From the NCBI RefSeq assembly GCF_031432975.1, contig NZ_CP133838.1, positions 4,774,001 to 4,838,000 on the forward strand: a stretch of 64,000 nt of DNA. Direction: 5' to 3'. This document shows positions 1-64,000 of this stretch, one piece after another. This stretch comes from Buttiauxella selenatireducens (GTDB lineage: Bacteria > Pseudomonadota > Gammaproteobacteria > Enterobacterales > Enterobacteriaceae). Numbering within the stretch: the stretch's first letter is position 1; each line of letters begins with the position of its first letter. The notes below the pieces were generated by a model. It was not told the origin of the DNA. It did not search any database and saw only the letters and a program-made list of their open reading frames with translations. The translations under genes and the position numbers were made by a program.

Positions 1-116
1 ATGTTTACGACCTACACCAGAAAGTGATACCAGGAAACAAGCGTGATACGGAAACCGGACAGCGGGTCTTCTTCAGTGGGATATGCCAAAACCACAGGTC
101 TGACAAGGAAACGTTA

Positions 117-794
117 ATGAAACCATTTAAAAAAGTGTTAATTGTACTTGGCATTAGTCTGATTAGCGGTTGTCATTCAGCACCGAAAACACCGCCAACG
201 CAGGTGGTTTACCGCTTTTATGACCATCGTTACCTGGAGCTGACAGGATTTAACTGCCAGGGAGGGCTACGTTACATCGATACAAAATTAAAAATCCGGT
301 ATCAGATTTACGATGTATCTGATGGCTACAGGATATTCACTAAAAAATTTATCCACCCCTCGGAGCGCTATATCGCCATAACCTCATTTGAGGGTGATGG
401 TTTTTCTATTTCAAAAGATTATGGACGCACCTGGGATGGAGCAAGTTTCTCCCCTGGTGGCGGTGCCGTTAGATATGCAGATGATCAACCTCATCGCGAT
501 GAAATCGAGTCTTTCACCGTAGTCAACGACCAGGGCTTTATGCTGACAAAAACCGGTGATATCTACATGAGTTCAAAACCGTTTGATGCTGTAGATCCTG
601 AATCAGGACAAGGGGGGAAATGGGGTAAAGAGTATGCATCCTGGAATTCTTTTGCCGGCCCTGAATCCTGGACTATTGATGCTAATCGAAAGAATTTCCA
701 GAACATCCCCAACAAAATCCCCGAAGTTAAAAACTACACCGGTTGGGACAAAATGCGCTGCGACCCGGATTTAGGATTACCGCCGTCATCATGA
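117..794 (+). CDS. Lipoprotein resembling Tli3-type T6SS immunity proteins
   Basis: The protein has 225 residues. The start at 117 is chosen because it gives a lipoprotein signal: basic MKPFKK, a hydrophobic stretch, then lipobox LISGC with the acylated cysteine near residue 19; an in-frame upstream start at 24 would bury it. The mature part has a VVYRF-DHRYLEL segment, a region with SKDYGRTW (as in beta-propeller or sialidase-like folds) and a stretch around GFMLTKTGDIYMSSKPF. From memory this resembles the Tli3 family, periplasmic lipoproteins that protect against type VI secretion lipase effectors; that match is recalled, not computed. Nothing else of a T6SS is visible nearby. Bases 1-27 (ending AAG TGA) may be the tail of an upstream gene, possibly the cognate effector outside the window. 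An ordinary lipoprotein of unknown role remains possible. Confidence 0.6.
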   Translation: MKPFKKVLIVLGISLISGCHSAPKTPPTQVVYRFYDHRYLELTGFNCQGGLRYIDTKLKIRYQIYDVSDGYRIFTKKFIHPSERYIAITSFEGDGFSISKDYGRTWDGASFSPGGGAVRYADDQPHRDEIESFTVVNDQGFMLTKTGDIYMSSKPFDAVDPESGQGGKWGKEYASWNSFAGPESWTIDANRKNFQNIPNKIPEVKNYTGWDKMRCDPDLGLPPSS

Positions 795-1020
795 GGAAAT
801 AAATGATTTCACTATATAAAGAAGCAGTGGCAGAGAATAAGGGGTGATACAGAGGCTCGATTAATATTTTGCACAGCAGTTGTGCCAATACTATCCCGCT
901 CGTTCGATGTCTTATTTGAAAAATGTAGTGATGTGATGGACGTCCCTCCCCTTACCCAAAAATAAAATAGCGAGAGTGCCATCCACACTTTGCGGTTGAG
1001 CAGATGGCACAACATTCAAT

Positions 1021-2541
1021 TTATTGTTTTGGATAATGTGACGGACGGGCTTTCGGGTGTATTGCAAAATGGCCAGTCGGCGCGTTATCAACGGTCACAG
1101 GGACGATATGCGGCGCGTGCCTTATTCGTGAATGGTCGCGGAACATATAAACGATAAACGGCAGAATAAATACCAGACCGAAGCAGATTACCAGCAAGCC
1201 GGCATAGAGATCATGGGCATGGGTGCCAGGCAGAGAACTCGGTGGAATAAACGAAACAACAAACGCCAATACTGAAACCAGCAGACCAGAACAGGCGATA
1301 GCCAGCTTCACCGATTTTCCTCCGGGGATCTGGAAGGCACGCGTTCTATCGCGCTGATGTCGAACCAACTGGATATATCCCAGAAACAGCATCAGGTAGC
1401 TGCACAGATAAACAACCACGGTGAGTGACAGCGCAATCAGGAATGACATATTGCTACCGCCACCGGTATTGGTGAGAACAATCAATGCGAGGGTTGTGAT
1501 GGTTAATTGGGAAATCACCAGTGCTACTGGGACACCATTTTTGTTCACTTTGGCGAAACGCGAGGGCAATAAACCGTCTTGCGCCGTCACTAACATGCCG
1601 CGGGAAGGGCCAACAATCCACGACGCGATTTCTGCCAATACCCCCAGCATTAACAATGCAGCTATCACGCGAACCGCCCACTCATATTCAGGTCCGTAAT
1701 AATTTATCAAGGTGCTGAATGCCTGCATAACACCCGCAGAAAGGTTGATTTCATTGTGCGGGATCACCGCTGCGACGGACAGGCCACCAATGGAGCTCAA
1801 CACAATGGCGGCAATCACCAGCAGGAACATCGCCAGAGGATAATCGCGGGCCGGGTTTGTCATTTCATTAACGTGGGTTGCCGAGGCTTCAACGCCCATG
1901 TAACTGAGTACAAACGCCACAAACACCACTAATGTGCCAATCTGGGAAAAATCAGGGAAGAAGGTTTTCGCTGACATCTCAATGGCTAGCGGCTGCCCGT
2001 GATAAAGCCAGGCTACCGCCAACCCCACCAACACAATTGCCGGGAATAAAATCCCAAAGAAGAAGCCGAGTTTGGCAATGATCGCGGTATAGCGCGTCCC
2101 TTTGAATTGAGTCAGCGCCAGCCCCCACAAAATAACGACAGAAGCCACCGTTCTCACCAGCGGATCGGTGTTTAACGCAGGCCAACTGAGAATGTAAGAG
2201 AGTGCACCAAGCACAAAGTAAAGCATCGGGATAAAACCGATGGCGATTTGCAAATAGCTAAAGGAGATCGCCGCAAATCCCCAACGCTCCCCGAGCGTAT
2301 TAGAAACCCAGGCGTACAGGCCGCCTTCTTGCCAACCTTCGACGGTCGCCATTTCTGCGGCACACAGGCCCACGGGGATAAACCAGAAAATACCGCCCAT
2401 CAGGAGAAAGAAAATAAGGCTAAAGCCTGAGGTAGCAAACGTTGGATATTCATAAACTGCCATCACCATAGAGGCGGTAATGGCGAAAAAGCCGAGCAAA
2501 GTGAGCGATCTTGTAGGGCCGCTCGTCATTGTACTGGACAT
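1021..2541 (-). CDS. gadC: Glutamate:GABA antiporter GadC
   Basis: An inner-membrane antiporter of the APC superfamily (about 12 membrane helices) that imports glutamate and exports GABA made by GadB, so each cycle consumes a cytoplasmic proton. The sequence closely follows E. coli GadC, including the [19 protein letters not shown] block at the first helix and a C-terminal plug segment ([14 protein letters not shown]), which in E. coli closes the channel at neutral pH. The start at 2541 is preferred because GGAGAGG lies 5 nt upstream; a longer in-frame start at 2586 would add 15 residues with no counterpart in E. coli and lacks a good ribosome site. Product about 506 residues, against 511 in E. 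coli. It lies 112 nt downstream of gadB on the same strand and is probably cotranscribed with it. Confidence 0.95.
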
Positions 2542-2653
2542 AAGCCTCTCCACATCTTCAGGCATGAATAACCTGTTGATGCTCATACAAAATTATGGAA
2601 GAGAGCCGAAATCGACAGGCTCTCTGAATGATTGATACTGATAAGAAAGGGTT

Positions 2654-4051
2654 TTATGCGTGGTTGAAGCCACCCGCTTCCTCGATGGTCAGCGGACGTG
2701 TGACAGGATTTTGCTCAAGCGTTGCAAGAGTGCGTTTCAGATCAGCAATCAGCAATTCGGCCAAATCGGTGCTCATACCATGGCGAACCAGAATTCGCTG
2801 CACCACTAAGTCTTCACGGTGAGTTGGCATGGAATAAGCTGGCACCTGCCAGCCGCGGCTACGCAGGCGGTCGGCAAGGTCGTAAAGCGTGTAGCCACAA
2901 TTCTGGTGGTCCGCTTTTAACGTCCATGTCAGCCCAGGGATACCATGTTGTTGGTTGCCGTCATAAATAACCTCGAACGGGCCAATTGCGGCAATCTCAC
3001 GCGCCAGATACTGCGCAGTGTGGTAACAAGCCATATGAATTTTACGGTAGCCTTCACAGCCCAGACGCAGGAAGTTGTAATACTGAGCGACAATTTGCCC
3101 ACCAGGACGCGAGAAGTTCAGCGCAAAGGTCGGCATATTGCCGCCGAGGTAATTAACGTTGAAGACCAAATCCTCTGGCAGATCCAGTTTTTCACGCCAT
3201 ACCACCCAACCGGCACCCAGTGGTGCAAGGCCGAATTTGTGGCCGGAAGCATTAATGGATTTCACACGTGGCAGACGAAAGTCCCATTCGATTTCCGGTG
3301 CGCAGAACGGAGCAAGGAAACCCCCACTGGCACCATCGACGTGAATGGGAATATCAATCCCGGTCTTCGCGGACAAATCATCCAGCGCATCATTAATTTC
3401 TTTTACCGGCTCGTACTGGCAGGTAAAGGTAATGCCCAACGTTGGCACGACGCCGATAGTGTTTTCATCCGCATATTTAAGCACTTCTTCGGCGGTCATC
3501 ATCAGGCGATCGCCTTCCAGTGGAATTTCACGTAACTCAACGTCAAAGTAGCGGGCGAATTTGTGCCAACAAATCTGTACCGGGCCGCAAATCAAATTCG
3601 GTTTATCCGTAGATTTCCCCGCAAGTTCACGGCGTTTACGCCAACGCCATTTCATCGCCAGGCCGCCAAGCATTGCGGCTTCTGAAGAACCTATCGTTGA
3701 ACAACCCATCGTGTCGGTTGCTGACGGGGAATGCCAAAGGTCGGCGAGCATATTCACGCAACGCTGCTCAATTTCAGCGGTTTGCGGATACTCATCTTTA
3801 TCAATCATGTTTTTGTCGATGGAGAGATCCATTAACTGGCGGATCTCATCATCAACCCAGGTCTGGCAAAAGGTCGCCAGATTTTGGCGGGAGTTACCGT
3901 CAAGCATTAGTTCATCATGAATGGCATGAAAAACATTACGTGGATTACTTTCTTTTACCGGAAATGCGGTTTTAGGTAGCGGCGCCAATAACTCTACGGA
4001 TGCATAAATATCGTCATTTTCATCTTCGACAGACTGAGTTGATATGATCAT
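2654..4051 (-). CDS. gadB: Glutamate decarboxylase (PLP-dependent)
   Basis: Converts glutamate to GABA and CO2 in the cytoplasm, consuming a proton; with GadC this is the most effective enterobacterial acid-resistance system. The 465-residue product matches E. coli GadA/GadB (466) along its length, including the PLP-lysine motif [12 protein letters not shown] near residue 275, the HVDGASGG loop and IGSSEA. The C-terminus ends GGFNHA, keeping the penultimate-region histidine that in E. coli GadB (His465) closes the active site at neutral pH. The N-terminal 15 residues differ from E. coli, where this segment forms the acid-induced helical bundle that drives membrane association. Ribosome site AGAGGA is 7 nt before the ATG. 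Only one decarboxylase gene is in the window. It follows hdeB by 58 nt. Confidence 0.96.
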
Positions 4052-4109
4052 AATAAATCCTCTATTGGTCTCATTTCATTTAACAGTTCAATTAATCGTG
4101 AGTGCAGAT

Positions 4110-4412
4110 TTACTTAACGCTATGAGTCAGCTCACCCAATTTTGCTTTAGGCGTTTTTTGACACTGTTTATAAATTCTGGGTACTGATACGGTTTCAACT
4201 TCCTGCCAGTGGACATAATCGCCACCTTTAAAGTCGGTATCTTTATTCACCACCCAAAAGGCGACTGGCGTCATATATTTTGGGTTCATGTTGATAAACT
4301 CCTGACAGGTCATATTCTGCGGCGTCGTTTCCTGAGCAGCGAAAGCGCTATTCATTGAGCCAGATAAAGCGGCAGCAGAAACAATTAACGAAATAAATAC
4401 TTTATTCTTCAT
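4110..4412 (-). CDS. hdeB: Periplasmic acid chaperone HdeB
   Basis: A small periplasmic chaperone that binds unfolding proteins at low pH. The 100-residue precursor has a signal peptide ending AFA-A near residue 26, then the HdeB signature MTCQEFINMNPKYMTPVAFW and a second cysteine in YKQCQK; the two cysteines should form the family disulfide. It matches HdeB better than HdeA (TCQEF with LNPK/NMNPK and a GGD motif). E. coli carries hdeA and hdeB in tandem next to divergent hdeD; here only one chaperone gene is present and it is cotranscribed with hdeD (15 nt gap). Whether it covers both pH ranges is unknown. Confidence 0.85.
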   Translation of the reverse strand: MKNKVFISLIVSAAALSGSMNSAFAAQETTPQNMTCQEFINMNPKYMTPVAFWVVNKDTDFKGGDYVHWQEVETVSVPRIYKQCQKTPKAKLGELTHSVK

Positions 4413-4427
4413 AAGTTAATCCAGTGT

Positions 4428-5030
4428 TTATTGTGAATTTGAAAAAGCTTGTTTAATCTGCGGAGCAGTCGTCAGTTTCTTGCGCAAAATGAGAAAACTC
4501 ACTGCGCTGAAAATCATCTCAATGCCAATAAATGCGGTCGTAAAGAGATACGATTGTTCAGGCGTCATCCCTAGCCAGATAATCGCAATCAGCAGATCAA
4601 AAATACCGATAAAAACGTTCGGGATAGCGCCTACGTGGCCTCGCATAGTGAACCCTGACACGATGCGTGAAACCCCACCGACAATGAACAAGCAGCAAAA
4701 TACTATCGATAACGAATTCATTCCAACCAGCGGATGAGAGACGAAGCTGTAGCCCAACAATAACCAGGCTATGGCAAACACCGCGCTGACAAATTTAGAT
4801 CGCCAGTGCTGGGAACGAAAAACCACCAGGCTATAAAGAGTATAAAAACCGCAGACCATAAACAGCATGCCAATAATATAGCAGAGGTACATCCCAGCCA
4901 TAAAAGGGAAAATAAGACAGCAAGCACCGCATAGATAGAGAAGCACCGCCATAATCATGGCATGTCTTTTATATTGAAGACGTGAAGCTTCACTAAGCGC
5001 TTTCACTCTAAATTGGTTAAATATGAACAT
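4428..5030 (-). CDS. hdeD: Acid-resistance membrane protein HdeD
   Basis: A 200-residue inner-membrane protein with about six hydrophobic helices of the DUF308/HdeD family (E. coli HdeD 190 residues), linked to acid resistance at high cell density. The start has GGTGGA 6 nt upstream. It is the first gene of the leftward set hdeD-hdeB-gadB-gadC; the 230-bp region upstream is shared with divergent yfdX. In E. coli hdeD is divergent from hdeAB, so same-strand linkage to hdeB and gad is a rearrangement. The molecular activity of HdeD is not established. Confidence 0.88.
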   Translation of the reverse strand: MFIFNQFRVKALSEASRLQYKRHAMIMAVLLYLCGACCLIFPFMAGMYLCYIIGMLFMVCGFYTLYSLVVFRSQHWRSKFVSAVFAIAWLLLGYSFVSHPLVGMNSLSIVFCCLFIVGGVSRIVSGFTMRGHVGAIPNVFIGIFDLLIAIIWLGMTPEQSYLFTTAFIGIEMIFSAVSFLILRKKLTTAPQIKQAFSNSQ

Positions 5031-5117
5031 TTGATATCCACCCTGTAGTTGATTCTTAAAATAGTAAAACCCGTTACCCTACGAGGTAAATAAGAGTGAA
5101 GCCCCATTGCTATACGC

Positions 5118-5160
5118 CCAATCTGACGTCTGTCTCAGCAATCTGACAAGCGTCAGATGG
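5118..5160. promoter_or_regulatory. Repeated ATCTGAC motifs between hdeD and yfdX
   Basis: The intergenic region between divergent hdeD and yfdX holds ATCTGAC at 5121-5127 and again at 5141-5147; the second pairs with GTCAGAT at 5152-5158 as a perfect 7-bp inverted repeat with a 4-nt spacer. Three half-sites within 40 bp in a divergent promoter suggest an operator, with EvgA from the adjacent system as a natural candidate. The motif does not obviously match the E. coli EvgA or GadE sites I recall, so the regulator is unassigned. Confidence 0.35.
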
Positions 5161-5260
5161 CTCCTGCAATATTCATTCTGCGCTCTGATTTTCATCCTGA
5201 TCGTTATTTTCTATTCTGGCTCCGTTGGTGATTAACACCCATTTTATTGAGGAGAAGATA

Positions 5261-5893
5261 ATGAAAAAATTAATTCTGGCTGGTGTACTGGCAACCATGA
5301 TGAGTTCTGCACCGGTATTTGCTGCAACAACAGCAACTCCAGCGCAAACCGCTGCTGCAACCGCACAAATCCAAAAAGAAGCTGCTGACGTGATGCAGGT
5401 TGCCGTACAGGGCGCGAATGCCATGCGTGATATCCAATTCGCACGACTGGCGCTGTTTCACGGTGAACCCGCCACGGCTAAAAAACTGACTGATGACGCG
5501 GCAACGCTGCTTAAAGATGACAGCGTGGACTGGAAGAAATTTGTCAAAACCGATTCCAAAGCGAAGATGATTGACGATCAATACGTCATCATTAACGCCA
5601 ATGTCACCTTATCTGAAGACTATATTGCGACACCGGCCAAAGAGAGCGCCATCAAGTCTGCTAATGAAAAACTGGCAAAAGGCGATAAAAAAGGGGCAAT
5701 GGATACCTTACGTCTGGCGGGCATTGGCGTAATGGAAAATCAATATTTGATGCCACTGAACCAAACCCGTAAAGCGGTGGCTCAGGCTCAAAAACTGTTG
5801 GCAGACGGCAAATACTACGAGGCTAATTTGGTACTGAAAGGTGCTGAAGACGGTATCGTAGTGGATAGTGAAATGTTCGCTGCAACCCACTAA
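5261..5893 (+). CDS. yfdX: YfdX family periplasmic acid-response protein
   Basis: A 210-residue exported protein of the YfdX family. The start at 5261 is supported by GAGGAG 7 nt upstream and begins a typical signal peptide (MKKLILAG... ending VFAAT near residue 22); an in-frame start 12 codons earlier is not needed. The mature protein is helical and alanine/lysine rich. In E. coli, yfdX lies in the evgAS region, is strongly induced by EvgA and is connected with acid tolerance; in vitro chaperone-like activity has been reported for homologues. Here it is next to evgSA and divergent from hdeD, so it probably belongs to the same acid-response regulon. Confidence 0.9.
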
Positions 5894-5930
5894 GCAGCGT
5901 TAACATTGCGAAGTGATTTTCGTCTTGAAT

Positions 5931-6035
5931 GTCGGATGTCGCTTCGCTAATCCGACCTACGAAAGCTGCGTTTGCATTATCGTCTCGTAGGTCGGATGCC
6001 GTTATGGGAAGGATTAGCCTAAGCGGTATCCCGCT
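5931..6035. repeat. REP/BIME-like palindromic repeat pair
   Basis: Between convergent yfdX and evgS. Bases 5931-5960 form a hairpin with arms GTCGGAT and ATCCGAC; 5986-6000 (GTAGGTCGGATGCC) carries the same arm in inverted orientation relative to ATCCGACCTAC at 5950-5960. This is the usual layout of a BIME made of two REP units and may protect or terminate the two convergent transcripts. Confidence 0.65.
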
Positions 6036-6038
6036 TTT

Positions 6039-9000
6039 CTAGTGGCTTATCAAACTGTCTATCTCAATGTCGATTTCCCGCATCACCGCAGAAATTTTCT
6101 CAAGCGTTTCCTTACGTTCCTCAAGCGGTATCGCATCATGTCGGCGTGATTCGAAAGGTTCACACAACGCCTGAAGCGCTGTGATTTCCAGAATCTGTGC
6201 CGAGCCATGCAAACGGTGTAACGCGTGCAAAAACATCTTAGGTTCATCCTGCTCAATAGAGCGCACGGCGACTTGCAAATCATTGGCCGACGCTTCGCGG
6301 AACGTTTCCAGAATCTCGTTCATCAACGTCCTGTCACCACCGGTGTTCTCGGTCAGAATACTCAGTTTCAAATGTCGCGTGTTGCCAGAGGACGCACGCC
6401 CCATATCGAGTTTACTCAGCTCATGAGTCAACGTTTGAATCGAAATCGGTTTAAACAGGCACTGATTCATCCCACTTTGCAGGCATTGCTCGCGTGACTG
6501 CGAAAGTGCACTGGCGGTAAGTCCCCAGATTTGCAGCCGCGCATTCTTGCGACGTAAAGATGCCGTCAGCGCCAGACCATCTTTTTTCGGCATGTTCAGG
6601 TCAGTTATCAACAAATCGTACTGCTTGTGGGCGATTTTGGCTTCAGCCTCCTCTCCGTCACAGGCTTCATCCACGTTGTAGCCAATGGCATTCAACTGGC
6701 GCTTTAACAGCAGGCGATTCGTCGGATTATCGTCAGCAATCAAAATCGACAAACGAGGCAGCGGCGACAAAGCGGCTGGCGTATTCTTCGTCGGGGTACG
6801 GGTTTGCTGTGCGATTTCAACCGCAAGCGTAATGGTGAAAGTGGAGCCTTGCGATTGCTGGCTGCTGAGTTCCAGCGTGCCGCCCATCAGTGTCACCAAC
6901 TCTTTGGTGATAACCAGCCCCAGCCCAGACCCGATATGTTTACGCCCCTGACCTGCCTGAACATAGCGGTGGAATAATGTCTTCTGTTCTTCCGTACTGA
7001 TCCCGCAGCCGGTATCGCTCACCGTCACGGTCAAAGTCCCATGTTTATCCTCACCGGGTGTCAGGCGGCAAGAAACCTCTATATGCCCTTGCTCGGTAAA
7101 CTTCAGCGCATTGCCGACCAGATTGTTGAGAATTTGCCGCCAGGCTTGCGGGTCAATCAGCACGCGATCATCCGCCGCAAGATGACTGCTAAAACGCAGC
7201 TCCACGCCTTTCTGTCTGGCCAAAGCGTCAAACGAGTGGCACTGAACGTCGATAAGCTGCGATAAATCCGTCCATTGTGGGGCAATCTGGTATTTACCGG
7301 ACTCAATCTTATCAACGTCCAGAATCTTCCCGATCAACCCCAGCAGCGATTGTGCGGTAGCCGCGGCAAGGGCTATCGCCTCTTTGCGCTGAGCGGCGTT
7401 GAGATCCGAACTCGACAGCAGCTCTAAAAAACCAACAATCGAACTCACCGGAGTACGCAGCTCGTGGCTCATACTCGCAAGGAAGCGACTTTTCGCTTTC
7501 GTGGCTTGAATCGCTTTATCTTTTTCAGCCTCCAGCTCATGTGAGAGCGCCTCTTTAAGCTGCAATTCTTCTTCGAGTTGCCGTTGTGACTGTTTTCTTT
7601 TGCGCACCTCACGCGACAGCGATAATCCCCACCCCAGGCTAATGGCAATCAGCACTAACGCGAAGAACACCAGCTGATAAAACTGCCTGCTATAAAGGCT
7701 CCAGGTGTCTTTCTGTACGCTAGAAATTTTCGACCACTTCTCCGTCATTTGCAGAATATCGCGTGGAGGAATCGCTTGCAGCGCCTTACTCATAATGGCG
7801 TTCAGTTCTGGTTCATCGCGCGCCATCGCAAACCTCAGCGAGGCGCTCGGCATTCCGGGTAGCCGCATGTAGTACATTTTTTGCAGATAATAATGATCAA
7901 TCATGTAGCGGGCGGATAACTCGCTCGTAATCGCCGCATCGACCTCGCCCTTCTCCACCATTTTCATTGCCTCAACAATGTTTTCCGTTTCAACCAGGGT
8001 CGCCTGCGGATAACGTTGATGTAAATCGTTGGTCAAAATAGTCCCCGCGGCCACGGCAATGCGCAGGGGTTTTGTGAGCAACAGGTCGGCTTTTTCCTGG
8101 TGTGGAGTGACAATCACATACGAGATGCTCATAAGCGAATCGCTAAACGAGATTAATTTCTGCGGCGCATTATTCAGCGTTGCGGCGGGGATCATATCCC
8201 ATTGATCTGGTGCCATTTTGTTGCCGGAATTAACCATCACCGGCTGAAATTCAAGCCCGGTTTGTAGCTGAATAATATTGAGTAAATCAGCCATGATGCC
8301 GCGTAGCTCGCCACCCTGGTCGATAAGCGTAAACGGTGGATAGTTAGGGTTAATCAACACCTTAATATTACGATGTTTTTTGAGCCACTCCTGCTCTTCC
8401 TTACTGAACGGAATAGGTGAATTCAGGTAGGAAAGATTGCCGCGATTCAACCAGTTCTGCATCATCCGCATATGCGTTTCATTACTAATAGAAGTAATGA
8501 AAGTTTCAAGGATGTTTCGCAACAACGGTTGATTCTTACTGGTGATAAAGTAATTGTATTGTTCTTGCTTGTTGAAGTAGTGAGTTATAACCAGCGATTG
8601 TGAGAAGTATTTAGAAATGTAATTCCCGGTGGTTACGTTATTACCTATAAAATATTGATTTTTACCATCCCGCACCGATGACAATGCCTGATAGTCATCA
8701 TCGTAAAAGGCCATTCTGGCGTTAGGGAAGGCTTCTTTGGCGACACTGGAAAATGCGCAATCCTGCACGCAGGCAAGGGTCACTTCCTTATCCGTTTTTA
8801 GCGGCAGCAAGGTATTTTTGAGCGAAGTCACCAGCGTCGGCCAGGTTTTGATCAACGCCGAAGTCGTCAACAGAGCGCTTCCCACATCTTTGTGGACAGA
8901 TAGCTGAGTGAGCAGCGTATCGACTTCGTGTCTCGAAAGCGCCGCAAGGGCTTCTTTCTCGCTATCGTACTGTTTAATAATAATTTTAATATGCAGATTT

Positions 9001-9269
9001 TTTTGCATCAGGGCCAGGTAATCGGCATTCACTCCCTGATAAATTCCCCCGGTACTTTCATAATCGATAGGGGAAACCTCCGGCAACCAGGTACCGACAG
9101 TGAGGTTTTTTTTGTGCTCCAGCCAAAACCGTTCTTCCGGGCTTAAACGAATATCCAGCACTGCGGGCTGGTAGTTACTTTTAAGCTCAATAACTTGTGT
9201 CGCGCCAAAGGTGGAAAAACTGCTCAAGCCAAAAACAATCATCAAATAAATAAACAAACGAGCCAGCAT
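6039..9269 (-). CDS. evgS: Hybrid sensor histidine kinase EvgS
   Basis: An unorthodox inner-membrane kinase that phosphorylates EvgA and in E. coli responds to mild acid. The 1076 residues show: signal peptide (about 1-22), two tandem periplasmic SBP_bac_3-like domains (about 50-280 and 295-515), a membrane helix (about 530-552), a HisKA domain with His602 in SHELRTP, an HATPase domain with DTGCGIS and GSGLGL, a receiver domain with Asp890 in TDLNMP, and an HPt domain with His1018 in HRLHGSA. These match the E. coli phosphorelay residues (H721, D1009, H1137) after allowing for the longer E. coli protein (1197 residues); the 121-residue difference lies N-terminal to the kinase core. It starts 4 nt after evgA, with AGGG 8 nt before its ATG. 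Confidence 0.93.
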   Translation of the reverse strand: MLARLFIYLMIVFGLSSFSTFGATQVIELKSNYQPAVLDIRLSPEERFWLEHKKNLTVGTWLPEVSPIDYESTGGIYQGVNADYLALMQKNLHIKIIIKQYDSEKEALAALSRHEVDTLLTQLSVHKDVGSALLTTSALIKTWPTLVTSLKNTLLPLKTDKEVTLACVQDCAFSSVAKEAFPNARMAFYDDDYQALSSVRDGKNQYFIGNNVTTGNYISKYFSQSLVITHYFNKQEQYNYFITSKNQPLLRNILETFITSISNETHMRMMQNWLNRGNLSYLNSPIPFSKEEQEWLKKHRNIKVLINPNYPPFTLIDQGGELRGIMADLLNIIQLQTGLEFQPVMVNSGNKMAPDQWDMIPAATLNNAPQKLISFSDSLMSISYVIVTPHQEKADLLLTKPLRIAVAAGTILTNDLHQRYPQATLVETENIVEAMKMVEKGEVDAAITSELSARYMIDHYYLQKMYYMRLPGMPSASLRFAMARDEPELNAIMSKALQAIPPRDILQMTEKWSKISSVQKDTWSLYSRQFYQLVFFALVLIAISLGWGLSLSREVRKRKQSQRQLEEELQLKEALSHELEAEKDKAIQATKAKSRFLASMSHELRTPVSSIVGFLELLSSSDLNAAQRKEAIALAAATAQSLLGLIGKILDVDKIESGKYQIAPQWTDLSQLIDVQCHSFDALARQKGVELRFSSHLAADDRVLIDPQAWRQILNNLVGNALKFTEQGHIEVSCRLTPGEDKHGTLTVTVSDTGCGISTEEQKTLFHRYVQAGQGRKHIGSGLGLVITKELVTLMGGTLELSSQQSQGSTFTITLAVEIAQQTRTPTKNTPAALSPLPRLSILIADDNPTNRLLLKRQLNAIGYNVDEACDGEEAEAKIAHKQYDLLITDLNMPKKDGLALTASLRRKNARLQIWGLTASALSQSREQCLQSGMNQCLFKPISIQTLTHELSKLDMGRASSGNTRHLKLSILTENTGGDRTLMNEILETFREASANDLQVAVRSIEQDEPKMFLHALHRLHGSAQILEITALQALCEPFESRRHDAIPLEERKETLEKISAVMREIDIEIDSLISH

Positions 9270-9273
9270 CTGA

Positions 9274-9888
9274 TTACCCTATTTTATTTCTTTGCGCATA
9301 ATCGTAGAGTTCCATCAATGAGGAGCAATCTAGTTTTTCCATTAAGCGAGTTTTATAGGTGCTCACCGTTTTATTACTGATATTCATTTTTCTGGCGATG
9401 GTGGTGTAATCAATGCCATTGAGAATATAACGCAGCACCTTCATTTCCTGGGTCGATAACGTATCCAGTTTGTCTTGCTCAGTAATGCTCGTACCAATAA
9501 AGCGTTCAAGAGAGAAAGGGAAATAGCTATAACCATTCTTTGCCGCGTCGATGGCAGCGAGAATATTGTTCATCCCCTCTTTTTTACTGACAAACCCATT
9601 CGCGCCACACTCTGCGCTACGCTTACCATAAAACAGTTCGTTTTTGGCCGAGATGATAATGATAAAGCCCGCGAAATGGCGTTTGCGTAATTGTTCCAGC
9701 ACCTCAATGCCGCTAATGCAGGGGATATCAACATCGATTATCAGCAGATCCGGTTTGAGCCTCTCCGTGGTTTGCACCGCATGTTCGCCGCTATCGAGCT
9801 CAGTGATGACGGTGATGCCATTAGTATCGAGTAAATTGCGAATGGCGATCCGCGCCAATGGATGATCGTCAACGATTATCGCGTTCAT
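9274..9888 (-). CDS. evgA: Response regulator EvgA (NarL/LuxR type)
   Basis: DNA-binding partner of EvgS, 204 residues as in E. coli. The receiver domain has the acidic pair in VDDHP, phospho-acceptor Asp52 in IIDVDIP and a conserved lysine in SKKEG. The C-terminal part (about 140-204) is a LuxR-type helix-turn-helix (LSTQEMKVLRYILNG, TIARKMNISNKTVSTYK). In E. coli EvgA induces ydeO, gadE and yfdX; here yfdX, hdeD, hdeB and gadBC are immediate neighbours, so control may be direct. No gadE, gadX or ydeO is in the window. The 278 bp upstream of evgA are AT-rich and contain its promoter, which I did not resolve. Confidence 0.95.
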   Translation of the reverse strand: MNAIIVDDHPLARIAIRNLLDTNGITVITELDSGEHAVQTTERLKPDLLIIDVDIPCISGIEVLEQLRKRHFAGFIIIISAKNELFYGKRSAECGANGFVSKKEGMNNILAAIDAAKNGYSYFPFSLERFIGTSITEQDKLDTLSTQEMKVLRYILNGIDYTTIARKMNISNKTVSTYKTRLMEKLDCSSLMELYDYAQRNKIG

Positions 9889-10166
9889 TGCGTTAAGAAA
9901 TCCTGATGTAATAAAAAATAGCGAAGTTAGCTATATTATTACTTTTTAGGGAGGATTCAGGGGTGGATGACATTTAGATATACAAGGAAAAGGTGTCCTT
10001 AAATATTTACACTGTGTACAACCCAGCAAAGAAAATGGCTTCTATTTATTCAGTTCATTACCTTTCATTTAAATTAATCCTGCTTAATATGATATCGATC
10101 ATATTCTTGATGACACGTGTAGGAAATGTCTTCATATATTTTGCCGCATATTCAATCCTGAGATCA

Positions 10167-11042
10167 TCAGATAAACACCTCATCGACCATCGCACTTCCC
10201 AGACGCATTGCGGAACAAATGCGTGGCATGCCGAGCGAAACTCCCAAATGCGTTTGAGTAGTAGCAAAACTCACCGGCTGATACTCGCGGTCACAATCGT
10301 CACCCAGCCATGCCAGCGCGTCTTTGCTTTCCATCATTGAAGGCGTAGACGGAAACATCAGCCATTCATAATAGTAATGACGAGTGCGAGCAGAGGCATT
10401 CACATCTTGCGCCAGCTGCCTGATGGCCAACGCTCGCGCCTGTTCTATCAGCTCACTCGCCTGTAACGTGCTGCCAAAACGCAGCGCATCGCCAAAAGTG
10501 CCCCAGTACAGCTCCTGCAAGGCGACATAACAGCGTCCAGCGGGCGAAAAAGATAAATAGTGTCCAGCCTGCCAACGGGCAAAAACTTGCTCGCAATGCA
10601 CGATCCCCAGATGCGTGAGATCGGTGCCGTTTAGTTGCGCCTCCAGCTTGCCGATGCGCAGCGCCAGCTGCTGTTGCACGAGAGCAAACAACTGTCGAGT
10701 TCCGTGAGCCTCGTTATTCATTCGCGCAGAAGCGGCGGACATAGAACAGACGCTGTCATAAACTTTCGTCATCGCCCGATGTTTTTTCACCACACGTTGG
10801 CAAAGCTGCCCAAGCATCGCTAGCGTAAATTCAGGCGTCTCGAGTAACACATCGTCCACCGCCCATTTTTGCAACTGACTGCTGCCAATAAACTCGCCGG
10901 TCAGCCGCTGGAAATACGCTTTGCTTTGCTGGCTGTGCCACAGCTCACGTGTAACCCCTCTGTTTTTTGCAAAATCGACGACAAATTTCTCTGCAACACA
11001 TTCCAAAGCGCGGGTTTGAGTACCCTGTACCAGGCTGTTCAT
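10167..11042 (-). CDS. rdcB: Diguanylate cyclase regulator RdcB (YjcZ family)
   Basis: A 291-residue soluble protein matching E. coli YjcZ/RdcB (292). The start at 11042 overlaps the stop of rdcA (TAATG), a coupled start; a longer frame reaching back into rdcA is disregarded. RdcB is the partner of RdcA, and from established work on E. coli the two together activate the diguanylate cyclase DgcE and so affect curli and cellulose control. No catalytic motif is visible. Translational coupling agrees with the two acting as a complex. Confidence 0.85.
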   Translation of the reverse strand: MNSLVQGTQTRALECVAEKFVVDFAKNRGVTRELWHSQQSKAYFQRLTGEFIGSSQLQKWAVDDVLLETPEFTLAMLGQLCQRVVKKHRAMTKVYDSVCSMSAASARMNNEAHGTRQLFALVQQQLALRIGKLEAQLNGTDLTHLGIVHCEQVFARWQAGHYLSFSPAGRCYVALQELYWGTFGDALRFGSTLQASELIEQARALAIRQLAQDVNASARTRHYYYEWLMFPSTPSMMESKDALAWLGDDCDREYQPVSFATTQTHLGVSLGMPRICSAMRLGSAMVDEVFI

Positions 11043-13405
11043 TACTGTTCTACCGTAAATAGCGTCTGAATATCGTCCCGCAGCAGGCGGGTGTCTTCGT
11101 GGATGTAGCGCGTGGTTCGCACGCACAGCTCAAGCCGCTGGCGCAAAGCCATTACCGCGTCTTCATTTTGCTGACGCGCCAACAAACTTTGTTGCAGATT
11201 CAGGCGTATCGCATCCAACGTCTGGGAAAAATCGGCAAAGAAGGCGGTCATTCCCTCACTCACTGCATTCTCAATTTGCATAGCCAGGGTGCGATTGAGC
11301 TGCAACAGGAAACTGGCAACATGCTCGCACAGCTTGCGTTGTACATCGGGCAACGAAATGACATAGCGACTTTGCATCACGGTGTACCCTTCCCAACCCC
11401 ACTCCTCGCTATTGAGCCAACGTGCGACGGTGCCGCGCATCCCAGCCGGACGGCGTAACTGCGCGACCGGAATATCCTGCTCTTCGATAAGCTCATTGAA
11501 TGCTTTATGGGCATTGAAATTTAACAATCCGACATGGAACACCGGCAGGTTGAAATGGGTACGAAACCCTGCCTGGGCGAGCCCTTGTGAGACTCGGGAT
11601 TCAATGGGTTTTAAGATGTTACGTAGCGTATCCGCCAGCTCGACTTCCAGATAACTGAACAGATGCATCAGCTCCTCATTCATCTTTTCTTGCGCAGCGG
11701 TCAGGATGATTTCGCATGAGGCGCGGATTCTGTGCAACGCAATTTGCGCCGATGGTTCATCGTCAAAATTCAGCGTTTCATCGCGGGCGTCAAAATCGAC
11801 ACCGCGACGAGTTCCAAACGACATCGCCTGGCGAGTCAGTTTTTCAGGCACCATGCCTTGCTGGAAATAGTCGGCTACGTTGGCATTAATCTGTTGCTCA
11901 TAACGGCGGATAAAATCCCCCATCGCTTGCACAGCCTGGTTTACGTTACTGCGCGCAGCCGCACTTGCCGACTGCTGGCTTTCAGCGGCCAGGCTCATGT
12001 CCTCTTCAATTGCAGCAATATTCTGCTGCAATTGCTCACTGGCGATGCGCAAGCCCTGGCAGCGGAAATTCAGGTATTCTTCCGCGCCCTGCGTGTAGTT
12101 AAGTAATTTCTGGCAGGCAGAACGCAGTGCGTACATCGAAGCATTGGCGTGTGCGGCATGAAGCACCTTTTTGATGGGTTCGGCAAACTGCGAGTCTTGC
12201 CAAAGCAGTTCCGCCGCCTGGCGCACAATATCGCTATCCGCCAAATCATCACGTTGCCAACGACGCCCCAGCGCGGCATCAGCAAAATCTTGCACCCAGC
12301 GATGTTCATCAGGGTTCGGCAACTGAGTGTGTAATGCCAGTTCATGACGCGCGCGATTGGCCAGGTAACCCCACATGGAAGAAACCGGGAAAACATGGCT
12401 CGGCTCAATCATTCCTTTCATCAGCGTGCCGGAAATCAATGCTTTAATTTGTTCTTCGTCGTCGCCGTTTCTGTCTTTTTGATCAAACTTGTTCACCAGT
12501 GCGTACAACGGCACGGAAGAACCGGTGCCTAATATCGCTTTTCGCACATCTTCGTCAGAAACTGACTTCAACTGGGTGTAATCCAGTACTGCCAGCACAG
12601 CAGACGCCTGCGCCAGTTGTTCCTGTAGCATTTTTTTCAGATGCGGTTGCCCGGCTTCATTCGGGCCAGGCGTATCTAATAATGTCAGTTGCCCATAACC
12701 TTCATTAATTCCCGCTAAATGGACAAACTCCACTTCAATTACCGGAACATGTTCAATTGCTGCATAGGCTTTAAAGGGAAAAGCAACATCCAGTGCTTTG
12801 GATAAACGCACTAAATCATTAAGGCTTTTCAGACAATGAAAAATAGGCTGAGCACCCAGATAATGTTTAGCGAAAGATTCCCCTTCAGTTATTCTGGTTA
12901 ATAACGCCGCCATATCCCGATCAATTTCCAAATGCCTGCCAAGCGTTGCTCTGTCGGTTTGTTGCAAACGAAGTTGCAACGTATGCATTAATTGGTCGAT
13001 GGGTTGCACGTAAGGAAAATGCAACACTGGCTCACGCTGGCCTGGCGTGTGGCGAATCAATGTCGGTAATGCTGTCATCGGGCGATTGCGATTAGGCAGA
13101 ACTTCTGTGCCAATAATGGCGTTGATGGTGGTGGATTTACCTGCTTTTACCGTGCCTACAATGGCCAGCACCATCTCATTCTGGGTGATTTTGCGTAATT
13201 CATTTTGCAGCATTGCCTGCTGCTGTTGAAGGGTGTGTGGGCAAAACGCAGACGGGACAACCGGCCCCATTTGCGATTGCCCTGCGTTATTTTCATCATT
13301 CTGTGTAGTAAAAGAGGTCGCTTTTAAGGAATTAAGGTTTTGCAGGGCGAGTTGTAATAGCCGCTCAGCCTCCTGACTTAACTCAAATATTGCTTGTGTG
13401 TGCAT
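11042..13405 (-). CDS. rdcA: Dynamin-like GTPase RdcA/CrfC
   Basis: A 787-residue dynamin-family GTPase matching E. coli YjdA/CrfC (742), also called RdcA. Visible motifs: P-loop GTVKAGKS (84-91), switch region NRPMTALPT, G3 DTPGPNEAG and G4 NKFDQKD, followed by a long helical stalk-like region (about 450-780). Two roles have been proposed in E. coli: colocalising sister replication forks (CrfC) and, with RdcB, activating diguanylate cyclase (RdcA). The insert relative to E. coli lies mostly in the stalk. Ribosome site AAGGA precedes the ATG. It is divergent from yjdM across 367 bp. Confidence 0.9.
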   Translation of the reverse strand: MHTQAIFELSQEAERLLQLALQNLNSLKATSFTTQNDENNAGQSQMGPVVPSAFCPHTLQQQQAMLQNELRKITQNEMVLAIVGTVKAGKSTTINAIIGTEVLPNRNRPMTALPTLIRHTPGQREPVLHFPYVQPIDQLMHTLQLRLQQTDRATLGRHLEIDRDMAALLTRITEGESFAKHYLGAQPIFHCLKSLNDLVRLSKALDVAFPFKAYAAIEHVPVIEVEFVHLAGINEGYGQLTLLDTPGPNEAGQPHLKKMLQEQLAQASAVLAVLDYTQLKSVSDEDVRKAILGTGSSVPLYALVNKFDQKDRNGDDEEQIKALISGTLMKGMIEPSHVFPVSSMWGYLANRARHELALHTQLPNPDEHRWVQDFADAALGRRWQRDDLADSDIVRQAAELLWQDSQFAEPIKKVLHAAHANASMYALRSACQKLLNYTQGAEEYLNFRCQGLRIASEQLQQNIAAIEEDMSLAAESQQSASAAARSNVNQAVQAMGDFIRRYEQQINANVADYFQQGMVPEKLTRQAMSFGTRRGVDFDARDETLNFDDEPSAQIALHRIRASCEIILTAAQEKMNEELMHLFSYLEVELADTLRNILKPIESRVSQGLAQAGFRTHFNLPVFHVGLLNFNAHKAFNELIEEQDIPVAQLRRPAGMRGTVARWLNSEEWGWEGYTVMQSRYVISLPDVQRKLCEHVASFLLQLNRTLAMQIENAVSEGMTAFFADFSQTLDAIRLNLQQSLLARQQNEDAVMALRQRLELCVRTTRYIHEDTRLLRDDIQTLFTVEQ

Positions 13406-13772
13406 AAAAAATCCTTACTTAAATAAAATTATCCGGATTTTTATAAAAATAGTTATATTTACAGGTCAATTCAGTACCGGAAATTATAATTTCGTGCGGA
13501 AATCAATTATTCGATATTTTTATTAAGCTTACGTTTCAAAAAAATTTATCTGATGATATAGACAAAGAAAGAAACAATAGCGCATTTCAATAAGCTAATT
13601 CTGTATTTTCATCCCGAATTTAGCAATTGATTACAGATACAAAATATCAATCTTTGCGTTCATCTCATCCTCATGGCGCAAGGCGTAGCGGCAATAATCC
13701 CTGCAAAAGTAGGGTTTTAATGTATAATTGCGCTACTTTTGGCGGAAAGCCGCTATTTTTGAGGATATTAAG
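13406..13772. other. AT-rich divergent intergenic region, rdcA/yjdM
   Basis: 367 bp with no gene. It is very AT-rich from about 13410 to 13650, compatible with a bent promoter region for rdcA. On the yjdM side a good minus-10 box TATAAT lies at 13723-13728. A short stem (GCGG-aaa-CCGC) followed by TATTTTT at about 13742-13760 sits in the yjdM leader just before the GAGG ribosome site. Apart from these I see nothing recognisable. Confidence 0.5.
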
Positions 13773-14108
13773 ATGACTCTCCCTCATTGCCCGAAATGCA
13801 GTTCCGAGTACACCTATGAAGACAACGGTATGTTTGTCTGCCCGGAATGTGCGCATGAATGGAATGATGCCGAACCCGCACAAGACAGCGACCAGCTGAT
13901 TGTTAAAGATGCCAACGGCAACCTGCTGGCTGACGGCGATAACGTCACCGTAGTGAAAGATTTGAAAGTTAAGGGCAGTTCTTCAATGCTGAAGATCGGT
14001 ACCAAAGTGAAGGGTATCCGTCTGGTTGAAGGCGACCATAACATTGATTGCAAAATCGATGGTTTTGGCCCGATGAAATTGAAGTCAGAGTTTGTGAAAA
14101 AGAACTAA
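13773..14108 (+). CDS. yjdM: Zinc-ribbon protein YjdM (PhnA family)
   Basis: A 111-residue protein, same length as E. coli YjdM (formerly PhnA). The N-terminus has a zinc ribbon with two CPxC pairs (CPKC near residue 6 and CPEC about 20 residues on); the C-terminal half is a small beta domain. The name PhnA is historical: genetics in E. coli showed it is not needed for phosphonate use, and its function is unknown. The start has GAGG 9 nt upstream. It is followed by yjdN across a palindromic repeat, the E. coli arrangement next to phn. Confidence 0.92.
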
Positions 14109-14115
14109 GTCTTTT

Positions 14116-14172
14116 CCCTCTCCTTCAAGGAGAGGGTGAAACCGTACCATCCCTTCACCTTCAGGAGAGGGA
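14116..14172. repeat. GGAGAGGG palindromic repeat, short copy
   Basis: Just after yjdM, 14116-14136 is a perfect hairpin (CCCTCTCC, 5-nt loop, GGAGAGGG); a second imperfect copy (CCCTTCACC / GGAGAGGGAG) spans about 14151-14172. The linker GTGAAACCGTACCATC resembles the GAAAACCGT linkers of the arrays at 34.3 and 53.4 kb. It is the smallest member of the repeat family described in the findings. Confidence 0.8.
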
Positions 14173-14252
14173 GAAAGCGTCCGTCCCCCGCCTGGCTTGC
14201 CCTTATTCCCACATCTACACTTCATATGCACTCCGCATATGAGGAAAAAACC

Positions 14253-14693
14253 ATGTCTGTTGGCCCCTACATCTTTTTTGACGGCACCTGCGAAGAAGCT
14301 ATCGCGTTTTATAAACAAGCTATCGGTGCTGAACTGCTGTTTAAAATGACTTTTGGCGAAATGCCAAAGGAGGAAGCAAACAATGCAGCAGAAGGCTGCA
14401 ACAGTGGATTTAACTGGCCTGATGATAAAATCATGCATGCCAATGTCCGAATAGGTGACAGTGAAGTCATGATGAGTGACGGCAATATGGCCACCGATCA
14501 GGTGAAACACTCAGGCTACTCACTGAGCCTGACCAGTAAAGATGTCGACGAAGGTAAACGGTGGTTTGATAACCTGGCCGCCGGTGGAAATGTCACCATG
14601 CCCTGGGGCGAAACATTCTGGGCCAAAGGCTTTGGCATGTTGACCGATAAGTACGGGATCCCGTGGATGGTGAATGTCGAAAAACCGATGTAA
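14253..14693 (+). CDS. yjdN: VOC-family protein YjdN (PhnB)
   Basis: A 146-residue protein of the glyoxalase/bleomycin-resistance (VOC) fold, matching E. coli YjdN/PhnB (147). Recognisable stretches are PYIFFDGTCEEAIAFY, FGEMP and WFDNLAAGG, with the C-terminal GIPWMVN. The start at 14253 follows GAGGAAA; the in-frame extension upstream runs through the palindromic repeat and is not credible. Function is unknown; the link to phosphonates is by position only. Confidence 0.9.
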   Translation: MSVGPYIFFDGTCEEAIAFYKQAIGAELLFKMTFGEMPKEEANNAAEGCNSGFNWPDDKIMHANVRIGDSEVMMSDGNMATDQVKHSGYSLSLTSKDVDEGKRWFDNLAAGGNVTMPWGETFWAKGFGMLTDKYGIPWMVNVEKPM

Positions 14694-14744
14694 GCCGTTT
14701 TAGGGTGCTGCCGCCTGCGATGACAGACGGCAACACCGCTACAC

Positions 14745-15959
14745 CTACCGCGCTATTGCCCAGTTAATGGGGATGGCGCCCTGCCCGTGTAAATAGCTCT
14801 GTAACGGTTGCGGCGCATAAGGTCCTGGCAGACATTCCCCGGTTATCGCTGACTGCTGCAACAACATTGGGCCGCCGCTCAGCCGCTCAATAACCGACTG
14901 GTGAACCATCATAGATGAAGTCAGCGGTGGAGGAAGCTGTCGAGGCATGATGCGCAAATATCGGGTTGGCGGAAACCAATCGCAATGCAGCAGCCCGAGC
15001 GGGTCTGCAATAACCTCGCTGGGTGCAAGATTAATTCCCAAATCGTCGAGCGCATCATGCATCCACAAATACGCGCCATTCGACAAACCGCGGTCCTCCT
15101 GAGCGTTTTGATATCCCCCACCCACATCCTGATGAATACCAGGAAACATCACCTGCAAAATACGATCGCGGTTGTCCCACAATACGGGTTCTAAATCGAC
15201 ACGTTGCTCATCAATCGCCAGCGCCTGTAGCCCATATTTCACCCGTGGATGCAGCTCGGTATTGTTAAAGCGGAAAACGTTGTAGCGTTTATCGGTGAAA
15301 TACCTGGGGATGCCCATCAGCCCGACCGTTTCCCACACCGCGACCGCCTCAATGGAGGCCGGACGCGAAATACAGGTAGGGTCAACGCTGTCGCAAAAAA
15401 AACCCGGCAACTCGCGCACCACGCTCCCTAGCAGGCTCGGGCTCATTTCCGGCGAATGGGCAAGAAACTGCGCCCACACCGACGCGGCAAACCGCCACGC
15501 CTCATCTTTATTGCGCTGATTTAATTTCAGCTTTTCACGATTTAATAAGCCACGATCGATGATCATCTCCGCCAGTACACGCGCGGTATAGGCACCGTGG
15601 CTAAATCCCACCAAATAGATCCGATCGCCCGGCTGCCAATGGCGGCTGATAAAGGTGTACCCGCGAATGATCGGCACGATCAAATCTGCGCCAAATGCGC
15701 CACCCAGTCGCTTGATCAGGCCATTATGCGGATCACCCATTCCATAAATGTATTTCGCGACTTGCACCACATTGCCGCTGCTATCCGTCAGCGTTTTTTC
15801 TTGCTCATTGGCTAACAACAAACTTTGCTGGTCAACAATGCCTTTAAAATCAATAAATAACTGATAAACATTACTGGCGACGGTTTCATCATCCGGCTTT
15901 GATTCAAAACCGGGAGCGGTCCATGTGCCATCGGCACAAAAAATAATATTCTTGCTCAT
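14745..15959 (-). CDS. DUF2235 alpha/beta hydrolase (Tle1-like phospholipase fold)
   Basis: A 404-residue protein of the DUF2235 family, which includes Tle1-type phospholipase effectors of type VI secretion. Seen: N-terminal FCADGTW, nucleophile elbow GFSHG (Ser120) and HQDVGGGY (His276 and Asp278). The family motif VWDTVG reads VWETVG here, with Glu at 210 where Asp is usual. There is no signal peptide, PAAR or VgrG part, and no immunity gene beside it. It is divergent from phnC. It could be an orphan effector or a housekeeping hydrolase; I favour the family assignment, not a specific role. Confidence 0.75.
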   Translation of the reverse strand: MSKNIIFCADGTWTAPGFESKPDDETVASNVYQLFIDFKGIVDQQSLLLANEQEKTLTDSSGNVVQVAKYIYGMGDPHNGLIKRLGGAFGADLIVPIIRGYTFISRHWQPGDRIYLVGFSHGAYTARVLAEMIIDRGLLNREKLKLNQRNKDEAWRFAASVWAQFLAHSPEMSPSLLGSVVRELPGFFCDSVDPTCISRPASIEAVAVWETVGLMGIPRYFTDKRYNVFRFNNTELHPRVKYGLQALAIDEQRVDLEPVLWDNRDRILQVMFPGIHQDVGGGYQNAQEDRGLSNGAYLWMHDALDDLGINLAPSEVIADPLGLLHCDWFPPTRYLRIMPRQLPPPLTSSMMVHQSVIERLSGGPMLLQQSAITGECLPGPYAPQPLQSYLHGQGAIPINWAIAR

Positions 15960-16085
15960 TGTTACCTTCCCAATGACCGGCGGGTAACTGTAAGCAAAGA
16001 CAAAAACGAAGCGCCAAACAATACGACAAATAGCTGATTAGCTTGATGACTTCCAGGCTGCCGCTCACTCTTCATCATATCGAAA

Positions 16086-16110
16086 CTTATCTTTAACAAA
16101 ATCGTCACAT
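16086..16110 (+). promoter_or_regulatory. Candidate Pho box of the phn operon
   Basis: About 40-65 bp before phnC, the block CTTTAACAAAATCGTCACA (16091-16109) and the following CGGCACCATGAGGCAACTTTTTTAAGG-like leader strongly resemble the E. coli phnC (psiD) promoter, which PhoB activates under phosphate starvation. The PhoB 7-mer repeats are imperfect, so the limits are approximate. Confidence 0.55.
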
Positions 16111-16151
16111 TCTATCGGCACCATGAGGCAACTTTTTTAAGGAGCCGAATG

Positions 16152-16934
16152 ATGCAAACAATTATTCGCGTCAACAAACTGAGCAAAACCTTCAACCAAC
16201 ATCAGGCGCTGAATGCGGTTGATCTGGTTGTTAATGAAGGTGAGATGGTTGCTCTGCTGGGGCCGTCTGGTTCAGGCAAATCTACCCTCTTACGTCACCT
16301 GAGCGGCCTGATTACTTCCGATAAATCAGCAGACTGCCACGTTGAATTGCTCGGCCGCACCGTACAAAAAGCGGGTCGCCTGGCAAGTGACATACGCAAA
16401 AGCCGCGCCCACACCGGCTACATCTTCCAGCAGTTCAACCTGGTGAATCGCCTGACGGTACTGGAAAACGTACTGATTGGTGCACTCGGTTCCACGCCGT
16501 TCTGGCGTACCTGTTTTAACTGGTTTACCCGCGAGCAGAAACAACGCGCATTGCAGGCACTGACCCGTGTCGGCATGGCGCAGTTTGCGTATCAGCGCGT
16601 CTCCACCCTGTCCGGTGGGCAGCAGCAGCGCGTGGCGATTGCCCGTGCGCTGATGCAGCAGGCGAAAGTGATTCTCGCCGATGAACCGATTGCCTCCCTC
16701 GACCCGGAATCTGCACGCATCGTGATGGAAACCCTGCACGACATTAACCGTCTGGACGGCATCACCGTGGTGGTGACGCTGCATCAGGTGGACTACGCCC
16801 TGCGCTATTGCGAACGCATTGTCGCACTGCGCCAGGGTCATGTGTTTTACGACGGAAGCAGCTCAGCGTTCGACAACGAACGGCTGGGAAATCTTTACCG
16901 CAGTATGAATCGCGTCGACGCGGTCGCTGCTTAA
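16152..16934 (+). CDS. phnC: Phosphonate ABC transporter ATPase PhnC
   Basis: ATPase of the phosphonate importer PhnCDE, 260 residues. Walker [10 protein letters not shown] (about 38-46), signature LSGGQQQR, Walker B ILADEP and an H-loop histidine in [11 protein letters not shown] are all present. Two ATGs are adjacent (16149 and 16152); the second gives the E. coli-like N-terminus MQTIIRV and a 7-nt spacing from AAGGAG. First gene of phnCDEFGHIJKLMNOP. Confidence 0.95.
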
Positions 16935-16966
16935 TACTTTTATCCACCTTCAGGAATAAGTCAGCC

Positions 16967-17983
16967 ATGAGCTACAAAGCCGCTAAAGCCCTTGTCTTTA
17001 CCAGCCTGTTAAGCGTCAGCACCCTGTTCAGCGCAGCTCATGCGGATGAACAAGAGAAAGCGCTGAACTTCGGCATTATCTCGACAGAATCGCAGCAAAA
17101 CCTGAAACCACAGTGGGACCCGTTCCTGAAGGATATGGAGAAGAAGCTGGGCGTGAAAGTGAATGCTTTCTTCGCGCCGGACTATGCAGGGATCATCCAG
17201 GGGATGCGTTTTAACAAAGTGGATATCGCCTGGTACGGCAACCTTTCCGCGATGGAAGCGGTAGACCGCGCTAACGGGCAAGTATTTGCTCAGACCGTTG
17301 CGGCAGACGGTTCTCCGGGTTACTGGAGCGTGTTGATCGTCAATAAAGACAGCCCAATCAACAACCTGCAAGACATGCTGGCGAAGCGCAAAGAGCTGAC
17401 TTTTGGCAACGGCGATCCTAACTCTACATCGGGTTATTTGGTCCCTGGATATTACGTCTTCGCCAAGAACAACGCGGCTGCCAATGAATTTAAACGCTCC
17501 GTGAATGCCAACCACGAAACCAACGCCCTGGCCGTCGCCAATAAGCAAGTGGATGTCGCCACCAACAACACTGAAAACCTCGATCGTTTAAAGAAAACCG
17601 CCCCTGAGAAATTCAAAGATCTGAAAGTCATCTGGAAATCCCCGTTGATCCCAGGCGATCCGATCGTGTGGCGTAAGAACCTTTCCGAAACCACCAAAGA
17701 CAAAATTTACGACTTCTTTATGACTTACGGCAAAACCCCGGAAGAAGCGGCCGTGTTGAAAGGCCTGACATGGGCACCGTTCCGCCCATCCAGCGACCTG
17801 CAACTGGTGCCGATTCGCCAGCTCGCCCTGTTCAAACAGATGCAAGGCGTGAAGGACAACAAAGGGTTAGCCGAGCCGGAAAAAAACTCCAAAGTCACCG
17901 AGATTCAAAACCAGCTTAGTGATCTGGACCGCCTGACCGCCGCGCTTTCTGCGATGAGCAGTGTGAATAAAGCGGTTCAGTGA
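16967..17983 (+). CDS. phnD: Phosphonate-binding protein PhnD
   Basis: Periplasmic binding protein for alkylphosphonates, 338 residues, the same length as E. coli PhnD. The signal peptide ends SAAHA-DEQ near residue 26. The mature protein has the family stretches FGIISTES, FAPDYAGIIQGM, DIAWYGNLSA and NGDPNSTSGYLVP that line the phosphonate pocket. The start at 16967 follows phnC by 32 nt, with AGGAATAAG about 10 nt upstream. It is followed, unusually, by a 205-bp palindromic array before phnE. Confidence 0.95.
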   Translation: MSYKAAKALVFTSLLSVSTLFSAAHADEQEKALNFGIISTESQQNLKPQWDPFLKDMEKKLGVKVNAFFAPDYAGIIQGMRFNKVDIAWYGNLSAMEAVDRANGQVFAQTVAADGSPGYWSVLIVNKDSPINNLQDMLAKRKELTFGNGDPNSTSGYLVPGYYVFAKNNAAANEFKRSVNANHETNALAVANKQVDVATNNTENLDRLKKTAPEKFKDLKVIWKSPLIPGDPIVWRKNLSETTKDKIYDFFMTYGKTPEEAAVLKGLTWAPFRPSSDLQLVPIRQLALFKQMQGVKDNKGLAEPEKNSKVTEIQNQLSDLDRLTAALSAMSSVNKAVQ

Positions 17984-17991
17984 TCGATTAG

Positions 17992-18196
17992 CCCTCACCC
18001 CGACCCTCTCCCCCAGGAGAGGGGGGAAACCACTCGGTCAGCCCCCTCTCCCTCAGGAAAGGGGGGAAACCACTCGGTCAGTCCCCTCTCCCTCAGGAAA
18101 GGGGGGAAACCACTCGGTCAGTCCCCTCTCCCTCAGGGAGAGGGGGGAACTACTCGGTCAGTCCCCTCTCCCTCAGGGAGAGGGTTAGGGTGAGGG
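17992..18196. repeat. Palindromic GGAGAGGG array inside the phn operon
   Basis: A 205-bp array between phnD (stop 17983) and phnE (start 18249). It opens with CCCTCACCCCGACCCTCTCC and closes with GGGAGAGGGTTAGGGTGAGGG, its inverted complement. In between are about four units of 40 bp, each a hairpin CCCCTCTCCCTCAGG(A/G)(A/G)AGGGGGG plus the constant linker AAACCACTCGGTCAGT. Units differ by only a few bases. In RNA this would be a chain of strong hairpins without U-tracts, so attenuation or 3'-end protection of phnCD mRNA is more likely than full termination. Confidence 0.9.
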
Positions 18197-18248
18197 TGGT
18201 TTTCAAAGGGTGAGGGCGTCCGAACTCAAACGATTAACGGAGCACCAC

Positions 18249-19031
18249 ATGCAACAAACCATTCAAGTCGCCGCACCCAAACGTAGCTGGTTCTCGCTAC
18301 TCAGCTGGGCGATCTTGCTGGCGGTACTCGTTGCCTCCTGGCAAGGCGCGGAAATGGCCCCGCTCACCTTGTTCCGCGATGCGGGCAATATGGCGACCTT
18401 CGCCGCCGACTTCTTCCCACCTGATTTCAGCCAGTGGCAGCAATACCTCAGCGAAATGGGCGTCACGCTGCAAATCGCCGTCTGGGGCACCGCACTTTCC
18501 ATCGTCCTTTCCATCCCTTGCGGCCTGATGTGCGCCGACAACCTGGTGCCTTGGTGGGTTTACCAACCGATACGCCGCCTGATGGACGCCTGCCGCGCCA
18601 TCAACGAAATGGTGTTTGCGATGTTATTCGTGGTCGCCGTCGGCCTGGGCCCATTCGCAGGTGTTTTAGCTCTGTTTATTCACACCACCGGCGTGCTCTC
18701 GAAACTGCTTTCTGAAGCGGTGGAAGCCATCGAACCCGGCCCGGTTGAAGGCATTCGCGCCACCGGTGCCAACAAACTTGAAGAGATCATTTACGGCGTG
18801 CTGCCACAAGTGATGCCACTGCTTATCTCCTACTCGCTCTATCGCTTCGAGTCGAATGTCCGTTCGGCAACGGTGGTCGGCATGGTGGGTGCAGGCGGGA
18901 TTGGCGTAACACTTTGGGAAGCGATTCGTGGATTCCAGTTCCAGCAAACCTGCGCGCTGATGATTGTCATCATCATCACCGTCAGCCTGCTGGATTTCCT
19001 GTCGCAACGACTGCGTAAGCACTTTATTTAA
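18249..19031 (+). CDS. phnE: Phosphonate ABC transporter permease PhnE
   Basis: Integral-membrane permease of PhnCDE, 260 residues with about six helices. The EAA-type cytoplasmic loop ([21 protein letters not shown]) that contacts PhnC is intact, as is the C-terminal [13 protein letters not shown]. The start at 18249 gives the E. coli-like N-terminus and has GGAG 8 nt upstream; an earlier in-frame ATG would begin at the repeat edge. Unlike the cryptic phnE of E. coli K-12, which carries an 8-bp duplication, this frame is open throughout. Confidence 0.95.
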
Positions 19032-19047
19032 CGAGGCTTTGTTGACG

Positions 19048-19773
19048 ATGCACTTATCCAGACATCCGACCAGTTACCCGACGCGTTACCAGGAAATCGC
19101 CGCCCTGCTCGAACAGGAGCTGCGTAAAAACTACCGCTGTGGCGACTACCTGCCAGCCGAAAGCCAACTGGCGGCACGTTTTGAGGTGAATCGCCACACG
19201 CTGCGCCGCGCCATCGACCAGTTAGTCGAAAAGGGCTGGGTACAGCGCCGCCAGGGAATCGGCGTGCTGGTGTTGATGCGCCCGTTCGATTACCCGCTGA
19301 ACGCGCAGGCTCGTTTTAGCCAGAACCTACTCGACCAGGGAAGCCACCCCACCAGCGAGCGCTTACTCGCCGTATTGCGCCCAGCCTCAAGCCATGTGGC
19401 AGACGCGCTGAGCATCACCGAAGGCGAGAACATTATTCATCTGCGCACATTGCGCCGCGTTAACGGCATCGCGGTGTGCCTGATTGACCACTACTTTGCC
19501 GACCTTTCCTGGTGGCCCACGCTGCAACACTTCAACAGCGGTTCGCTACACGACGTTATCCAGGCACAGCTCGGTATTAGCCTTAAACGCACTCAAACAC
19601 GCATCAGCGCACGCCGCGCTCAGGCCAAAGAAAGCCGCCTGCTGGAAATCCCCAACATGGCGCCGCTGCTCTGCGTACGCACCCTTAACCACCGTGAAGG
19701 CCACGCGTCGCCGGCGGAATACTCCGTCAGTCTGACCCGTGCCGACATGATTGAATTCACCATGGAGCACTAA
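19048..19773 (+). CDS. phnF: GntR-family regulator PhnF
   Basis: A 241-residue transcription factor, identical in length to E. coli PhnF. The N-terminal winged helix-turn-helix (about 10-75, with AESQLAARFEVNRHTLRRAIDQL) is of GntR/HutC type; the C-terminal UTRA domain (about 90-235) binds a small effector. It probably represses the phn genes; the ligand in E. coli is not settled. It starts 16 nt after phnE and its TAA directly abuts the phnG ATG. Confidence 0.93.
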   Translation: MHLSRHPTSYPTRYQEIAALLEQELRKNYRCGDYLPAESQLAARFEVNRHTLRRAIDQLVEKGWVQRRQGIGVLVLMRPFDYPLNAQARFSQNLLDQGSHPTSERLLAVLRPASSHVADALSITEGENIIHLRTLRRVNGIAVCLIDHYFADLSWWPTLQHFNSGSLHDVIQAQLGISLKRTQTRISARRAQAKESRLLEIPNMAPLLCVRTLNHREGHASPAEYSVSLTRADMIEFTMEH

Positions 19774-20235
19774 ATGGACGCACCGCATTTTGATGTCGCA
19801 CAGCGCCAACAGTGGATGGCCGTGCTCGCCCACAGCCAGCCACAAGAACTGGCAGCACTTTGGGCAGAACAAAAACTGAATCCTGAATATCAGGTTATCC
19901 GCCAACCCGAAACTGGGCTGGTACAGATTCAGGCGCGGATGGGCGCAACCGGGCAACGCTTTTTCGCCGGTGATACCACGCTAACCCGCGCCGTCGTGCA
20001 GCTTGCCAATGGCACTTACGGTTACAGCTATTCATTAGGGCGCAATAAAACCCACGCTGAACTTTGCGCCGTCATCGACGCGCTGATGCAGGAAAAAGTT
20101 CGATTTCGGACTCTGCAAGAAACCTTAATTGCGCCGCTGGTAGCAAACCGCGAACAGCGCCTGTCCGCACGCCGCACACAAATTAATAGCAGCCGAGTCG
20201 ACTTCTTCACTCTGGTTCGCGGAGATAACGCATGA
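19774..20235 (+). CDS. phnG: C-P lyase core subunit PhnG
   Basis: Subunit of the PhnGHIJ core complex of carbon-phosphorus lyase, 153 residues (E. coli 150). Conserved stretches include [21 protein letters not shown] and the central [15 protein letters not shown]. PhnG acts with PhnH, PhnI and PhnL in displacing adenine from ATP to give ribose-phosphonate triphosphate. The ATG follows the phnF stop directly; its own stop overlaps the phnH start by 4 nt (ATGA). Confidence 0.95.
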
Positions 20236-20816
20236 CCCTGATGACCGCTTTTAACCTACCCGTACAGGATGCCCAACAGAGTTTCCGTCGCCTGCTCAAA
20301 GCGATGAGCGAACCGGGTGTGATCGTCGCCCTGCATTCGTTGCAACATGGCTGGAAACCGTTGAATGTCGCCTCCACCAGCGTGCTGCTCACACTTGCCG
20401 ACAACGACACGCCGGTATGGATTAGCGAGGCGTTAAGCAATGACGTAGCACTGCAAAATGTCCGTTTTCATACAAATGCCCCTGTAACCGAAACACCAGA
20501 ACATGCGCAGTTTGCCGTCGCCGATAGCACGATTACTGCCGGGCAACTCAACGCACTGGCGCAAGGCACCGACGTCGCTCCCGACACCAGCGCAACGCTG
20601 ATTTTGCAAGTGCCAAGCCTGAGCGGTGGCCGCATGTTGCGCTTAACCGGCGCGGGTATTCGCGAAGAACGCATGATTGCCCCGCAGCTGCCTGACTGCG
20701 TGATTCACGAACTCACCGAGCGCCCGCACCCGTTCCCGCTGGGCATCGACCTGATTCTCACCTGCGGCGACCGCCTGCTGGCGATTCCTCGCACCACTCA
20801 CGTGGAGGTGTGCTGA
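20232..20816 (+). CDS. phnH: C-P lyase core subunit PhnH
   Basis: 194-residue subunit of the PhnGHIJ complex, same length as E. coli PhnH, with a PLP-transferase-like fold lacking the PLP lysine. The N-terminus [23 protein letters not shown] is characteristic. It overlaps phnG by 4 nt and phnI by 1 nt (TGATG), as expected for stoichiometric subunits made by translational coupling. Confidence 0.95.
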
Positions 20817-21883
20817 TGTACGTCGCCGTCAAAGGGGGCGAAAAGGCGATTGCCGCCGCCCACGAACTCCAGGAACACAAGCGCCGTGGCAGCCAAAACC
20901 TGGCTGAACTGAGCGTCGCGCAAATCGAGCAACAGTTAGGGTTGGCGGTTGACCGCGTGATGACCGAAGGGGGCATTGCCGACCGCGAACTGGCGGCGCT
21001 CGCCATCAAGCAGGCCAGCGGCGATATGGTCGAAGCCATTTTCCTGCTGCGCGCTTACCGCACCACGCTGCCGCGCCTGGCGGTGAGCGAACCGCTGAAC
21101 ACCGCCGATATGCGCTTAGAACGCCGTATTTCCGCGGTCTACAAAGATGTGCCAGGCGGCCAGTTGCTCGGCCCAACTTACGATTACACCCACCGCCTGC
21201 TGGACTTCACCTTGCTGGCAAACGGCGAAACGCCACAGCTTAAAAAGGCTGACGACCAGATTACCGAAGCCACGCCGCACGTTTTCAGTCTGCTGGAAAA
21301 ACAGGGGCTGGCAAAAGCTGAAGAAGACAACGGCGAACAGCCTGATGACATCACCCGCCAGCCGCCGGTTTATCCGTGTTCCCGCTCCTCGCGCCTGCAA
21401 CAACTGGTGCGCGGCGACGAAGGTTATTTGCTGGCACTCGCCTACTCCACCCAACGCGGTTACGGGCGCAACCACCCGTTCGCGGGGGAAATTCGCAGCG
21501 GTTATGTGGATCTGGAAATCACGCCGGAAGAGCTGGGTTTTGCGGTGAACATCGGCGAGCTGCTGATAACCGAGTGCGAAATGGTGAACGGCTTTGTGGC
21601 ACCAGAGAACGAAGATCCACACTTCACGCGTGGCTACGGGCTGGTGTTTGGCATGAGCGAACGCAAAGCGATGGCGATGGCGCTGGTTGATCGCGCCCTG
21701 CAAGCCCCGGACTACGACGACACCGTCGCGGGCCCCGCGCAGGATGAAGAGTTCGTGCTGGCCCATGCCGATAACGTCGAAGCCGCGGGCTTTGTCTCGC
21801 ATCTGAAACTGCCGCACTACGTCGATTTCCAGGCCGAACTGGAACTGCTGAACCGTCTGATTAAGGAGCGCGCAAATGGCTAA
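20816..21883 (+). CDS. phnI: C-P lyase subunit PhnI (nucleosidase)
   Basis: 355-residue core subunit (E. coli 354) that carries the nucleosidase activity and, with PhnG, H and L, attaches the phosphonate to C1 of ribose triphosphate. The start at 20816 overlaps the phnH stop (TGATG) and restores the conserved N-terminus [12 protein letters not shown]; a GTG or ATG two codons earlier is less likely. The C-terminal part has GYGLVFGMSERKAM and many charged residues. It overlaps phnJ by 8 nt. Confidence 0.95.
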   Translation: MYVAVKGGEKAIAAAHELQEHKRRGSQNLAELSVAQIEQQLGLAVDRVMTEGGIADRELAALAIKQASGDMVEAIFLLRAYRTTLPRLAVSEPLNTADMRLERRISAVYKDVPGGQLLGPTYDYTHRLLDFTLLANGETPQLKKADDQITEATPHVFSLLEKQGLAKAEEDNGEQPDDITRQPPVYPCSRSSRLQQLVRGDEGYLLALAYSTQRGYGRNHPFAGEIRSGYVDLEITPEELGFAVNIGELLITECEMVNGFVAPENEDPHFTRGYGLVFGMSERKAMAMALVDRALQAPDYDDTVAGPAQDEEFVLAHADNVEAAGFVSHLKLPHYVDFQAELELLNRLIKERANG

Positions 21884-22721
21884 TTTAAGCGGCTACAACT
21901 TTGCTTATCTTGATGAACAAACCAAGCGCACCCTGCGCCGCGCCATTCTGAAAGCGGTCGCCATTCCGGGTTATCAAGTCCCGTTTGGCGGGCGTGAAAT
22001 GCCGATGCCCTACGGCTGGGGAACCGGCGGCATTCAAATAACCGCCAGTGTGATTGGTGAAAACGACGTGCTGAAGGTGATTGACCAGGGTGCGGACGAC
22101 ACCACCAATGCGGTGTCGATTCGCAACTTCTTCAAGCGCGTCACCAACGTGGCCACTACCGAATCTACCGCCGACGCCACGCTAATTCAGACGCGCCACC
22201 GCATCCCGGAAACGCCGCTGACCGAAGATCAGATTTTGATTTATCAGGTGCCGATCCCTGAGCCGCTGCGCTTTATCGAACCGCGCGAAACCGAAACCCG
22301 CACCATGCACGCTCTGGAAGAGTACGGCGTGATGCAGGTGAAATTGTACGAAGACATCGCCCGTTTCGGCCACATCGCCACCACTTACGCCTATCCGGTG
22401 AAGGTGAATGAGCGCTACGTGATGGACCCGTCGCCCATTCCGAAATTCGACAACCCGAAAATGGACATGATGCCTGCGCTGCAACTGTTCGGTGCCGGGC
22501 GTGAAAAACGCATCTACGCGGTGCCGCCGTATACCCGCGTCGAAAGTCTCGATTTTGACGACCATCCGTTCACCGTTCAGGAATGGGAAGAGCCGTGCGC
22601 CATTTGCGGCTCTCACCACAGTTACCTGGATGAAGTGGTGCTCGACGATGCGGGCAGCCGCATGTTCGTCTGCTCCGATACCGATTTCTGCCGCCAGAAC
22701 AGCGAGGCCGCAAGCCAATGA
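21876..22721 (+). CDS. phnJ: C-P lyase PhnJ, radical SAM enzyme
   Basis: Catalytic subunit that breaks the carbon-phosphorus bond of ribose-phosphonate phosphate, releasing the alkane; 281 residues exactly as in E. coli. All catalytic residues are in register: Gly32 (glycyl radical site, in IPGYQ), the cluster cysteines Cys241, Cys244 and Cys266, and Cys272, the thiyl radical site. The CxxC-x21-C spacing is the unusual radical-SAM motif of this family. It overlaps phnI by 8 nt and phnK by 4 nt. Confidence 0.97.
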   Translation: MANLSGYNFAYLDEQTKRTLRRAILKAVAIPGYQVPFGGREMPMPYGWGTGGIQITASVIGENDVLKVIDQGADDTTNAVSIRNFFKRVTNVATTESTADATLIQTRHRIPETPLTEDQILIYQVPIPEPLRFIEPRETETRTMHALEEYGVMQVKLYEDIARFGHIATTYAYPVKVNERYVMDPSPIPKFDNPKMDMMPALQLFGAGREKRIYAVPPYTRVESLDFDDHPFTVQEWEEPCAICGSHHSYLDEVVLDDAGSRMFVCSDTDFCRQNSEAASQ

Positions 22722-23476
22722 CTCAACCCTTACTTTCCGTCAACAATCTGACGCACCTTTACGCACCCGGCAAAGGCTTCAGCGACGTTTCATTTGAGCT
22801 TTATCCCGGCGAAGTGCTGGGGATTGTGGGCGAATCTGGCTCCGGCAAAACCACGCTGCTGAAATCGATCTCGGCGCGCCTGGCCCCGCAAAACGGCGAA
22901 GTGGTTTACCTGGATTCGTCGCTGTATGGCATGAGCGAAGGCGAGCGCCGCCGCTTACTGCGCACCGAATGGGGCGTGGTTCACCAACACGCGATGGACG
23001 GCCTGCGCCGCCACGTTTCGGCAGGCGGCAATATCGGCGAGCGTTTAATGGCAACCGGTGCGCGCCATTACGGTGACATTCGGGCCACCGCCCAGCGCTG
23101 GTTAGAGGAAGTGGAAATTCCGGCCTCGCGTATCGACGACCTGCCAACGACATTTTCTGGCGGCATGCAGCAACGCCTGCAAATCGCCCGCAACCTGGTG
23201 ACGCATCCGAAACTGGTGTTTATGGATGAGCCAACCGGCGGGCTGGATGTTTCGGTACAGGCGCGTTTGCTCGATTTATTACGCGGCCTGGTGCGCGAGC
23301 TGAACCTGGCGGTGGTGATTGTGACGCACGATTTGGGCGTGGCACGTTTGTTGGCCGACCGCCTGCTGGTGATGAAGCAGGGGCAAGTCGTGGAAAGTGG
23401 CCTGACTGACCGCGTACTCGACGACCCGCACCACCCGTATACCCAACTGCTTGTTTCTTCCGTCCTTCAGAATTAG
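22718..23476 (+). CDS. phnK: C-P lyase accessory ATPase PhnK
   Basis: ABC-type ATPase that docks on the PhnGHIJ core, 252 residues (E. coli 252). Walker A GESGSGKTT (about 37-45), signature FSGGMQQR, Walker B LVFMDEP and VIVTHDLG are present. It is related to oligopeptide-transport ATPases but has no transport role; it works in C-P lyase turnover. The start overlaps the phnJ stop (ATGA). Confidence 0.95.
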   Translation: MTQPLLSVNNLTHLYAPGKGFSDVSFELYPGEVLGIVGESGSGKTTLLKSISARLAPQNGEVVYLDSSLYGMSEGERRRLLRTEWGVVHQHAMDGLRRHVSAGGNIGERLMATGARHYGDIRATAQRWLEEVEIPASRIDDLPTTFSGGMQQRLQIARNLVTHPKLVFMDEPTGGLDVSVQARLLDLLRGLVRELNLAVVIVTHDLGVARLLADRLLVMKQGQVVESGLTDRVLDDPHHPYTQLLVSSVLQN

Positions 23477-23485
23477 GTGCGCACG

Positions 23486-24202
23486 ATGACCAGATTACGG
23501 GTTGAAAACCTGAGCAAAACCTTTGTGTTACACCACCAGCACGGCATTCGTTTGCCGGTGCTGTCGAACGCCTCGCTTGAAGTGAAAGGTGGCGAATGCG
23601 TCGTGCTACACGGCCACTCCGGCAGCGGAAAATCCACGCTTTTACGCTCGTTGTACGCCAACTATTTGCCGGATGTTGGGCATATCTGGGTCAAGCATAA
23701 CGAGCAGTGGCTGGACATCGTGCAGGCTCCGGCGCGTGACGTGCTGGCGGTGCGCCGTCAGACCATCGGCTGGGTCAGCCAGTTCTTGCGCGTTATCCCG
23801 CGTATTTCCGCGTTAGAGGTGGTGATGCAGCCGCTGCTGGATTTAGGCGTATCGCGTGACGTCTGTGAAGACAAAGCCTCCATGTTACTCACCCGTCTGT
23901 ACGTGCCGGAACGCCTGTGGAACCTCGCTCCGTCCACGTTTTCCGGCGGCGAACAACAGCGCGTGAATATCGCCCGTGGCTTTATCGTTGATTACCCGAT
24001 TTTGCTGCTCGATGAACCGACTGCCTCGCTGGATGCGAAAAACAGCGCGGCCGTAGTGGCGCTGATTCTGGAAGCCAAAGCACGCGGTGCGGCGGTAGTT
24101 GGGATATTCCACGACGAGGCCGTGCGTAATCAGGTCGCAGACAGACTGCACAATATGGCAACCCCGATGGCAGCAGTGGAGGCACAGCATGATTATCAAT
24201 AA
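23486..24202 (+). CDS. phnL: C-P lyase accessory ATPase PhnL
   Basis: Second ABC-type ATPase of the C-P lyase, 238 residues (E. coli 226). Walker [10 protein letters not shown], signature FSGGEQQR and Walker B ILLLDEP are intact. Needed with PhnGHI for ribose triphosphate-phosphonate formation. The ATG at 23486 is chosen over an upstream in-frame GTG right after the phnK stop. The C-terminus is some residues longer than in E. coli and overlaps the phnM start by 14 nt. Confidence 0.94.
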
Positions 24203-25325
24203 CGTAAAATTAGTGCTGGAAAATGAAGTGGTGAGTGGCTCGCTGGAAGTGAGCGAAGGGGTGATTCGTAACTTTGCCGACAGCCCAAGTCAATTGCCAC
24301 AAGCGCAAGACGGCGAAGGCGGCTGGTTGCTGCCAGGGCTTATCGAACTGCATACCGATAATCTGGATAAATTCTTCACCCCGCGCCCGAAAGTCGACTG
24401 GCCGGCGCATTCTGCAATGAGCAGCCACGACGCGATGATGGTCGCCAGCGGCATTACGACGGTGCTGGATGCCGTGGCGCTGGGCGATGTACGCGACGGC
24501 GGTGACCGTCTGGAAAACCTGGAGAAGATGATTAATGCGGTGTTACACAGCCAGGCGCGTGGCATCAACCGCGCCGAGCACCGCCTGCATCTGCGTTGCG
24601 AACTGCCGCATCACACCACATTGCCGCTGTTTCAGCAGTTAATCCAACGTGATGGCGTGTCGCTGGTGTCATTGATGGACCACTCGCCGGGCCAGCGCCA
24701 GTTCGCAAATTTGGTCAAATATCGCGAATATTATCAGGGAAAATATTCACTGAGCGACGCCGATATGAACAGCTATGAAGCCGAGCAACTGGCGCTGGCC
24801 GAACGCTGGTCGCAGCCTAATCGTCTGGCGATTGCCGCCGAGTGCCGCGAACGCAATATCGCCCTTGCCAGCCACGACGATGCAACTGCGGCGCACGTCG
24901 CAGAATCCCACGAACTGGGCAGCGTGATTGCTGAATTCCCCACCACGCTTGAAGCCGCACAGGCCTCACGCGAACATGGCTTGAGCGTACTCATGGGCGC
25001 GCCGAATATCGTGCGAGGCGGCTCGCATTCCGGCAACGTGGCAGCCCATCAACTGGCGCAAGTCGGCCTGCTGGATATTCTCTCCTCGGATTATTATCCG
25101 GCCAGTTTACTGGACGCGACTTTCCGCGTGGCGCAAGACGAAACCAACAGCATTACGTTGCCGCAAGCCGTCGCGCTGGTGACACGTAATCCAGCCAAAG
25201 CACTGAATCTGGCCGATCGCGGTGTACTGGCAGAGGGTAAGCGTGCCGACATGGTACTGGCGCATCTTCATAGCGATCACATCCACGTCGGCCATGTCTG
25301 GCGTCAGGGAATACGGGTGTTCTGA
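24189..25325 (+). CDS. phnM: Ribose-phosphonate triphosphate diphosphatase PhnM
   Basis: Amidohydrolase-fold enzyme removing pyrophosphate from ribose-1-phosphonate 5-triphosphate before PhnJ acts. 378 residues as in E. coli. Metal-site elements: [11 protein letters not shown] near residue 55, [15 protein letters not shown] and the late LSSDYYP. The start ATGATTATCAATAA lies inside the end of phnL. Its stop overlaps phnN (TGATG). Confidence 0.95.
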
Positions 25326-25912
25326 TGAGCAAAATAGTCTGGTTGATGGGGCCGTCAGGCTCAGGAAAAGACAGCCTGCTGAGCGCGCTGCGCCAGCAGG
25401 AGAATAATCAACTGCTGGTGGCTCACCGTTACATCACCCGCGCCGCCGACGCGGGCTGTGAAAATCACGTCGCGCTGAGTGAAAAGGAGTTCACCCAGCG
25501 CCAGCAGCAAGGTTTGTTCGCTTTGTGCTGGCAAGCGCACCACCAACGTTATGGCGTCGGCATTGAGCTGGATATCTGGCTCGATTCTGGCTTCGATGTG
25601 GTGGTGAATGGCTCACGCCAACATCTGGCGCAAGCGCGGGCGCGTTATGGCGAAGCGCTGGTGCCGATTTGTCTGCATGTTTCGACCGATGTTTTGCGTA
25701 AGCGCCTCGAGCAACGCGGGCGCGAAAGCACGCAGCAAATCGAGCAACGCCTGCAACGCGCGGCCTTCTATGCCCCGGATTTAGACGATTGTCTGGTACT
25801 TAATAACGATGGCAGCCTGGCGGAGGCTGTCTTATCGTTTATGCGTATGGTAGAAAGCCAGCGCAATACCAATATCGTCCATTTTTACAAAAAAGAGCCG
25901 CGCCATGTCTGA
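25325..25912 (+). CDS. phnN: Ribose 1,5-bisphosphokinase PhnN
   Basis: Phosphorylates ribose 1,5-bisphosphate to PRPP, returning the ribose from C-P lyase to nucleotide metabolism. 195 residues, guanylate-kinase-like fold, with P-loop GPSGSGKDS at about 9-17 and the guanylate-kinase-type YITR segment. About 10 residues longer than E. coli PhnN (185), mostly at the C-terminus, which runs 8 nt into phnO. Confidence 0.93.
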
Positions 25913-26372
25913 TAACCTCGAATTTCGTCCTGCCAACCTTGCCGACACCGATGCCGTTTACGCTTTGATTTGCGAGCTAAAGCAGGCCGAATTTAACCGC
26001 CAGGCGTTTAATGCTGGGTTTGCGGCAAACCTCGCAGATAGCCATTTGCATTACCAACTCGCGGTGCTTAACGGTGAAGTGGTCGGCATGATCGGTTTGC
26101 ATATGCAGTTCCACCTGCATCATGTGAACTGGGTCGGTGAGATTCAGGAACTGGTGGTGATGCCGCAGGCACGCGGCTATGGCGTGGGCAGTAAATTATT
26201 GGCCTGGGCCGAAGATCATGCGCGTCTTAACGGCGCGGAACTGACCGAGCTTTCCACCAGCAAAAAGCGCCTTGATGCCCATCGATTCTACGAACGAGAA
26301 GGTTATCAGCCAACGCATGTTCGCTTTACCAAACCGGTGGAGAACCCCTATGAGCCTGACACTCACGCTTAG
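25905..26372 (+). CDS. phnO: Aminoalkylphosphonate N-acetyltransferase PhnO
   Basis: GNAT acetyltransferase acting on aminoalkylphosphonates, which aids their breakdown and detoxifies 1-aminoalkylphosphonates. 155 residues (E. coli 144). The acetyl-CoA motif A is seen in [20 protein letters not shown]; the C-terminal RFYEREGY is typical. The slightly longer C-terminus overlaps phnP by 23 nt. Confidence 0.93.
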
Positions 26373-27108
26373 CGGTACCGGCGGCGCACAACTGGTTCCT
26401 GCTTTTGGTTGCTCTTGTGCGGCCTGCGAGCGGGCTCGCAAAAACCCGCAATATCGCCGCAAGCCTTGTAGCGCAGTGGTGAAGTTCAACGATGCGGTGA
26501 CGCTTCTGGATGCGGGCATTCCTGATTTGATGGACCACTGGCGGCCTGGCGAATTTCAGCAATTTTTGCTGACGCATTACCATATGGATCACGTGCAGGG
26601 CCTGTTCCCGCTGCGTTGGGGCGTGGGCGAGAAGATCCCGGTTTACGGCCCCGCCGATGAACACGGCTGCGACGACCTGTTTAAACACCCCGGCATCCTG
26701 GATTTCAGCCACCGGCTTGAGCCCTTTGTCGGGTTTACGCTGCAAGCGCTGCGCATCACGCCTCTGCCACTTAACCATTCAAAACTCACGCTCGGTTATC
26801 TGTTCGAAACGCCGCACAGCCGCGTGGCATGGTTAAGTGATACCGCCGGGTTGCCGGATAAGACGTTGAAGTTTCTGGCAAACAATAAGCCGCAGGTTAT
26901 CGTGATTGATTGCAGCCACGAGCCGAGAGCGCAAACGCCTAACAACCATTGCGATCTGAATACCGTCGTTAAACTGAATGAATACATCGGCTGCCCGCGA
27001 GTGATCCTCACGCACATCAGCCATCAGTTTGATTGTTGGTTGATAGAGAACGAACTGCCAAAAGGGTATGAAGCTGGGTTTGATGGAATGGTGATTTGCG
27101 AGGCGTAG
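26350..27108 (+). CDS. phnP: Phosphoribosyl cyclic phosphodiesterase PhnP
   Basis: Opens 5-phosphoribosyl 1,2-cyclic phosphate, the product of PhnJ, to ribose 1,5-bisphosphate for PhnN. 252 residues as in E. coli. Metallo-beta-lactamase fold with HYHMDH at about residues 76-81, the structural zinc cysteines in [11 protein letters not shown] near the N-terminus and late histidines in THISHQ. The start at 26350 gives the E. coli-like N-terminus; a start further upstream would lie deep inside phnO. Last gene of the operon. Confidence 0.95.
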
Positions 27109-27172
27109 CATGAATTGAGAGCAGATGACGTAGCAACTCACCCCCGCCCGAAACTCATCTCATACAAAAAAC

Positions 27173-27517
27173 TTAACGATAATCCTCATCCAGGCGACGT
27201 TCATCGTCTTCAAGCTGGCGACGTTGGTTATCTAACTGGCGTTGCTGCTCATCCAACTGGCGACGCCGGTCTTCAAGCTGCCGCTGGCGATCCTCATACC
27301 GACGTCTTTCATTGTCGTTATTACGCGCGCGCGAATCATCCTCATACGATTTATTGTCGTCATTGTTGCGGCCATCGTCTGGATGGTAGGCATCATTAAG
27401 TGCCTGCGAAATTGAGCTGACAATGGAATTATCAAACAGACCATCCAGCGCATCAGCACGGGCAAATGTTGCCATGGTCAGGCTGCCGAGCAGCAGTAAT
27501 GTGGAGTATCGATTCAT
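27173..27517 (-). CDS. yjdP: Secreted coiled-coil protein YjdP
   Basis: A 114-residue exported protein matching E. coli YjdP, which also lies just past phnP. The start at 27517 begins a signal peptide ending ARA-DALD near residue 22. After an acidic Asn/Asp segment, residues about 65-114 are an unbroken Arg/Gln/Asp/Glu coiled coil of near-heptad repeats (RRRQLDEQQRQLDNQRRQL). Function unknown. Convergent with phnP, 64 bp apart. Confidence 0.88.
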   Translation of the reverse strand: MNRYSTLLLLGSLTMATFARADALDGLFDNSIVSSISQALNDAYHPDDGRNNDDNKSYEDDSRARNNDNERRRYEDRQRQLEDRRRQLDEQQRQLDNQRRQLEDDERRLDEDYR

Positions 27518-27893
27518 AAGCCTGTCTGATGTCTGGTAACTCTGAAAACGATAGGGAAAGTCCCCGCATCTCAACAGCGGAGTATTCTCAATTCGTAGAA
27601 CAACTCTTTTTCAGTGATACCAGGTGTCGATGATTTAATAACGTGTCATTGACGTTGATTCAACAGGTGACATGCGGAAAGAGGGGTAAAGTCAGCCCCT
27701 CTTTGCAGAGGGGCTTAGTCCTTGCTACAGGATGATCAATGAGGTGCATAACAATAAATGTGGCGGCTAAGTTGTGTTCCTAAACCCACCCACTTCCTCC
27801 TGGGATACTGGAAGGGGTCTTTCTATTAATGTCTTCTTCTGGACTCTGAGTCAATTGTTTGCGAGTGACCTTTTCATTGATTTGCAATGCAGC
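27518..27893. other. Intergenic region upstream of yjdP with a hairpin
   Basis: 376 bp with no convincing gene. It holds the yjdP promoter side and, at 27694-27715, a strong perfect hairpin (AGCCCCTC-TTTGCA-GAGGGGCT). No T-tract follows on the plus strand, so it is not a clear terminator. A TC-rich stretch with partial self-complementarity (about 27780-27830) adjoins the hybrid kinase 3' end and may serve as its terminator. A small RNA is possible but unsupported. Confidence 0.4.
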
Positions 27894-30458
27894 TTACGAA
27901 TGTCTACTTCTGCGTAAAGATTGTGCCAGTTTTTGCTGATTAAAAGGTTTGCGCAGGAGCTCCACCTGGGGAAATTGCTGGCTGCTGCGGCGCAAATCCT
28001 GGCCGCTGATCAGCAAGCACGTGAGATGTGGATAGTTATCGCGGGCGTGTTGGATAACATCAGCGCCACTCATCGGCCCGGGTAACATCAGGTCGCTAAT
28101 CAGAACCTGAATCTCTGGTACATCCTTGAGAAATTGCAGCGCCTGCTGGCTGTCGCCGGTTTCCAGCGTCAGATAGCCCAATTGATGTAACTGCTCACAC
28201 AGCGTCTGGCGCACGTCGAGCTCATCTTCCAGCACCAACACCAATTGATCTTCATCGTTATTTGCCGCCAGCGGCTCAGGCAAGGCTTCGCTGAGCGCTT
28301 GTGCGGGCGCTCGTGGGAGCTGCAAACGCACCAGCGTTCCTTGCCCAAGCGCACTTTCAATTTGTACTCGCCCCCCTGACTGGCGCACAAACCCATAGAC
28401 CATCGATAAACCCAGACCACTTCCGCTGCCGGTCTGTTTGGTGGTGAAGAACGGCTCAAATACCTGGGCTTTGACCTCCTCTGACATACCATGACCACTG
28501 TCGATAACCTCCAGCGCCACCATGTCCTGTTTGCCCCCATCTGTGCGCACAACTCGCTGATTCCAGGTGCGGATCTTAATCGTGCCACTTTGCCCATCCA
28601 TGGCATCCCGCGCATTCATCACCAGATTGATAATCGCATTCTCAAGTTGATTCACATCGATCCATGCAGGCCAGGCGGGGTGCTGCGCTTCAATCTCAAG
28701 CGTCAGGGCTGCGGGGAGCGAGTGACGAATCAGTGGGTCGAGATTTTCCAACAAGTTTTTCATCGAAACGGCGTGCGGATGCAGCGATTGCTTGCGAGAA
28801 AAAGCCAGCAAACGCTGAGTGAGCTGCGCCCCCCGCTCAGCGGCTTTTAAGGCTCGCTGGATGCGTACTGCGTCGGGTGAATCCACCGATGTCAGCTCAA
28901 GGCTGCCGATAATCACCGCCAGCAGATTATTAAAATCATGCGCCAGGCCACCGGTTAACTGCCCTACCGCTTTCATTTTTTGGCTGTGAACCAGCGCTTC
29001 TTCCAGCGCTTTGCGCTCGGTACGCTCCAGAACGACGTTCACCATGCCGCGCCCCGGCACTGGGCTAAAACGCAGCTCAATAGTGCGATTATCTGCCAGC
29101 CGCAGTTCTTGTGGTTTGGGTAGCGGGCGTGAGAGGTTTTCGAGAATATGCTCCTGCAAGGGCGTCACGTGTTTTAGCAGGCTTAAATAGTGTTGCCCAC
29201 GCTGAAGCCGCTCTGCTGGAAGCCCCAGCAACAACGGATATTGCGGATTCCACACCACTAAGATCCCCTCGTTATCAAACAGGGCAAAACCGTCGCGCAT
29301 CGCATGAAAAGTGGTTTCCAGTTGGGTGCTTTTTTCTTTGAGTAATTTAGAGGTGTGTTCAAGCGAAGCGGTATTACGTGCAAAAACGTTAAATGCTCGC
29401 GCCAGTTCGCCCAGTTCATCACGCCGCTGTAACGCCGGTACGCTGACATCCCGCTCGCCACGGGCCAGCCGCGTCATGGCATGGGAAATCGCCGTGAGAT
29501 TTGAGCCAAGATTGCGGTAAATGTACCAGCCTGCAAAACCGGTGATCACCAGCGCCAGCAAGGCAAACAGACCGATAAAAGCAATCATCGATTGCAGCTC
29601 TTTATGGCTTTGATTCGTGCGGTTGAGCGACTCCTGCGCCACCTTTTGCACATACTGGTTGATGTCCTGATTCAGGAACGCCACTAGCGCTTTGATGTGA
29701 TACATAAACCAGGCGATGCCTAAATCGCTGTTATCTAACGCCTGAGAAAGCGGCAGCAACTGGCGCAAATGCGCTGTGAACTCCTGCAATATGCCATCAA
29801 CCAGTGGTGAATCGGCATGGGTCGGAAGCTGTGCCATCACTTCGGTAAGCTGCACCACGGTGGCTTTTGGGGAAGGCGTTTGAATGGCGATCAGAATCAG
29901 CCGGTCCATTTCGGTTAACAGCCGCGCTTCGGGAACGGCTAATCCGTCCCGGGCATTAATATCCTGAATATGATGCAAATAACTTTGGTTCTGATACAGC
30001 GCACTGAGTAGCGCATTACGTTCCAGATGGCGGCGATGGCCGAGTTCCAGCATGCGTGTCACGCTGCTTTCCAGCTCGTTGCTCCGCTCGGTAATGCGTT
30101 TGACCAACGCGGGTTCGTGGTGAGCTAAAGGCGCATTCGCCAGGTGATTAAGGGAGTTTTGCAACGCAAGCTGTGTTTGTTTCAAACGCTGCGCTTCACT
30201 TTGGTATTCCAGCGCACCAACCACCTGCGTGAGGCGCACCGCTGCCGTCGCCACATTCGCTGTATCCCGCGCCAGCTCCATGCTGCCAGACATGTCACTG
30301 AGCGTTTGTCCCTGAACCTGTTCTTGTAAACGGCTGGCGTGATTAAACCCCAGCACCGCCACGCCACACACCAACAATGTTACCGCCACCACCAGCAGGT
30401 TGAATGACAACAGGCGTCCTCGGGCGCTTGCGAAGAACGGTGTGCGGGGTGGTGACAT
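27894..30458 (-). CDS. Hybrid sensor histidine kinase (TorS-like architecture)
   Basis: An 854-residue membrane kinase. Order: membrane helix at about 16-38, a helical periplasmic domain of some 250 residues, second helix at about 289-312, HAMP (about 313-365), a PAS-like domain (about 385-490, FDNEGILVVWNPQY), HisKA with His507 in GGLAHDFNN, HATPase with DSGHGMS and GSGSGLGLSM, and a receiver with Asp789 in SDLMLP. No HPt domain is present, unlike TorS and EvgS. It is divergent from a sugar ABC operon whose far end carries an OmpR-type regulator (37394-38128) with no other kinase nearby, so the two probably pair. The long periplasmic domain could read the sugar or its binding protein; that is inference. 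Confidence 0.85.
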   Translation of the reverse strand: MSPPRTPFFASARGRLLSFNLLVVAVTLLVCGVAVLGFNHASRLQEQVQGQTLSDMSGSMELARDTANVATAAVRLTQVVGALEYQSEAQRLKQTQLALQNSLNHLANAPLAHHEPALVKRITERSNELESSVTRMLELGHRRHLERNALLSALYQNQSYLHHIQDINARDGLAVPEARLLTEMDRLILIAIQTPSPKATVVQLTEVMAQLPTHADSPLVDGILQEFTAHLRQLLPLSQALDNSDLGIAWFMYHIKALVAFLNQDINQYVQKVAQESLNRTNQSHKELQSMIAFIGLFALLALVITGFAGWYIYRNLGSNLTAISHAMTRLARGERDVSVPALQRRDELGELARAFNVFARNTASLEHTSKLLKEKSTQLETTFHAMRDGFALFDNEGILVVWNPQYPLLLGLPAERLQRGQHYLSLLKHVTPLQEHILENLSRPLPKPQELRLADNRTIELRFSPVPGRGMVNVVLERTERKALEEALVHSQKMKAVGQLTGGLAHDFNNLLAVIIGSLELTSVDSPDAVRIQRALKAAERGAQLTQRLLAFSRKQSLHPHAVSMKNLLENLDPLIRHSLPAALTLEIEAQHPAWPAWIDVNQLENAIINLVMNARDAMDGQSGTIKIRTWNQRVVRTDGGKQDMVALEVIDSGHGMSEEVKAQVFEPFFTTKQTGSGSGLGLSMVYGFVRQSGGRVQIESALGQGTLVRLQLPRAPAQALSEALPEPLAANNDEDQLVLVLEDELDVRQTLCEQLHQLGYLTLETGDSQQALQFLKDVPEIQVLISDLMLPGPMSGADVIQHARDNYPHLTCLLISGQDLRRSSQQFPQVELLRKPFNQQKLAQSLRRSRHS

Positions 30459-30498
30459 GGTTGGCTCCTGGCTTCAGTGGCTTTAGTGTTGGTTATTT

Positions 30499-30664
30499 CC
30501 CCTCACCCTGGCCCTCTCCCAAGGGAGAGGGGATTGGATCGAGTATGGTTATGATTTTCTCCCTCTCCCCCAGGAGAGGGAATAATATGGTTTTCCCCCT
30601 CTCCAGGGGGAGAGAGAATAATACGGTTTTCCCCCTCTCCTGGGGGAGAGGGCTGGGGTGAGGG
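30499..30664. repeat. Palindromic GGAGAGGG array between kinase and sugar operon
   Basis: 166 bp opening with CCCCTCACCCTGGCCCTCTCCC and closing with GGGGGAGAGGGCTGGGGTGAGGG, its inverted complement. Inside are hairpins CCCCCTCTCC/GG(G)GGAGAG joined by the locus-specific linker GAATAATA(T/C)GGTTTT, repeated with a period of about 36 bp. It separates the divergent kinase and ABC operon, so it lies in or next to two promoters, unlike the operon-internal copies. Confidence 0.88.
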
Positions 30665-30768
30665 CCATCCCCGGCAATATGACAAATATGAACGGCTTTT
30701 GACATCTTCCATTTACCTGGGCGTGTTTAACTGCGAGCAATGAAAACTTCACCCGCAGGAGTCGCGCC

Positions 30769-32295
30769 ATGAATCGCGTTCCCATTCTGGAGATGCGCAA
30801 TATTGCCAAGTCATTCGGCAAGTTTTATGCGTTGAAAGGTGTCGACTTAACGGTATTCCCCGGTGAAATTCACGCATTAATGGGGGAAAACGGCGCGGGG
30901 AAAAGCACGCTGATGAAGATTTTGGCCGGTGCCTACACCGCCACCAGCGGCGAAATCCTGATTGAAGGTGTGCCTTACAGCATTAAGGGGCCAAAAGACG
31001 CACTCAGCGCAGGCATCACGCTGATTTATCAAGAGATGCAACTCGCCCCCAACCTGACGGTCGCCGAGAATATTTTCCTCGGCAGCGAGTTATCACGCGG
31101 CGGCCTGGTAAAGCGCAAAGAGATGGCGATGCAGGCCCAAACGGTTATTGACCGTCTGGGCGCGCAGTTTAAGGCCAGCGATTTAGTCTCACGCCTGACG
31201 ATTGCCGAGCAGCAACAGGTGGAAATTGCCCGCGCACTGCACCGTAAGAGCCGCATTCTGGTGATGGATGAACCCACCGCCGCCCTCTCTTCTCGTGAAA
31301 CTCACCGCCTGTTCGAGCTGATTATGCGACTGCGCGATGAAGGAATGGCGATTATCTATATCAGCCACCGCATGGCGGAAGTGTACGAACTTTCTGACCG
31401 CGTGAGCGTGCTGCGCGATGGGCAATACGTCGGCAGCCTGACGCGTGAAAATCTTAACGCCAATGAACTGGTGCGCATGATGGTGGGCCGCCCGCTGAGC
31501 GATCTGTTCAATAAAGAACGCGATATTCCACTGGGTAGCGTGCGTCTGAATGTTCACCACCTGACGGATGGGGCCAAAGTTCAACCGGTGAGTTTACAGG
31601 TGAAATCTGGCGAAATCGTCGGGCTGGCGGGTCTGGTCGGTGCCGGGCGTTCCGAACTGGCACAACTCATTTTCGGGGTGCGCAAATCCACCGGTGGGAG
31701 CATCGAAATTGACGGCAAACCCGTCAAGATTCATTCACCTCGTGAAGCTATTCACCACGGCATTGGCTTTCTCACAGAAAACCGCAAAGAGCAGGGTTTG
31801 TTCCTCGAACTCGCCGCACAAGACAACATCACCATGGCAACAATTGAGCGTGACGCGCACTACGGCTGGCTCGACCGCAAAAAAGCCCAGACCATTTCTG
31901 ACGATGCCATCAGCCTGCTGAATATCCGCGTACCCCATGCACAAGTTCGCGCTGGCGGTTTATCCGGCGGCAATCAGCAAAAGTTGCTGATTTCGCGCTG
32001 GGTGGCGATCGGCCCGCGTATTTTGATCCTCGATGAGCCCACGCGCGGTGTCGATGTCGGCGCGAAAAGCGAGATCTACCGAATCATGAGCCAGATGGCA
32101 AAACAGGGCGTGGCGATCCTGATGATCTCCAGCGAATTGCCGGAAATCGTCGGGATGAGCGACCGGGTTTATGTGATGCGCGAAGGTAGCATTGCGGGCG
32201 AATTACACCCCGCCGACATCACTCAAGAAAATATTATGACGCTGGCAACCGGTGTCGAAGATGCCCACAAAAAGGCGGTTCACCATGGCAATTGA
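30769..32295 (+). CDS. Sugar ABC transporter ATPase (RbsA/AlsA type)
   Basis: 508-residue duplicated ATPase of the CUT2 sugar family. The first half has Walker [10 protein letters not shown] (39-47) and Walker [12 protein letters not shown]; its signature is degenerate ([12 protein letters not shown]). The second half has [12 protein letters not shown] in place of Walker A, signature LSGGNQQK and [10 protein letters not shown]. That asymmetry is usual in RbsA, MglA and AraG. The start follows AGGAG. It overlaps the permease gene by 11 nt. The substrate is a pentose or hexose, with D-lyxose or a related sugar suggested by the downstream isomerase. Confidence 0.93.
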
Positions 32296-33307
32296 TCAAC
32301 GTAAAGCAACGCCGCTGGCGCCAACCACACCGCAACACGTCGGCAAATCCGCCTCGTTGAAAAAAGCGTTATTCGGCGATTTGATGCAAACCGTCGGTAT
32401 TTTGCCGATTTTGATCCTGATCGTGGCGGTATTTGGTTTTATTACGCCGAACTTTTTTACCGAATCTAACCTGCTGAACATTGCCCGCCAGTCGTCGATC
32501 AATATCGTTCTCGCCGCCGGGATGACTTTCATTATTTTGACCGGCGGTATCGACCTTTCTGTCGGCTCGATTCTTGGTACCACGGCGGTGACAGCAATGG
32601 TGGTTTCGCTGATGCCGGGCTGGGAGTCGCTGTCGATTCCTGCCGCGCTGATGATGGGCACCGGGCTTGGATTGTTTAATGGCATGTTGGTCGCCTGGGC
32701 AGGATTACCGCCATTTATCGTCACGCTCGGCACCTATACCGCTTTGCGCGGTGCGGCCTATTTGCTGGCTGACGGCACCACGGTGATTAATTCCAATATC
32801 AATTTTGAATGGATTGGTAACTCGTATCTGGGACCGATTCCATGGCTGGTAGTGATTGCGCTGGCGGTGATTGTAGTGTGCTGGTTCATCCTGCGGCGCA
32901 CCACGCTCGGCGTTCATATTTATGCGGTCGGCGGCAACATGCAGGCGGCACGTCTGACGGGGATTAAAGTCTGGATGGTTCTGTTGTTCGTTTATGGCAT
33001 GAGCGGGCTGCTTTCAGGCCTGGGCGGTGTGATGAGCGCATCGCGATTGTATAGCGCCAACGGCAACCTCGGCGCAGGTTATGAGTTGGATGCCATTGCG
33101 GCGGTCATTCTCGGTGGCACCAGTTTTGTCGGCGGTATTGGCACGATAACCGGCACGCTGGTTGGCGCATTGATTATCGCCACGCTCAACAATGGCATGA
33201 CGTTAATGGGCGTTTCGTATTTCTGGCAACTGGTGATCAAGGGTGCGGTGATCATCATTGCGGTGCTGATCGACAAATACCGTACCCGTCACCATCAAAG
33301 TGCATAG
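32285..33307 (+). CDS. Sugar ABC transporter permease (RbsC type)
   Basis: 340-residue membrane protein with about ten helices and the CUT2 permease motifs [15 protein letters not shown] near residue 90 and [15 protein letters not shown] near residue 260. A soluble N-terminal arm of about 25 residues precedes the first helix. The start at 32285 (ATGGCAATTGATC) overlaps the ATPase stop; an earlier in-frame ATG lies deeper in the ATPase gene. A single permease gene implies a homodimer. Confidence 0.93.
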
Positions 33308-33352
33308 CTGTATCCATAACAACAAAACTCAACCCTACGTGAGGAAAACAAC

Positions 33353-34285
33353 ATGCGTTTAAAGCTAATAGCCGCCGCACTCCTGATTGCGAGCGCGCCA
33401 TTTGTTCAGGCAAAAGAATTGAAATCCATCGGAGTGACGGTGGGCGATCTCGCCAACCCGTTCTTCGTGCAGATTACCAAAGGGGCGGAGCTTGAAGCCC
33501 GCAAACTTGCAGGCGATAACGTGAAAGTGACGCTGGTTTCCAGCGGTTACGATCTCGGCCAGCAGGTTTCTCAAATTGATAATTTTATCGCCGCCAAAGT
33601 CGACATGATAATCCTCAACGCGGCGGACTCTAAAGGGATCGGCCCTGCGGTAAAACGCGCGAAAGATGCCGGGATCGTGGTGGTAGCGGTTGACGTTGCC
33701 GCGGAAGGTGCGGATGCAACGATCACGTCGAACAACACCCAGGCGGGCGAAATGGCCTGTAAGTACATTTCGGATCGCCTGAAAAACAAAGGCAATGTGG
33801 TGATCATCAACGGGCCTCCGGTTTCCGCCGTGCAGAACCGTGTTGAAGGCTGCGAAACCGAGTTTAAAAAGCATCCAGAGATCAAAGTGCTTTCATCTAA
33901 CCAGAACGCCAAAGGCAGCCGTGAAGGTGGCCTGGAAGTGATGACGTCATTATTGGCGGCGAATCCGAAGATCGACGGCGTATTTGCGATCAACGATCCG
34001 ACCGCGATCGGCGCCGATCTGGCAGCGAAACAAGCACAACGTAATGAGTTCTTTATTGTTGGCGTGGATGGCAGCCCGGATGCGGAAGAAGCGCTGAAAC
34101 GTGGTGGAAGTACGCTGTTTGTGGCGACGCCTGCGCAAGATCCGCAAGTGATGGCGGCGAAAGCGGTAGAGATTGGTTATGACATTCTGCAAGGCAAACC
34201 TGCGCCGAAAGAGCCGGTGCTGATCCCGGTGACAATGATCGATAAAAACAATATCGGGACGTATAAGGGCTGGACGGTGAAATAA
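33353..34285 (+). CDS. Sugar-binding periplasmic protein (RbsB type)
   Basis: 310-residue binding protein of the ribose/allose type. The signal peptide ends VQA-KEL at residue 20. The mature protein shows the Peripla_BP_4 order: GVTVGDLANPFFVQI, DLGQQVSQIDNFIA, VDMIILNAADS, INGPPVSAVQNR, GVFAINDPTAIGA and FIVGVDGSPDA. The start has GAGGAAAA upstream. It is followed by a 132-bp palindromic array, then lyxose isomerase. Two residues (Cys in MACKYI and Cys in EGCETE) could form a disulfide. Confidence 0.93.
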   Translation: MRLKLIAAALLIASAPFVQAKELKSIGVTVGDLANPFFVQITKGAELEARKLAGDNVKVTLVSSGYDLGQQVSQIDNFIAAKVDMIILNAADSKGIGPAVKRAKDAGIVVVAVDVAAEGADATITSNNTQAGEMACKYISDRLKNKGNVVIINGPPVSAVQNRVEGCETEFKKHPEIKVLSSNQNAKGSREGGLEVMTSLLAANPKIDGVFAINDPTAIGADLAAKQAQRNEFFIVGVDGSPDAEEALKRGGSTLFVATPAQDPQVMAAKAVEIGYDILQGKPAPKEPVLIPVTMIDKNNIGTYKGWTVK

Positions 34286-34291
34286 CCTTTT

Positions 34292-34423
34292 CCCCTCACC
34301 CCGGCCCTCTCCCAAAGGAGAGGGGGAAAACCGTACCGTCCCTTCTACCTACGGAGAGAGGGAAATCGTGAATCCCCTCTCCGCACTGTCCCCTCTCCCC
34401 GTGGGAGAGGGTTAGGGTGAGGG
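34292..34423. repeat. Palindromic GGAGAGGG array after the sugar-binding protein
   Basis: 132 bp starting 7 nt after the binding-protein stop. Opens CCCCTCACCCCGGCCCTCTCCC, closes GGGAGAGGGTTAGGGTGAGGG. Internal hairpins are separated by GGAAAACCGTACCGTCCC and GAAATCGTGAATCCC; the first resembles the 14.1-kb and 53.4-kb linkers. It is inside the presumed operon and ends 24 nt before lyxose isomerase. Confidence 0.88.
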
Positions 34424-34447
34424 CGAAAGTGGCTTTCAGGAGACAAA

Positions 34448-35131
34448 ATGAAACGCTCCGAAGTGAACGAGATCCTCTCACAGACGCGTCATTTCTTTAT
34501 GCAGCACGACGTTCACCTGCCGCCATTTGCCTCATTTGACCTGGCAAAATGGCAGCAGGTGGATAAACAAATCTGGCAGGAAGTGTTCGATCTCAAATTG
34601 GGCTGGGACGTGACAGCGTTCGGCGGTAATAACTTTCTTACTCAAGGCCTGACGCTGTTCACGCTGCGTAACGGCTCACCCGATGGCACGCCGTATGCCA
34701 AATGCTATGCCGAAAAAATCATGCATGTGCGTGAAGGGCAGCTCACGCCAATGCATTTTCACTGGCGCAAACGCGAAGACATTATTAATCGCGGCGGCGG
34801 TAATTTGATTGTTGAGCTGTGGAATTCCGATCAGTTCGAGCAGACCGAAGAGACCGACGTCACGGTCGTTATCGATGGCTGCCGCCAGACCCATGCGGCG
34901 GGTAGTCAGTTGCGCCTCTCACCAGGGGAAAGCATTTGTCTCGTGCCGGGTATTTACCACAGTTTCTGGGGTGAGCCGGGCTATGGCGACGTGCTGGTTG
35001 GGGAAGTGTCGATGGTCAATGATGACGACCGCGACAACCGTTTTCTCAAGCCGCTCGAACGCTTTAATACCATCATCGAAGACGCACCCGTGCAGCAGTT
35101 GCTGTGCAACGAATATCGCCAACACCTTTAA
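34448..35131 (+). CDS. D-lyxose isomerase (cupin)
   Basis: 227-residue cupin isomerase, same length as the characterised E. coli O157:H7 D-lyxose isomerase, which interconverts D-lyxose and D-xylulose and, less well, D-mannose and D-fructose. The metal-binding set is visible: His103 and His105 in MHFHW, Glu110 in RKRED and His171 in GIYHSF. Ribosome site AGGAG lies 6 nt before the ATG. Neighbours are a sugar ABC importer upstream and a class II aldolase and PfkB kinase downstream, fitting import, isomerisation, phosphorylation and cleavage. Confidence 0.92.
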   Translation: MKRSEVNEILSQTRHFFMQHDVHLPPFASFDLAKWQQVDKQIWQEVFDLKLGWDVTAFGGNNFLTQGLTLFTLRNGSPDGTPYAKCYAEKIMHVREGQLTPMHFHWRKREDIINRGGGNLIVELWNSDQFEQTEETDVTVVIDGCRQTHAAGSQLRLSPGESICLVPGIYHSFWGEPGYGDVLVGEVSMVNDDDRDNRFLKPLERFNTIIEDAPVQQLLCNEYRQHL

Positions 35132-35153
35132 TTTATGTTCAAGGGGGATCCTC

Positions 35154-36014
35154 ATGGCTTTAATTTCACTCGCAGATGGATTGGCTCATGCACGTGCAAA
35201 CGGCTATGCATTAGGGGCGTTTAACGTGCTCGACAGCCATTTTCTGCGTGCCCTTTTTGCCGCTGCAAAGCAGGAAAACTCACCCTTTATTATCAACATC
35301 GCCGAAGTCCATTTTAAGTATGTGTCACTGGATTCGCTGGTTGAAGCCGTCAAATTCGAAGCGGCGCGCCACGATATTCCGGTGGTGCTCAATCTCGATC
35401 ACGGTCTGCATTTTGAGGCGGTCGTTCGCGCTTTACGCCTTGGTTTTAGCTCTGTGATGTTCGATGGTTCTACACTTGAATATGAAGAGAATGTTCGCCA
35501 GACCCGTGAGGTGGTGAAGATGTGCCACGCGGTGGGAGTTTCGGTTGAAGCAGAGCTTGGCGCAGTAGGCGGTGATGAAGGCGGCGCGCTGTATGGCGAG
35601 GCCGACAGCGACAAATTCACCGACCCTTCTGTTGCGCGTGATTTTGTCGACAGAACCGGTATCGACACGCTGGCCGTCGCCATCGGTAATGCTCACGGCA
35701 AATATAAAGGCGAGCCGAAACTCGATTTTGATCGTCTGGCCGCTATTCGTCAGCAAACTGGCCTGCCGCTGGTGCTGCACGGTGGTTCAGGCATCAGCGA
35801 CGAGGATTTCCGCAAAGCGATAACTCTCGGTATTCACAAAATCAATTTCTATACCGGGATGTCGCAGGCTGCTCTCGGCGCGATAGAGCAACGGATGAAT
35901 CAACGACACGCCATTTATGACGAATACGCCGAGTTACTGCTGGGGATTGAAGAGGCGATTACTGACGTTGTCACCCAGCAAATGCAGGTTTTTGGCAGTT
36001 CAGGCAAGGCGTGA
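35154..36014 (+). CDS. Class II ketose-bisphosphate aldolase (GatY/KbaY type)
   Basis: 286-residue zinc aldolase. Asp82-His83 in NLDHGLH, Glu134 in EAELGAVGGDE, His181 in NAHGKY and His209 in VLHGGSGI correspond to the catalytic and zinc residues of tagatose- and fructose-bisphosphate aldolases. Cleavage should release DHAP plus an aldehyde whose size depends on the sugar. The start at 35154 is 8 nt after AAGGGGG and 22 nt after the isomerase. The exact phosphorylated ketose cannot be read from sequence. Confidence 0.9.
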   Translation: MALISLADGLAHARANGYALGAFNVLDSHFLRALFAAAKQENSPFIINIAEVHFKYVSLDSLVEAVKFEAARHDIPVVLNLDHGLHFEAVVRALRLGFSSVMFDGSTLEYEENVRQTREVVKMCHAVGVSVEAELGAVGGDEGGALYGEADSDKFTDPSVARDFVDRTGIDTLAVAIGNAHGKYKGEPKLDFDRLAAIRQQTGLPLVLHGGSGISDEDFRKAITLGIHKINFYTGMSQAALGAIEQRMNQRHAIYDEYAELLLGIEEAITDVVTQQMQVFGSSGKA

Positions 36015-36023
36015 GGAGAGGTT

Positions 36024-37031
36024 ATGAGTGAGCGCAGCGGGATTATTGCCGCCGGAAATATGTTGGTCGATCATGTGCATCAAATTGTGCAATGGCCGCA
36101 ACGCGGGTGGCTTGCGGAAATTGTCCACAGTGAACGTTCAACCGGTGGCGCACCTTTAAACGTGTTGCTGACGCTGGCGAAAATGCACGTCGGCCTGCCG
36201 CTTCAGGCGGTGGGTCTGGTGGGCGACGACCACGACGGCGACTACATTATGGCGATGTTGGATCAGTATCATGTGAATCGCCAACACGTTCATCGCACCA
36301 CTTTCGCGCCGACGTCGATGTCGCAGGTGATGACCGACCCGAGCGGACAGCGCACGTTTTTTCACTCACCGGGAGCCAATCGCCTGCTCGATTTACCCGC
36401 CTTTGACCGCCTTGAATCGTCGTTCAAAATCTTCCATCTCGGTTATTTATTACTGCTCGATAGTCTGGATATGGAAGACGCAGAATATGGCACGCGCAGC
36501 GCCAGATTGTTGGCGATGATGGCGCAGCAAGGCTACGAAACATCGCTTGATTTAGTCTCGCGCCAGGGCGACCCGCGCTATCGCCCGATGGTGCTCCCTG
36601 CCCTGCGCTGGCTGGATTATCTGGTGATTAATGAACTGGAAGCCGGTGAGTTTAGCGGGTTGGACATTCGCCACACTAATGGCTCACCCCATATCGAACA
36701 TATCGCCCAGGCAGCAAACCAACTGCTGGAAGCGGGCGTGCGGCAACGCGTCGTTATTCACTGCCCAGAAGGGGCATGGGGTGTTGAACCAGGAAGTGAA
36801 GGGATTTGGGTGCCGTCGTTTACGTTAACTCAGAAAGAAATTATCGGCAGCGTCGGAGCCGGTGACGCGTTCTGCGCCGGAATATTATATGGCTGCCATG
36901 AAAAATGGCCGCTTATCGATAGTCTGAAATTAGCCCACGCCTGCGCCCGCGCGAATCTTTTATGCGCCAATGCGATTGATGGTGCAAAAACCCTGACGGA
37001 ATTACAGATATTTATTAGTGATAATGGTTAA
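36024..37031 (+). CDS. PfkB-family sugar kinase
   Basis: 335-residue ribokinase-family kinase. N-terminal GGAPLNVLLTLAKM and the C-terminal anion-hole motif GAGDAF with catalytic Asp281 are present. It starts 9 nt after the aldolase with GAGGAG upstream and is the last gene of the operon. Together with the isomerase and aldolase it probably phosphorylates the ketose (D-xylulose or D-fructose) for cleavage; whether at C1 or another carbon is unknown. Confidence 0.9.
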   Translation: MSERSGIIAAGNMLVDHVHQIVQWPQRGWLAEIVHSERSTGGAPLNVLLTLAKMHVGLPLQAVGLVGDDHDGDYIMAMLDQYHVNRQHVHRTTFAPTSMSQVMTDPSGQRTFFHSPGANRLLDLPAFDRLESSFKIFHLGYLLLLDSLDMEDAEYGTRSARLLAMMAQQGYETSLDLVSRQGDPRYRPMVLPALRWLDYLVINELEAGEFSGLDIRHTNGSPHIEHIAQAANQLLEAGVRQRVVIHCPEGAWGVEPGSEGIWVPSFTLTQKEIIGSVGAGDAFCAGILYGCHEKWPLIDSLKLAHACARANLLCANAIDGAKTLTELQIFISDNG

Positions 37032-37180
37032 TATTTATTAGACGTTCCATTAATAATAACGGCATCAATATATAGAATTTATTTTGCGAGAGAGATTCCA
37101 GAACAATGTAATTTTAAATAATAAATTACATTGTTAATTTCATTTAAAATAAATAAAAACTGCGTAAACTACGCGGCGGG

Positions 37181-37393
37181 TGCTTAGGGCTTTCAGTCCT
37201 GAGCATGAGTGAGGGATATTCTTTGAATCCAAGGAATAAGAAAGCCCCGGGCAACTTTGACGTTAACCCGAGGCTATCCCTCAACCCTAGACAAGTTGAG
37301 ATTAGCCTCTTACTCGCCGCAAGGCAAGGAGTAACAGGCATGAAGCCGACAAAAACTGTTGTCATTTGTTTATTAAATTATACTCGTCATAAT
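37181..37393 (+). pseudogene. Truncated hok/mok-type type I toxin locus
   Basis: The 362-bp gap between the kinase and the response regulator contains a region with the layout of a hok mRNA. Bases 37181-37204 and the following AGAAAGCCCCGGGC (about 37238) resemble the hok leader; ATTAGCCTCTTACTCGC, a GCAAGGAG ribosome site and ATG at 37340 match the hok start. The encoded peptide begins MKPTKTVVICLL, as a Hok membrane segment would, then departs from the family (NYTRHNSS...) and runs into the 3' end of the response-regulator gene, so the transmembrane and C-terminal CEL...AYE parts are missing. A mok-like leader frame from 37205 enters the same frame. The toxin is presumably dead; the leader may still be transcribed. 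Confidence 0.65.
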
Positions 37394-38128
37394 TCAAGCC
37401 GCATTATTTTCCGCCTGAATAACATCTGCCGAAAATACATAACCTATGCCACGAATAGTTTTAATTAATGCAGGCTGGTGTGGGTTTATTTCTATTTTCC
37501 TGCGCAAGCGCATAATGAGCACATCTATAGTCCTGTCGAATACTTCGAGGCTTTCGCTGTGAGTCAGCTCCAGCAATCTTTCACGCGATAGTACTTTGCG
37601 CGCGTTTTGCATCAGCGCCAGTAATAAGCCGTATTCGCCCTGGGTTAGGTCAATCTGTTCAAGCTGTGGGTTTAAAAGCTGGCAACGTTCGGTATCCAGT
37701 CGCCAGCCATTGAAATGCAGGCCACTGGTTTTTGTTGTGGTTGTTTCAATCGCAAGCGCCCCGCTGCGGCGCAGCACGGCTTTGACGCGCGCCACCACCA
37801 CACGCGGGTTAAACGGTTTGGCGATGTAATCATCTGCGCCCATTTCCAGCCCGACAACCACGTCGGATTCGCTACCCAGCCCGGTTAGCATCACCACCGG
37901 TAAATCCGGGCGCTGGCGCTGAATGTGTTGCAGCACAAGCAGCCCATTGATATCAGGTAGGATCATATCCAGCAGCACCAGCGCGATTTCCGGTTGTTGG
38001 GTTATCGCTGTCAGCGCATCGTTCCCCGAATGGCAAACCCTCACCTCAAAGACGTGTTCATTGAGCACATCGCGCAGCACGTCACAAATTGCCAGATCGT
38101 CATCCACCAGCAAAATGGCAGGCTTCAT
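37394..38128 (-). CDS. OmpR-family response regulator
   Basis: 244-residue regulator with a receiver (acidic pocket in LVDDD, phospho-acceptor Asp54 in VLLDMILPD, lysine in AKPFNP) and a C-terminal winged helix (about 135-235, ending TIRGIGYVF). GGAGA precedes the start. It is convergent with the sugar operon and probably paired with the hybrid kinase at 27894-30458 on the other side of that operon, the only unpaired kinase nearby. Expected targets are the ABC transporter promoter and possibly its own. Confidence 0.88.
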   Translation of the reverse strand: MKPAILLVDDDLAICDVLRDVLNEHVFEVRVCHSGNDALTAITQQPEIALVLLDMILPDINGLLVLQHIQRQRPDLPVVMLTGLGSESDVVVGLEMGADDYIAKPFNPRVVVARVKAVLRRSGALAIETTTTKTSGLHFNGWRLDTERCQLLNPQLEQIDLTQGEYGLLLALMQNARKVLSRERLLELTHSESLEVFDRTIDVLIMRLRRKIEINPHQPALIKTIRGIGYVFSADVIQAENNAA

Positions 38129-38330
38129 GGTTCATCTCCGTGGAGGATGCAGGGGTGAAATAATCATTGTGGGTGATAGTTGAAGGAGTGCCGCATACCC
38201 ATGCTGAATTTTCAACCAGTGTCACAAACCCTGCTTAAGTCGACACGTCACTTTTGACGATGACCTGTTTTTCGTCAGAGTTTTGCTGCTTTTATCGCCG
38301 TAAGATGCCTGCAATCCCCTTTCTTTTTTG

Positions 38331-38346
38331 TGGCATAGATAATGCA
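38331..38346 (+). promoter_or_regulatory. Sigma-54 promoter of fdhF
   Basis: TGGCATAGATAATGCA at 38331-38346 has GG and GC separated by exactly 10 nt, the -24/-12 pattern of RpoN promoters, about 70 bp before the fdhF start. E. coli fdhF is likewise RpoN- and FhlA-dependent. Upstream, GTCGACACGTCACTTTTGACGA (about 38238-38259) is a candidate FhlA activator site, with lower confidence. Confidence 0.85.
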
Positions 38347-38416
38347 TTACTTCGGGGAGATGTGATCAGCTGTTTAGTGTCACACACATTTAGCAGCATT
38401 GACTGGAGCAACACTG

Positions 38417-40564
38417 ATGAAAAAAGTCGTCACGGTTTGCCCCTATTGTGCCTCAGGTTGCAAAATCAACCTCGTGGTCGATAACGGCAAAGTCGTCAAG
38501 GCGGAAGCGGCTCAAGGTAAAACTAACCAGGGCGATCTTTGCCTGAAGGGTTACTACGGCTGGGATTTTATTAACGATACTAAAATCCTCACCCCGCGCC
38601 TGAAATCACCGATGATTCGTCGCGAGAAAGGCGGCAAACTCGAAAATGTTTCCTGGGATGAAGCACTGAACTACGTCAGCACTCGTCTTAGCGAAATCAA
38701 AGCGAAACACGGCTCCGATGCCATCATGACCACCGGTTCTTCCCGTGGTACTGGCAACGAAACCAACTATGTGATGCAAAAATTTGCGCGCGCCGTTATT
38801 GGTACCAATAACGTTGACTGCTGCGCACGCGTCTGACACGGCCCATCGGTTGCAGGTCTGCACCAATCGGTCGGTAACGGCGCTATGAGCAACTCAATCG
38901 TCGAGATTGAGGATACCGATTTAGTGTTTGTGTTCGGGTACAACCCGGCAGATTCACACCCTATCGTTGCTAACCGCGTGATTCGTGCGAAGCAAAAAGG
39001 GGCGCAAATCATAGTTGTCGATCCACGCAAAATTGAAACCGCGCGCATCGCCGATATGCATTTGCAGTTAAAAAATGGTTCTAACATCGCCCTGCTTAAC
39101 GCAATGGCGCATGTGATTATTGAAGAAAACCTGTATGACCAGTCCTTCGTGGCTGCCCGTACCGAAGGTTTCGACGAGTATCGCAAAATTGTTGCAGGCT
39201 ACACGCCTGAATCCGTTGAAGAAATTACTGGCGTGAGCGCGTCGGAAATTCGCAACGCAGCGCGTATGTATGCAAACGCAAAAACAGCCACGATTCTGTG
39301 GGGCATGGGCGTGACCCAGTTCTATCAGGGCGTGGAAACCGTTCGCTCGCTGACAAGTCTTGCGCTGATGACCGGTAATCTGGGTAAACCAAACGTGGGT
39401 GTAAACCCGGTTCGTGGTCAGAACAACGTGCAGGGCGCTTGCGATATGGGCGCACTGCCGGATACCTATCCGGGCTACCAGTACGTGAAAGATGAAGCAA
39501 GCCGCGAGAAGTTCGCGAAAGCCTGGGGCGTAGATTCTTTACCTGCGCACACCGGTTATCGCATCAGCGAATTGCCACACCGCGTCGCCCATGGCGAAGT
39601 GCATGCGGCGTACATCATGGGTGAAGATCCGCTGCAAACGGATGCGGAGCTTTCAGCCGTGCGTAAGGCGTTTGAAGATCTCGAACTGGTGATTGTACAA
39701 GACATCTTCATGACCAAAACCGCGGCTGCGGCCGATGTGATTTTGCCGTCCACCTCCTGGGGTGAACATGAAGGCGTTTACACCGCCGCTGACCGTGGTT
39801 TCCAGCGCTTCTTTAAAGCGGTAGAACCGAAGTGGGATTTGAAAACGGACTGGCAAATTATCAGTGAAATCGCCACCCGTATGGGTTACCCGATGAGCTA
39901 CAACAACACCCAGGAAATTTGGGATGAGTTGCGTGGCTTGTGCCCTGACTTCTATGGTGCTACCTACGAGAAAATGGGCGAATTGGGTTATATCCAGTGG
40001 CCTTGCCGCGATGTCGCGGAAAGCGACCAGGGAACTTCGTTCCTGTATGACGGTAAGTTCGACCGTGAAAATGGTCTGGGTGAATTCTTTACCTGTGACT
40101 GGGCGCCGCCAATCGACAAAGTCACCGAAGAGTACCCAATGGTGCTTTCAACGGTGCGTGAAGTGGGCCACTACTCTTGCCGTTCAATGACCGGTAACTG
40201 TGCGGCACTGGCAGCCCTGGCGGATGAACCTGGATACGCGCAAATCCACATCGACGATGCTGCTCGTTTGGGTATCGAAGATGAAGCGCTGGTGTGGGTT
40301 AATTCCCGCAAAGGTCGCGTCATCACGCGTGCGAATGTGAGCGAACGTCCGAATAAGGGCGCGGTTTACATGACGTATCAGTGGTGGATTGGTGCCTGTA
40401 ACGAGCTGGTGACAGAAAACCTCAGCCCGATTACCAAAACGCCTGAGTACAAATACTGTGCCGTGCGTGTGGAGCCGATTGCCGATCAGCGCGCCGCCGA
40501 ACAGTATGTGATTGACGAGTACAGCAAGCTAAAAGCTAGCCTGCGTGAGAGCGCGGCGGGCTGA
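38417..40564 (+). CDS. fdhF: Formate dehydrogenase H, selenoprotein
   Basis: Molybdenum enzyme oxidising formate to CO2 in the formate-hydrogen-lyase complex. The frame is read through an in-frame TGA at 38834-38836, which is codon 140, the selenocysteine position of E. coli FdhF; the total of 715 codons is also identical. Cluster cysteines Cys8, Cys11, Cys15 and Cys42 plus Lys44 are present. The DNA right after TGA (38837-38878) can form the bacterial SECIS hairpin and looks the same as E. coli there. Without recoding two false frames would be called. GGAGC precedes the ATG. Expression is probably anaerobic and FhlA-driven from the RpoN promoter above. Confidence 0.97.
38837..38876 (+). promoter_or_regulatory. 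SECIS element in fdhF mRNA
   Basis: The bases following the selenocysteine TGA (CACGGCCCATCGG...CCAATCGGTCGG) form a stem with apical loop containing GGTCTGC. This is the SelB-binding hairpin; its sequence is, as I recall it, unchanged from E. coli fdhF. Confidence 0.85.
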
Positions 40565-40587
40565 TTTTAGTCGGCGTAGAGAGTCTA

Positions 40588-40620
40588 AAAGCACCGGAGA
40601 TTTCTTCGGTGCTTTTTTTT
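40588..40620 (+). terminator. Terminator after fdhF
   Basis: AAAGCACCG-gagatttct-TCGGTGCTTTTTTTT: a 9-bp GC-rich stem and an 8-T run, 24 nt after the fdhF stop. The A-run on the left means it may also terminate the convergent AraC gene. Confidence 0.9.
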
Positions 40621-41410
40621 AAAACTCAAATCGCGAAGGCGGCACGCCAAACAATTGCCGGAAGGCATAAGTAAACGCCGACGTACTGCTATAGCCCAGA
40701 TTCAACGCCACCTCCGTCACCGGCTTATGCTGGCGCAGCATCACAATCCCCTGCAATAAGCGCATCCGCTGCTTCCAGCTATTAAACGGCATTCCCGTTT
40801 GCTGACTAAAATGGCGGGAGAAAGTGCGTTCCGACATGTTCATGCTTTTTGCACATTCGTCCTGAGTATGAGGAAGATGCGGTGAATTCTGCATGGAAAA
40901 ACAGAGCTTACGCCAGCGTTCATCTAACGGCCACGGTAGCGCGAATTGGGCTTCCGGCAGGTCTTCAATCAACTCCAGCAACACCAAAAGCAGCCGATCG
41001 TCTTTACTTGCGATGTCGTAAAGCCTGGGAACATGCAAAGTCACGTGGTGAATCAACTCGCGCACCACGTTGTTGACCAGCAGCACCCGGCACTGGCTTT
41101 GTTGCAAGATGGGAACGTCGGGTTGAACATCCAGGCTTTCCAGAAAAACATCATCCAGCGCCCACACTTCATGTTCGATGTTGGCCTGGATCCACATGCC
41201 ATACAGCGTTGGGATCACCCAGCTTGTGCCATTCACCGCAATACGCATATTGCCAGCACGTGCGAATAAAAATTGCGCGAAGGAGTGCGTGTGCGGCGCA
41301 AAATGCGTTCCGCTATACATGGTGTATGAACGGCTGTGAATTGGGCGTGGCAACTCTTTTAAATCAACAACATCCATCGGCAAAGGTGGCCGTTTATCTT
41401 TCAGGATCAT
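40619..41410 (-). CDS. AraC-family regulator (NimR-like)
   Basis: 263 residues: an N-terminal cupin (about 20-100, with HFAPHTHSFAQFLF) and two C-terminal helix-turn-helix motifs (about 165-260, SERTFSRHFSQQTG and VALNLGYSSTSAFTYAFRQLFG). The organisation resembles NimR (YeaM), which controls an adjacent exporter. It is divergent from an EamA transporter across 140 bp and probably regulates it. The ligand is unknown. A later in-frame ATG (residue 12) could be the true start, since no strong ribosome site precedes the first. Confidence 0.82.
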   Translation of the reverse strand: MILKDKRPPLPMDVVDLKELPRPIHSRSYTMYSGTHFAPHTHSFAQFLFARAGNMRIAVNGTSWVIPTLYGMWIQANIEHEVWALDDVFLESLDVQPDVPILQQSQCRVLLVNNVVRELIHHVTLHVPRLYDIASKDDRLLLVLLELIEDLPEAQFALPWPLDERWRKLCFSMQNSPHLPHTQDECAKSMNMSERTFSRHFSQQTGMPFNSWKQRMRLLQGIVMLRQHKPVTEVALNLGYSSTSAFTYAFRQLFGVPPSRFEF

Positions 41411-41550
41411 GGCATGTTTTCAGATTGGCGGGTATTCGATACATATTGACAGCTAATGAGGATTAACGCCAAGGGAGAGCTGCAATAATAACGTCACTCG
41501 GAAACGCCGCATCGCGGCAAACCTCCTTCTTTCTTTTTCGCAGGTTCACC

Positions 41551-42462
41551 ATGTCTGATTCAAAAAACAGCCGCCTTGCTCTTGCAGGGCTTGCCTTTAT
41601 TACGCTGGTCTGGAGCTTTCACTGGATTGTGCTGAAATCAGTGATGCAATACATGGGCGCGTTTGATATCACCGCCCTGCGCTGTTTACTCGGCGCGATA
41701 TTGCTGCTGATTCTGGTGAAAGTACGCAGCGGCAAGCTCAAGCCGCCGCCGTTTAAATCCACTCTATTGATTGCGATGCTGCAAACCGTTGGCATGAATG
41801 GTTTGTCGCAGCTGGCGCTAATTAGCGGCGGCGCAGGGAAAGTGGCCATTCTAACTTACACCATGCCGTTCTGGGCAATATTGCTGGCAGTACCGCTGTT
41901 GAACGAACGTATTCGCCGGATTCAGGGTGCATTTATGGCCGTCGCCCTGATTGGGTTAGTGTTGATTCTGCAACCCTGGAATATAACAGGCTCGTTATTA
42001 AGCCCGATTCTGGCGCTGCTTTCTGGCCTTAGTTGGGCGGCTAGCGCACTGGTTATCAAGAAGATGTATCAGCGCCAGCCCCATCTGAATTTGCTCTCAT
42101 TAACCGCCTGGCAAATGCTTTATGGGGCGCTGGTGCTGTGCGTTCTGGCGATCATCTTCCACCACCAGCCGATTGTATGGAACGGCTATGTGGTGGGCGC
42201 GCTGGCCTACTGCGCGATTCTCGCCACCGCCATCGCCTGGGTGACGTGGCTGTTTGTTCTCAAACATTTATCCACGGCAGTCGCCAGTATGAGCACCCTC
42301 GCCATTCCCTTATTAGGCGTGCTGTTTGCCTGGTGGTTGTTAGGCGAAGTGCCCAATACTCTCGAAGGTGCCGGGATTGTACTTATCGTTCTCGGGCTAT
42401 GCGGCATTAGCTTTAGCGGGAAGAAAACGTTAGTGGAAGAGATTGAAGAGTATCCGTGGTAA
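41551..42462 (+). CDS. EamA/DMT-family transporter
   Basis: 303-residue membrane protein with about ten helices in two EamA repeats (about 10-140 and 155-295). Family landmarks include LVWSFHWIVLK in helix 1 and ALRCLLGAILLL in helix 2. Probably a drug/metabolite exporter controlled by the divergent AraC regulator. In E. coli K-12 this interval (between fdhF and acs) holds other genes such as gltP and nrf, so this pair is a species-specific insertion or replacement. Confidence 0.85.
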   Translation: MSDSKNSRLALAGLAFITLVWSFHWIVLKSVMQYMGAFDITALRCLLGAILLLILVKVRSGKLKPPPFKSTLLIAMLQTVGMNGLSQLALISGGAGKVAILTYTMPFWAILLAVPLLNERIRRIQGAFMAVALIGLVLILQPWNITGSLLSPILALLSGLSWAASALVIKKMYQRQPHLNLLSLTAWQMLYGALVLCVLAIIFHHQPIVWNGYVVGALAYCAILATAIAWVTWLFVLKHLSTAVASMSTLAIPLLGVLFAWWLLGEVPNTLEGAGIVLIVLGLCGISFSGKKTLVEEIEEYPW

Positions 42463-42714
42463 TCACGCCGCATAAAGCAAACGGCATCTTCATAGTGTGA
42501 TTAAGATGCTGTTCCAAAATACTCCGGTTTATCAATACCCTCTCTGTGCAACAACCTCGCCAAATACGCTCTCCTTGCTGGATTTATTGATTAGATTTTC
42601 AACAATTTAATTAATGCGTGATCTGTCGCCCAAAAAGTAAACAAAGCCCTCAAAAGCCCTATTATTAACGTTTGCTTGACATATTATTAACATCCTACAA
42701 GGAGAAAAAAAGCC

Positions 42715-44670
42715 ATGAGCCAAATACATAAACACGCCATTCCCGCAAATATTGCGGACAATTGCCTGATAAACCCGGAGCAATACCAGTCCATGTACCA
42801 ACACTCGGTACATGATCCCGATGCATTCTGGAGCGAACAAGGGAAGATCCTTGATTGGATCAAACCTTATAAAAAGGTGAAAAACACCTCTTTCGCCCCT
42901 GGTAACATCTCTATCAAATGGTATGAAGACGGCACCCTGAATCTGGCCGCCAACTGCCTGGACAGGCATCTGAAAGATCGCGGTGATCAAACGGCGATCA
43001 TCTGGGAGGGCGACGATGCCACTCAGAGTAAAACCATTACTTATCGCGAACTGCATCGCGAAGTGTGCCGTTTTGCCAATACCCTGGTAGAGCTGGGCAT
43101 CAAGAAAGGCGATGTGGTCGCAATTTATATGCCGATGGTGCCGGAAGCCGCCGTTGCAATGCTGGCCTGTGCGCGTATCGGCGCGGTGCATTCGGTGATT
43201 TTTGGTGGTTTCTCACCGGAAGCGGTCGCGGGCCGTATTATCGACTCCAACTCTCGTCTGGTGATTACCGCCGATGAAGGCGTACGTGCCGGGCGTTCTA
43301 TTCCACTGAAGAAAAACGTCGACGACGCGCTGAAAAACCCAGGCGTTAAAACCGTTGAGCACGTTGTGGTTCTGAAACGTACCGGTGGAAATGTGGAGTG
43401 GCATGAAGGCCGCGATCTGTGGTGGAACGAACTGGTTGAAAAAGCCAGCACACACCACCAGCCAGTGGAGGTCAACGCTGAAGATCCGCTGTTTATCCTT
43501 TACACCTCCGGTTCAACCGGCAAGCCGAAAGGCGTGCTGCACACCACGGGTGGCTATCTGGTGTATGCCGCCACCACCTTTAAATATGTATTCGATTACC
43601 ACCAGGGCGACGTTTACTGGTGTACCGCAGACGTGGGTTGGGTCACCGGCCACAGCTACCTTCTTTACGGCCCGCTGGCGTGCGGTGCCATCACGCTGAT
43701 GTTTGAAGGCGTACCAAACTGGCCAGCACCAAACCGCATGGCGCAGGTGGTTGATAAGCATAAAGTGAATATTCTCTACACCGCACCGACGGCGATTCGT
43801 GCGCTGATGGCTGAAGGCGATAAAGCGATTGAAAATACCGATCGTTCGTCGCTGCGCATTTTGGGTTCGGTGGGTGAGCCTATCAACCCGGAAGCGTGGG
43901 AATGGTACTGGAAGAAAATCGGTAACGAAAAATGCCCGGTGGTTGATACCTGGTGGCAGACCGAAACCGGCGGTTTCATGATTACCCCAATTCCCGGTGC
44001 GACCGAGCTGAAAGCAGGTTCCGCCACACGCCCATTCTTTGGCGTTCAGCCCGCTTTAGTGGATAACGAAGGTAATCCGCAACAGGGTGCAACCGAAGGC
44101 AACCTGGTGATCACCGATTCGTGGCCAGGCCAGGCGCGCACGCTGTTTGGCGACCACGAACGTTTCGAGCAGACCTATTTCTCGACGTTTAAAAATATGT
44201 ACTTCAGCGGTGACGGCGCGCGTCGTGACGAAGACGGTTATTACTGGATTACCGGACGCGTGGACGACGTGCTGAACGTTTCCGGTCACCGTCTGGGCAC
44301 CGCAGAAATCGAGTCAGCCCTGGTGTCGCACCCGAAAGTCGCTGAAGCGGCGGTGGTTGGCATCCCGCATAACATTAAAGGCCAGGCGATTTACGCGTAT
44401 GTGACGCTAAACCACGGCGAAGAACCGACACCTGAGCTGTATACCGAAGTGCGTAATTGGGTCCGCAAAGAGATTGGCCCACTTGCCACACCGGATATCC
44501 TGCACTGGACTGATTCACTACCGAAAACCCGCTCTGGCAAAATTATGCGCCGCATTTTGCGCAAAATCGCCGCCGGCGATACCAGCAACCTTGGTGATAC
44601 TTCAACGCTTGCCGATCCGGGTGTTGTTGAGAAGCTGCTGGAAGAAAAACAAGCCATTACCATGCCTTAG
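42715..44670 (+). CDS. acs: Acetyl-CoA synthetase
   Basis: AMP-forming acetate activation to acetyl-CoA, the high-affinity acetate scavenging route. 651 residues (E. coli 652). The adenylation core motif [12 protein letters not shown] (about 262-273), WWQTETGG and the C-terminal PKTRSGK motif with Lys609, the residue controlled by Pat acetylation and CobB deacetylation, are present. Ribosome site AAGGAG. First gene of acs-yjcH-actP. The 252 bp upstream contain AT-rich sequence with a TTGACA at 42676; I could not identify confident CRP sites. Confidence 0.97.
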
Positions 44671-44694
44671 TCGCTCTTCCTCTCCCTCCGATTT

Positions 44695-44780
44695 CTCCCT
44701 CTCCCTGTGGGAGAGGGTCGGGGTGAGGGGAATACAATCAACATAACGCCCTCACCCTAGCCCTCTCCCCCAGGAGAGGG
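44695..44780. repeat. Palindromic GGAGAGGG repeats between acs and yjcH
   Basis: Two members in inverted arrangement: 44695-44730 (CTCCCTCTCCCTGTGGGAGAGGG then TCGGGGTGAGGGG) and 44749-44780 (CCCTCACCCTAGCCCTCTCCCCCAGGAGAGGG). The GGGTGAGGGG and CCCTCACCC ends face each other across 18 nt, the reverse of the layout seen at the other loci. Confidence 0.85.
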
Positions 44781-44818
44781 AAAATAAAAACCACAACCTT
44801 ACCTCTGGAGAATCTGTG

Positions 44819-45130
44819 ATGAATAACATTTATCAACAGATAGAAGACAGTGAGCATTTCAGGGAGTTAGTCGCTAAACGGCAACGGTTTGCCACCATTT
44901 TATCTCTCATCATGCTGGTGATTTACGTCAGCTTTATTTTGCTGATTGCGTTTGCTCCCGGCTGGTTGGGCACGCCTTTACACGAAGGCACCACCGTGAC
45001 ACGTGGCATTCCCATTGGTGTTGGTGTGATTCTGATCTCTTTCTTCCTGACGGGCGTTTACGTCTGGCGGGCGAACGGCGAATTTGACCGCCTGAATAAT
45101 GCCGTTGTGCGCGAGGTGAAGGTATCATGA
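44819..45130 (+). CDS. yjcH: DUF485 membrane protein YjcH
   Basis: 103-residue inner-membrane protein with two helices (about 28-50 and 62-85), matching E. coli YjcH (104). Found between acs and actP across proteobacteria and thought to support ActP. The ATG at 44819 is preferred to the preceding GTG; CTCTGGAG lies 7-14 nt upstream. Overlaps actP by 4 nt (ATGA). Confidence 0.95.
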
Positions 45131-46785
45131 AACGTCTTTTCGGCCTCCTTGCCGCACCGCTCCTGAGCCTGCCTGCGTCTGCCTTTGCGGCTGATGCGAT
45201 TACGGGGGCTGTGCAACGCCAGCCAACCAACTGGCAGGCGATCATTATGTTCATCATTTTCGTCGCCTTTACTTTAGGCATTACTTACTGGGCGTCCAAA
45301 CGCACCCGCACCCGTAGCGATTACTACACCGCTGGCGGCAATATCACGGGCTTCCAGAATGGCCTGGCGATTGCGGGCGATTATATGTCTGCCGCGTCGT
45401 TCCTCGGGATTTCGGCGCTGGTATTTACCTCTGGCTACGACGGCCTGATTTACTCACTGGGCTTTTTGGTCGGCTGGCCGATTATTCTGTTCCTGATTGC
45501 TGAACGCCTGCGAAACCTGGGCAAATACACCTTTGCGGACGTGGCGTCGTATCGCCTGAAACAAGGGCCAATTCGTATTCTGTCGGCCTGTGGTTCACTG
45601 GTCGTCGTGGCGCTGTACCTGATTGCTCAGATGGTGGGCGCGGGCAAACTGATCCAACTGTTGTTCGGCCTGAACTACCACGTTGCGGTGGTGCTGGTTG
45701 GCGTGTTGATGGTGATGTACGTGCTGTTTGGCGGCATGCTGGCAACCACTTGGGTGCAAATCATCAAAGCAGTACTGTTGCTGTTCGGCGCAAGTTTCAT
45801 GGCCTTTATGGTAATGAAACACGTCGGCTTTAGTTTCAACAATTTGTTCGCTGAAGCGATCGCAGTCCATCCGAAAGGCATCGCCATCATGAGCCCTGGC
45901 GGGCTGGTGAAAGACCCAATATCAGCGCTTTCGCTGGGATTAGGTTTGATGTTTGGTACCGCCGGTTTGCCACATATTCTGATGCGTTTCTTCACCGTAA
46001 GCGATGCTCGCGAAGCTCGTAAAAGCGTGCTTTATGCCACCGGTTTCATGGGTTATTTCTACATCCTGACCTTTATCATCGGCTTTGGCGCAATCATGTT
46101 GGTGGGGGCAAACCCGGCCTTTAAAGATGCGGCTGGCGCATTGATTGGCGGCAATAACATGGCAGCGGTTCACCTGGCTGATGCCGTGGGTGGCAGCTTG
46201 TTCTTAGGCTTTATTTCGGCAGTCGCCTTCGCCACGATTCTGGCAGTGGTCGCCGGTTTAACGCTTGCAGGTGCGTCAGCGGTGTCGCATGACCTCTACG
46301 CTAACGTATTCCGCAAAGGGGCATCTGAACGTGATGAGCTGAAAGTGTCGAAAATCACCGTTCTGGTGCTGGGTGTGGTGGCTATCCTACTGGGGATTTT
46401 GTTCGAGAAACAAAACATCGCCTTCATGGTCGGCCTGGCGTTCTCGATTGCGGCGAGCTGTAACTTCCCTATTATTTTGCTCTCAATGTACTGGTCAAAA
46501 CTGACCACACGTGGCGCGATGGTAGGTGGTTGGCTCGGCTTGCTGACTGCGGTCATTCTGATGGTCCTCGGCCCAACGGTTTGGGTACAGGTTCTCGGTC
46601 ACGCTTCAGCCATCTTCCCGTATGAATACCCTGCGCTGTTCTCGATTCTGGTGGCGTTTGTCGGTATCTGGGTATTCTCCATCACCGATAACAGCCCTGA
46701 AGGCAATCTGGAACGTGAGAAATTCCGTGCTCAGTTCATCCGTTCCCAAACCGGGATTGGTATCGAACAAGGTCGCGCACACTGA
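45127..46785 (+). CDS. actP: Acetate permease ActP
   Basis: Sodium:solute symporter importing acetate and glycolate, 552 residues (E. coli 549). A cleavable-looking N-terminal signal (ending AFA-AD near 20) is followed by about 13 helices. SSS signatures: [27 protein letters not shown] and [24 protein letters not shown]. Cotranscribed with acs and yjcH. Confidence 0.96.
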
Positions 46786-46796
46786 TCGTTTTGCCC

Positions 46797-46826
46797 TTCC
46801 CGGCTCGCCTGAGCCGGGAAATTTCT
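46797..46826 (+). terminator. Terminator after actP
   Basis: TTCCCGGCTC-gcct-GAGCCGGGAA followed by ATTTCT, 11 nt after the actP stop. Strong stem, short T-run. Confidence 0.75.
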
Positions 46827-47015
46827 CACCGATCGACTTCGCATTTTCCCTCGCTCAATACGCCGTTGCTCACAGTTTTCCGCCCAACAAAAGTGATTCG
46901 CGTCACAGAGAATTTCTCCATTTTGCGAGATTGATCGCGAGTTTAGCCATTGCCAGTCGTAGCGCGGTTTTGCGCGCCGATTGCCGCACGACAATCCCAT
47001 TCCACCTTCATATGA

Positions 47016-48578
47016 TTATCTCAACAGGCTCGCGGCGAACTCACGTAACCGTTCAGCATTGAGCAGTAATGAAACATAGTGCGGGCTGCCTGCTGGCGGC
47101 GAATCAGCCCAACGTTCCAGCGTATCGGCAAAACGCAGCAGTGTTTCCCGATGCCCGGTGGACGTCTTTAACACCTGGGCGGCATCACCGTAATGTTCGC
47201 TCATTTGCATGTCACTGACAGCGAAAGCAACGCGTGAGAACAGCTGGCCGTACATTTCGGCGTTACGCCAGGCGGCTTCAAGGCGTTCCAGCGTGTCGTT
47301 GGGGCAGGTGATGCGTAGTTCGCGGAGTTGTTGTACCGCAGAGGTTGCAAGAAACTGGGCGCTCTCTTTTTCAAGTCCAATCAACTGGCGTTGATCGGCG
47401 CCGAGTTTAGGGTCGTCTTTTGGAAACAGCGGCTGAAAAGCCTGTACCCAGTTGGCGCTACGAATGTCGGTATGCAGCAGTTGCTGCGCCTGAGCATAGC
47501 TTTCCGGGATTTGGCTTTGGTAGTGCATGCGCCGCCCGAGAAGATTCGGTGTTTTGCATAGCCAGTCGTAACTTGAGGTGTACAAATCGCTAAAACGCTG
47601 GCGGTCCAGCTTGCTGTGGAAACCCAGTTTTTGCTGCTCAATCCAGCGGTCAATGACAGAAGAAGGCGCGGTGTTATTCGCGGCATTTAAGCCGAAAAGA
47701 TTGATGGCATTAGCAGAATCCATCGTCAGACCGTCAGGCAGCCACTGCCAGGCAACGCGTGATGTGATGGTTTCGATGTTGTGGTCAGCGAGGCTGGTCG
47801 CCCAGCTTAAACGCCCCTGGATTTCATCGCCCAGATAACAGGGCAGGATCGTCCAGCCGTAGCCGGTGCCCCAGAGATCGTATTCGATCCATTTTTTACG
47901 CCCGCTGAGCGCCACAATATGCGGGTGGTTAGCAAAACCGGGATGGTAATCCAGTTCCGTGGCTTTTATCGACGCGCGTACATCATCCGGCAGGCCGGAT
48001 AACACGCGAGAAAGTTGTTGGCGCGGCCAACTGGTATCAATGAAATCGCGCAGAATGAGTTTTTTACCCTGAGCCCGTAACAGGCTCCAGACGTGATGCA
48101 GGCTTTGCTGCCAGCCGTCGGTCTGAAACTGCGGGGTGGTCAGGCTCAATATCAAACCGCTGAGGTGCGGTAATAACGGTAATAACCGGGTCAATATCGA
48201 CGAATAAAACTGTTTCCAGAAATCGGGCGTACTGCGCTCATCAAAAGAAAACTCAGGAAATTTACGTCTGATGATGTCATCGGTCGGCGCGGCTTCGCCT
48301 TGTAGCCAAAAGCTGAGGTTATTCTCCTGCAAATAAGCACTGACCTTTTTTAAATATTGCAGGGCGTTTTTTTGCTGGTGAATAAGATTTTCAACGTCGT
48401 GGCGGTAACTCAACGGTGACGGTGTTGCCAGCAGCGAAAGCAACTCCTGCTGATGAAGAATAATGCCGGTAAAACCGTGAACTCTGGCGGCATTGACACA
48501 AGAAACAAACCACGGCCAGTGCCAAATAAACGGGCTGTTTAACTCCATTAATTGATGCGGAACCAGTTTCATACGCAT
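47016..48578 (-). CDS. Glycoside-hydrolase-like protein of unknown specificity
   Basis: 520 residues with no signal peptide. I do not recognise the family with certainty. The first 300 residues look like a TIM barrel (alternating hydrophobic strands: GFTGIILH, HLSGLILSL, KKLILRDFID, IKATELDYHPG, KKWIEYDLWG), followed by a helical C-terminal domain. The order (flow from an arginine-aspartate strand, IKATELDY, then a strand ending before GDEIQGRL) recalls GH67 alpha-glucuronidases, but key residues cannot be assigned. It is divergent, 80 bp, from a Gfo/Idh/MocA oxidoreductase, a pairing common in breakdown of uronic or amino-sugar derivatives. Function beyond carbohydrate metabolism is a guess. 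Confidence 0.6.
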   Translation of the reverse strand: MRMKLVPHQLMELNSPFIWHWPWFVSCVNAARVHGFTGIILHQQELLSLLATPSPLSYRHDVENLIHQQKNALQYLKKVSAYLQENNLSFWLQGEAAPTDDIIRRKFPEFSFDERSTPDFWKQFYSSILTRLLPLLPHLSGLILSLTTPQFQTDGWQQSLHHVWSLLRAQGKKLILRDFIDTSWPRQQLSRVLSGLPDDVRASIKATELDYHPGFANHPHIVALSGRKKWIEYDLWGTGYGWTILPCYLGDEIQGRLSWATSLADHNIETITSRVAWQWLPDGLTMDSANAINLFGLNAANNTAPSSVIDRWIEQQKLGFHSKLDRQRFSDLYTSSYDWLCKTPNLLGRRMHYQSQIPESYAQAQQLLHTDIRSANWVQAFQPLFPKDDPKLGADQRQLIGLEKESAQFLATSAVQQLRELRITCPNDTLERLEAAWRNAEMYGQLFSRVAFAVSDMQMSEHYGDAAQVLKTSTGHRETLLRFADTLERWADSPPAGSPHYVSLLLNAERLREFAASLLR

Positions 48579-48658
48579 TACCGGAAATAAAGCCAGGTTG
48601 GAATTGTAGGGTGGATAAACGTCAGCGTCATCTACCCCTTATTGAATATGAGGATATT

Positions 48659-49954
48659 ATGAAAAAATATGCGTTGGTGGGAACCGGTGGCCGAGCGGGC
48701 TTATATATCGAAGCGATCGGTGGAAAATGGAAAGACAATGCGCAGTTAGTCGCGTTTTGCGACACCAATCAGACGCGCATGAATTACGCCAATAAGCTGC
48801 TGACCAACACAGGCGCGGCGCAGGCGTCCACCTGGAAAGCTGCGGATTTCGAAACCATGATCCGCGAAACGCGCCCGGATATTGTCATTGTCACCACCAT
48901 GGACCGAACGCATGACGATTACATCGTGCGAGCGCTACACGCTGGTTGCGATGTGATTACCGAAAAACCGATGACCATTGATGAGCAGCGCGCCCTGCGC
49001 ATTCTGGATGCCATCGAACAGACTGGCCGGGAAGTGCGCGTCGCATTTAATTATCGTTATGCGCCGCACCACAGCAAAATCCGTGAACTGCTGATGGATG
49101 AAACCATTGGTGAAGTGTTCTCGGTGCATTTCGAATGGTTACTCAACACCGAACATGGTGCGGATTATTTCCGTCGCTGGCACCGCGAAAAACGTAACAG
49201 CGGCGGCCTGCTGGTGCATAAATCCACCCATCACTTTGACCTGATGAACTTCTGGCTGGGCAGTTATCCGGAACGGGTATATGCGGAAGGCGGACTGCGT
49301 TTTTACGGCAAAGAGAATGCAGAAAAGCGCGGTGTTTCGCAGTTTTATCCACGAGCCCATGGTTTTGCTGCGGCCAAAGATGACCCGTTTGCGCTACACA
49401 TGGAGGACAATGCGCAGCTCAAGGCGCTGTATCTGGAAGCGGAACATGAAGACAATTATTTCCGCGACCAGAGCGTATTCAGCGACGGGATTAACATCGA
49501 AGACACCCTGTCGGTGATGGTTAAATACCAAAACCAGGTGCAGATGACCTATTCACTGAACGCATATTTGCCGTGGGAAGGGTTGAACGTGGTGTTCAAC
49601 GGCAGTCGCGGGCGGCTTGAGATGAAACTGGTGGAGATGTCTTACGTCAATGCTGGCGGCGAACGTGAAAATGAAGGCAGTCTGGAAAGCTGTGACATCA
49701 CCGTGTTCCCCATGTTTTCAGCACCTTACAAAGCCGATTTCAGTATTGGCGCGGGTGGACACGGCGGTGGCGATAACGCGATGCTGGCCGACTTATTCGG
49801 CGAACCGGGTCACGACCCACTCAAACGTGCCGCCGATCACCATGATGGGGCGATGTCGATCCTGACCGGTATTGCCGGGAATATTTCGATGCAACAACAG
49901 CGCCCGGTTTGTTTTAAAGAGTTTGAGCTGGTTTCACGGCTAAAAAGTAAGTAA
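48659..49954 (+). CDS. Gfo/Idh/MocA-family oxidoreductase
   Basis: 431 residues. Rossmann N-terminus ALVGTGGRAG (about 4-13) and the family ITEKPMTIDEQRA near residue 100 identify it. The catalytic-region HKSTHHFDLMNFWLG (about 187-201) carries the usual histidines. Such enzymes oxidise, reduce or epimerise sugars or cyclitols with NAD(P). The start at 48659 follows GAGGATATT; an in-frame ATG 16 codons earlier is less plausible. Divergent from the glycosidase-like gene and probably part of the same small pathway. Confidence 0.88.
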   Translation: MKKYALVGTGGRAGLYIEAIGGKWKDNAQLVAFCDTNQTRMNYANKLLTNTGAAQASTWKAADFETMIRETRPDIVIVTTMDRTHDDYIVRALHAGCDVITEKPMTIDEQRALRILDAIEQTGREVRVAFNYRYAPHHSKIRELLMDETIGEVFSVHFEWLLNTEHGADYFRRWHREKRNSGGLLVHKSTHHFDLMNFWLGSYPERVYAEGGLRFYGKENAEKRGVSQFYPRAHGFAAAKDDPFALHMEDNAQLKALYLEAEHEDNYFRDQSVFSDGINIEDTLSVMVKYQNQVQMTYSLNAYLPWEGLNVVFNGSRGRLEMKLVEMSYVNAGGERENEGSLESCDITVFPMFSAPYKADFSIGAGGHGGGDNAMLADLFGEPGHDPLKRAADHHDGAMSILTGIAGNISMQQQRPVCFKEFELVSRLKSK

Positions 49955-49967
49955 GCACTTACTGGGT

Positions 49968-49998
49968 GATGTCGGGTAGTGCTTCACTGCCCGACATC
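49968..49998. repeat. REP-like palindrome, left copy
   Basis: GATGTCGGGTAGTGCTTCACTGCCCGACATC: stem GATGTCGGG/CCCGACATC with an internal AGTG-cttc-CACT stem. An almost identical copy is at 51076-51102, on the other side of the CHAP/lipoprotein pair. Confidence 0.8.
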
Positions 49999-50195
49999 AC
50001 ATTCACGATTAAAGCTATAATCATCAAGAATAATATCGCTAAATATCAACTAGTTAAAAACCTATCTTACGTTCATCCACATTACCCATGCATCAACAGT
50101 TTCCATACTTTTTATCTATGGCACCTTATGCAATAAAACCATTTCAAATCAGTGGTTTATTTGTGGTTTTCACAATATCAAAAAAGGAAATCACG

Positions 50196-50564
50196 ATGGG
50201 ATGTAACAGAAATGCGGCTGTAGATCACGCCAGAGGGCACGCAAACGCCAGCTCTCATGGTCGTTGTGCTGAATACACCAGAGAAGCGATCAATGCAGGC
50301 GGAGTCGAAATTGGCCACACCAATTCAGCTAAAGACTATGGAGTATTGTTGGAGAACGCAGGTTTTAGAGCTATAGGCAAAGGAGAAAATTTACTCGCTG
50401 GAGATGTTGTCGTCATTCAACCCTATCCAGGCGGAAACCGGAACGGGCATATGGCGATTTTTGATGGCACCACCTGGTACTCTGATTTTCGCCAGCGTGA
50501 TATGTGGGCAGGGCCTGGCTATCGCAGTTCTCATCCTTCGTATGTTATCTACAGGAAAAATTAA
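50196..50564 (+). CDS. CHAP/NlpC-P60-like peptidoglycan amidase, possible T6SS effector
   Basis: 122 residues without a signal peptide. A cysteine-protease-like pair is visible: Cys24 in SHGRCAEYTREA and His85 in RNGHMAIFDG, with an aspartate-rich tail (YSDFRQRDMW) supplying a possible third residue. The fold resembles small CHAP amidases used by type VI secretion to cut peptidoglycan in rival cells. The start at 50196 follows AAAGGAAA; an earlier in-frame ATG at 50088 adds 36 residues not typical of the family. The stop overlaps the next gene (TAATG). No secretion genes are nearby, so the role is inferred. Confidence 0.72.
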   Translation: MGCNRNAAVDHARGHANASSHGRCAEYTREAINAGGVEIGHTNSAKDYGVLLENAGFRAIGKGENLLAGDVVVIQPYPGGNRNGHMAIFDGTTWYSDFRQRDMWAGPGYRSSHPSYVIYRKN

Positions 50565-51067
50565 TGCGTGCATTATTGCTGGTATCACTCCTGCTAATGG
50601 GTTGCACCACTCGCGCACAGACGCCCAAAGCAACCGTCCGCGATTTTTATCATTTTTACTTAACGGATTTTGTCTCTGACGGTAACGAGAACCCGCTGAC
50701 TTCCGCCAAAATGCAGCAGTACGTCGCGAAAGAAACGCTGACAAGGCTTAAAGCCATTCAGGATATCGAAGAGCAAGAGATCGTAGAGGCGGACTATTTC
50801 ACTTACTGCCAGGATTATGCTGCCGAATGGATACCCGCTCTTGAAGTCGGAACCGCCAGAGACGATGCAGGGGGTAAAGTGCTGGATGTCTGGCTGGGTA
50901 TTGAGGGGGGCAAAAAACTTAAGCTTCGCGACTATCTGCGCCAGGAAGACGGGAATTGGAAAATCTACCGGGTGGTGGATGTTTCGAACGGGTTTGAGCA
51001 AAACATATTTGATGATAAAGCGATTAGTGCGGCCAAAGCCCACGCAGCCACGCTCTCCAAAAACTAG
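50564..51067 (+). CDS. DUF3828-like lipoprotein, possible immunity partner
   Basis: 167-residue lipoprotein: signal MRALLLVSLLLMGC with acylated Cys14. The mature part contains ATVRDFYHFYLTDF and LRDYLRQEDGNWKIYRVVDV, typical of DUF3828/NTF2-like proteins. Translation is coupled to the amidase gene (TAATG). A periplasm-facing lipoprotein directly behind a cytoplasmic amidase is the normal arrangement of an effector and its immunity protein; that reading is inference from position. Confidence 0.7.
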   Translation: MRALLLVSLLLMGCTTRAQTPKATVRDFYHFYLTDFVSDGNENPLTSAKMQQYVAKETLTRLKAIQDIEEQEIVEADYFTYCQDYAAEWIPALEVGTARDDAGGKVLDVWLGIEGGKKLKLRDYLRQEDGNWKIYRVVDVSNGFEQNIFDDKAISAAKAHAATLSKN

Positions 51068-51075
51068 CGATGAAA

Positions 51076-51102
51076 TGTCGGGTAGTGCTTCACTGCCCGA
51101 CA
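51076..51102. repeat. REP-like palindrome, right copy
   Basis: TGTCGGGTAGTGCTTCACTGCCCGACA, 9 nt after the lipoprotein stop. Matches the 49968-49998 copy across 27 bp. Confidence 0.8.
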
Positions 51103-51116
51103 CAATATTCACAGCT

Positions 51117-51245
51117 CATACCCAATGGATTTCGAGTTGTAGGCAGGCGGCAAGAGAAGGAGTCCCGAATCACTTACTTAAGTAAGTGATTCGGGCGAGT
51201 GACCGCAGCCAACGCACATACAGCTTGAAAGACGAAGGGTATATT
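51117..51245. repeat. ERIC element
   Basis: About 128 bp with the ERIC layout: left end TCATACCCAATGGATTTCGAG, central near-perfect palindrome CCCGAATCACTTACT/AGTAAGTGATTCGGG (51165-51194), and right end GCAGCCAACGCACATACAGC then GAAGGGTAT. The segment AAGTAAGTGATTCGGGCGAG corresponds to the ERIC2 core. It abuts the 3' end of the lrgB-like gene. Confidence 0.85.
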
Positions 51246-51933
51246 AGAACATCAACCAACTCACAACGGGTGCCAGCACCACCAAAACGACGCCGGAAAA
51301 CATCATCACCAAACTGGCAACCACGCCTTCCTGCGGACCCAGCTCGTAAGAACGCGCAGTGCCCGCGCCGTGAGAAGCGGCACCGAAGCCAGCCCCTTTT
51401 GCCATCCCTTCACGAATCGCAAGACGCAAAAACAGCACATCACCGACCGCCATTCCAAATACGCCGGTCACTACCACAAACAGCGCCACGAGTTCAGGTT
51501 GCCCGCCGAGAGGTTTTGCCGCCGCCAGAGCAAAAGGTGTGGTAATCGAGCGCACCGCAAGGCTGCGCTGGATTTCATCCGACAAAGTAAATAACCGTGC
51601 CAGCCAGACCGAACTGGTCACCGCCACAACCGTTGCGGTGATAACGCCTGCGGTGAGTGACATCCAGTGACGTTTTATCACCTTGAGATTGTCATAAACC
51701 GGTACAGCAAATGCGATTGTCGCCGGGCCAAGTAGCCACAGCAGCCAGTGCGCTTCACCCATGTAGCTTTGATAGGAGATATGGCCAAAAATGAGCATTG
51801 CCACCAGCAGTAATGGGGTCAAAACCAGCGGCATTAACGGCAGTTTGCGAAAGCGGCGATAGAGTTTTTTATTGGCAAAATAGAGCCCGAGAGTGATCAC
51901 CAGGCACAGAATACTCAACTGGAAATTATTCAC
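51244..51933 (-). CDS. LrgB/CidB-family membrane protein
   Basis: 229 residues with about seven helices, LrgB family (YohK in E. coli). Landmarks: LWLLGPATIAFAVPVYDN, SITTPFALAAAKPLGG and GFGAASHGAGTARSYE. It begins with GTG overlapping the LrgA-like stop (GTGA). LrgAB/CidAB pairs are linked to pyruvate or other small-acid transport and, in Gram-positive bacteria, murein hydrolase control; the substrate here is unknown. Confidence 0.9.
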   Translation of the reverse strand: MNNFQLSILCLVITLGLYFANKKLYRRFRKLPLMPLVLTPLLLVAMLIFGHISYQSYMGEAHWLLWLLGPATIAFAVPVYDNLKVIKRHWMSLTAGVITATVVAVTSSVWLARLFTLSDEIQRSLAVRSITTPFALAAAKPLGGQPELVALFVVVTGVFGMAVGDVLFLRLAIREGMAKGAGFGAASHGAGTARSYELGPQEGVVASLVMMFSGVVLVVLAPVVSWLMF

Positions 51934-52352
51934 AGCTTAGCCTGTCTGCGCGCTTCTCGCGCCAGTTCAAAACGGTAGACCTTATCCACCACCAGCGCGG
52001 TTGCACCGAGCACCAGCGTAGTGCTGATAGCAATGACCAGGAAAATGCGCCAGCCATCAACCATCAGCAGTTCAGCGTAATTCACCACCGCGACCACCGC
52101 AGGCACAAAGAACAGCAACATTTCAGCCAGTAACCAGCGAGAGCCTGCACGCACCCATTTCAGCGGCACCACACGGCAAACGATCAGCGCCAACAGCAGC
52201 AACATCCCGACCAGGTTTGCAGGCAGCGGCAAATGCCACCATTCCACTAACTGCTGAGCAAAAACAAACAATCCCGCGTATAGAGCAACTTGTACTGGCA
52301 CTTGCATACGGCGAAAAATAACCGGCGTAAATCCACGTATCGCCACATACAT
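51930..52352 (-). CDS. LrgA/CidA-family membrane protein
   Basis: 140 residues with four helices, LrgA family, including LPLPANLVGMLLLLALI and EMLLFFVPAVVAVVNY. The start at 52352 is preferred: GGAG lies 10 nt upstream and family members begin here; the longest frame (from 52463) would overlap the divergent LysR gene start and lacks a ribosome site. Translationally coupled to the lrgB-like gene. Confidence 0.82.
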   Translation of the reverse strand: MYVAIRGFTPVIFRRMQVPVQVALYAGLFVFAQQLVEWWHLPLPANLVGMLLLLALIVCRVVPLKWVRAGSRWLLAEMLLFFVPAVVAVVNYAELLMVDGWRIFLVIAISTTLVLGATALVVDKVYRFELAREARRQAKL

Positions 52353-52455
52353 GAGAGTGGCACTCCAAAAAAATATGAGGAGGCGATTATAGTTAGCCAA
52401 CGTCATTGAAAGAAATGAATTAAAATCATCAGAGGTATAGTCAACGGGAATAGTT

Positions 52456-53343
52456 ATGGACATCAGGACACTGCGTTATTTTGTTGAGGTGGTTCGCCAG
52501 CAAAGTTTTACCCGCGCTGCCCAGAAGATGTTCGTCACTCAGCCGACCATCAGCAAAATGCTGCGCAATCTCGAAGATGAACTCGGCTGCACGCTGCTGA
52601 TTCGTGATGGACGAAAACTCTTACTGACGGATACCGGTGAGGTGGTTTACCAACACGGTTTGGCTATTTTGGCGGAATTTCGCCAGTTGGAAGCCGAATT
52701 GGGTGACATTAACCATCTCAACAAAGGCGTGCTGCGCCTCGGCATTCCTCCTATGGTCGGCATGTTAATGGCGGGGCCCATTAGCCTGTATCGCCAGCGT
52801 TACCCGGGCGTCGAGCTGAAAATTTCTGAATTTGGCGGTTTGACGGTGCAACAGGCGGTGCTTAATGGCGAGCTGGATTTAGCCATGACCGCCCTTCCGG
52901 TAGAAGACGAGCATACGTTCTGCACGTTGCCCTTGGTCCAGAATCCGCTCTGCGTTTTGGTACCGCGTTCAGGCCCGTGGACGACACGCGAAAGTATCGA
53001 CCCTGGCGAACTGGCCGCTCATCCGTTACTCATCTACAACGAAGATTTCGCATTAAGCCGCCAGTTAATTCAGCTGTTTCAGGAGCATGGATTTACACCA
53101 CGTATTGCGGTGCGCAGCGGGCAGTGGGATTTCCTCGCCGCCATGGTGCAGGCCGGTGTCGGGATTGCGATTTTGCCAGAGACTATTTGCCAGCGGCTTG
53201 ATAAAAACACGCTGATGTGGCTGCCGTTAAACAGCGATTTGACGTGGCAACTGGCGATGATTTGGCGCGAAGGTGTTTATATTTCGCATAGCGCTCAGGC
53301 GTGGATTTCATGCTGTAAGGAGTTTTGGCCGGAGCATCCGTAG
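52456..53343 (+). CDS. LysR-family regulator of the LrgAB pair
   Basis: 295 residues: N-terminal helix-turn-helix (about 1-60; FTRAAQKMFVTQPTISKML) and a periplasmic-binding-like effector domain. Its divergent position, 103 bp from lrgA-lrgB, is the CidR arrangement, so it probably activates the pair in response to an acid metabolite. The 3' end is followed within 5 nt by the large palindromic array. Confidence 0.9.
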   Translation: MDIRTLRYFVEVVRQQSFTRAAQKMFVTQPTISKMLRNLEDELGCTLLIRDGRKLLLTDTGEVVYQHGLAILAEFRQLEAELGDINHLNKGVLRLGIPPMVGMLMAGPISLYRQRYPGVELKISEFGGLTVQQAVLNGELDLAMTALPVEDEHTFCTLPLVQNPLCVLVPRSGPWTTRESIDPGELAAHPLLIYNEDFALSRQLIQLFQEHGFTPRIAVRSGQWDFLAAMVQAGVGIAILPETICQRLDKNTLMWLPLNSDLTWQLAMIWREGVYISHSAQAWISCCKEFWPEHP

Positions 53344-53347
53344 GATG

Positions 53348-53872
53348 CCCTCACCCCAACCCTCTCCCACAGGAGAGGGAGAAAACCGTCCCCAATGATT
53401 TTGCCGAGCTGTCCCTTCTCCCTCAGGAGAGGGAGAAAACCGTCCCCAATTATTTCGCCGAGCTGTCCCTTTTCCCACAGGAGAGGGAGAAAACCGTCCC
53501 CAACTATTTCGCCGAGCTGTCCCTGCTCACTCAGGAGAGGGAGAAAACCGTCCCCAACTATTTCGCCGAGCTGTCCCTTCTCCCTCAGGAGAGGGAGAAA
53601 CCGCCCCAACTATTTCGCCGAGCTGTCCCTTTTCCCACAGGAGAGGGAGAAAACCGTCCCCAATTATTTCGCCGAGCTGTCCCTTCGCCCACAGGAGAGG
53701 GAGAAAACCGCCTCAACTATTTCGCCGAGCTGTCCCTTCTCCCTCAGGAGAGGGAGAAAACCGTCCCAACTATTTTGCCGAGCAATCCCTTCGCCCACAG
53801 GAGAGGGAGAAACCGCCCCAACTATTTCGCCGAGCTGTCCCTTCTCCCTCAGGGAGAAGGTTAGGATGAGGG
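53348..53872. repeat. Long palindromic GGAGAGGG tandem array
   Basis: 525 bp filling the whole space between convergent LysR and yjcE. It opens CCCTCACCCCAACCCTCTCCC and closes with AGGGAGAAGGTTAGGATGAGGG, a slightly decayed inverted end. Between are nine units of 51-54 bp, each GGAGAGGGAGAAAACCGTCC then CCAA(T/C)TATTTCGCCGAGC and TGTCCCTTCTCCC(T/A)CA. Units vary by single changes and small deletions (units 5, 7, 8 and 9 are 1-3 bp shorter). Because 54 is divisible by three, long but meaningless open frames run through it on both strands. Confidence 0.95.
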
Positions 53873-53884
53873 TTGTTTTACCGG

Positions 53885-55531
53885 TTACTGCTGTTCGATT
53901 AGCAGCGCTTCGAGCAAATCGAGATCGTGCAGCAGCTTCATCAAAGTGTCATTGCTGATTTTCTGCGTCGCGCGTAAATGGTAAAGCTCTGCACGCTCGG
54001 CACGTAATGCGGCAAGACGGAAACGGCGCTCAAGATTCTCTTCCAGTTCGCTGCTTTCCATGTCATTTCGCCCATCAGCACGACGGCGTAAGTTCCCAAT
54101 CACGCGTGAACTTACCTCTTTGAGCAACTGATCATCGAGGTTCTCATTAACGTCAGATTGCAGGCGTTCTTCCATTTTCTCAATCGCGGTAATCGCGACT
54201 TCTGCCGTTGCCGCGCGGGCAACTCGTTCCTCTTGACGGGCCACCGACTTGTCAGGAACTTCCACATTGCGCAGCAAAATCGGCAACATGATTACCCCGG
54301 TAAACAGCGAGAACAGAATCACGCCTGCCGCGAGGAAGATAAGCTCATAACGCGCCGGGAATGGCGTTCCGTCACCTAACAGCAGCGGAATGGATAACAC
54401 ACCGGCAAGGGTGATAGCCCCGCGCACACCAGCAAACGAGGCAATGCCCAACTCGCGCATAGTGTAAGAGCCGAACTCCAGCGGGCGTTTTTTCATAAAG
54501 CGTAAACTGATGCGTTTCATCGACCACAGCCACAAGAAACGCACGCCAATCAGGGCGAAATAGATAAGCCCGACATCGACAAACAGCATCCACAATTCTA
54601 CGTTCGGATCGGCGTTTGCCGCCGCAATAGACGTCTTCATGATGCCGGGTAATTGCAGGCCTAACAGCAAGAACACCATGCCGTTAAACACAAACTCGAG
54701 CATTGCCCAGACGCTGTTTGCACGCAGGCGCATTGCCAGCGGTGCGCTGCGCAACACGCCAGAACGGGTGATGGTCATCCCTGCGGCAACCGCCGCCAGA
54801 ATACCGGAAACGCCGATGTGTTCCGCAATCAGGTAAGACGCGAATGGCAGCAGCAACAGCAGCAGGATTTGTGTGGCGGGTTCGTCACCGCTCCAGCGAC
54901 TCATCAGACGTAACGATTTGCCGTACAGCCAGCTCACGGCTATCCCCGCCAGCAGGCCGCCAATTGCCACTTTAAAGAACTCAAATGTTGCCCCGCCGAC
55001 ACTAAACACCATCGTACCCACGGCAACCGCCACGGCCATTTTCAACGAAACCAGGCCGGAAGCGTCGTTCATTAGCGCTTCGCCCTGCAAAATCCCCATG
55101 ATTTTCTTCGGAATTCGCCCTTCTCCGACGATACCCGAAAGCGCCACGGCATCTGTCGGCGAGAGCACCGCCGCCAGCGCAAATGCAGGAATTAACGGGA
55201 TCCCCGGCACCACAGCATAAATCAGGAAGCCAATACCGACGACGGTGACCAGCACCAGAACCAGCGCAAGGCCGATGATTTCGCGCCCATGATGGAGAAA
55301 TTCGTTTGTCGGGGTTTTCCAGCCATCGGCAAACAGCAACGGTGGAATAAACAGCACCAGAAACAGTTCCGGGTTGAAATCGACATGCAAACCGAAGTGC
55401 GGCCAGGCGAGCACCGCACCTATCGCTATCTGCATTAACGGGAGCGGGATCTGGAATGGCAGCATACGTGTCGCAACCCCAGACAAAGAGACCACAAGGG
55501 TCATGATGAGAATAGTAAAGAAGATTTCCAT
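53885..55531 (-). CDS. yjcE: Na+/H+ antiporter YjcE (CPA1)
   Basis: 548 residues (E. coli 549). About 12 helices, with the CPA1 ion-site region LSPTDAVALSGI near residue 130 and LMNDASGLVSLKMA near 157, then a charged cytoplasmic tail of about 150 residues. In E. coli, yjcE sits in the same place between actP and ghxP. Confidence 0.94.
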   Translation of the reverse strand: MEIFFTILIMTLVVSLSGVATRMLPFQIPLPLMQIAIGAVLAWPHFGLHVDFNPELFLVLFIPPLLFADGWKTPTNEFLHHGREIIGLALVLVLVTVVGIGFLIYAVVPGIPLIPAFALAAVLSPTDAVALSGIVGEGRIPKKIMGILQGEALMNDASGLVSLKMAVAVAVGTMVFSVGGATFEFFKVAIGGLLAGIAVSWLYGKSLRLMSRWSGDEPATQILLLLLLPFASYLIAEHIGVSGILAAVAAGMTITRSGVLRSAPLAMRLRANSVWAMLEFVFNGMVFLLLGLQLPGIMKTSIAAANADPNVELWMLFVDVGLIYFALIGVRFLWLWSMKRISLRFMKKRPLEFGSYTMRELGIASFAGVRGAITLAGVLSIPLLLGDGTPFPARYELIFLAAGVILFSLFTGVIMLPILLRNVEVPDKSVARQEERVARAATAEVAITAIEKMEERLQSDVNENLDDQLLKEVSSRVIGNLRRRADGRNDMESSELEENLERRFRLAALRAERAELYHLRATQKISNDTLMKLLHDLDLLEALLIEQQ

Positions 55532-55683
55532 GCTTTCCTTAGTCGCGGTGTTTTGTGAAACCCTTTTTGCAGGATGTTGTTCTTATCATAAAACAACTTT
55601 ATACACCGGAAGGAAACAGGAAAAGACTTGAAAGGGAGAAACATGCGGACCACAGAGTGCAGTCCGCAGAGTTTAAAACCAGA

Positions 55684-57033
55684 TTAGATAGCCCACCCAC
55701 CAGCGTAAAACGTAACTAACGCGATTGCGATGATTACCGTACCGATATTCAGCTTGCGCCATTCACCCGATACGATGCGGCCAATCACCAGTGAGGCAAA
55801 ACCAATCATGATGCCGGTAACGATGTTACAGGTCAGCACGATGAATACCGCGGTAATCAGGCCAGCCATTGCATCAACGAAATCTGCGAAATCGATTTTT
55901 GCAACGTTGCTCAGCATCAGCAGACCCACGTACATCAGCGCCGGAGCGGTAGCGTATGCAGGAACAAGGTAAGAAAGCGGAGAAAGGAACAGAATCAGCA
56001 GGAACAGCACGCCAACGGTGATGGCTGTCAGGCCGGTTTTACCGCCCGCCGCAGTACCTGCCGCAGACTCGATATACACCGCTGCTGGAGCTGCACCCAC
56101 CAGGCCTGAGAACACGGAGCTCAAGGAGTCGGTAGTCAGCGCTTTGCCGCCATCAATGATTTGACCGTCTTTATCCAGCAGATTTGCCTGGCCTGCAACA
56201 GCACGGATGGTGCCAGTTGCATCGAATACCGCCGTCATCACCAACGCCAGAACGCTTGGTAACACCACCGGATTCAGTGCGCCCATAATATCCAGGCTAC
56301 CAATCAGCGAGTTACCCGCTTCATCTTTCAGCGATGGCATTGCGAAGATGCCAGAGAAATGTACAGATGGGTCGAAGATCAGGCCGAAAATAGAAATACC
56401 GATAATGGTCAGCAAAATGCCGCCAGGGACTTTCAGTTTTTCCAGACCAATAATCACCGCCAGGCCAATCAAAGACATGATCACAGGGAAGCTGGCGAAA
56501 TGGCCGAGTGCGACAGGCAGACCATCCAGTGGGTTTTTGATAACCAGGCCGACACCGTTTGCTGCAATCAGCAGCAGGAACAGGCCGATACCGATGCCAG
56601 TGCCATGCGCAACACCCATCGGTAAGTTACGCAAAATCCAGCTACGAATGCCGGTCGCGGAGATGATGGTGAACAGCACACCCATCAGGAATACTGCGCC
56701 CAGCGCAACAGGCACGCTGATGTGTTGGCCTAATACCAGGCTGAATGCGGTAAAAGCCGTCAGTGAAATGGCGCAACCAATTGCCAGCGGCAGGTTTGCC
56801 CAAAGGCCCATGACAAGAGAGCCGACACCGGCAACCAGGCAAGTTGCCACAAAGACCGCCGCAGGAGGGAAACCTGCTTTACCGAGCATGCCCGGAACGA
56901 CGATCACGGAGTACACCATCGCGAGGAAAGTGGTTAAACCCGCCACAACTTCCTGACGAACGGTACTGCCACGTGCAGATATTTTGAACCAGGCATCAAG
57001 ACCGCCGGTTGCACGCGGAGAATGATTAGACAT
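55684..57033 (-). CDS. ghxP: Guanine/hypoxanthine permease GhxP
   Basis: 449 residues, same as E. coli GhxP (YjcD), NCS2/AzgA-type purine permease with about 14 segments. N-terminal [24 protein letters not shown]-type family start and [19 protein letters not shown] near residue 320 are distinctive. Three PurR-box-like sequences lie upstream. Confidence 0.95.
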
Positions 57034-57171
57034 AGTGAAAAATCCCCTGAGATTTTTATGATGATGTCGGTATACGTGGTGGACAATCCACTGCTGATTA
57101 AACGTTCAAATTCTAAAATACTACGAATCAATCCCTGTGCTGCATTTGTGACAAAAAGGGGCGTCACAAAA

Positions 57172-57187
57172 AAAGCAAACGTTTAAC
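57172..57187 (-). promoter_or_regulatory. PurR box candidate 1 upstream of ghxP
   Basis: AAGCAAACGTTTAACT fits the PurR consensus core GCAAACGTTT, about 140 bp before ghxP. E. coli ghxP is in the PurR regulon. Confidence 0.65.
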
Positions 57188-57216
57188 TCCGCGCATACAA
57201 ACTGGGTGTAAATATT

Positions 57217-57232
57217 AAGGCAAACGATTATC
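57217..57232 (-). promoter_or_regulatory. PurR box candidate 2 upstream of ghxP
   Basis: AAGGCAAACGATTATC contains GCAAACGATT, a known variant core, 45 bp further upstream than candidate 1. Confidence 0.45.
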
Positions 57233-57316
57233 CGGCCTTCTTACATGGATTTTCAACCGAACTTTGCCGCTTTTTGCTGAAAAACGCGTTGGCTGGCTAA
57301 ATTATCGCCACCTCGT

Positions 57317-57332
57317 GCGCAAACGTTATCGT
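57317..57332 (-). promoter_or_regulatory. PurR box candidate 3 upstream of ghxP
   Basis: GCGCAAACGTTATCGT differs from the consensus at two positions only. It lies about 285 bp before ghxP, near the end of the glutathione-transferase gene. Outside these three sites, 57034-57406 (373 bp) holds the ghxP leader and no gene I trust. Confidence 0.5.
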
Positions 57333-57406
57333 CGATGCGCAATTTAGCAACAATGATGCAAGATACCGGTAATGAATTTGCCTGACTCATAGGATTTTTC
57401 GATAGT

Positions 57407-58075
57407 TCATTGGCCAGGGATTTCGAACGGTCCCCCTTGTTGAATTGCTCGCAGCCAAGCCGGTCGTTGTTGTACTTTATCAAACCAATTTTGCAGGTTG
57501 GGTAAATCGTTGATGCCGCCGCGAGACAGTAAAGCGACGACCGGAAAACTCATTTGAATATCCGCCGCACTGAAGGCCTGACCTGCAAACCACGGATTTT
57601 TTTGCAGTGAATCTTCGAGATAACGCGCATGAGTCATAATCTGTTTGTTCAGATAAGCCTTTTGCACCCCCTGCCCCAATAAATTACCCACCGGACGCAG
57701 CAACCACGGCACAGGTTCTTTCCCCAGACTGCCGAACACCAGTTTCATCATTAACAGTGGCATTAACGATCCTTCGGCGTAATGCAGCCAAAAGCGATAA
57801 CGCAGCTTTTCTTCGCTGGAAATGGGTTTGTAGCGACTTTCGAGATCGTAGGTTTCTTGCAGGTATTCAATGATTGCGCCCGACTCCGCGAGGATGTTGC
57901 CGTTATCTTCCACCACCGGTGACTTACCCAACGGGTGCACAGCTTTTAATGACTCGGGCGCCAGCATGGTGGATTCGCGTTGATAACGAATAATCTGGTA
58001 CGGCACCTGCAGCTCCTCAAGCATCCATAAAATACGCTGTGAGCGAGAGTTATTGAGATGATGGACGATAAGCAT
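57407..58075 (-). CDS. Glutathione S-transferase family protein
   Basis: 222 residues: thioredoxin-like N-domain (1-80, with NSRSQRILWMLEEL and the cis-proline GKSPVVEDNGN, ESGAI) and an all-helical C-domain (90-220, FSAADIQMSFP). Its placement beside soxR, also known in Salmonella but not in E. coli K-12, suggests a role in oxidative or electrophile stress. Substrate unknown. Confidence 0.88.
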   Translation of the reverse strand: MLIVHHLNNSRSQRILWMLEELQVPYQIIRYQRESTMLAPESLKAVHPLGKSPVVEDNGNILAESGAIIEYLQETYDLESRYKPISSEEKLRYRFWLHYAEGSLMPLLMMKLVFGSLGKEPVPWLLRPVGNLLGQGVQKAYLNKQIMTHARYLEDSLQKNPWFAGQAFSAADIQMSFPVVALLSRGGINDLPNLQNWFDKVQQRPAWLRAIQQGGPFEIPGQ

Positions 58076-58188
58076 GAGTTAACCTTCTGTTTAACAAGAT
58101 GAGTTAACTATAGGTAAATGGGCAAAAAGTGAAGTATTAGAAGTGTACAAAAAATACTCAAATAGCCTTGAAACCTGGCGAAGGGGAT

Positions 58189-58196
58189 CTACACTT
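58189..58196 (+). promoter_or_regulatory. Sigma-S type -10 box of sraL
   Basis: CTACACTT matches the RpoS -10 consensus exactly and lies 7 nt before the start inferred for the sRNA. SraL is RpoS-dependent in Salmonella. Confidence 0.65.
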
Positions 58197-58202
58197 AAAT
58201 TG

Positions 58203-58346
58203 TCAGTGCAATCCGGAACCTCCTGAGAATGTGTGATTGAGGGACGCTGATGTCGGGGGAAACCCTCCTTGCGAAAAGCGGGATAGATCGAAAGACAAAG
58301 ACCGGGAAAAACTAAAGCGCCGATGTTTGGCGCTTTAGTTTTTCTA
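58203..58346 (+). ncRNA. sraL: SraL (RyjA) small RNA
   Basis: About 144 nt between the glutathione-transferase gene and convergent soxR, where E. coli and Salmonella encode SraL/RyjA. The 3' end has a very strong terminator, AAAACTAAAGCGCC-gatgttt-GGCGCTTTAGTTTTT (58308-58343). Internal AACCCTCCTTGCGAAAAGCGGG and GATCGAAAGACAAAGACCGGG resemble the conserved SraL segments as I remember them. SraL pairs with tig and rho mRNAs in Salmonella. A 96-codon frame on the opposite strand is not credible. The same hairpin may terminate soxR in the other direction. Confidence 0.78.
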
Positions 58347-58412
58347 TCAATAAATGAATTTTCATTCTTGCTGAGTGACACGGCTTAGCGCAGCGACATC
58401 CACCCGACATTT

Positions 58413-58868
58413 TTACTCTTCCAGAAGACGCGCGCCCGTCCCCTGCTCACCCAACGCGTCACCCGGATTGCGTAAGGGACAATCGGCACCGGACAGACAG
58501 CCGCAACCAATGCAGCCATCCAGTTCATCGCGCAAAGCCGTTAGCGTATGAATGCGCCGCTCGAGTTCTTCGCGCCATTGCGACGACATCTTTTTCCAGT
58601 CGTTTTTATTAATTTTATGCCCGTCAGGCAGCACACCAAACTCTTCACCAATCGTCGCCAGTGGAATGCCAATGCGCTGCGCAATTTTAATGATTGCCAC
58701 GTTTCGCAGCACATCACGCGTGTAGCGCCGTTGGTTTCCACTGTTACGTACGCTTTTGATGAGTCCTTTGCTTTCATAGAAGTGCAACGCAGAAACCGCC
58801 ACACCACTGCGCTTCGCAACTTCACCAGGGCTTAGCAAAGATTTAAATCGGGGTGATTTCTTTTCCAA
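58413..58868 (-). CDS. soxR: Redox sensor SoxR (MerR family)
   Basis: [2Fe-2S] activator of soxS in response to redox-cycling agents. 151 residues (E. coli 154). MerR-type helix-turn-helix (about 12-50) and cluster cysteines Cys119, Cys122, Cys124 and Cys130 in [12 protein letters not shown], identical in position to E. coli. Divergent from soxS across 85 bp. Confidence 0.97.
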
Positions 58869-58879
58869 AATGGTCTTTA

Positions 58880-58897
58880 CCTCAAGTTAACTTGAGG
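58880..58897. promoter_or_regulatory. SoxR operator and soxS promoter
   Basis: A perfect 18-bp palindrome CCTCAAGTTAACTTGAGG between the -35 (TTTACC, 58876) and -10 (TATACT, 58901) elements of soxS; the 19-bp spacer is the unusual MerR-type spacing that SoxR corrects. Confidence 0.95.
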
Positions 58898-58953
58898 AAT
58901 TATACTCGCTGCCAACAAAACCTGCTAATGGTAATCGGGCTTGGGGAAGGCTT

Positions 58954-59277
58954 ATGGCACATCAGGATATTATTCAAACTTTGACTGAATGGATTGACGA
59001 TCATATTGATCAACCGCTGAACATTGATGTTGTGGCAAAAAAATCTGGTTATTCAAAATGGTATCTGCAAAGGATGTTCCGTACCGTGAAGCGCCAAACT
59101 CTGGGTGAATATATTCGGCAGCGCCGTTTGTTGATGGCGGCGAAAGAGTTACGCAACACCCGACGCCCGATTTTTGATATCGCGATGGATTACGGTTATG
59201 TCTCTCAGCAGACTTTCTCACGCGTGTTTCGCCGTGAGTTTGACCGCACGCCAACTGACTATCGTCATCACGCCTGA
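58954..59277 (+). CDS. soxS: Superoxide regulon activator SoxS
   Basis: 107-residue AraC/XylS activator, the same length as E. coli SoxS, consisting only of the two helix-turn-helix motifs (SKWYLQRMFRTVKRQTLG and SQQTFSRVFRREFDRTP). No ribosome site is strong; GGGGAAGGC lies 8 nt before the ATG. Confidence 0.97.
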   Translation: MAHQDIIQTLTEWIDDHIDQPLNIDVVAKKSGYSKWYLQRMFRTVKRQTLGEYIRQRRLLMAAKELRNTRRPIFDIAMDYGYVSQQTFSRVFRREFDRTPTDYRHHA

Positions 59278-59362
59278 TGCAGTTTGCCAGAATTTTGTCG
59301 CTGAGCACGTCGATAAAGCGGAACAGAAAATGCGCTACAAGTGTGGTGATTAAAAGAACAAA

Positions 59363-59378
59363 TGTGATATAGTTCACA
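59363..59378 (+). promoter_or_regulatory. CRP site candidate upstream of yjcB
   Basis: TGTGATATAGTTCACA is a full match to the CRP consensus TGTGA-N6-TCACA. It lies 137 bp before yjcB in a 237-bp region after soxS where E. coli has pdeC (yjcC); no pdeC remnant is seen. Confidence 0.55.
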
Positions 59379-59514
59379 CATCCTGTGTAACGGGATTCTT
59401 CTTACATTTTCTGTACCCACTCATTTTCCAGACGGTCCCTATGCTGTAATTGCTGCGCCTTGTGTCGCGCATAACCGTTGAGCGTAATGAGTTATGTGAT
59501 AAAGGACAATTTTC

Positions 59515-59796
59515 ATGGCGGCAATCACCACCAGCGTTTTATTAATGCGCTGGCCTTTAGTCAGTGCAGTTCTGATGTTTTTAGCGAGTACGTTGAATAT
59601 CCAGTTTCGCAAATCCGATTACACGTTTTTTGCCATCGTCAGCAGTATGTTGGGGATTGCATCTGCCTTGTGGTTTGCGACGGGTTTGCTGGGGCTGGAG
59701 TTGGCCGATTTCCCGATAATCTGGGCATCGTTTAAAGACATTATGATTGAGATCTCAAGTCATGCCCCGCCGGAATGGCCGATGGTAATGACCTGA
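59515..59796 (+). CDS. yjcB: Membrane protein YjcB
   Basis: 93 residues, like E. coli YjcB, with two to three helices (about 8-27, 37-62) and the family ending PPEWPMVMT (E. coli PPQWPMILT). AAAGGA lies 8 nt before the ATG. Function unknown. Confidence 0.9.
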   Translation: MAAITTSVLLMRWPLVSAVLMFLASTLNIQFRKSDYTFFAIVSSMLGIASALWFATGLLGLELADFPIIWASFKDIMIEISSHAPPEWPMVMT

Positions 59797-59817
59797 TGAG
59801 TCTGCGTTGAAAATGTA

Positions 59818-59843
59818 AATGGCCTCTTTCGAGGCCATTTTTG
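59818..59843 (+). terminator. Terminator after yjcB
   Basis: AATGGCCTC-ttt-cGAGGCCATTTTT: stem TGGCCTC/GAGGCCA with a T-run, 22 nt after the stop. Confidence 0.85.
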
Positions 59844-59867
59844 TTTTTGTGCATCGACAGCGTACGT

Positions 59868-60644
59868 TTAGGTTCCTGAGTAGATATCAAAACTAAAGTA
59901 TTTTGATGCCAGCTTTTTATAGGTTCCATCGGCAAGGATCTGGCTAATCGCGCCATTAATCGCTTCGCGCAATTCCGTGTCATCTTTACGCAAGCCAATA
60001 GCAGCACCCGCATCGAATAATTCAGGATCCTGCAATGCGCCCCCCACAAAGGTAAAATCCTTACCCTGCGGTTTTTTAAGGAAACTGTATTCTGCCATTA
60101 CGCCAGAAAGCACAGCGCCATCAATACGCCCGGATTCTAAATCCCGCACGACCATATCAGCGCCCTGATAAGAGACAACATTCACACCCGCACTGCGCCA
60201 GTTTTTGTTGGCGAAGGTTTCCTGGGCTGAACCTTGTTCCACACCTATCGTTTTGCCCTTCAGTTGCTCAACATTTGGCTTAATTTCGGTTTTTTTATTT
60301 GCAACGAGGAATACCGGACCATTATAAATCTTATCCGTAAAGGCAATTTGCTCTTTACGTTTTTCCGTCATATACATTCCGGATAAAATAGCATCAAACT
60401 TTCTCGCCTGTAGCGCAGGAATAATTGCATCAAAGTTATTTTCAACCCAAATACATTTAGCCTGAAGTTTCTCGCAAATAGCATTTCCTAAATCAATATC
60501 AAAACCGACAACTTTCCCATTGGCATCTTTCGATTCAAATGGAGCAAATGTTGGGTCAACACCAAAACGGATCTCTTTAATATTATTTGCCAATGCCGAA
60601 CTTGTCGCCAGCAGAACAATTAACGGCAGTAAATATTTTTTCAT
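59868..60644 (-). CDS. Amino-acid ABC transporter binding protein (HisJ/ArgT type)
   Basis: 258 residues. Signal peptide ending ALA-NN near 20; SBP_bac_3 motifs FGVDPTFAPFESKDANGKVVGFDIDLGNAI and a cysteine pair (CEKLQAKC) as in HisJ, ArgT and ArtJ. GGAGC is 8 nt before the ATG. It follows the M20 gene by 15 nt; no permease or ATPase gene is beside it, so it may dock on HisQMP or another system. Substrate may be the amide hydrolysed by the neighbour, by inference. Confidence 0.87.
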   Translation of the reverse strand: MKKYLLPLIVLLATSSALANNIKEIRFGVDPTFAPFESKDANGKVVGFDIDLGNAICEKLQAKCIWVENNFDAIIPALQARKFDAILSGMYMTEKRKEQIAFTDKIYNGPVFLVANKKTEIKPNVEQLKGKTIGVEQGSAQETFANKNWRSAGVNVVSYQGADMVVRDLESGRIDGAVLSGVMAEYSFLKKPQGKDFTFVGGALQDPELFDAGAAIGLRKDDTELREAINGAISQILADGTYKKLASKYFSFDIYSGT

Positions 60645-60659
60645 ATTAGCTCCAGTGAA

Positions 60660-61838
60660 TTAACGACAATAAGCTTGAACTAAACGGGAAAAGAATGATG
60701 CGCCGGTTGAAATAATATCATCATTAAAATCATAACCCGGGTTATGCACCATACAACCACCTTTATCGCCCTTTTCTCCATTGCCTAATAAGAAATAACT
60801 GCCCGGTCTTTCTTGCAGCATAAACGCAAAATCTTCGCTGCCCGTTGAAGGGAGAACTTTATCGAGCACCGCATCTTTACCGAAGAAATCAATAGCCAGC
60901 TCGCGGGCAAAGGCGGTTTGTTCATCATCGTTAATCAGCACTGGATAAGAATCATAAACTTCCACATCACAACTTGCGCCAAAGCTTTTCGTCGTAAGAT
61001 CGGCTAATTCTTCAATTCTTTTAATTAATAAATCGCGGATTTCTGGTTTCATGGCGCGCACGGTTAATTCCATCACTGCGCTATCCGGGATAACGTTCGA
61101 TGCAATACCGGACTGGAAAGTCCCCACGGTCACAATGGCGGTTTCACCCGGTGTCACATTGCGGGAAACAATGGTTTGCAGCGCGGTAATTAATGCAGCA
61201 CCCGTCACGATAGGGTCAACGGTACGTTGCGGGTAAGCGCCATGGCCACCGTAACCTTTAATGGTAATTTTCACCGTATCCGCCGAGGCCATGAAATTAC
61301 CCGCATAAAATCCTAATTTACCTACAGGTAAACCCGGCATGTTGTGCAGACCAAAAATGCGATCGCATGGGAAGCGTTCAAATAGCCCCTCTTTAATCAT
61401 TAAGTCCGCACCGCCAATGGCTTCTTCGGCTGGCTGGAAAATGAGGTGCACTGTACCGTTGAACTCACAGGCTGGTGAGGCAATATATTTTGCAGCGGCT
61501 AATAGAATGGTGGTGTGTCCATCATGGCCGCAGGCATGCATTTTTCCGGGAACGGTACTGGCCCACGGTAAATTGGTTTCTTCAAAGATGGGCAGTGCAT
61601 CCATGTCAGCACGCAGGCCAATAGATTTAGTTGAGTCCCCTTTTTTAAACGTCCCGACAACACCTGTGGTGCCAATACCACGAGTGACTTTATAGCCCCA
61701 GGTTTCAAGCTGCTGAGCCACTAAGTCGCTGGTTTTAAACTCCTCCAGACTTAATTCTGGATTCGCATGTAGATAATGCCGTATTGCTATCATCTCATCT
61801 TCAGATGCTTTTATTTCTGGAATAAGGAAATCCGTCAT
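60660..61838 (-). CDS. M20-family amidohydrolase (hippurate hydrolase-like)
   Basis: 392 residues. Metal-site motifs HACGHDGH (near residue 100) and PAEEAIGGA, with a dimerisation domain containing GYGGHGAYPQ. Family members hydrolyse N-acyl amino acids such as hippurate. The start at 61838 follows GGAGAAC; an earlier in-frame ATG would add 12 residues. First gene of a two-gene unit with the binding protein; not present at this place in E. coli K-12. Confidence 0.88.
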   Translation of the reverse strand: MTDFLIPEIKASEDEMIAIRHYLHANPELSLEEFKTSDLVAQQLETWGYKVTRGIGTTGVVGTFKKGDSTKSIGLRADMDALPIFEETNLPWASTVPGKMHACGHDGHTTILLAAAKYIASPACEFNGTVHLIFQPAEEAIGGADLMIKEGLFERFPCDRIFGLHNMPGLPVGKLGFYAGNFMASADTVKITIKGYGGHGAYPQRTVDPIVTGAALITALQTIVSRNVTPGETAIVTVGTFQSGIASNVIPDSAVMELTVRAMKPEIRDLLIKRIEELADLTTKSFGASCDVEVYDSYPVLINDDEQTAFARELAIDFFGKDAVLDKVLPSTGSEDFAFMLQERPGSYFLLGNGEKGDKGGCMVHNPGYDFNDDIISTGASFFSRLVQAYCR

Positions 61839-61970
61839 GCTGTTCTCCAGTGGAGTTTTATTGTGTTTGCACAAAATAACTTAGCTGGATAATGTTTTAA
61901 TGCAAGTGGGATTACTTATGGCAGAATGAAATACATTCAGATTGCTAATAGGATCACCGTTTTTGGATAT

Positions 61971-61998
61971 AAAAAAACCCCGCATGCGCGAGGTTTTT
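61971..61998 (-). terminator. Terminator after ssb
   Basis: Read on the minus strand: AAAAACCTCGC-gcat-GCGGGGTTTTTTT, 21 nt after the ssb stop. Confidence 0.9.
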
Positions 61999-62019
61999 AA
62001 TAACGTTTTATTCCAAATA

Positions 62020-62556
62020 TCAGAATGGAATATCGTCGTCAAAGTCCATTGGTGGTTCATTGTTAGAGGGTGCTGGTGCACTCTGCTGCGGACGAGATTG
62101 CGCGCCGCCGCTGAACTGGTTTCCACCCTGCTGCGGTTGCTGAGGTTGACCCCAACCACCTTGCTGCTGGCCTGGATTACCGCCACCTGCTGGAGCACCG
62201 CCTGCTGCACGGCCACCCAACATTTGCATGGTACCGCCAACGTTAACCACGACTTCGGTGGTGTATTTTTCAACGCCAGCCTGGTCAGTCCATTTACGCG
62301 TCTGCAAAGCACCTTCGATATAAACCTGGGAGCCTTTACGCAGGTATTCACCCGCCACTTCTGCCAGTTTGCCGAACAGCACTACACGGTGCCATTCAGT
62401 CTTTTCTTTGGTTTCGCCGGTTTGCTTATCGCGCCAGGACTCTGACGTGGCCAGAGTAATGTTGGCAACTGCGCCACCATTTGGCATGTAGCGTACTTCC
62501 GGGTCTTGACCCAGATTCCCGACGAGAATCACCTTGTTTACGCCTCTGCTGGCCAT
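62020..62556 (-). CDS. ssb: Single-stranded DNA-binding protein
   Basis: 178 residues, same as E. coli SSB. OB-fold at 1-112 ([27 protein letters not shown]), a Gly/Gln/Pro-rich linker and the acidic tip MDFDDDIPF that recruits repair and replication proteins. Divergent from uvrA. Confidence 0.98.
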
Positions 62557-62683
62557 GATCGTGTCTCCTGAAACGTTGTATGAATAGTGTAAACCTTCGA
62601 TTCTACCATGCCACCCCTAATCTTTATAGCTGCGGAATGCATTCCAGAATCTCGTCAATGTATACATTGTTGCATTAAAACAC

Positions 62684-62699
62684 TGGATATTCATTCAGG
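62684..62699. promoter_or_regulatory. LexA box between ssb and uvrA
   Basis: CTGGATATTCATTCAG corresponds to the E. coli uvrA SOS box CTGTATATTCATTCAG with T replaced by G in the left CTGT. The single change should weaken LexA binding. Confidence 0.6.
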
Positions 62700-62784
62700 T
62701 TTTATTGTGTCATAATTAGCCGTTTGTGATCGTCGGCGGCCTCCTGTGCGGCCTGGCAAAAAGCGTTTAAACCGGGAAAGGTGA

Positions 62785-64000
62785 ATGGATAAGATCGAAG
62801 TTCGGGGCGCCCGCACCCACAATCTCAAAAATATTAACCTCGTGATTCCACGCGACAAGCTGATTGTCGTGACTGGGCTTTCGGGTTCTGGCAAATCCTC
62901 ACTGGCTTTCGACACCTTATACGCCGAGGGGCAGCGTCGTTACGTTGAGTCCCTCTCCGCCTATGCGCGTCAGTTTCTCTCTTTGATGGAAAAGCCGGAT
63001 GTCGACCACATTGAAGGTTTGTCGCCTGCCATTTCTATCGAGCAGAAATCCACGTCCCACAACCCGCGTTCAACAGTCGGTACTATTACTGAAATTCACG
63101 ACTACCTGCGCCTGCTGTATGCCCGCGTGGGTGAGCCTCGTTGCCCAGACCACGATGTGACACTGGCGGCACAAACGGTCAGCCAGATGGTCGATAACGT
63201 TTTAGCGCAACCTGAAGGCAAGCGCCTGATGCTGCTCGCTCCCATCATTAAAGATAGAAAAGGCGAGCACACTAAAACGCTGGAAAACCTTGCAAGCCAG
63301 GGTTATATCCGCGCAAGGATCGACGGAGATGTGTGCGATCTATCCGATCCGCCAAAGCTAGAATTACAGAAAAAACATACCATTGAAGTGGTGGTTGACC
63401 GTTTCAAAGTGCGTGAAGATTTAGCACAGCGCCTGGCTGAGTCGTTTGAGACAGCGCTGGATTTATCCGGTGGTTCTGCGGTTGTGGCCGATATGGACGA
63501 CGAAAAAGCCGAAGAGTTGCTGTTCTCTGCTAACTTCGCCTGCCCAATCTGCGGCTACAGCATGCGCGAACTGGAACCGCGCCTGTTTTCGTTCAACAAC
63601 CCGGCCGGTGCTTGCCCAACCTGTGATGGGCTTGGTGTGCAGCAGTATTTCGACCCAGAGCGTGTGGTGCAAAACGGCGAGCTTTCACTGGCTGGCGGTG
63701 CGATTCGCGGCTGGGATCGCCGTAACTTCTATTACTTCACGATGATGCGTTCGCTGGCCGAGCATTATAAATTCGATATCGAAACGCCGTGGAATGAACT
63801 GAGCGCCAGCGTGAAAAACGTGGTACTCAACGGTTCGGGCAAAGAAAGCATCGAATTTAAATATATAAACGATCGTGGCGATACGTCAGTGCGCCGCCAT
63901 CCGTTTGAAGGCGTTTTGCATAATATGGAGCGCCGCTATAAAGAGACAGAATCTTCAGCAGTGCGCGAAGAGCTGGCGAAATTTATCAGCAACCGTTCAT
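62785..64000 (+). CDS. uvrA: UvrABC system subunit A (5' part)
   Basis: Damage-recognition ATPase of nucleotide excision repair; the first 405 codons are inside the window and the frame runs off the right edge. N-terminus [16 protein letters not shown], Walker [10 protein letters not shown] (31-39) and a CxxC pair of the zinc module (FACPICGYS and ACPTCDG, about residues 253-283). Start is supported by GGGAAAGG 8 nt upstream. Confidence 0.97.

Follow-up and report, generated by a model that had tools for sequence, protein, structure and literature searches.

Paired BoxC elements enclose length-variable hairpin-linker arrays in Buttiauxella

Relation to described repeat systems

BoxC, PIT, or TM_ECO triplex motifs are a known family that occurs as TTA and CCG types at intergenic, strain-variable loci, and inverted pairs have been found to combine one motif of each type in five of five cases (available text of PMC4666352). 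The same source reports that the motif forms a triplex in vitro and that DMS footprinting gave no stable triplex in vivo. In BIMEs, interstrain length differences have been argued to require more than slippage or recombination, with the RAYT transposase proposed as the driver (available text of PMC2817692). Finally, the CGTC-tagged repeats are likewise palindromic and without a known transposase (available text of PMC3733652).

The repeats described here are bracketed by ends that belong to the BoxC family, arranged in inverted pairs. They fit its pattern, CCCTCNCCC-N3-6-GGGNGAGGG-N3-GGGNGAGGG, with at most one mismatch, and share its two types, its intergenic position and its variability between strains. 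Unlike BoxC as described, the ends mostly pair around arrays of hairpins and linkers; the available text of PMC4666352 mentions for BoxC neither these arrays, nor an association between hairpin loop and flank, nor a twin family of unrelated sequence. Together with a mirror tag of the purine-triplex type, these are the new features. Our 212 ends (20-mer pattern) may be set beside the 143 motifs of that paper's richest genome, but the patterns differ and the counts are not the same measure. The arrays resemble BIME-2/REPIN in that palindromes alternate with linkers, grow locally in tandem and differ in length and copy number between strains; they differ in having locus-specific linkers, a triplex-type mirror tag instead of a GTAG-type tetranucleotide at the hairpin foot, and no PF01797 (Y1/RAYT) transposase gene. 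From the CGTC-tagged repeats they differ in the tag itself, and no triplex mirror is described for those in the available text of PMC3733652. Among the titles and abstract openings listed by keyword searches, none concerned such arrays in Buttiauxella.

Elements in the window and across the genome

The window, i.e., the whole 64-kb stretch of DNA analysed, contains 38 copies of the arm CCCTCTCC against 0.85 expected, a count equalled in none of 100 dinucleotide shuffles. Hairpins were claimed at six places by the initial annotation and are present at all of them, as follows:

14116-14172, no strand: tagless hairpin pair, an element remnant, 7 bases past yjdM
17992-18196, no strand: paired BoxC element lying between phnD and phnE, with 5 hairpins, a unit of 40 bp and the linker gggaaaccactcggtcagtc
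17992-18000, minus strand: its left tag GGGTGAGGG, 3-nt turn TCG
18188-18196, plus strand: its right tag GGGTGAGGG, 3-nt turn TTA
30500-30664, no strand: paired BoxC element of 4 hairpins, between the hybrid histidine kinase and sugar ABC ATPase genes
34293-34423, no strand: paired BoxC element whose linkers differ from one another, between the sugar-binding protein and D-lyxose isomerase genes
44697-44780, no strand: back-to-back pair of 2 hairpins with tags face to face (44721-44729, plus; 44749-44757, minus)
53348-53872, no strand: largest array, about 10 hairpins in 52-54 bp units, occupying the whole gap between the CidR-like LysR and Na+/H+ antiporter genes
53864-53872, plus strand: variant tag GGATGAGGG, matched to the variant stem GGAGAAGG

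The brackets proposed for the larger arrays, CCCTCACCC-3 nt-CCCTCTCC and GGAGAGGG-3 nt-GGGTGAGGG, were found at 18.0, 30.5, 34.3, and 53.3 kb; the last of these has the variant GGAGAAGG-TTA-GGATGAGGG as its right end. At 14.1 kb only the hairpins hold up, the tags being absent, while at 44.7 kb the hairpins are joined by inward-pointing tags in place of the bracket layout. The proposal of a nearly invariant linker within each array applies to three of the six places: it is clear for the arrays at 18.0 and 53.3 kb and partial for the one at 30.5 kb, where one of three linkers deviates; it fails at 34.3 kb. A search for known RNA families gave no match above threshold in the arrays and three matches elsewhere in the window.

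Genome-wide, the 20-mer pattern for the bracketing ends recovered 212 exact copies, compared with none in a reversed control, and 102 paired elements of 50-525 bp were parsed. In each end the hairpin (CCCTCTCC/GGAGAGGG) is joined through a turn of 3 nt to a tag of 9 nt that mirrors the purine arm, i.e., a C-rich stem, loop, purine stem, turn, and second purine stem that could serve as a third strand. The turn was fixed at 3 nt in the pattern; when 1 to 7 nt were allowed, the turn measured 3 nt in 53 motifs, 4 nt in one, and 5 nt in 26, this last group being 10-bp stems seen in a shifted frame. As in BoxC, inverted pairs usually combine a TTA-type with a YYG-type end, and this holds for most elements but not all: exactly one TTA-type end occurs in 84 of the 102, none in 18, and two in no case. 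The architecture is one of two inverted triplex-forming ends enclosing an array of hairpin-linker units.

Linkers were compared in the 45 of 102 elements with at least two parsed linkers. Median identity was 0.93 within loci (274 pairs, 81% reaching 0.8) and 0.50 between loci (2951 random pairs, 2.8% reaching 0.8), so that the distinction first drawn in the window, alike within arrays and different between them, extends to the genome. A common theme does exist, however, with AGAAAA opening 67 and GGAAAA 27 of 204 linkers, and because of this shared start the linkers look, from their sequences, as if a small number of ancestral linkers had diverged. To that extent the result agrees with the refuting condition set in the initial annotation, linkers shared across loci.

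Length change, site occupancy and RAYT

A second genome of the same species, G009, was used for comparison. Between the two genomes the flanks are 98.2% identical (16465/16760 bases over 39 loci) and the element ends 98.0%, whereas 27 of 38 elements differ in length by at least 10 bp (17 longer in our genome, 10 in G009) and only 5 of 38 are equal. For example, the phnD-phnE array has five hairpins in our genome and two in a 98%-identical relative. Lengths therefore change rapidly between genomes of one species with ends and flanks stable, and the arrays could be used directly as strain-typing loci. These data strongly favour the part of the initial annotation in which whole hairpin-linker units are copied inside each locus, and indicate that such units are lost there too.

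The other part, in which the ends mark an element that moves, is not supported. Of 40 sites mapped in the same-species genome, 39 contain BoxC DNA, as do 14 of the 16 that could be resolved in a congener, and no clean insertion or clean empty site was seen among them, since the exceptional sites carry other DNA differences too. At L115, G009 lacks any BoxC tag and has approximately 0.8 kb of different DNA. Nearby bases also differ at the element-less sites, namely L166 in G006 and, in G005, L179 and the 53.3-kb site, whose alignment anchors lie about 20 bp apart in that congener. Of MITE-like traits, inverted ends are present, and target-site duplication is not scorable where nearby bases also differ. 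The insertions are old on the species time scale.

Taken as a whole, the data are probably best explained by paired BoxC (PIT/TM_ECO) elements whose triplex-forming ends surround a hairpin-plus-linker minisatellite, the interior changing by slippage or unequal recombination. Hairpins and triplex ends would stall or mislead replication, slippage or unequal recombination between near-identical hairpins would duplicate or delete interior units, and the tagged ends may be retained as the part on which selection or recognition acts. Slippage alone does not account for whole-end swaps at L094, L100, L105, and L127, for polarity changes in 2 of 38 elements, or for the 11 of 37 loci (partly parser failures) lacking a same-locus linker at 0.8 identity. 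It is worth considering that ectopic gene conversion, acting between loci via the conserved ends, swaps whole interiors and leaves local slippage secondary. Unrelated interiors or ends at one site in the two genomes (L094, L100, L105, L111, and L127) point in this direction, as does the best match of G009 linkers falling at a different locus in 12 of 37 cases; yet a linker at least 0.8 identical is kept at the same locus in 26 of 37, and in 25 of 37 no other locus gives a better match than the locus itself, making conversion rather unlikely as the leading process.

That the arrays are REPINs or BIMEs driven by a RAYT transposase, like the classical enterobacterial REPs, is suggested by their mosaic layout of inverted palindromes, linkers, and tandem units in intergenic positions, and by the role proposed for RAYTs in BIME length change (available text of PMC2817692). 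The RAYT gene that the initial annotation proposed to look for was not found, however: the PF01797 profile, which gave a match in the positive control, E. coli, had none in our genome or in five other BoxC-rich Buttiauxella genomes, whereas four of six BoxC-poor congeners (G004, G007, G010, and G011) do match. With the GTAG tag missing from the hairpin foot as well, this reading is highly improbable, and RAYT was rejected as the driver on the PF01797 search. Very fast change in roughly 100 BIME-like arrays thus occurs in genomes for which the PF01797 search found no transposase, and array change and RAYT are therefore separable by experiment. Loss of the SbcCD hairpin nuclease was also rejected as a cause of the high copy number, SbcD (the subunit searched) being present in 12 of 12 genomes.

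Stem/tag match, loop-flank association and a second family

A purine triplex permits the triplets G*G-C, A*A-T, and T*A-T, and the tag mirrors the stem as these require, so that on one exposed strand it could lie back in the hairpin groove as a purine third strand. Among 208 ends, 178 C-G stems carry a G tag and 29 T-A stems an A tag, with one mixed; in loci not chosen by tag, the match holds in 157 of 161 and 11 of 11. In those same loci, 22 of 30 tag substitutions violate the code, and the eight consistent with it are without exception T-to-A changes at a single position; the joint change of arm and tag may have happened once and been inherited. The ends might instead be read as G-quadruplexes, given that four G3 tracts form a perfect pattern in the TTA end (GGG-AGA-GGG-TTA-GGG-TGA-GGG). 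Against this, GGATGAGGG occurs in 30 of the 208 ends, 29 times with stem GGAGAAGG and once with GGAGAGGG, and the 29 GGAGAAGG/GGATGAGGG ends lose two G3 tracts and keep every permitted triplet. A second, sequence-unrelated family with the same paired plan, abundant in a BoxC-poor Buttiauxella, likewise has A or T (116 of the 117 places listed), never G, opposite stem A. A quadruplex in place of the triplex is accordingly improbable, although a two-layer quadruplex may form at the ends. That stem and tag agree in two families of unrelated sequence is evolutionary evidence for selection on the three-stranded form itself, a question that the negative in vivo footprinting had not settled.

The hairpin loop is strongly associated with the bases just outside the tag. 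In our genome, the loop informs on the flank (z up to 38) and the turn, which lies between them, does not (z -0.26). Among ends capable of a 10-bp stem with a loop of at least 3 nt, the base after the tag in the L009-L088 set is G for C.G (19/19) and T for T.A (4/4); the same rule holds for 0 of 1 such ends in our own set and 1 of 1 in a third. TTGA loops inside a C.G pair are followed by G in 19 of 19, and a T.A pair there would leave a 2-nt loop; if that pair forms, this G is unpredicted by the code. The idea that loop and flank pair in one Watson-Crick register was rejected, as none explains all of our own set, in which six of nine position pairs score above shuffles (z from 2.8 to 9.1) and three do not.

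Common ancestry of a few end subtypes, without physical contact, is a serious contender for this association, if a little short of an even prospect. It is favoured by E. coli and other genera, where a linker-like sequence (catcagcgtgcg/ggaaatgcgcac) reappears in the outer bases and where turn and flank, too, are associated (z 6.7); the uninformative turn and informative loop in our genome argue against it, as does the loop having changed in 16 of 53 orthologous ends that were matched on the likeness of their flanks. The flank bases may alternatively be pre-existing target DNA picked by the loop; no clean empty site was found, and the outer bases in E. coli and other genera resemble an ancestral linker.

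It is tempting to suggest, albeit tentatively and as something less probable than not, that mirror-tagged triplex elements are a bacterial repeat class set by a structural code and not by sequence. An inverted pair of modules, each made of hairpin, 3-nt turn, and mirror tag, would surround a linker, with at least two sequence-unrelated families in one genus following this code and replacing one another between species; the triplex could extend into bases outside the tag that are matched by the hairpin loop, and a non-RAYT factor would recognise or copy the three-stranded form. In the literature, the tag GGGTGAGGG alone has literal matches in 420 papers. A search with longer literal strings listed PMC4666352, PMC10845240, where the match is one primer in a table, and PMC7311995; none of the three second-family strings had a match.

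Paired ends and enclosed units

In the Buttiauxella selenatireducens genome, a single contig of 5.219 Mb of which the window is bases 4774001-4838000, all six repeat places (14.1, 18.0, 30.5, 34.3, 44.7 and 53.3 kb in the window) are intergenic. The phnM protein encoded in the window shares 99% identity with Buttiauxella sp. A111 and 88-94% with other Buttiauxella entries among the matches listed, in keeping with the genus. An upstream ORF stops 4-26 bases before the start of five of the six, and the 30.5-kb place precedes a gene on the opposite strand. Each end consists of a hairpin, CCCTCTCC-loop-GGAGAGGG, followed by a 3-nt turn and the tag GGGTGAGGG, and a pair of such ends, facing outward, encloses an interior. 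The end fits the motif named BoxC, PIT or TM_ECO, whose pattern is given, along with TTA and CCG types, in the available text of PMC4666352. According to the same text, the five close inverted pairs of MG1655 each combine the two types. The end motif is known; the arrangement is new.

The exact 20-mer end occurs 212 times in this genome and its reversed control not once; over 246 family genomes, the control has one match (in genome G186), and at least one exact end is present in 55. From 108 stretches and the window, 102 paired elements of 50-525 bp (median 133.5) were parsed. Thirteen of these measure 74-82 bp, the smallest two-hairpin size if one 50-bp case is set aside. Exactly one TTA end is found in 84 of the 102 elements, none in 18 and two in 0, in a set picked for an exact tag at 88 TTA places (2 within the window) and at non-TTA places among the matches listed, with other non-TTA places entering only when close to a TTA end.

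Hairpin-linker units are repeated within the element and tags, as a rule, stand at its ends only. Linker identity has a median of 0.93 within a locus (274 pairs, 45 elements) versus 0.50 between loci (2951 random pairs), using a parser that requires arms with at most one mismatch and that yielded no linker for 5 elements. With the TTA end set at right, 67 of 204 linkers start with AGAAAA and 27 with GGAAAA, while 95 end in AATC, AGTC, AGTT or AATT. Thus, the initial annotation’s claim of locus-specific linkers holds for homogeneity within a locus, but the loci share a theme; given these common starts and endings genome-wide, the linkers of different loci look like diverged forms of that theme, homogenised inside each locus.

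Change between genomes and candidate drivers

Left-flank pieces were mapped to a genome of the same species, G009 (62 whole pieces used; 40 of 98 candidate places scored), and 39 of the 40 mapped sites are occupied there by a BoxC element. At the remaining site (L115; L212 in G009), some 0.8 kb of other DNA, apparently coding and free of BoxC tags, stands in place of the element. Flank identity over the 39 sites is 98.24% (16465/16760). At the 38 sites with both ends delimited, end identity is 98.0%, TTA-end polarity is the same in 36, and lengths are at least 10 bp apart in 27 and equal in 5. For example, elements with the same flanks measure 441 versus 81 bp (L089) and 337 versus 118 bp (L112). 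Linkers could be parsed in both genomes at 37 loci: 26 of these have a linker at least 0.8 identical at the same locus, and in 12 the best linker match is found at a different own locus. Likewise, the phnD-phnE array at 18.0 kb has 5 hairpins in the window versus 2 in Buttiauxella sp. A111 (L009, 98% identical, and possibly the same genome as G009). At the 30.5-kb site, that relative has some 3.4 kb of other DNA (L009:16281-19730), with a long ORF that is autotransporter-like by eye, and an apparently decayed hairpin.

In the congener G006, BoxC-type DNA is present at 14 of 16 resolved sites (four more being unresolved), partly decayed (L165, L192, L193), and of the other two, L166 lacks it and L169 holds a classical REP. 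In G005, a genome with few exact ends, the same sites (17, 2 of them unresolved) are either empty or occupied by remnants, REP-like DNA, other DNA or a second family, with about 20 bp between alignment anchors replacing the 53.3-kb array. Expansion takes place inside the elements, as the initial annotation had proposed from the window; its companion idea, that the ends mark an element that moves, is not borne out by the occupancy of sites in G009 and G006.

At E. coli phnD-phnE, flgG-flgH, flgF-flgG and yhjE-yhjG, BoxC-type units in some strains correspond to a classical REP mosaic or bare hairpin in others (1-5 alternative alleles per site, picked from the matches listed; REPs identified visually by comparison with the E. 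coli consensus given in the available text of PMC2817692). The phnD-phnE pair stands back to back with tags facing, as at 44.7 kb in the window, and single-hairpin and inverted alleles occur as well. In these stretches (L239-L257), the two families alternate in one slot, as if replacing each other allelically.

For BIMEs, the available text of PMC2817692 considers interstrain length differences unlikely to arise from recombination or slippage alone and proposes RAYT, a Y1 transposase, as the driver. A search for a RAYT gene had also been suggested for the present arrays. However, exact ends number 212, 182, 175, 137, 119 and 70 in six Buttiauxella genomes and 12, 7, 6, 6, 3 and 2 in six others, and PF01797, the Y1 transposase domain, has no match in any of the first six, this genome included, and is found in 4 of the second six, which speaks against RAYT as driver. 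If an enzyme acts here, it is not a Y1 transposase of the kind that PF01797 detects. Loss of SbcD as the cause of high copy number is ruled out by its presence in 12 of 12 Buttiauxella genomes. The preferred mechanism is that replication slippage and recombination between hairpins would change the interior, while conversion of whole elements may act as a second process. The five Y1 matches of G011, which has few ends (contigs 28, 55, 78, 87 and 104), lie in open frames of 142-152 aa, an IS200-like size.

Stem, tag and loop in two families

Read in reverse, the tag matches the purine arm by the antiparallel third-strand rule (G on G-C, A or T on A-T), and the available text of PMC4666352 reports a triplex of the motif in vitro and absence of a footprint in vivo. 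One stem position is either C-G or T-A, and the tag carries the corresponding G or A in 178 + 29 ends, with 1 end discordant (n=208); in loci not selected by tag, 157/161 and 11/11 match. Among stretches mainly from other genera (L009-L088), stems extendable to 10 bp are followed after the tag by G for C.G (19/19) and T for T.A (4/4); elsewhere, the sole case in this genome fails and the sole case in a third set fits. A generic motif scan of 1.68 Mb found 80 motifs, with turns of 3 nt in 53, 4 nt in 1 and 5 nt in 26, the last being 10-bp stems taken in a shifted frame; the triplet-shuffled version, a weak control, gave none.

Against the code, tag substitutions in loci unselected by tag break it in 22 of 30 cases and obey it in 8, each a T-to-A change at the same position, and G follows in 19/19 cases with a TTGA loop, which a T.A pair would shrink to 2 nt. 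The G/A change could instead be a single event inherited by one subfamily, but the variant occurs with the TTA turn (2 ends), other turns (27) and many loops.

The second family, CCTCCCCCT-ggca-AGGGGGAGG-ctg-GG[A/T]GGGGGT, has no evident sequence kinship with BoxC, yet follows the same plan of two inverted ends, 3-nt turn (15 CTG and 7 TTG among 22 ends) and short linker, with an extra hairpin in L305. At the opposite end, stem AGGGGAGGG goes with tag GGGTGGGGT, and the A/T position thus shifts along with the stem. Own stem-tag pairs have a mean triplex score of 8.9/9 versus 6.9 with stems swapped, in a set of 22 ends limited to scores of at least 7. Opposite stem A, the tag base is A or T in 116 of 117 places among the matches listed, C in 1 and G in 0. 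G005 has 59 copies (L295-L306, except L296 from G008), G008 has 1 and the other ten Buttiauxella 0. Among the 246 family genomes, 6 carry this repeat and have 0-2 exact BoxC ends; the five from other genera with the form AGGGGGAGG-3 nt-GGWGGGGGT lack an exact BoxC end altogether.

In this genome, the terminal-hairpin loop predicts the first bases beyond the tag (mutual information z up to 38; TGGG then C in 55/62, CTCAG then T in 28/37, TTTG then G in 11/12), and the turn between them has no association with the flank (z -0.26). The loop effect recurs in 64 ends of L009-L088 (z 9.5 and 17.3), where the turn is also associated (z 6.7). Between this genome and G009, ends paired by like flanks (n=53) changed loop in 16 and turn in 10. 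The association could reflect contact, with the third strand continuing along the loop, or ancestry.

Other features in the window

14745-15959, gene with a T6SS Tle1-like phospholipase domain (PF09994)
37178-37342, sok antitoxin RNA (Rfam RF01794)
38829-38883, bacterial selenocysteine insertion element (RF01988)
58202-58342, sraL small RNA (RF01408)

The sok RNA suggests a hok/sok type I toxin-antitoxin locus and, given the selenocysteine insertion element, the gene next to that element probably encodes a selenoprotein interrupted by TGA.
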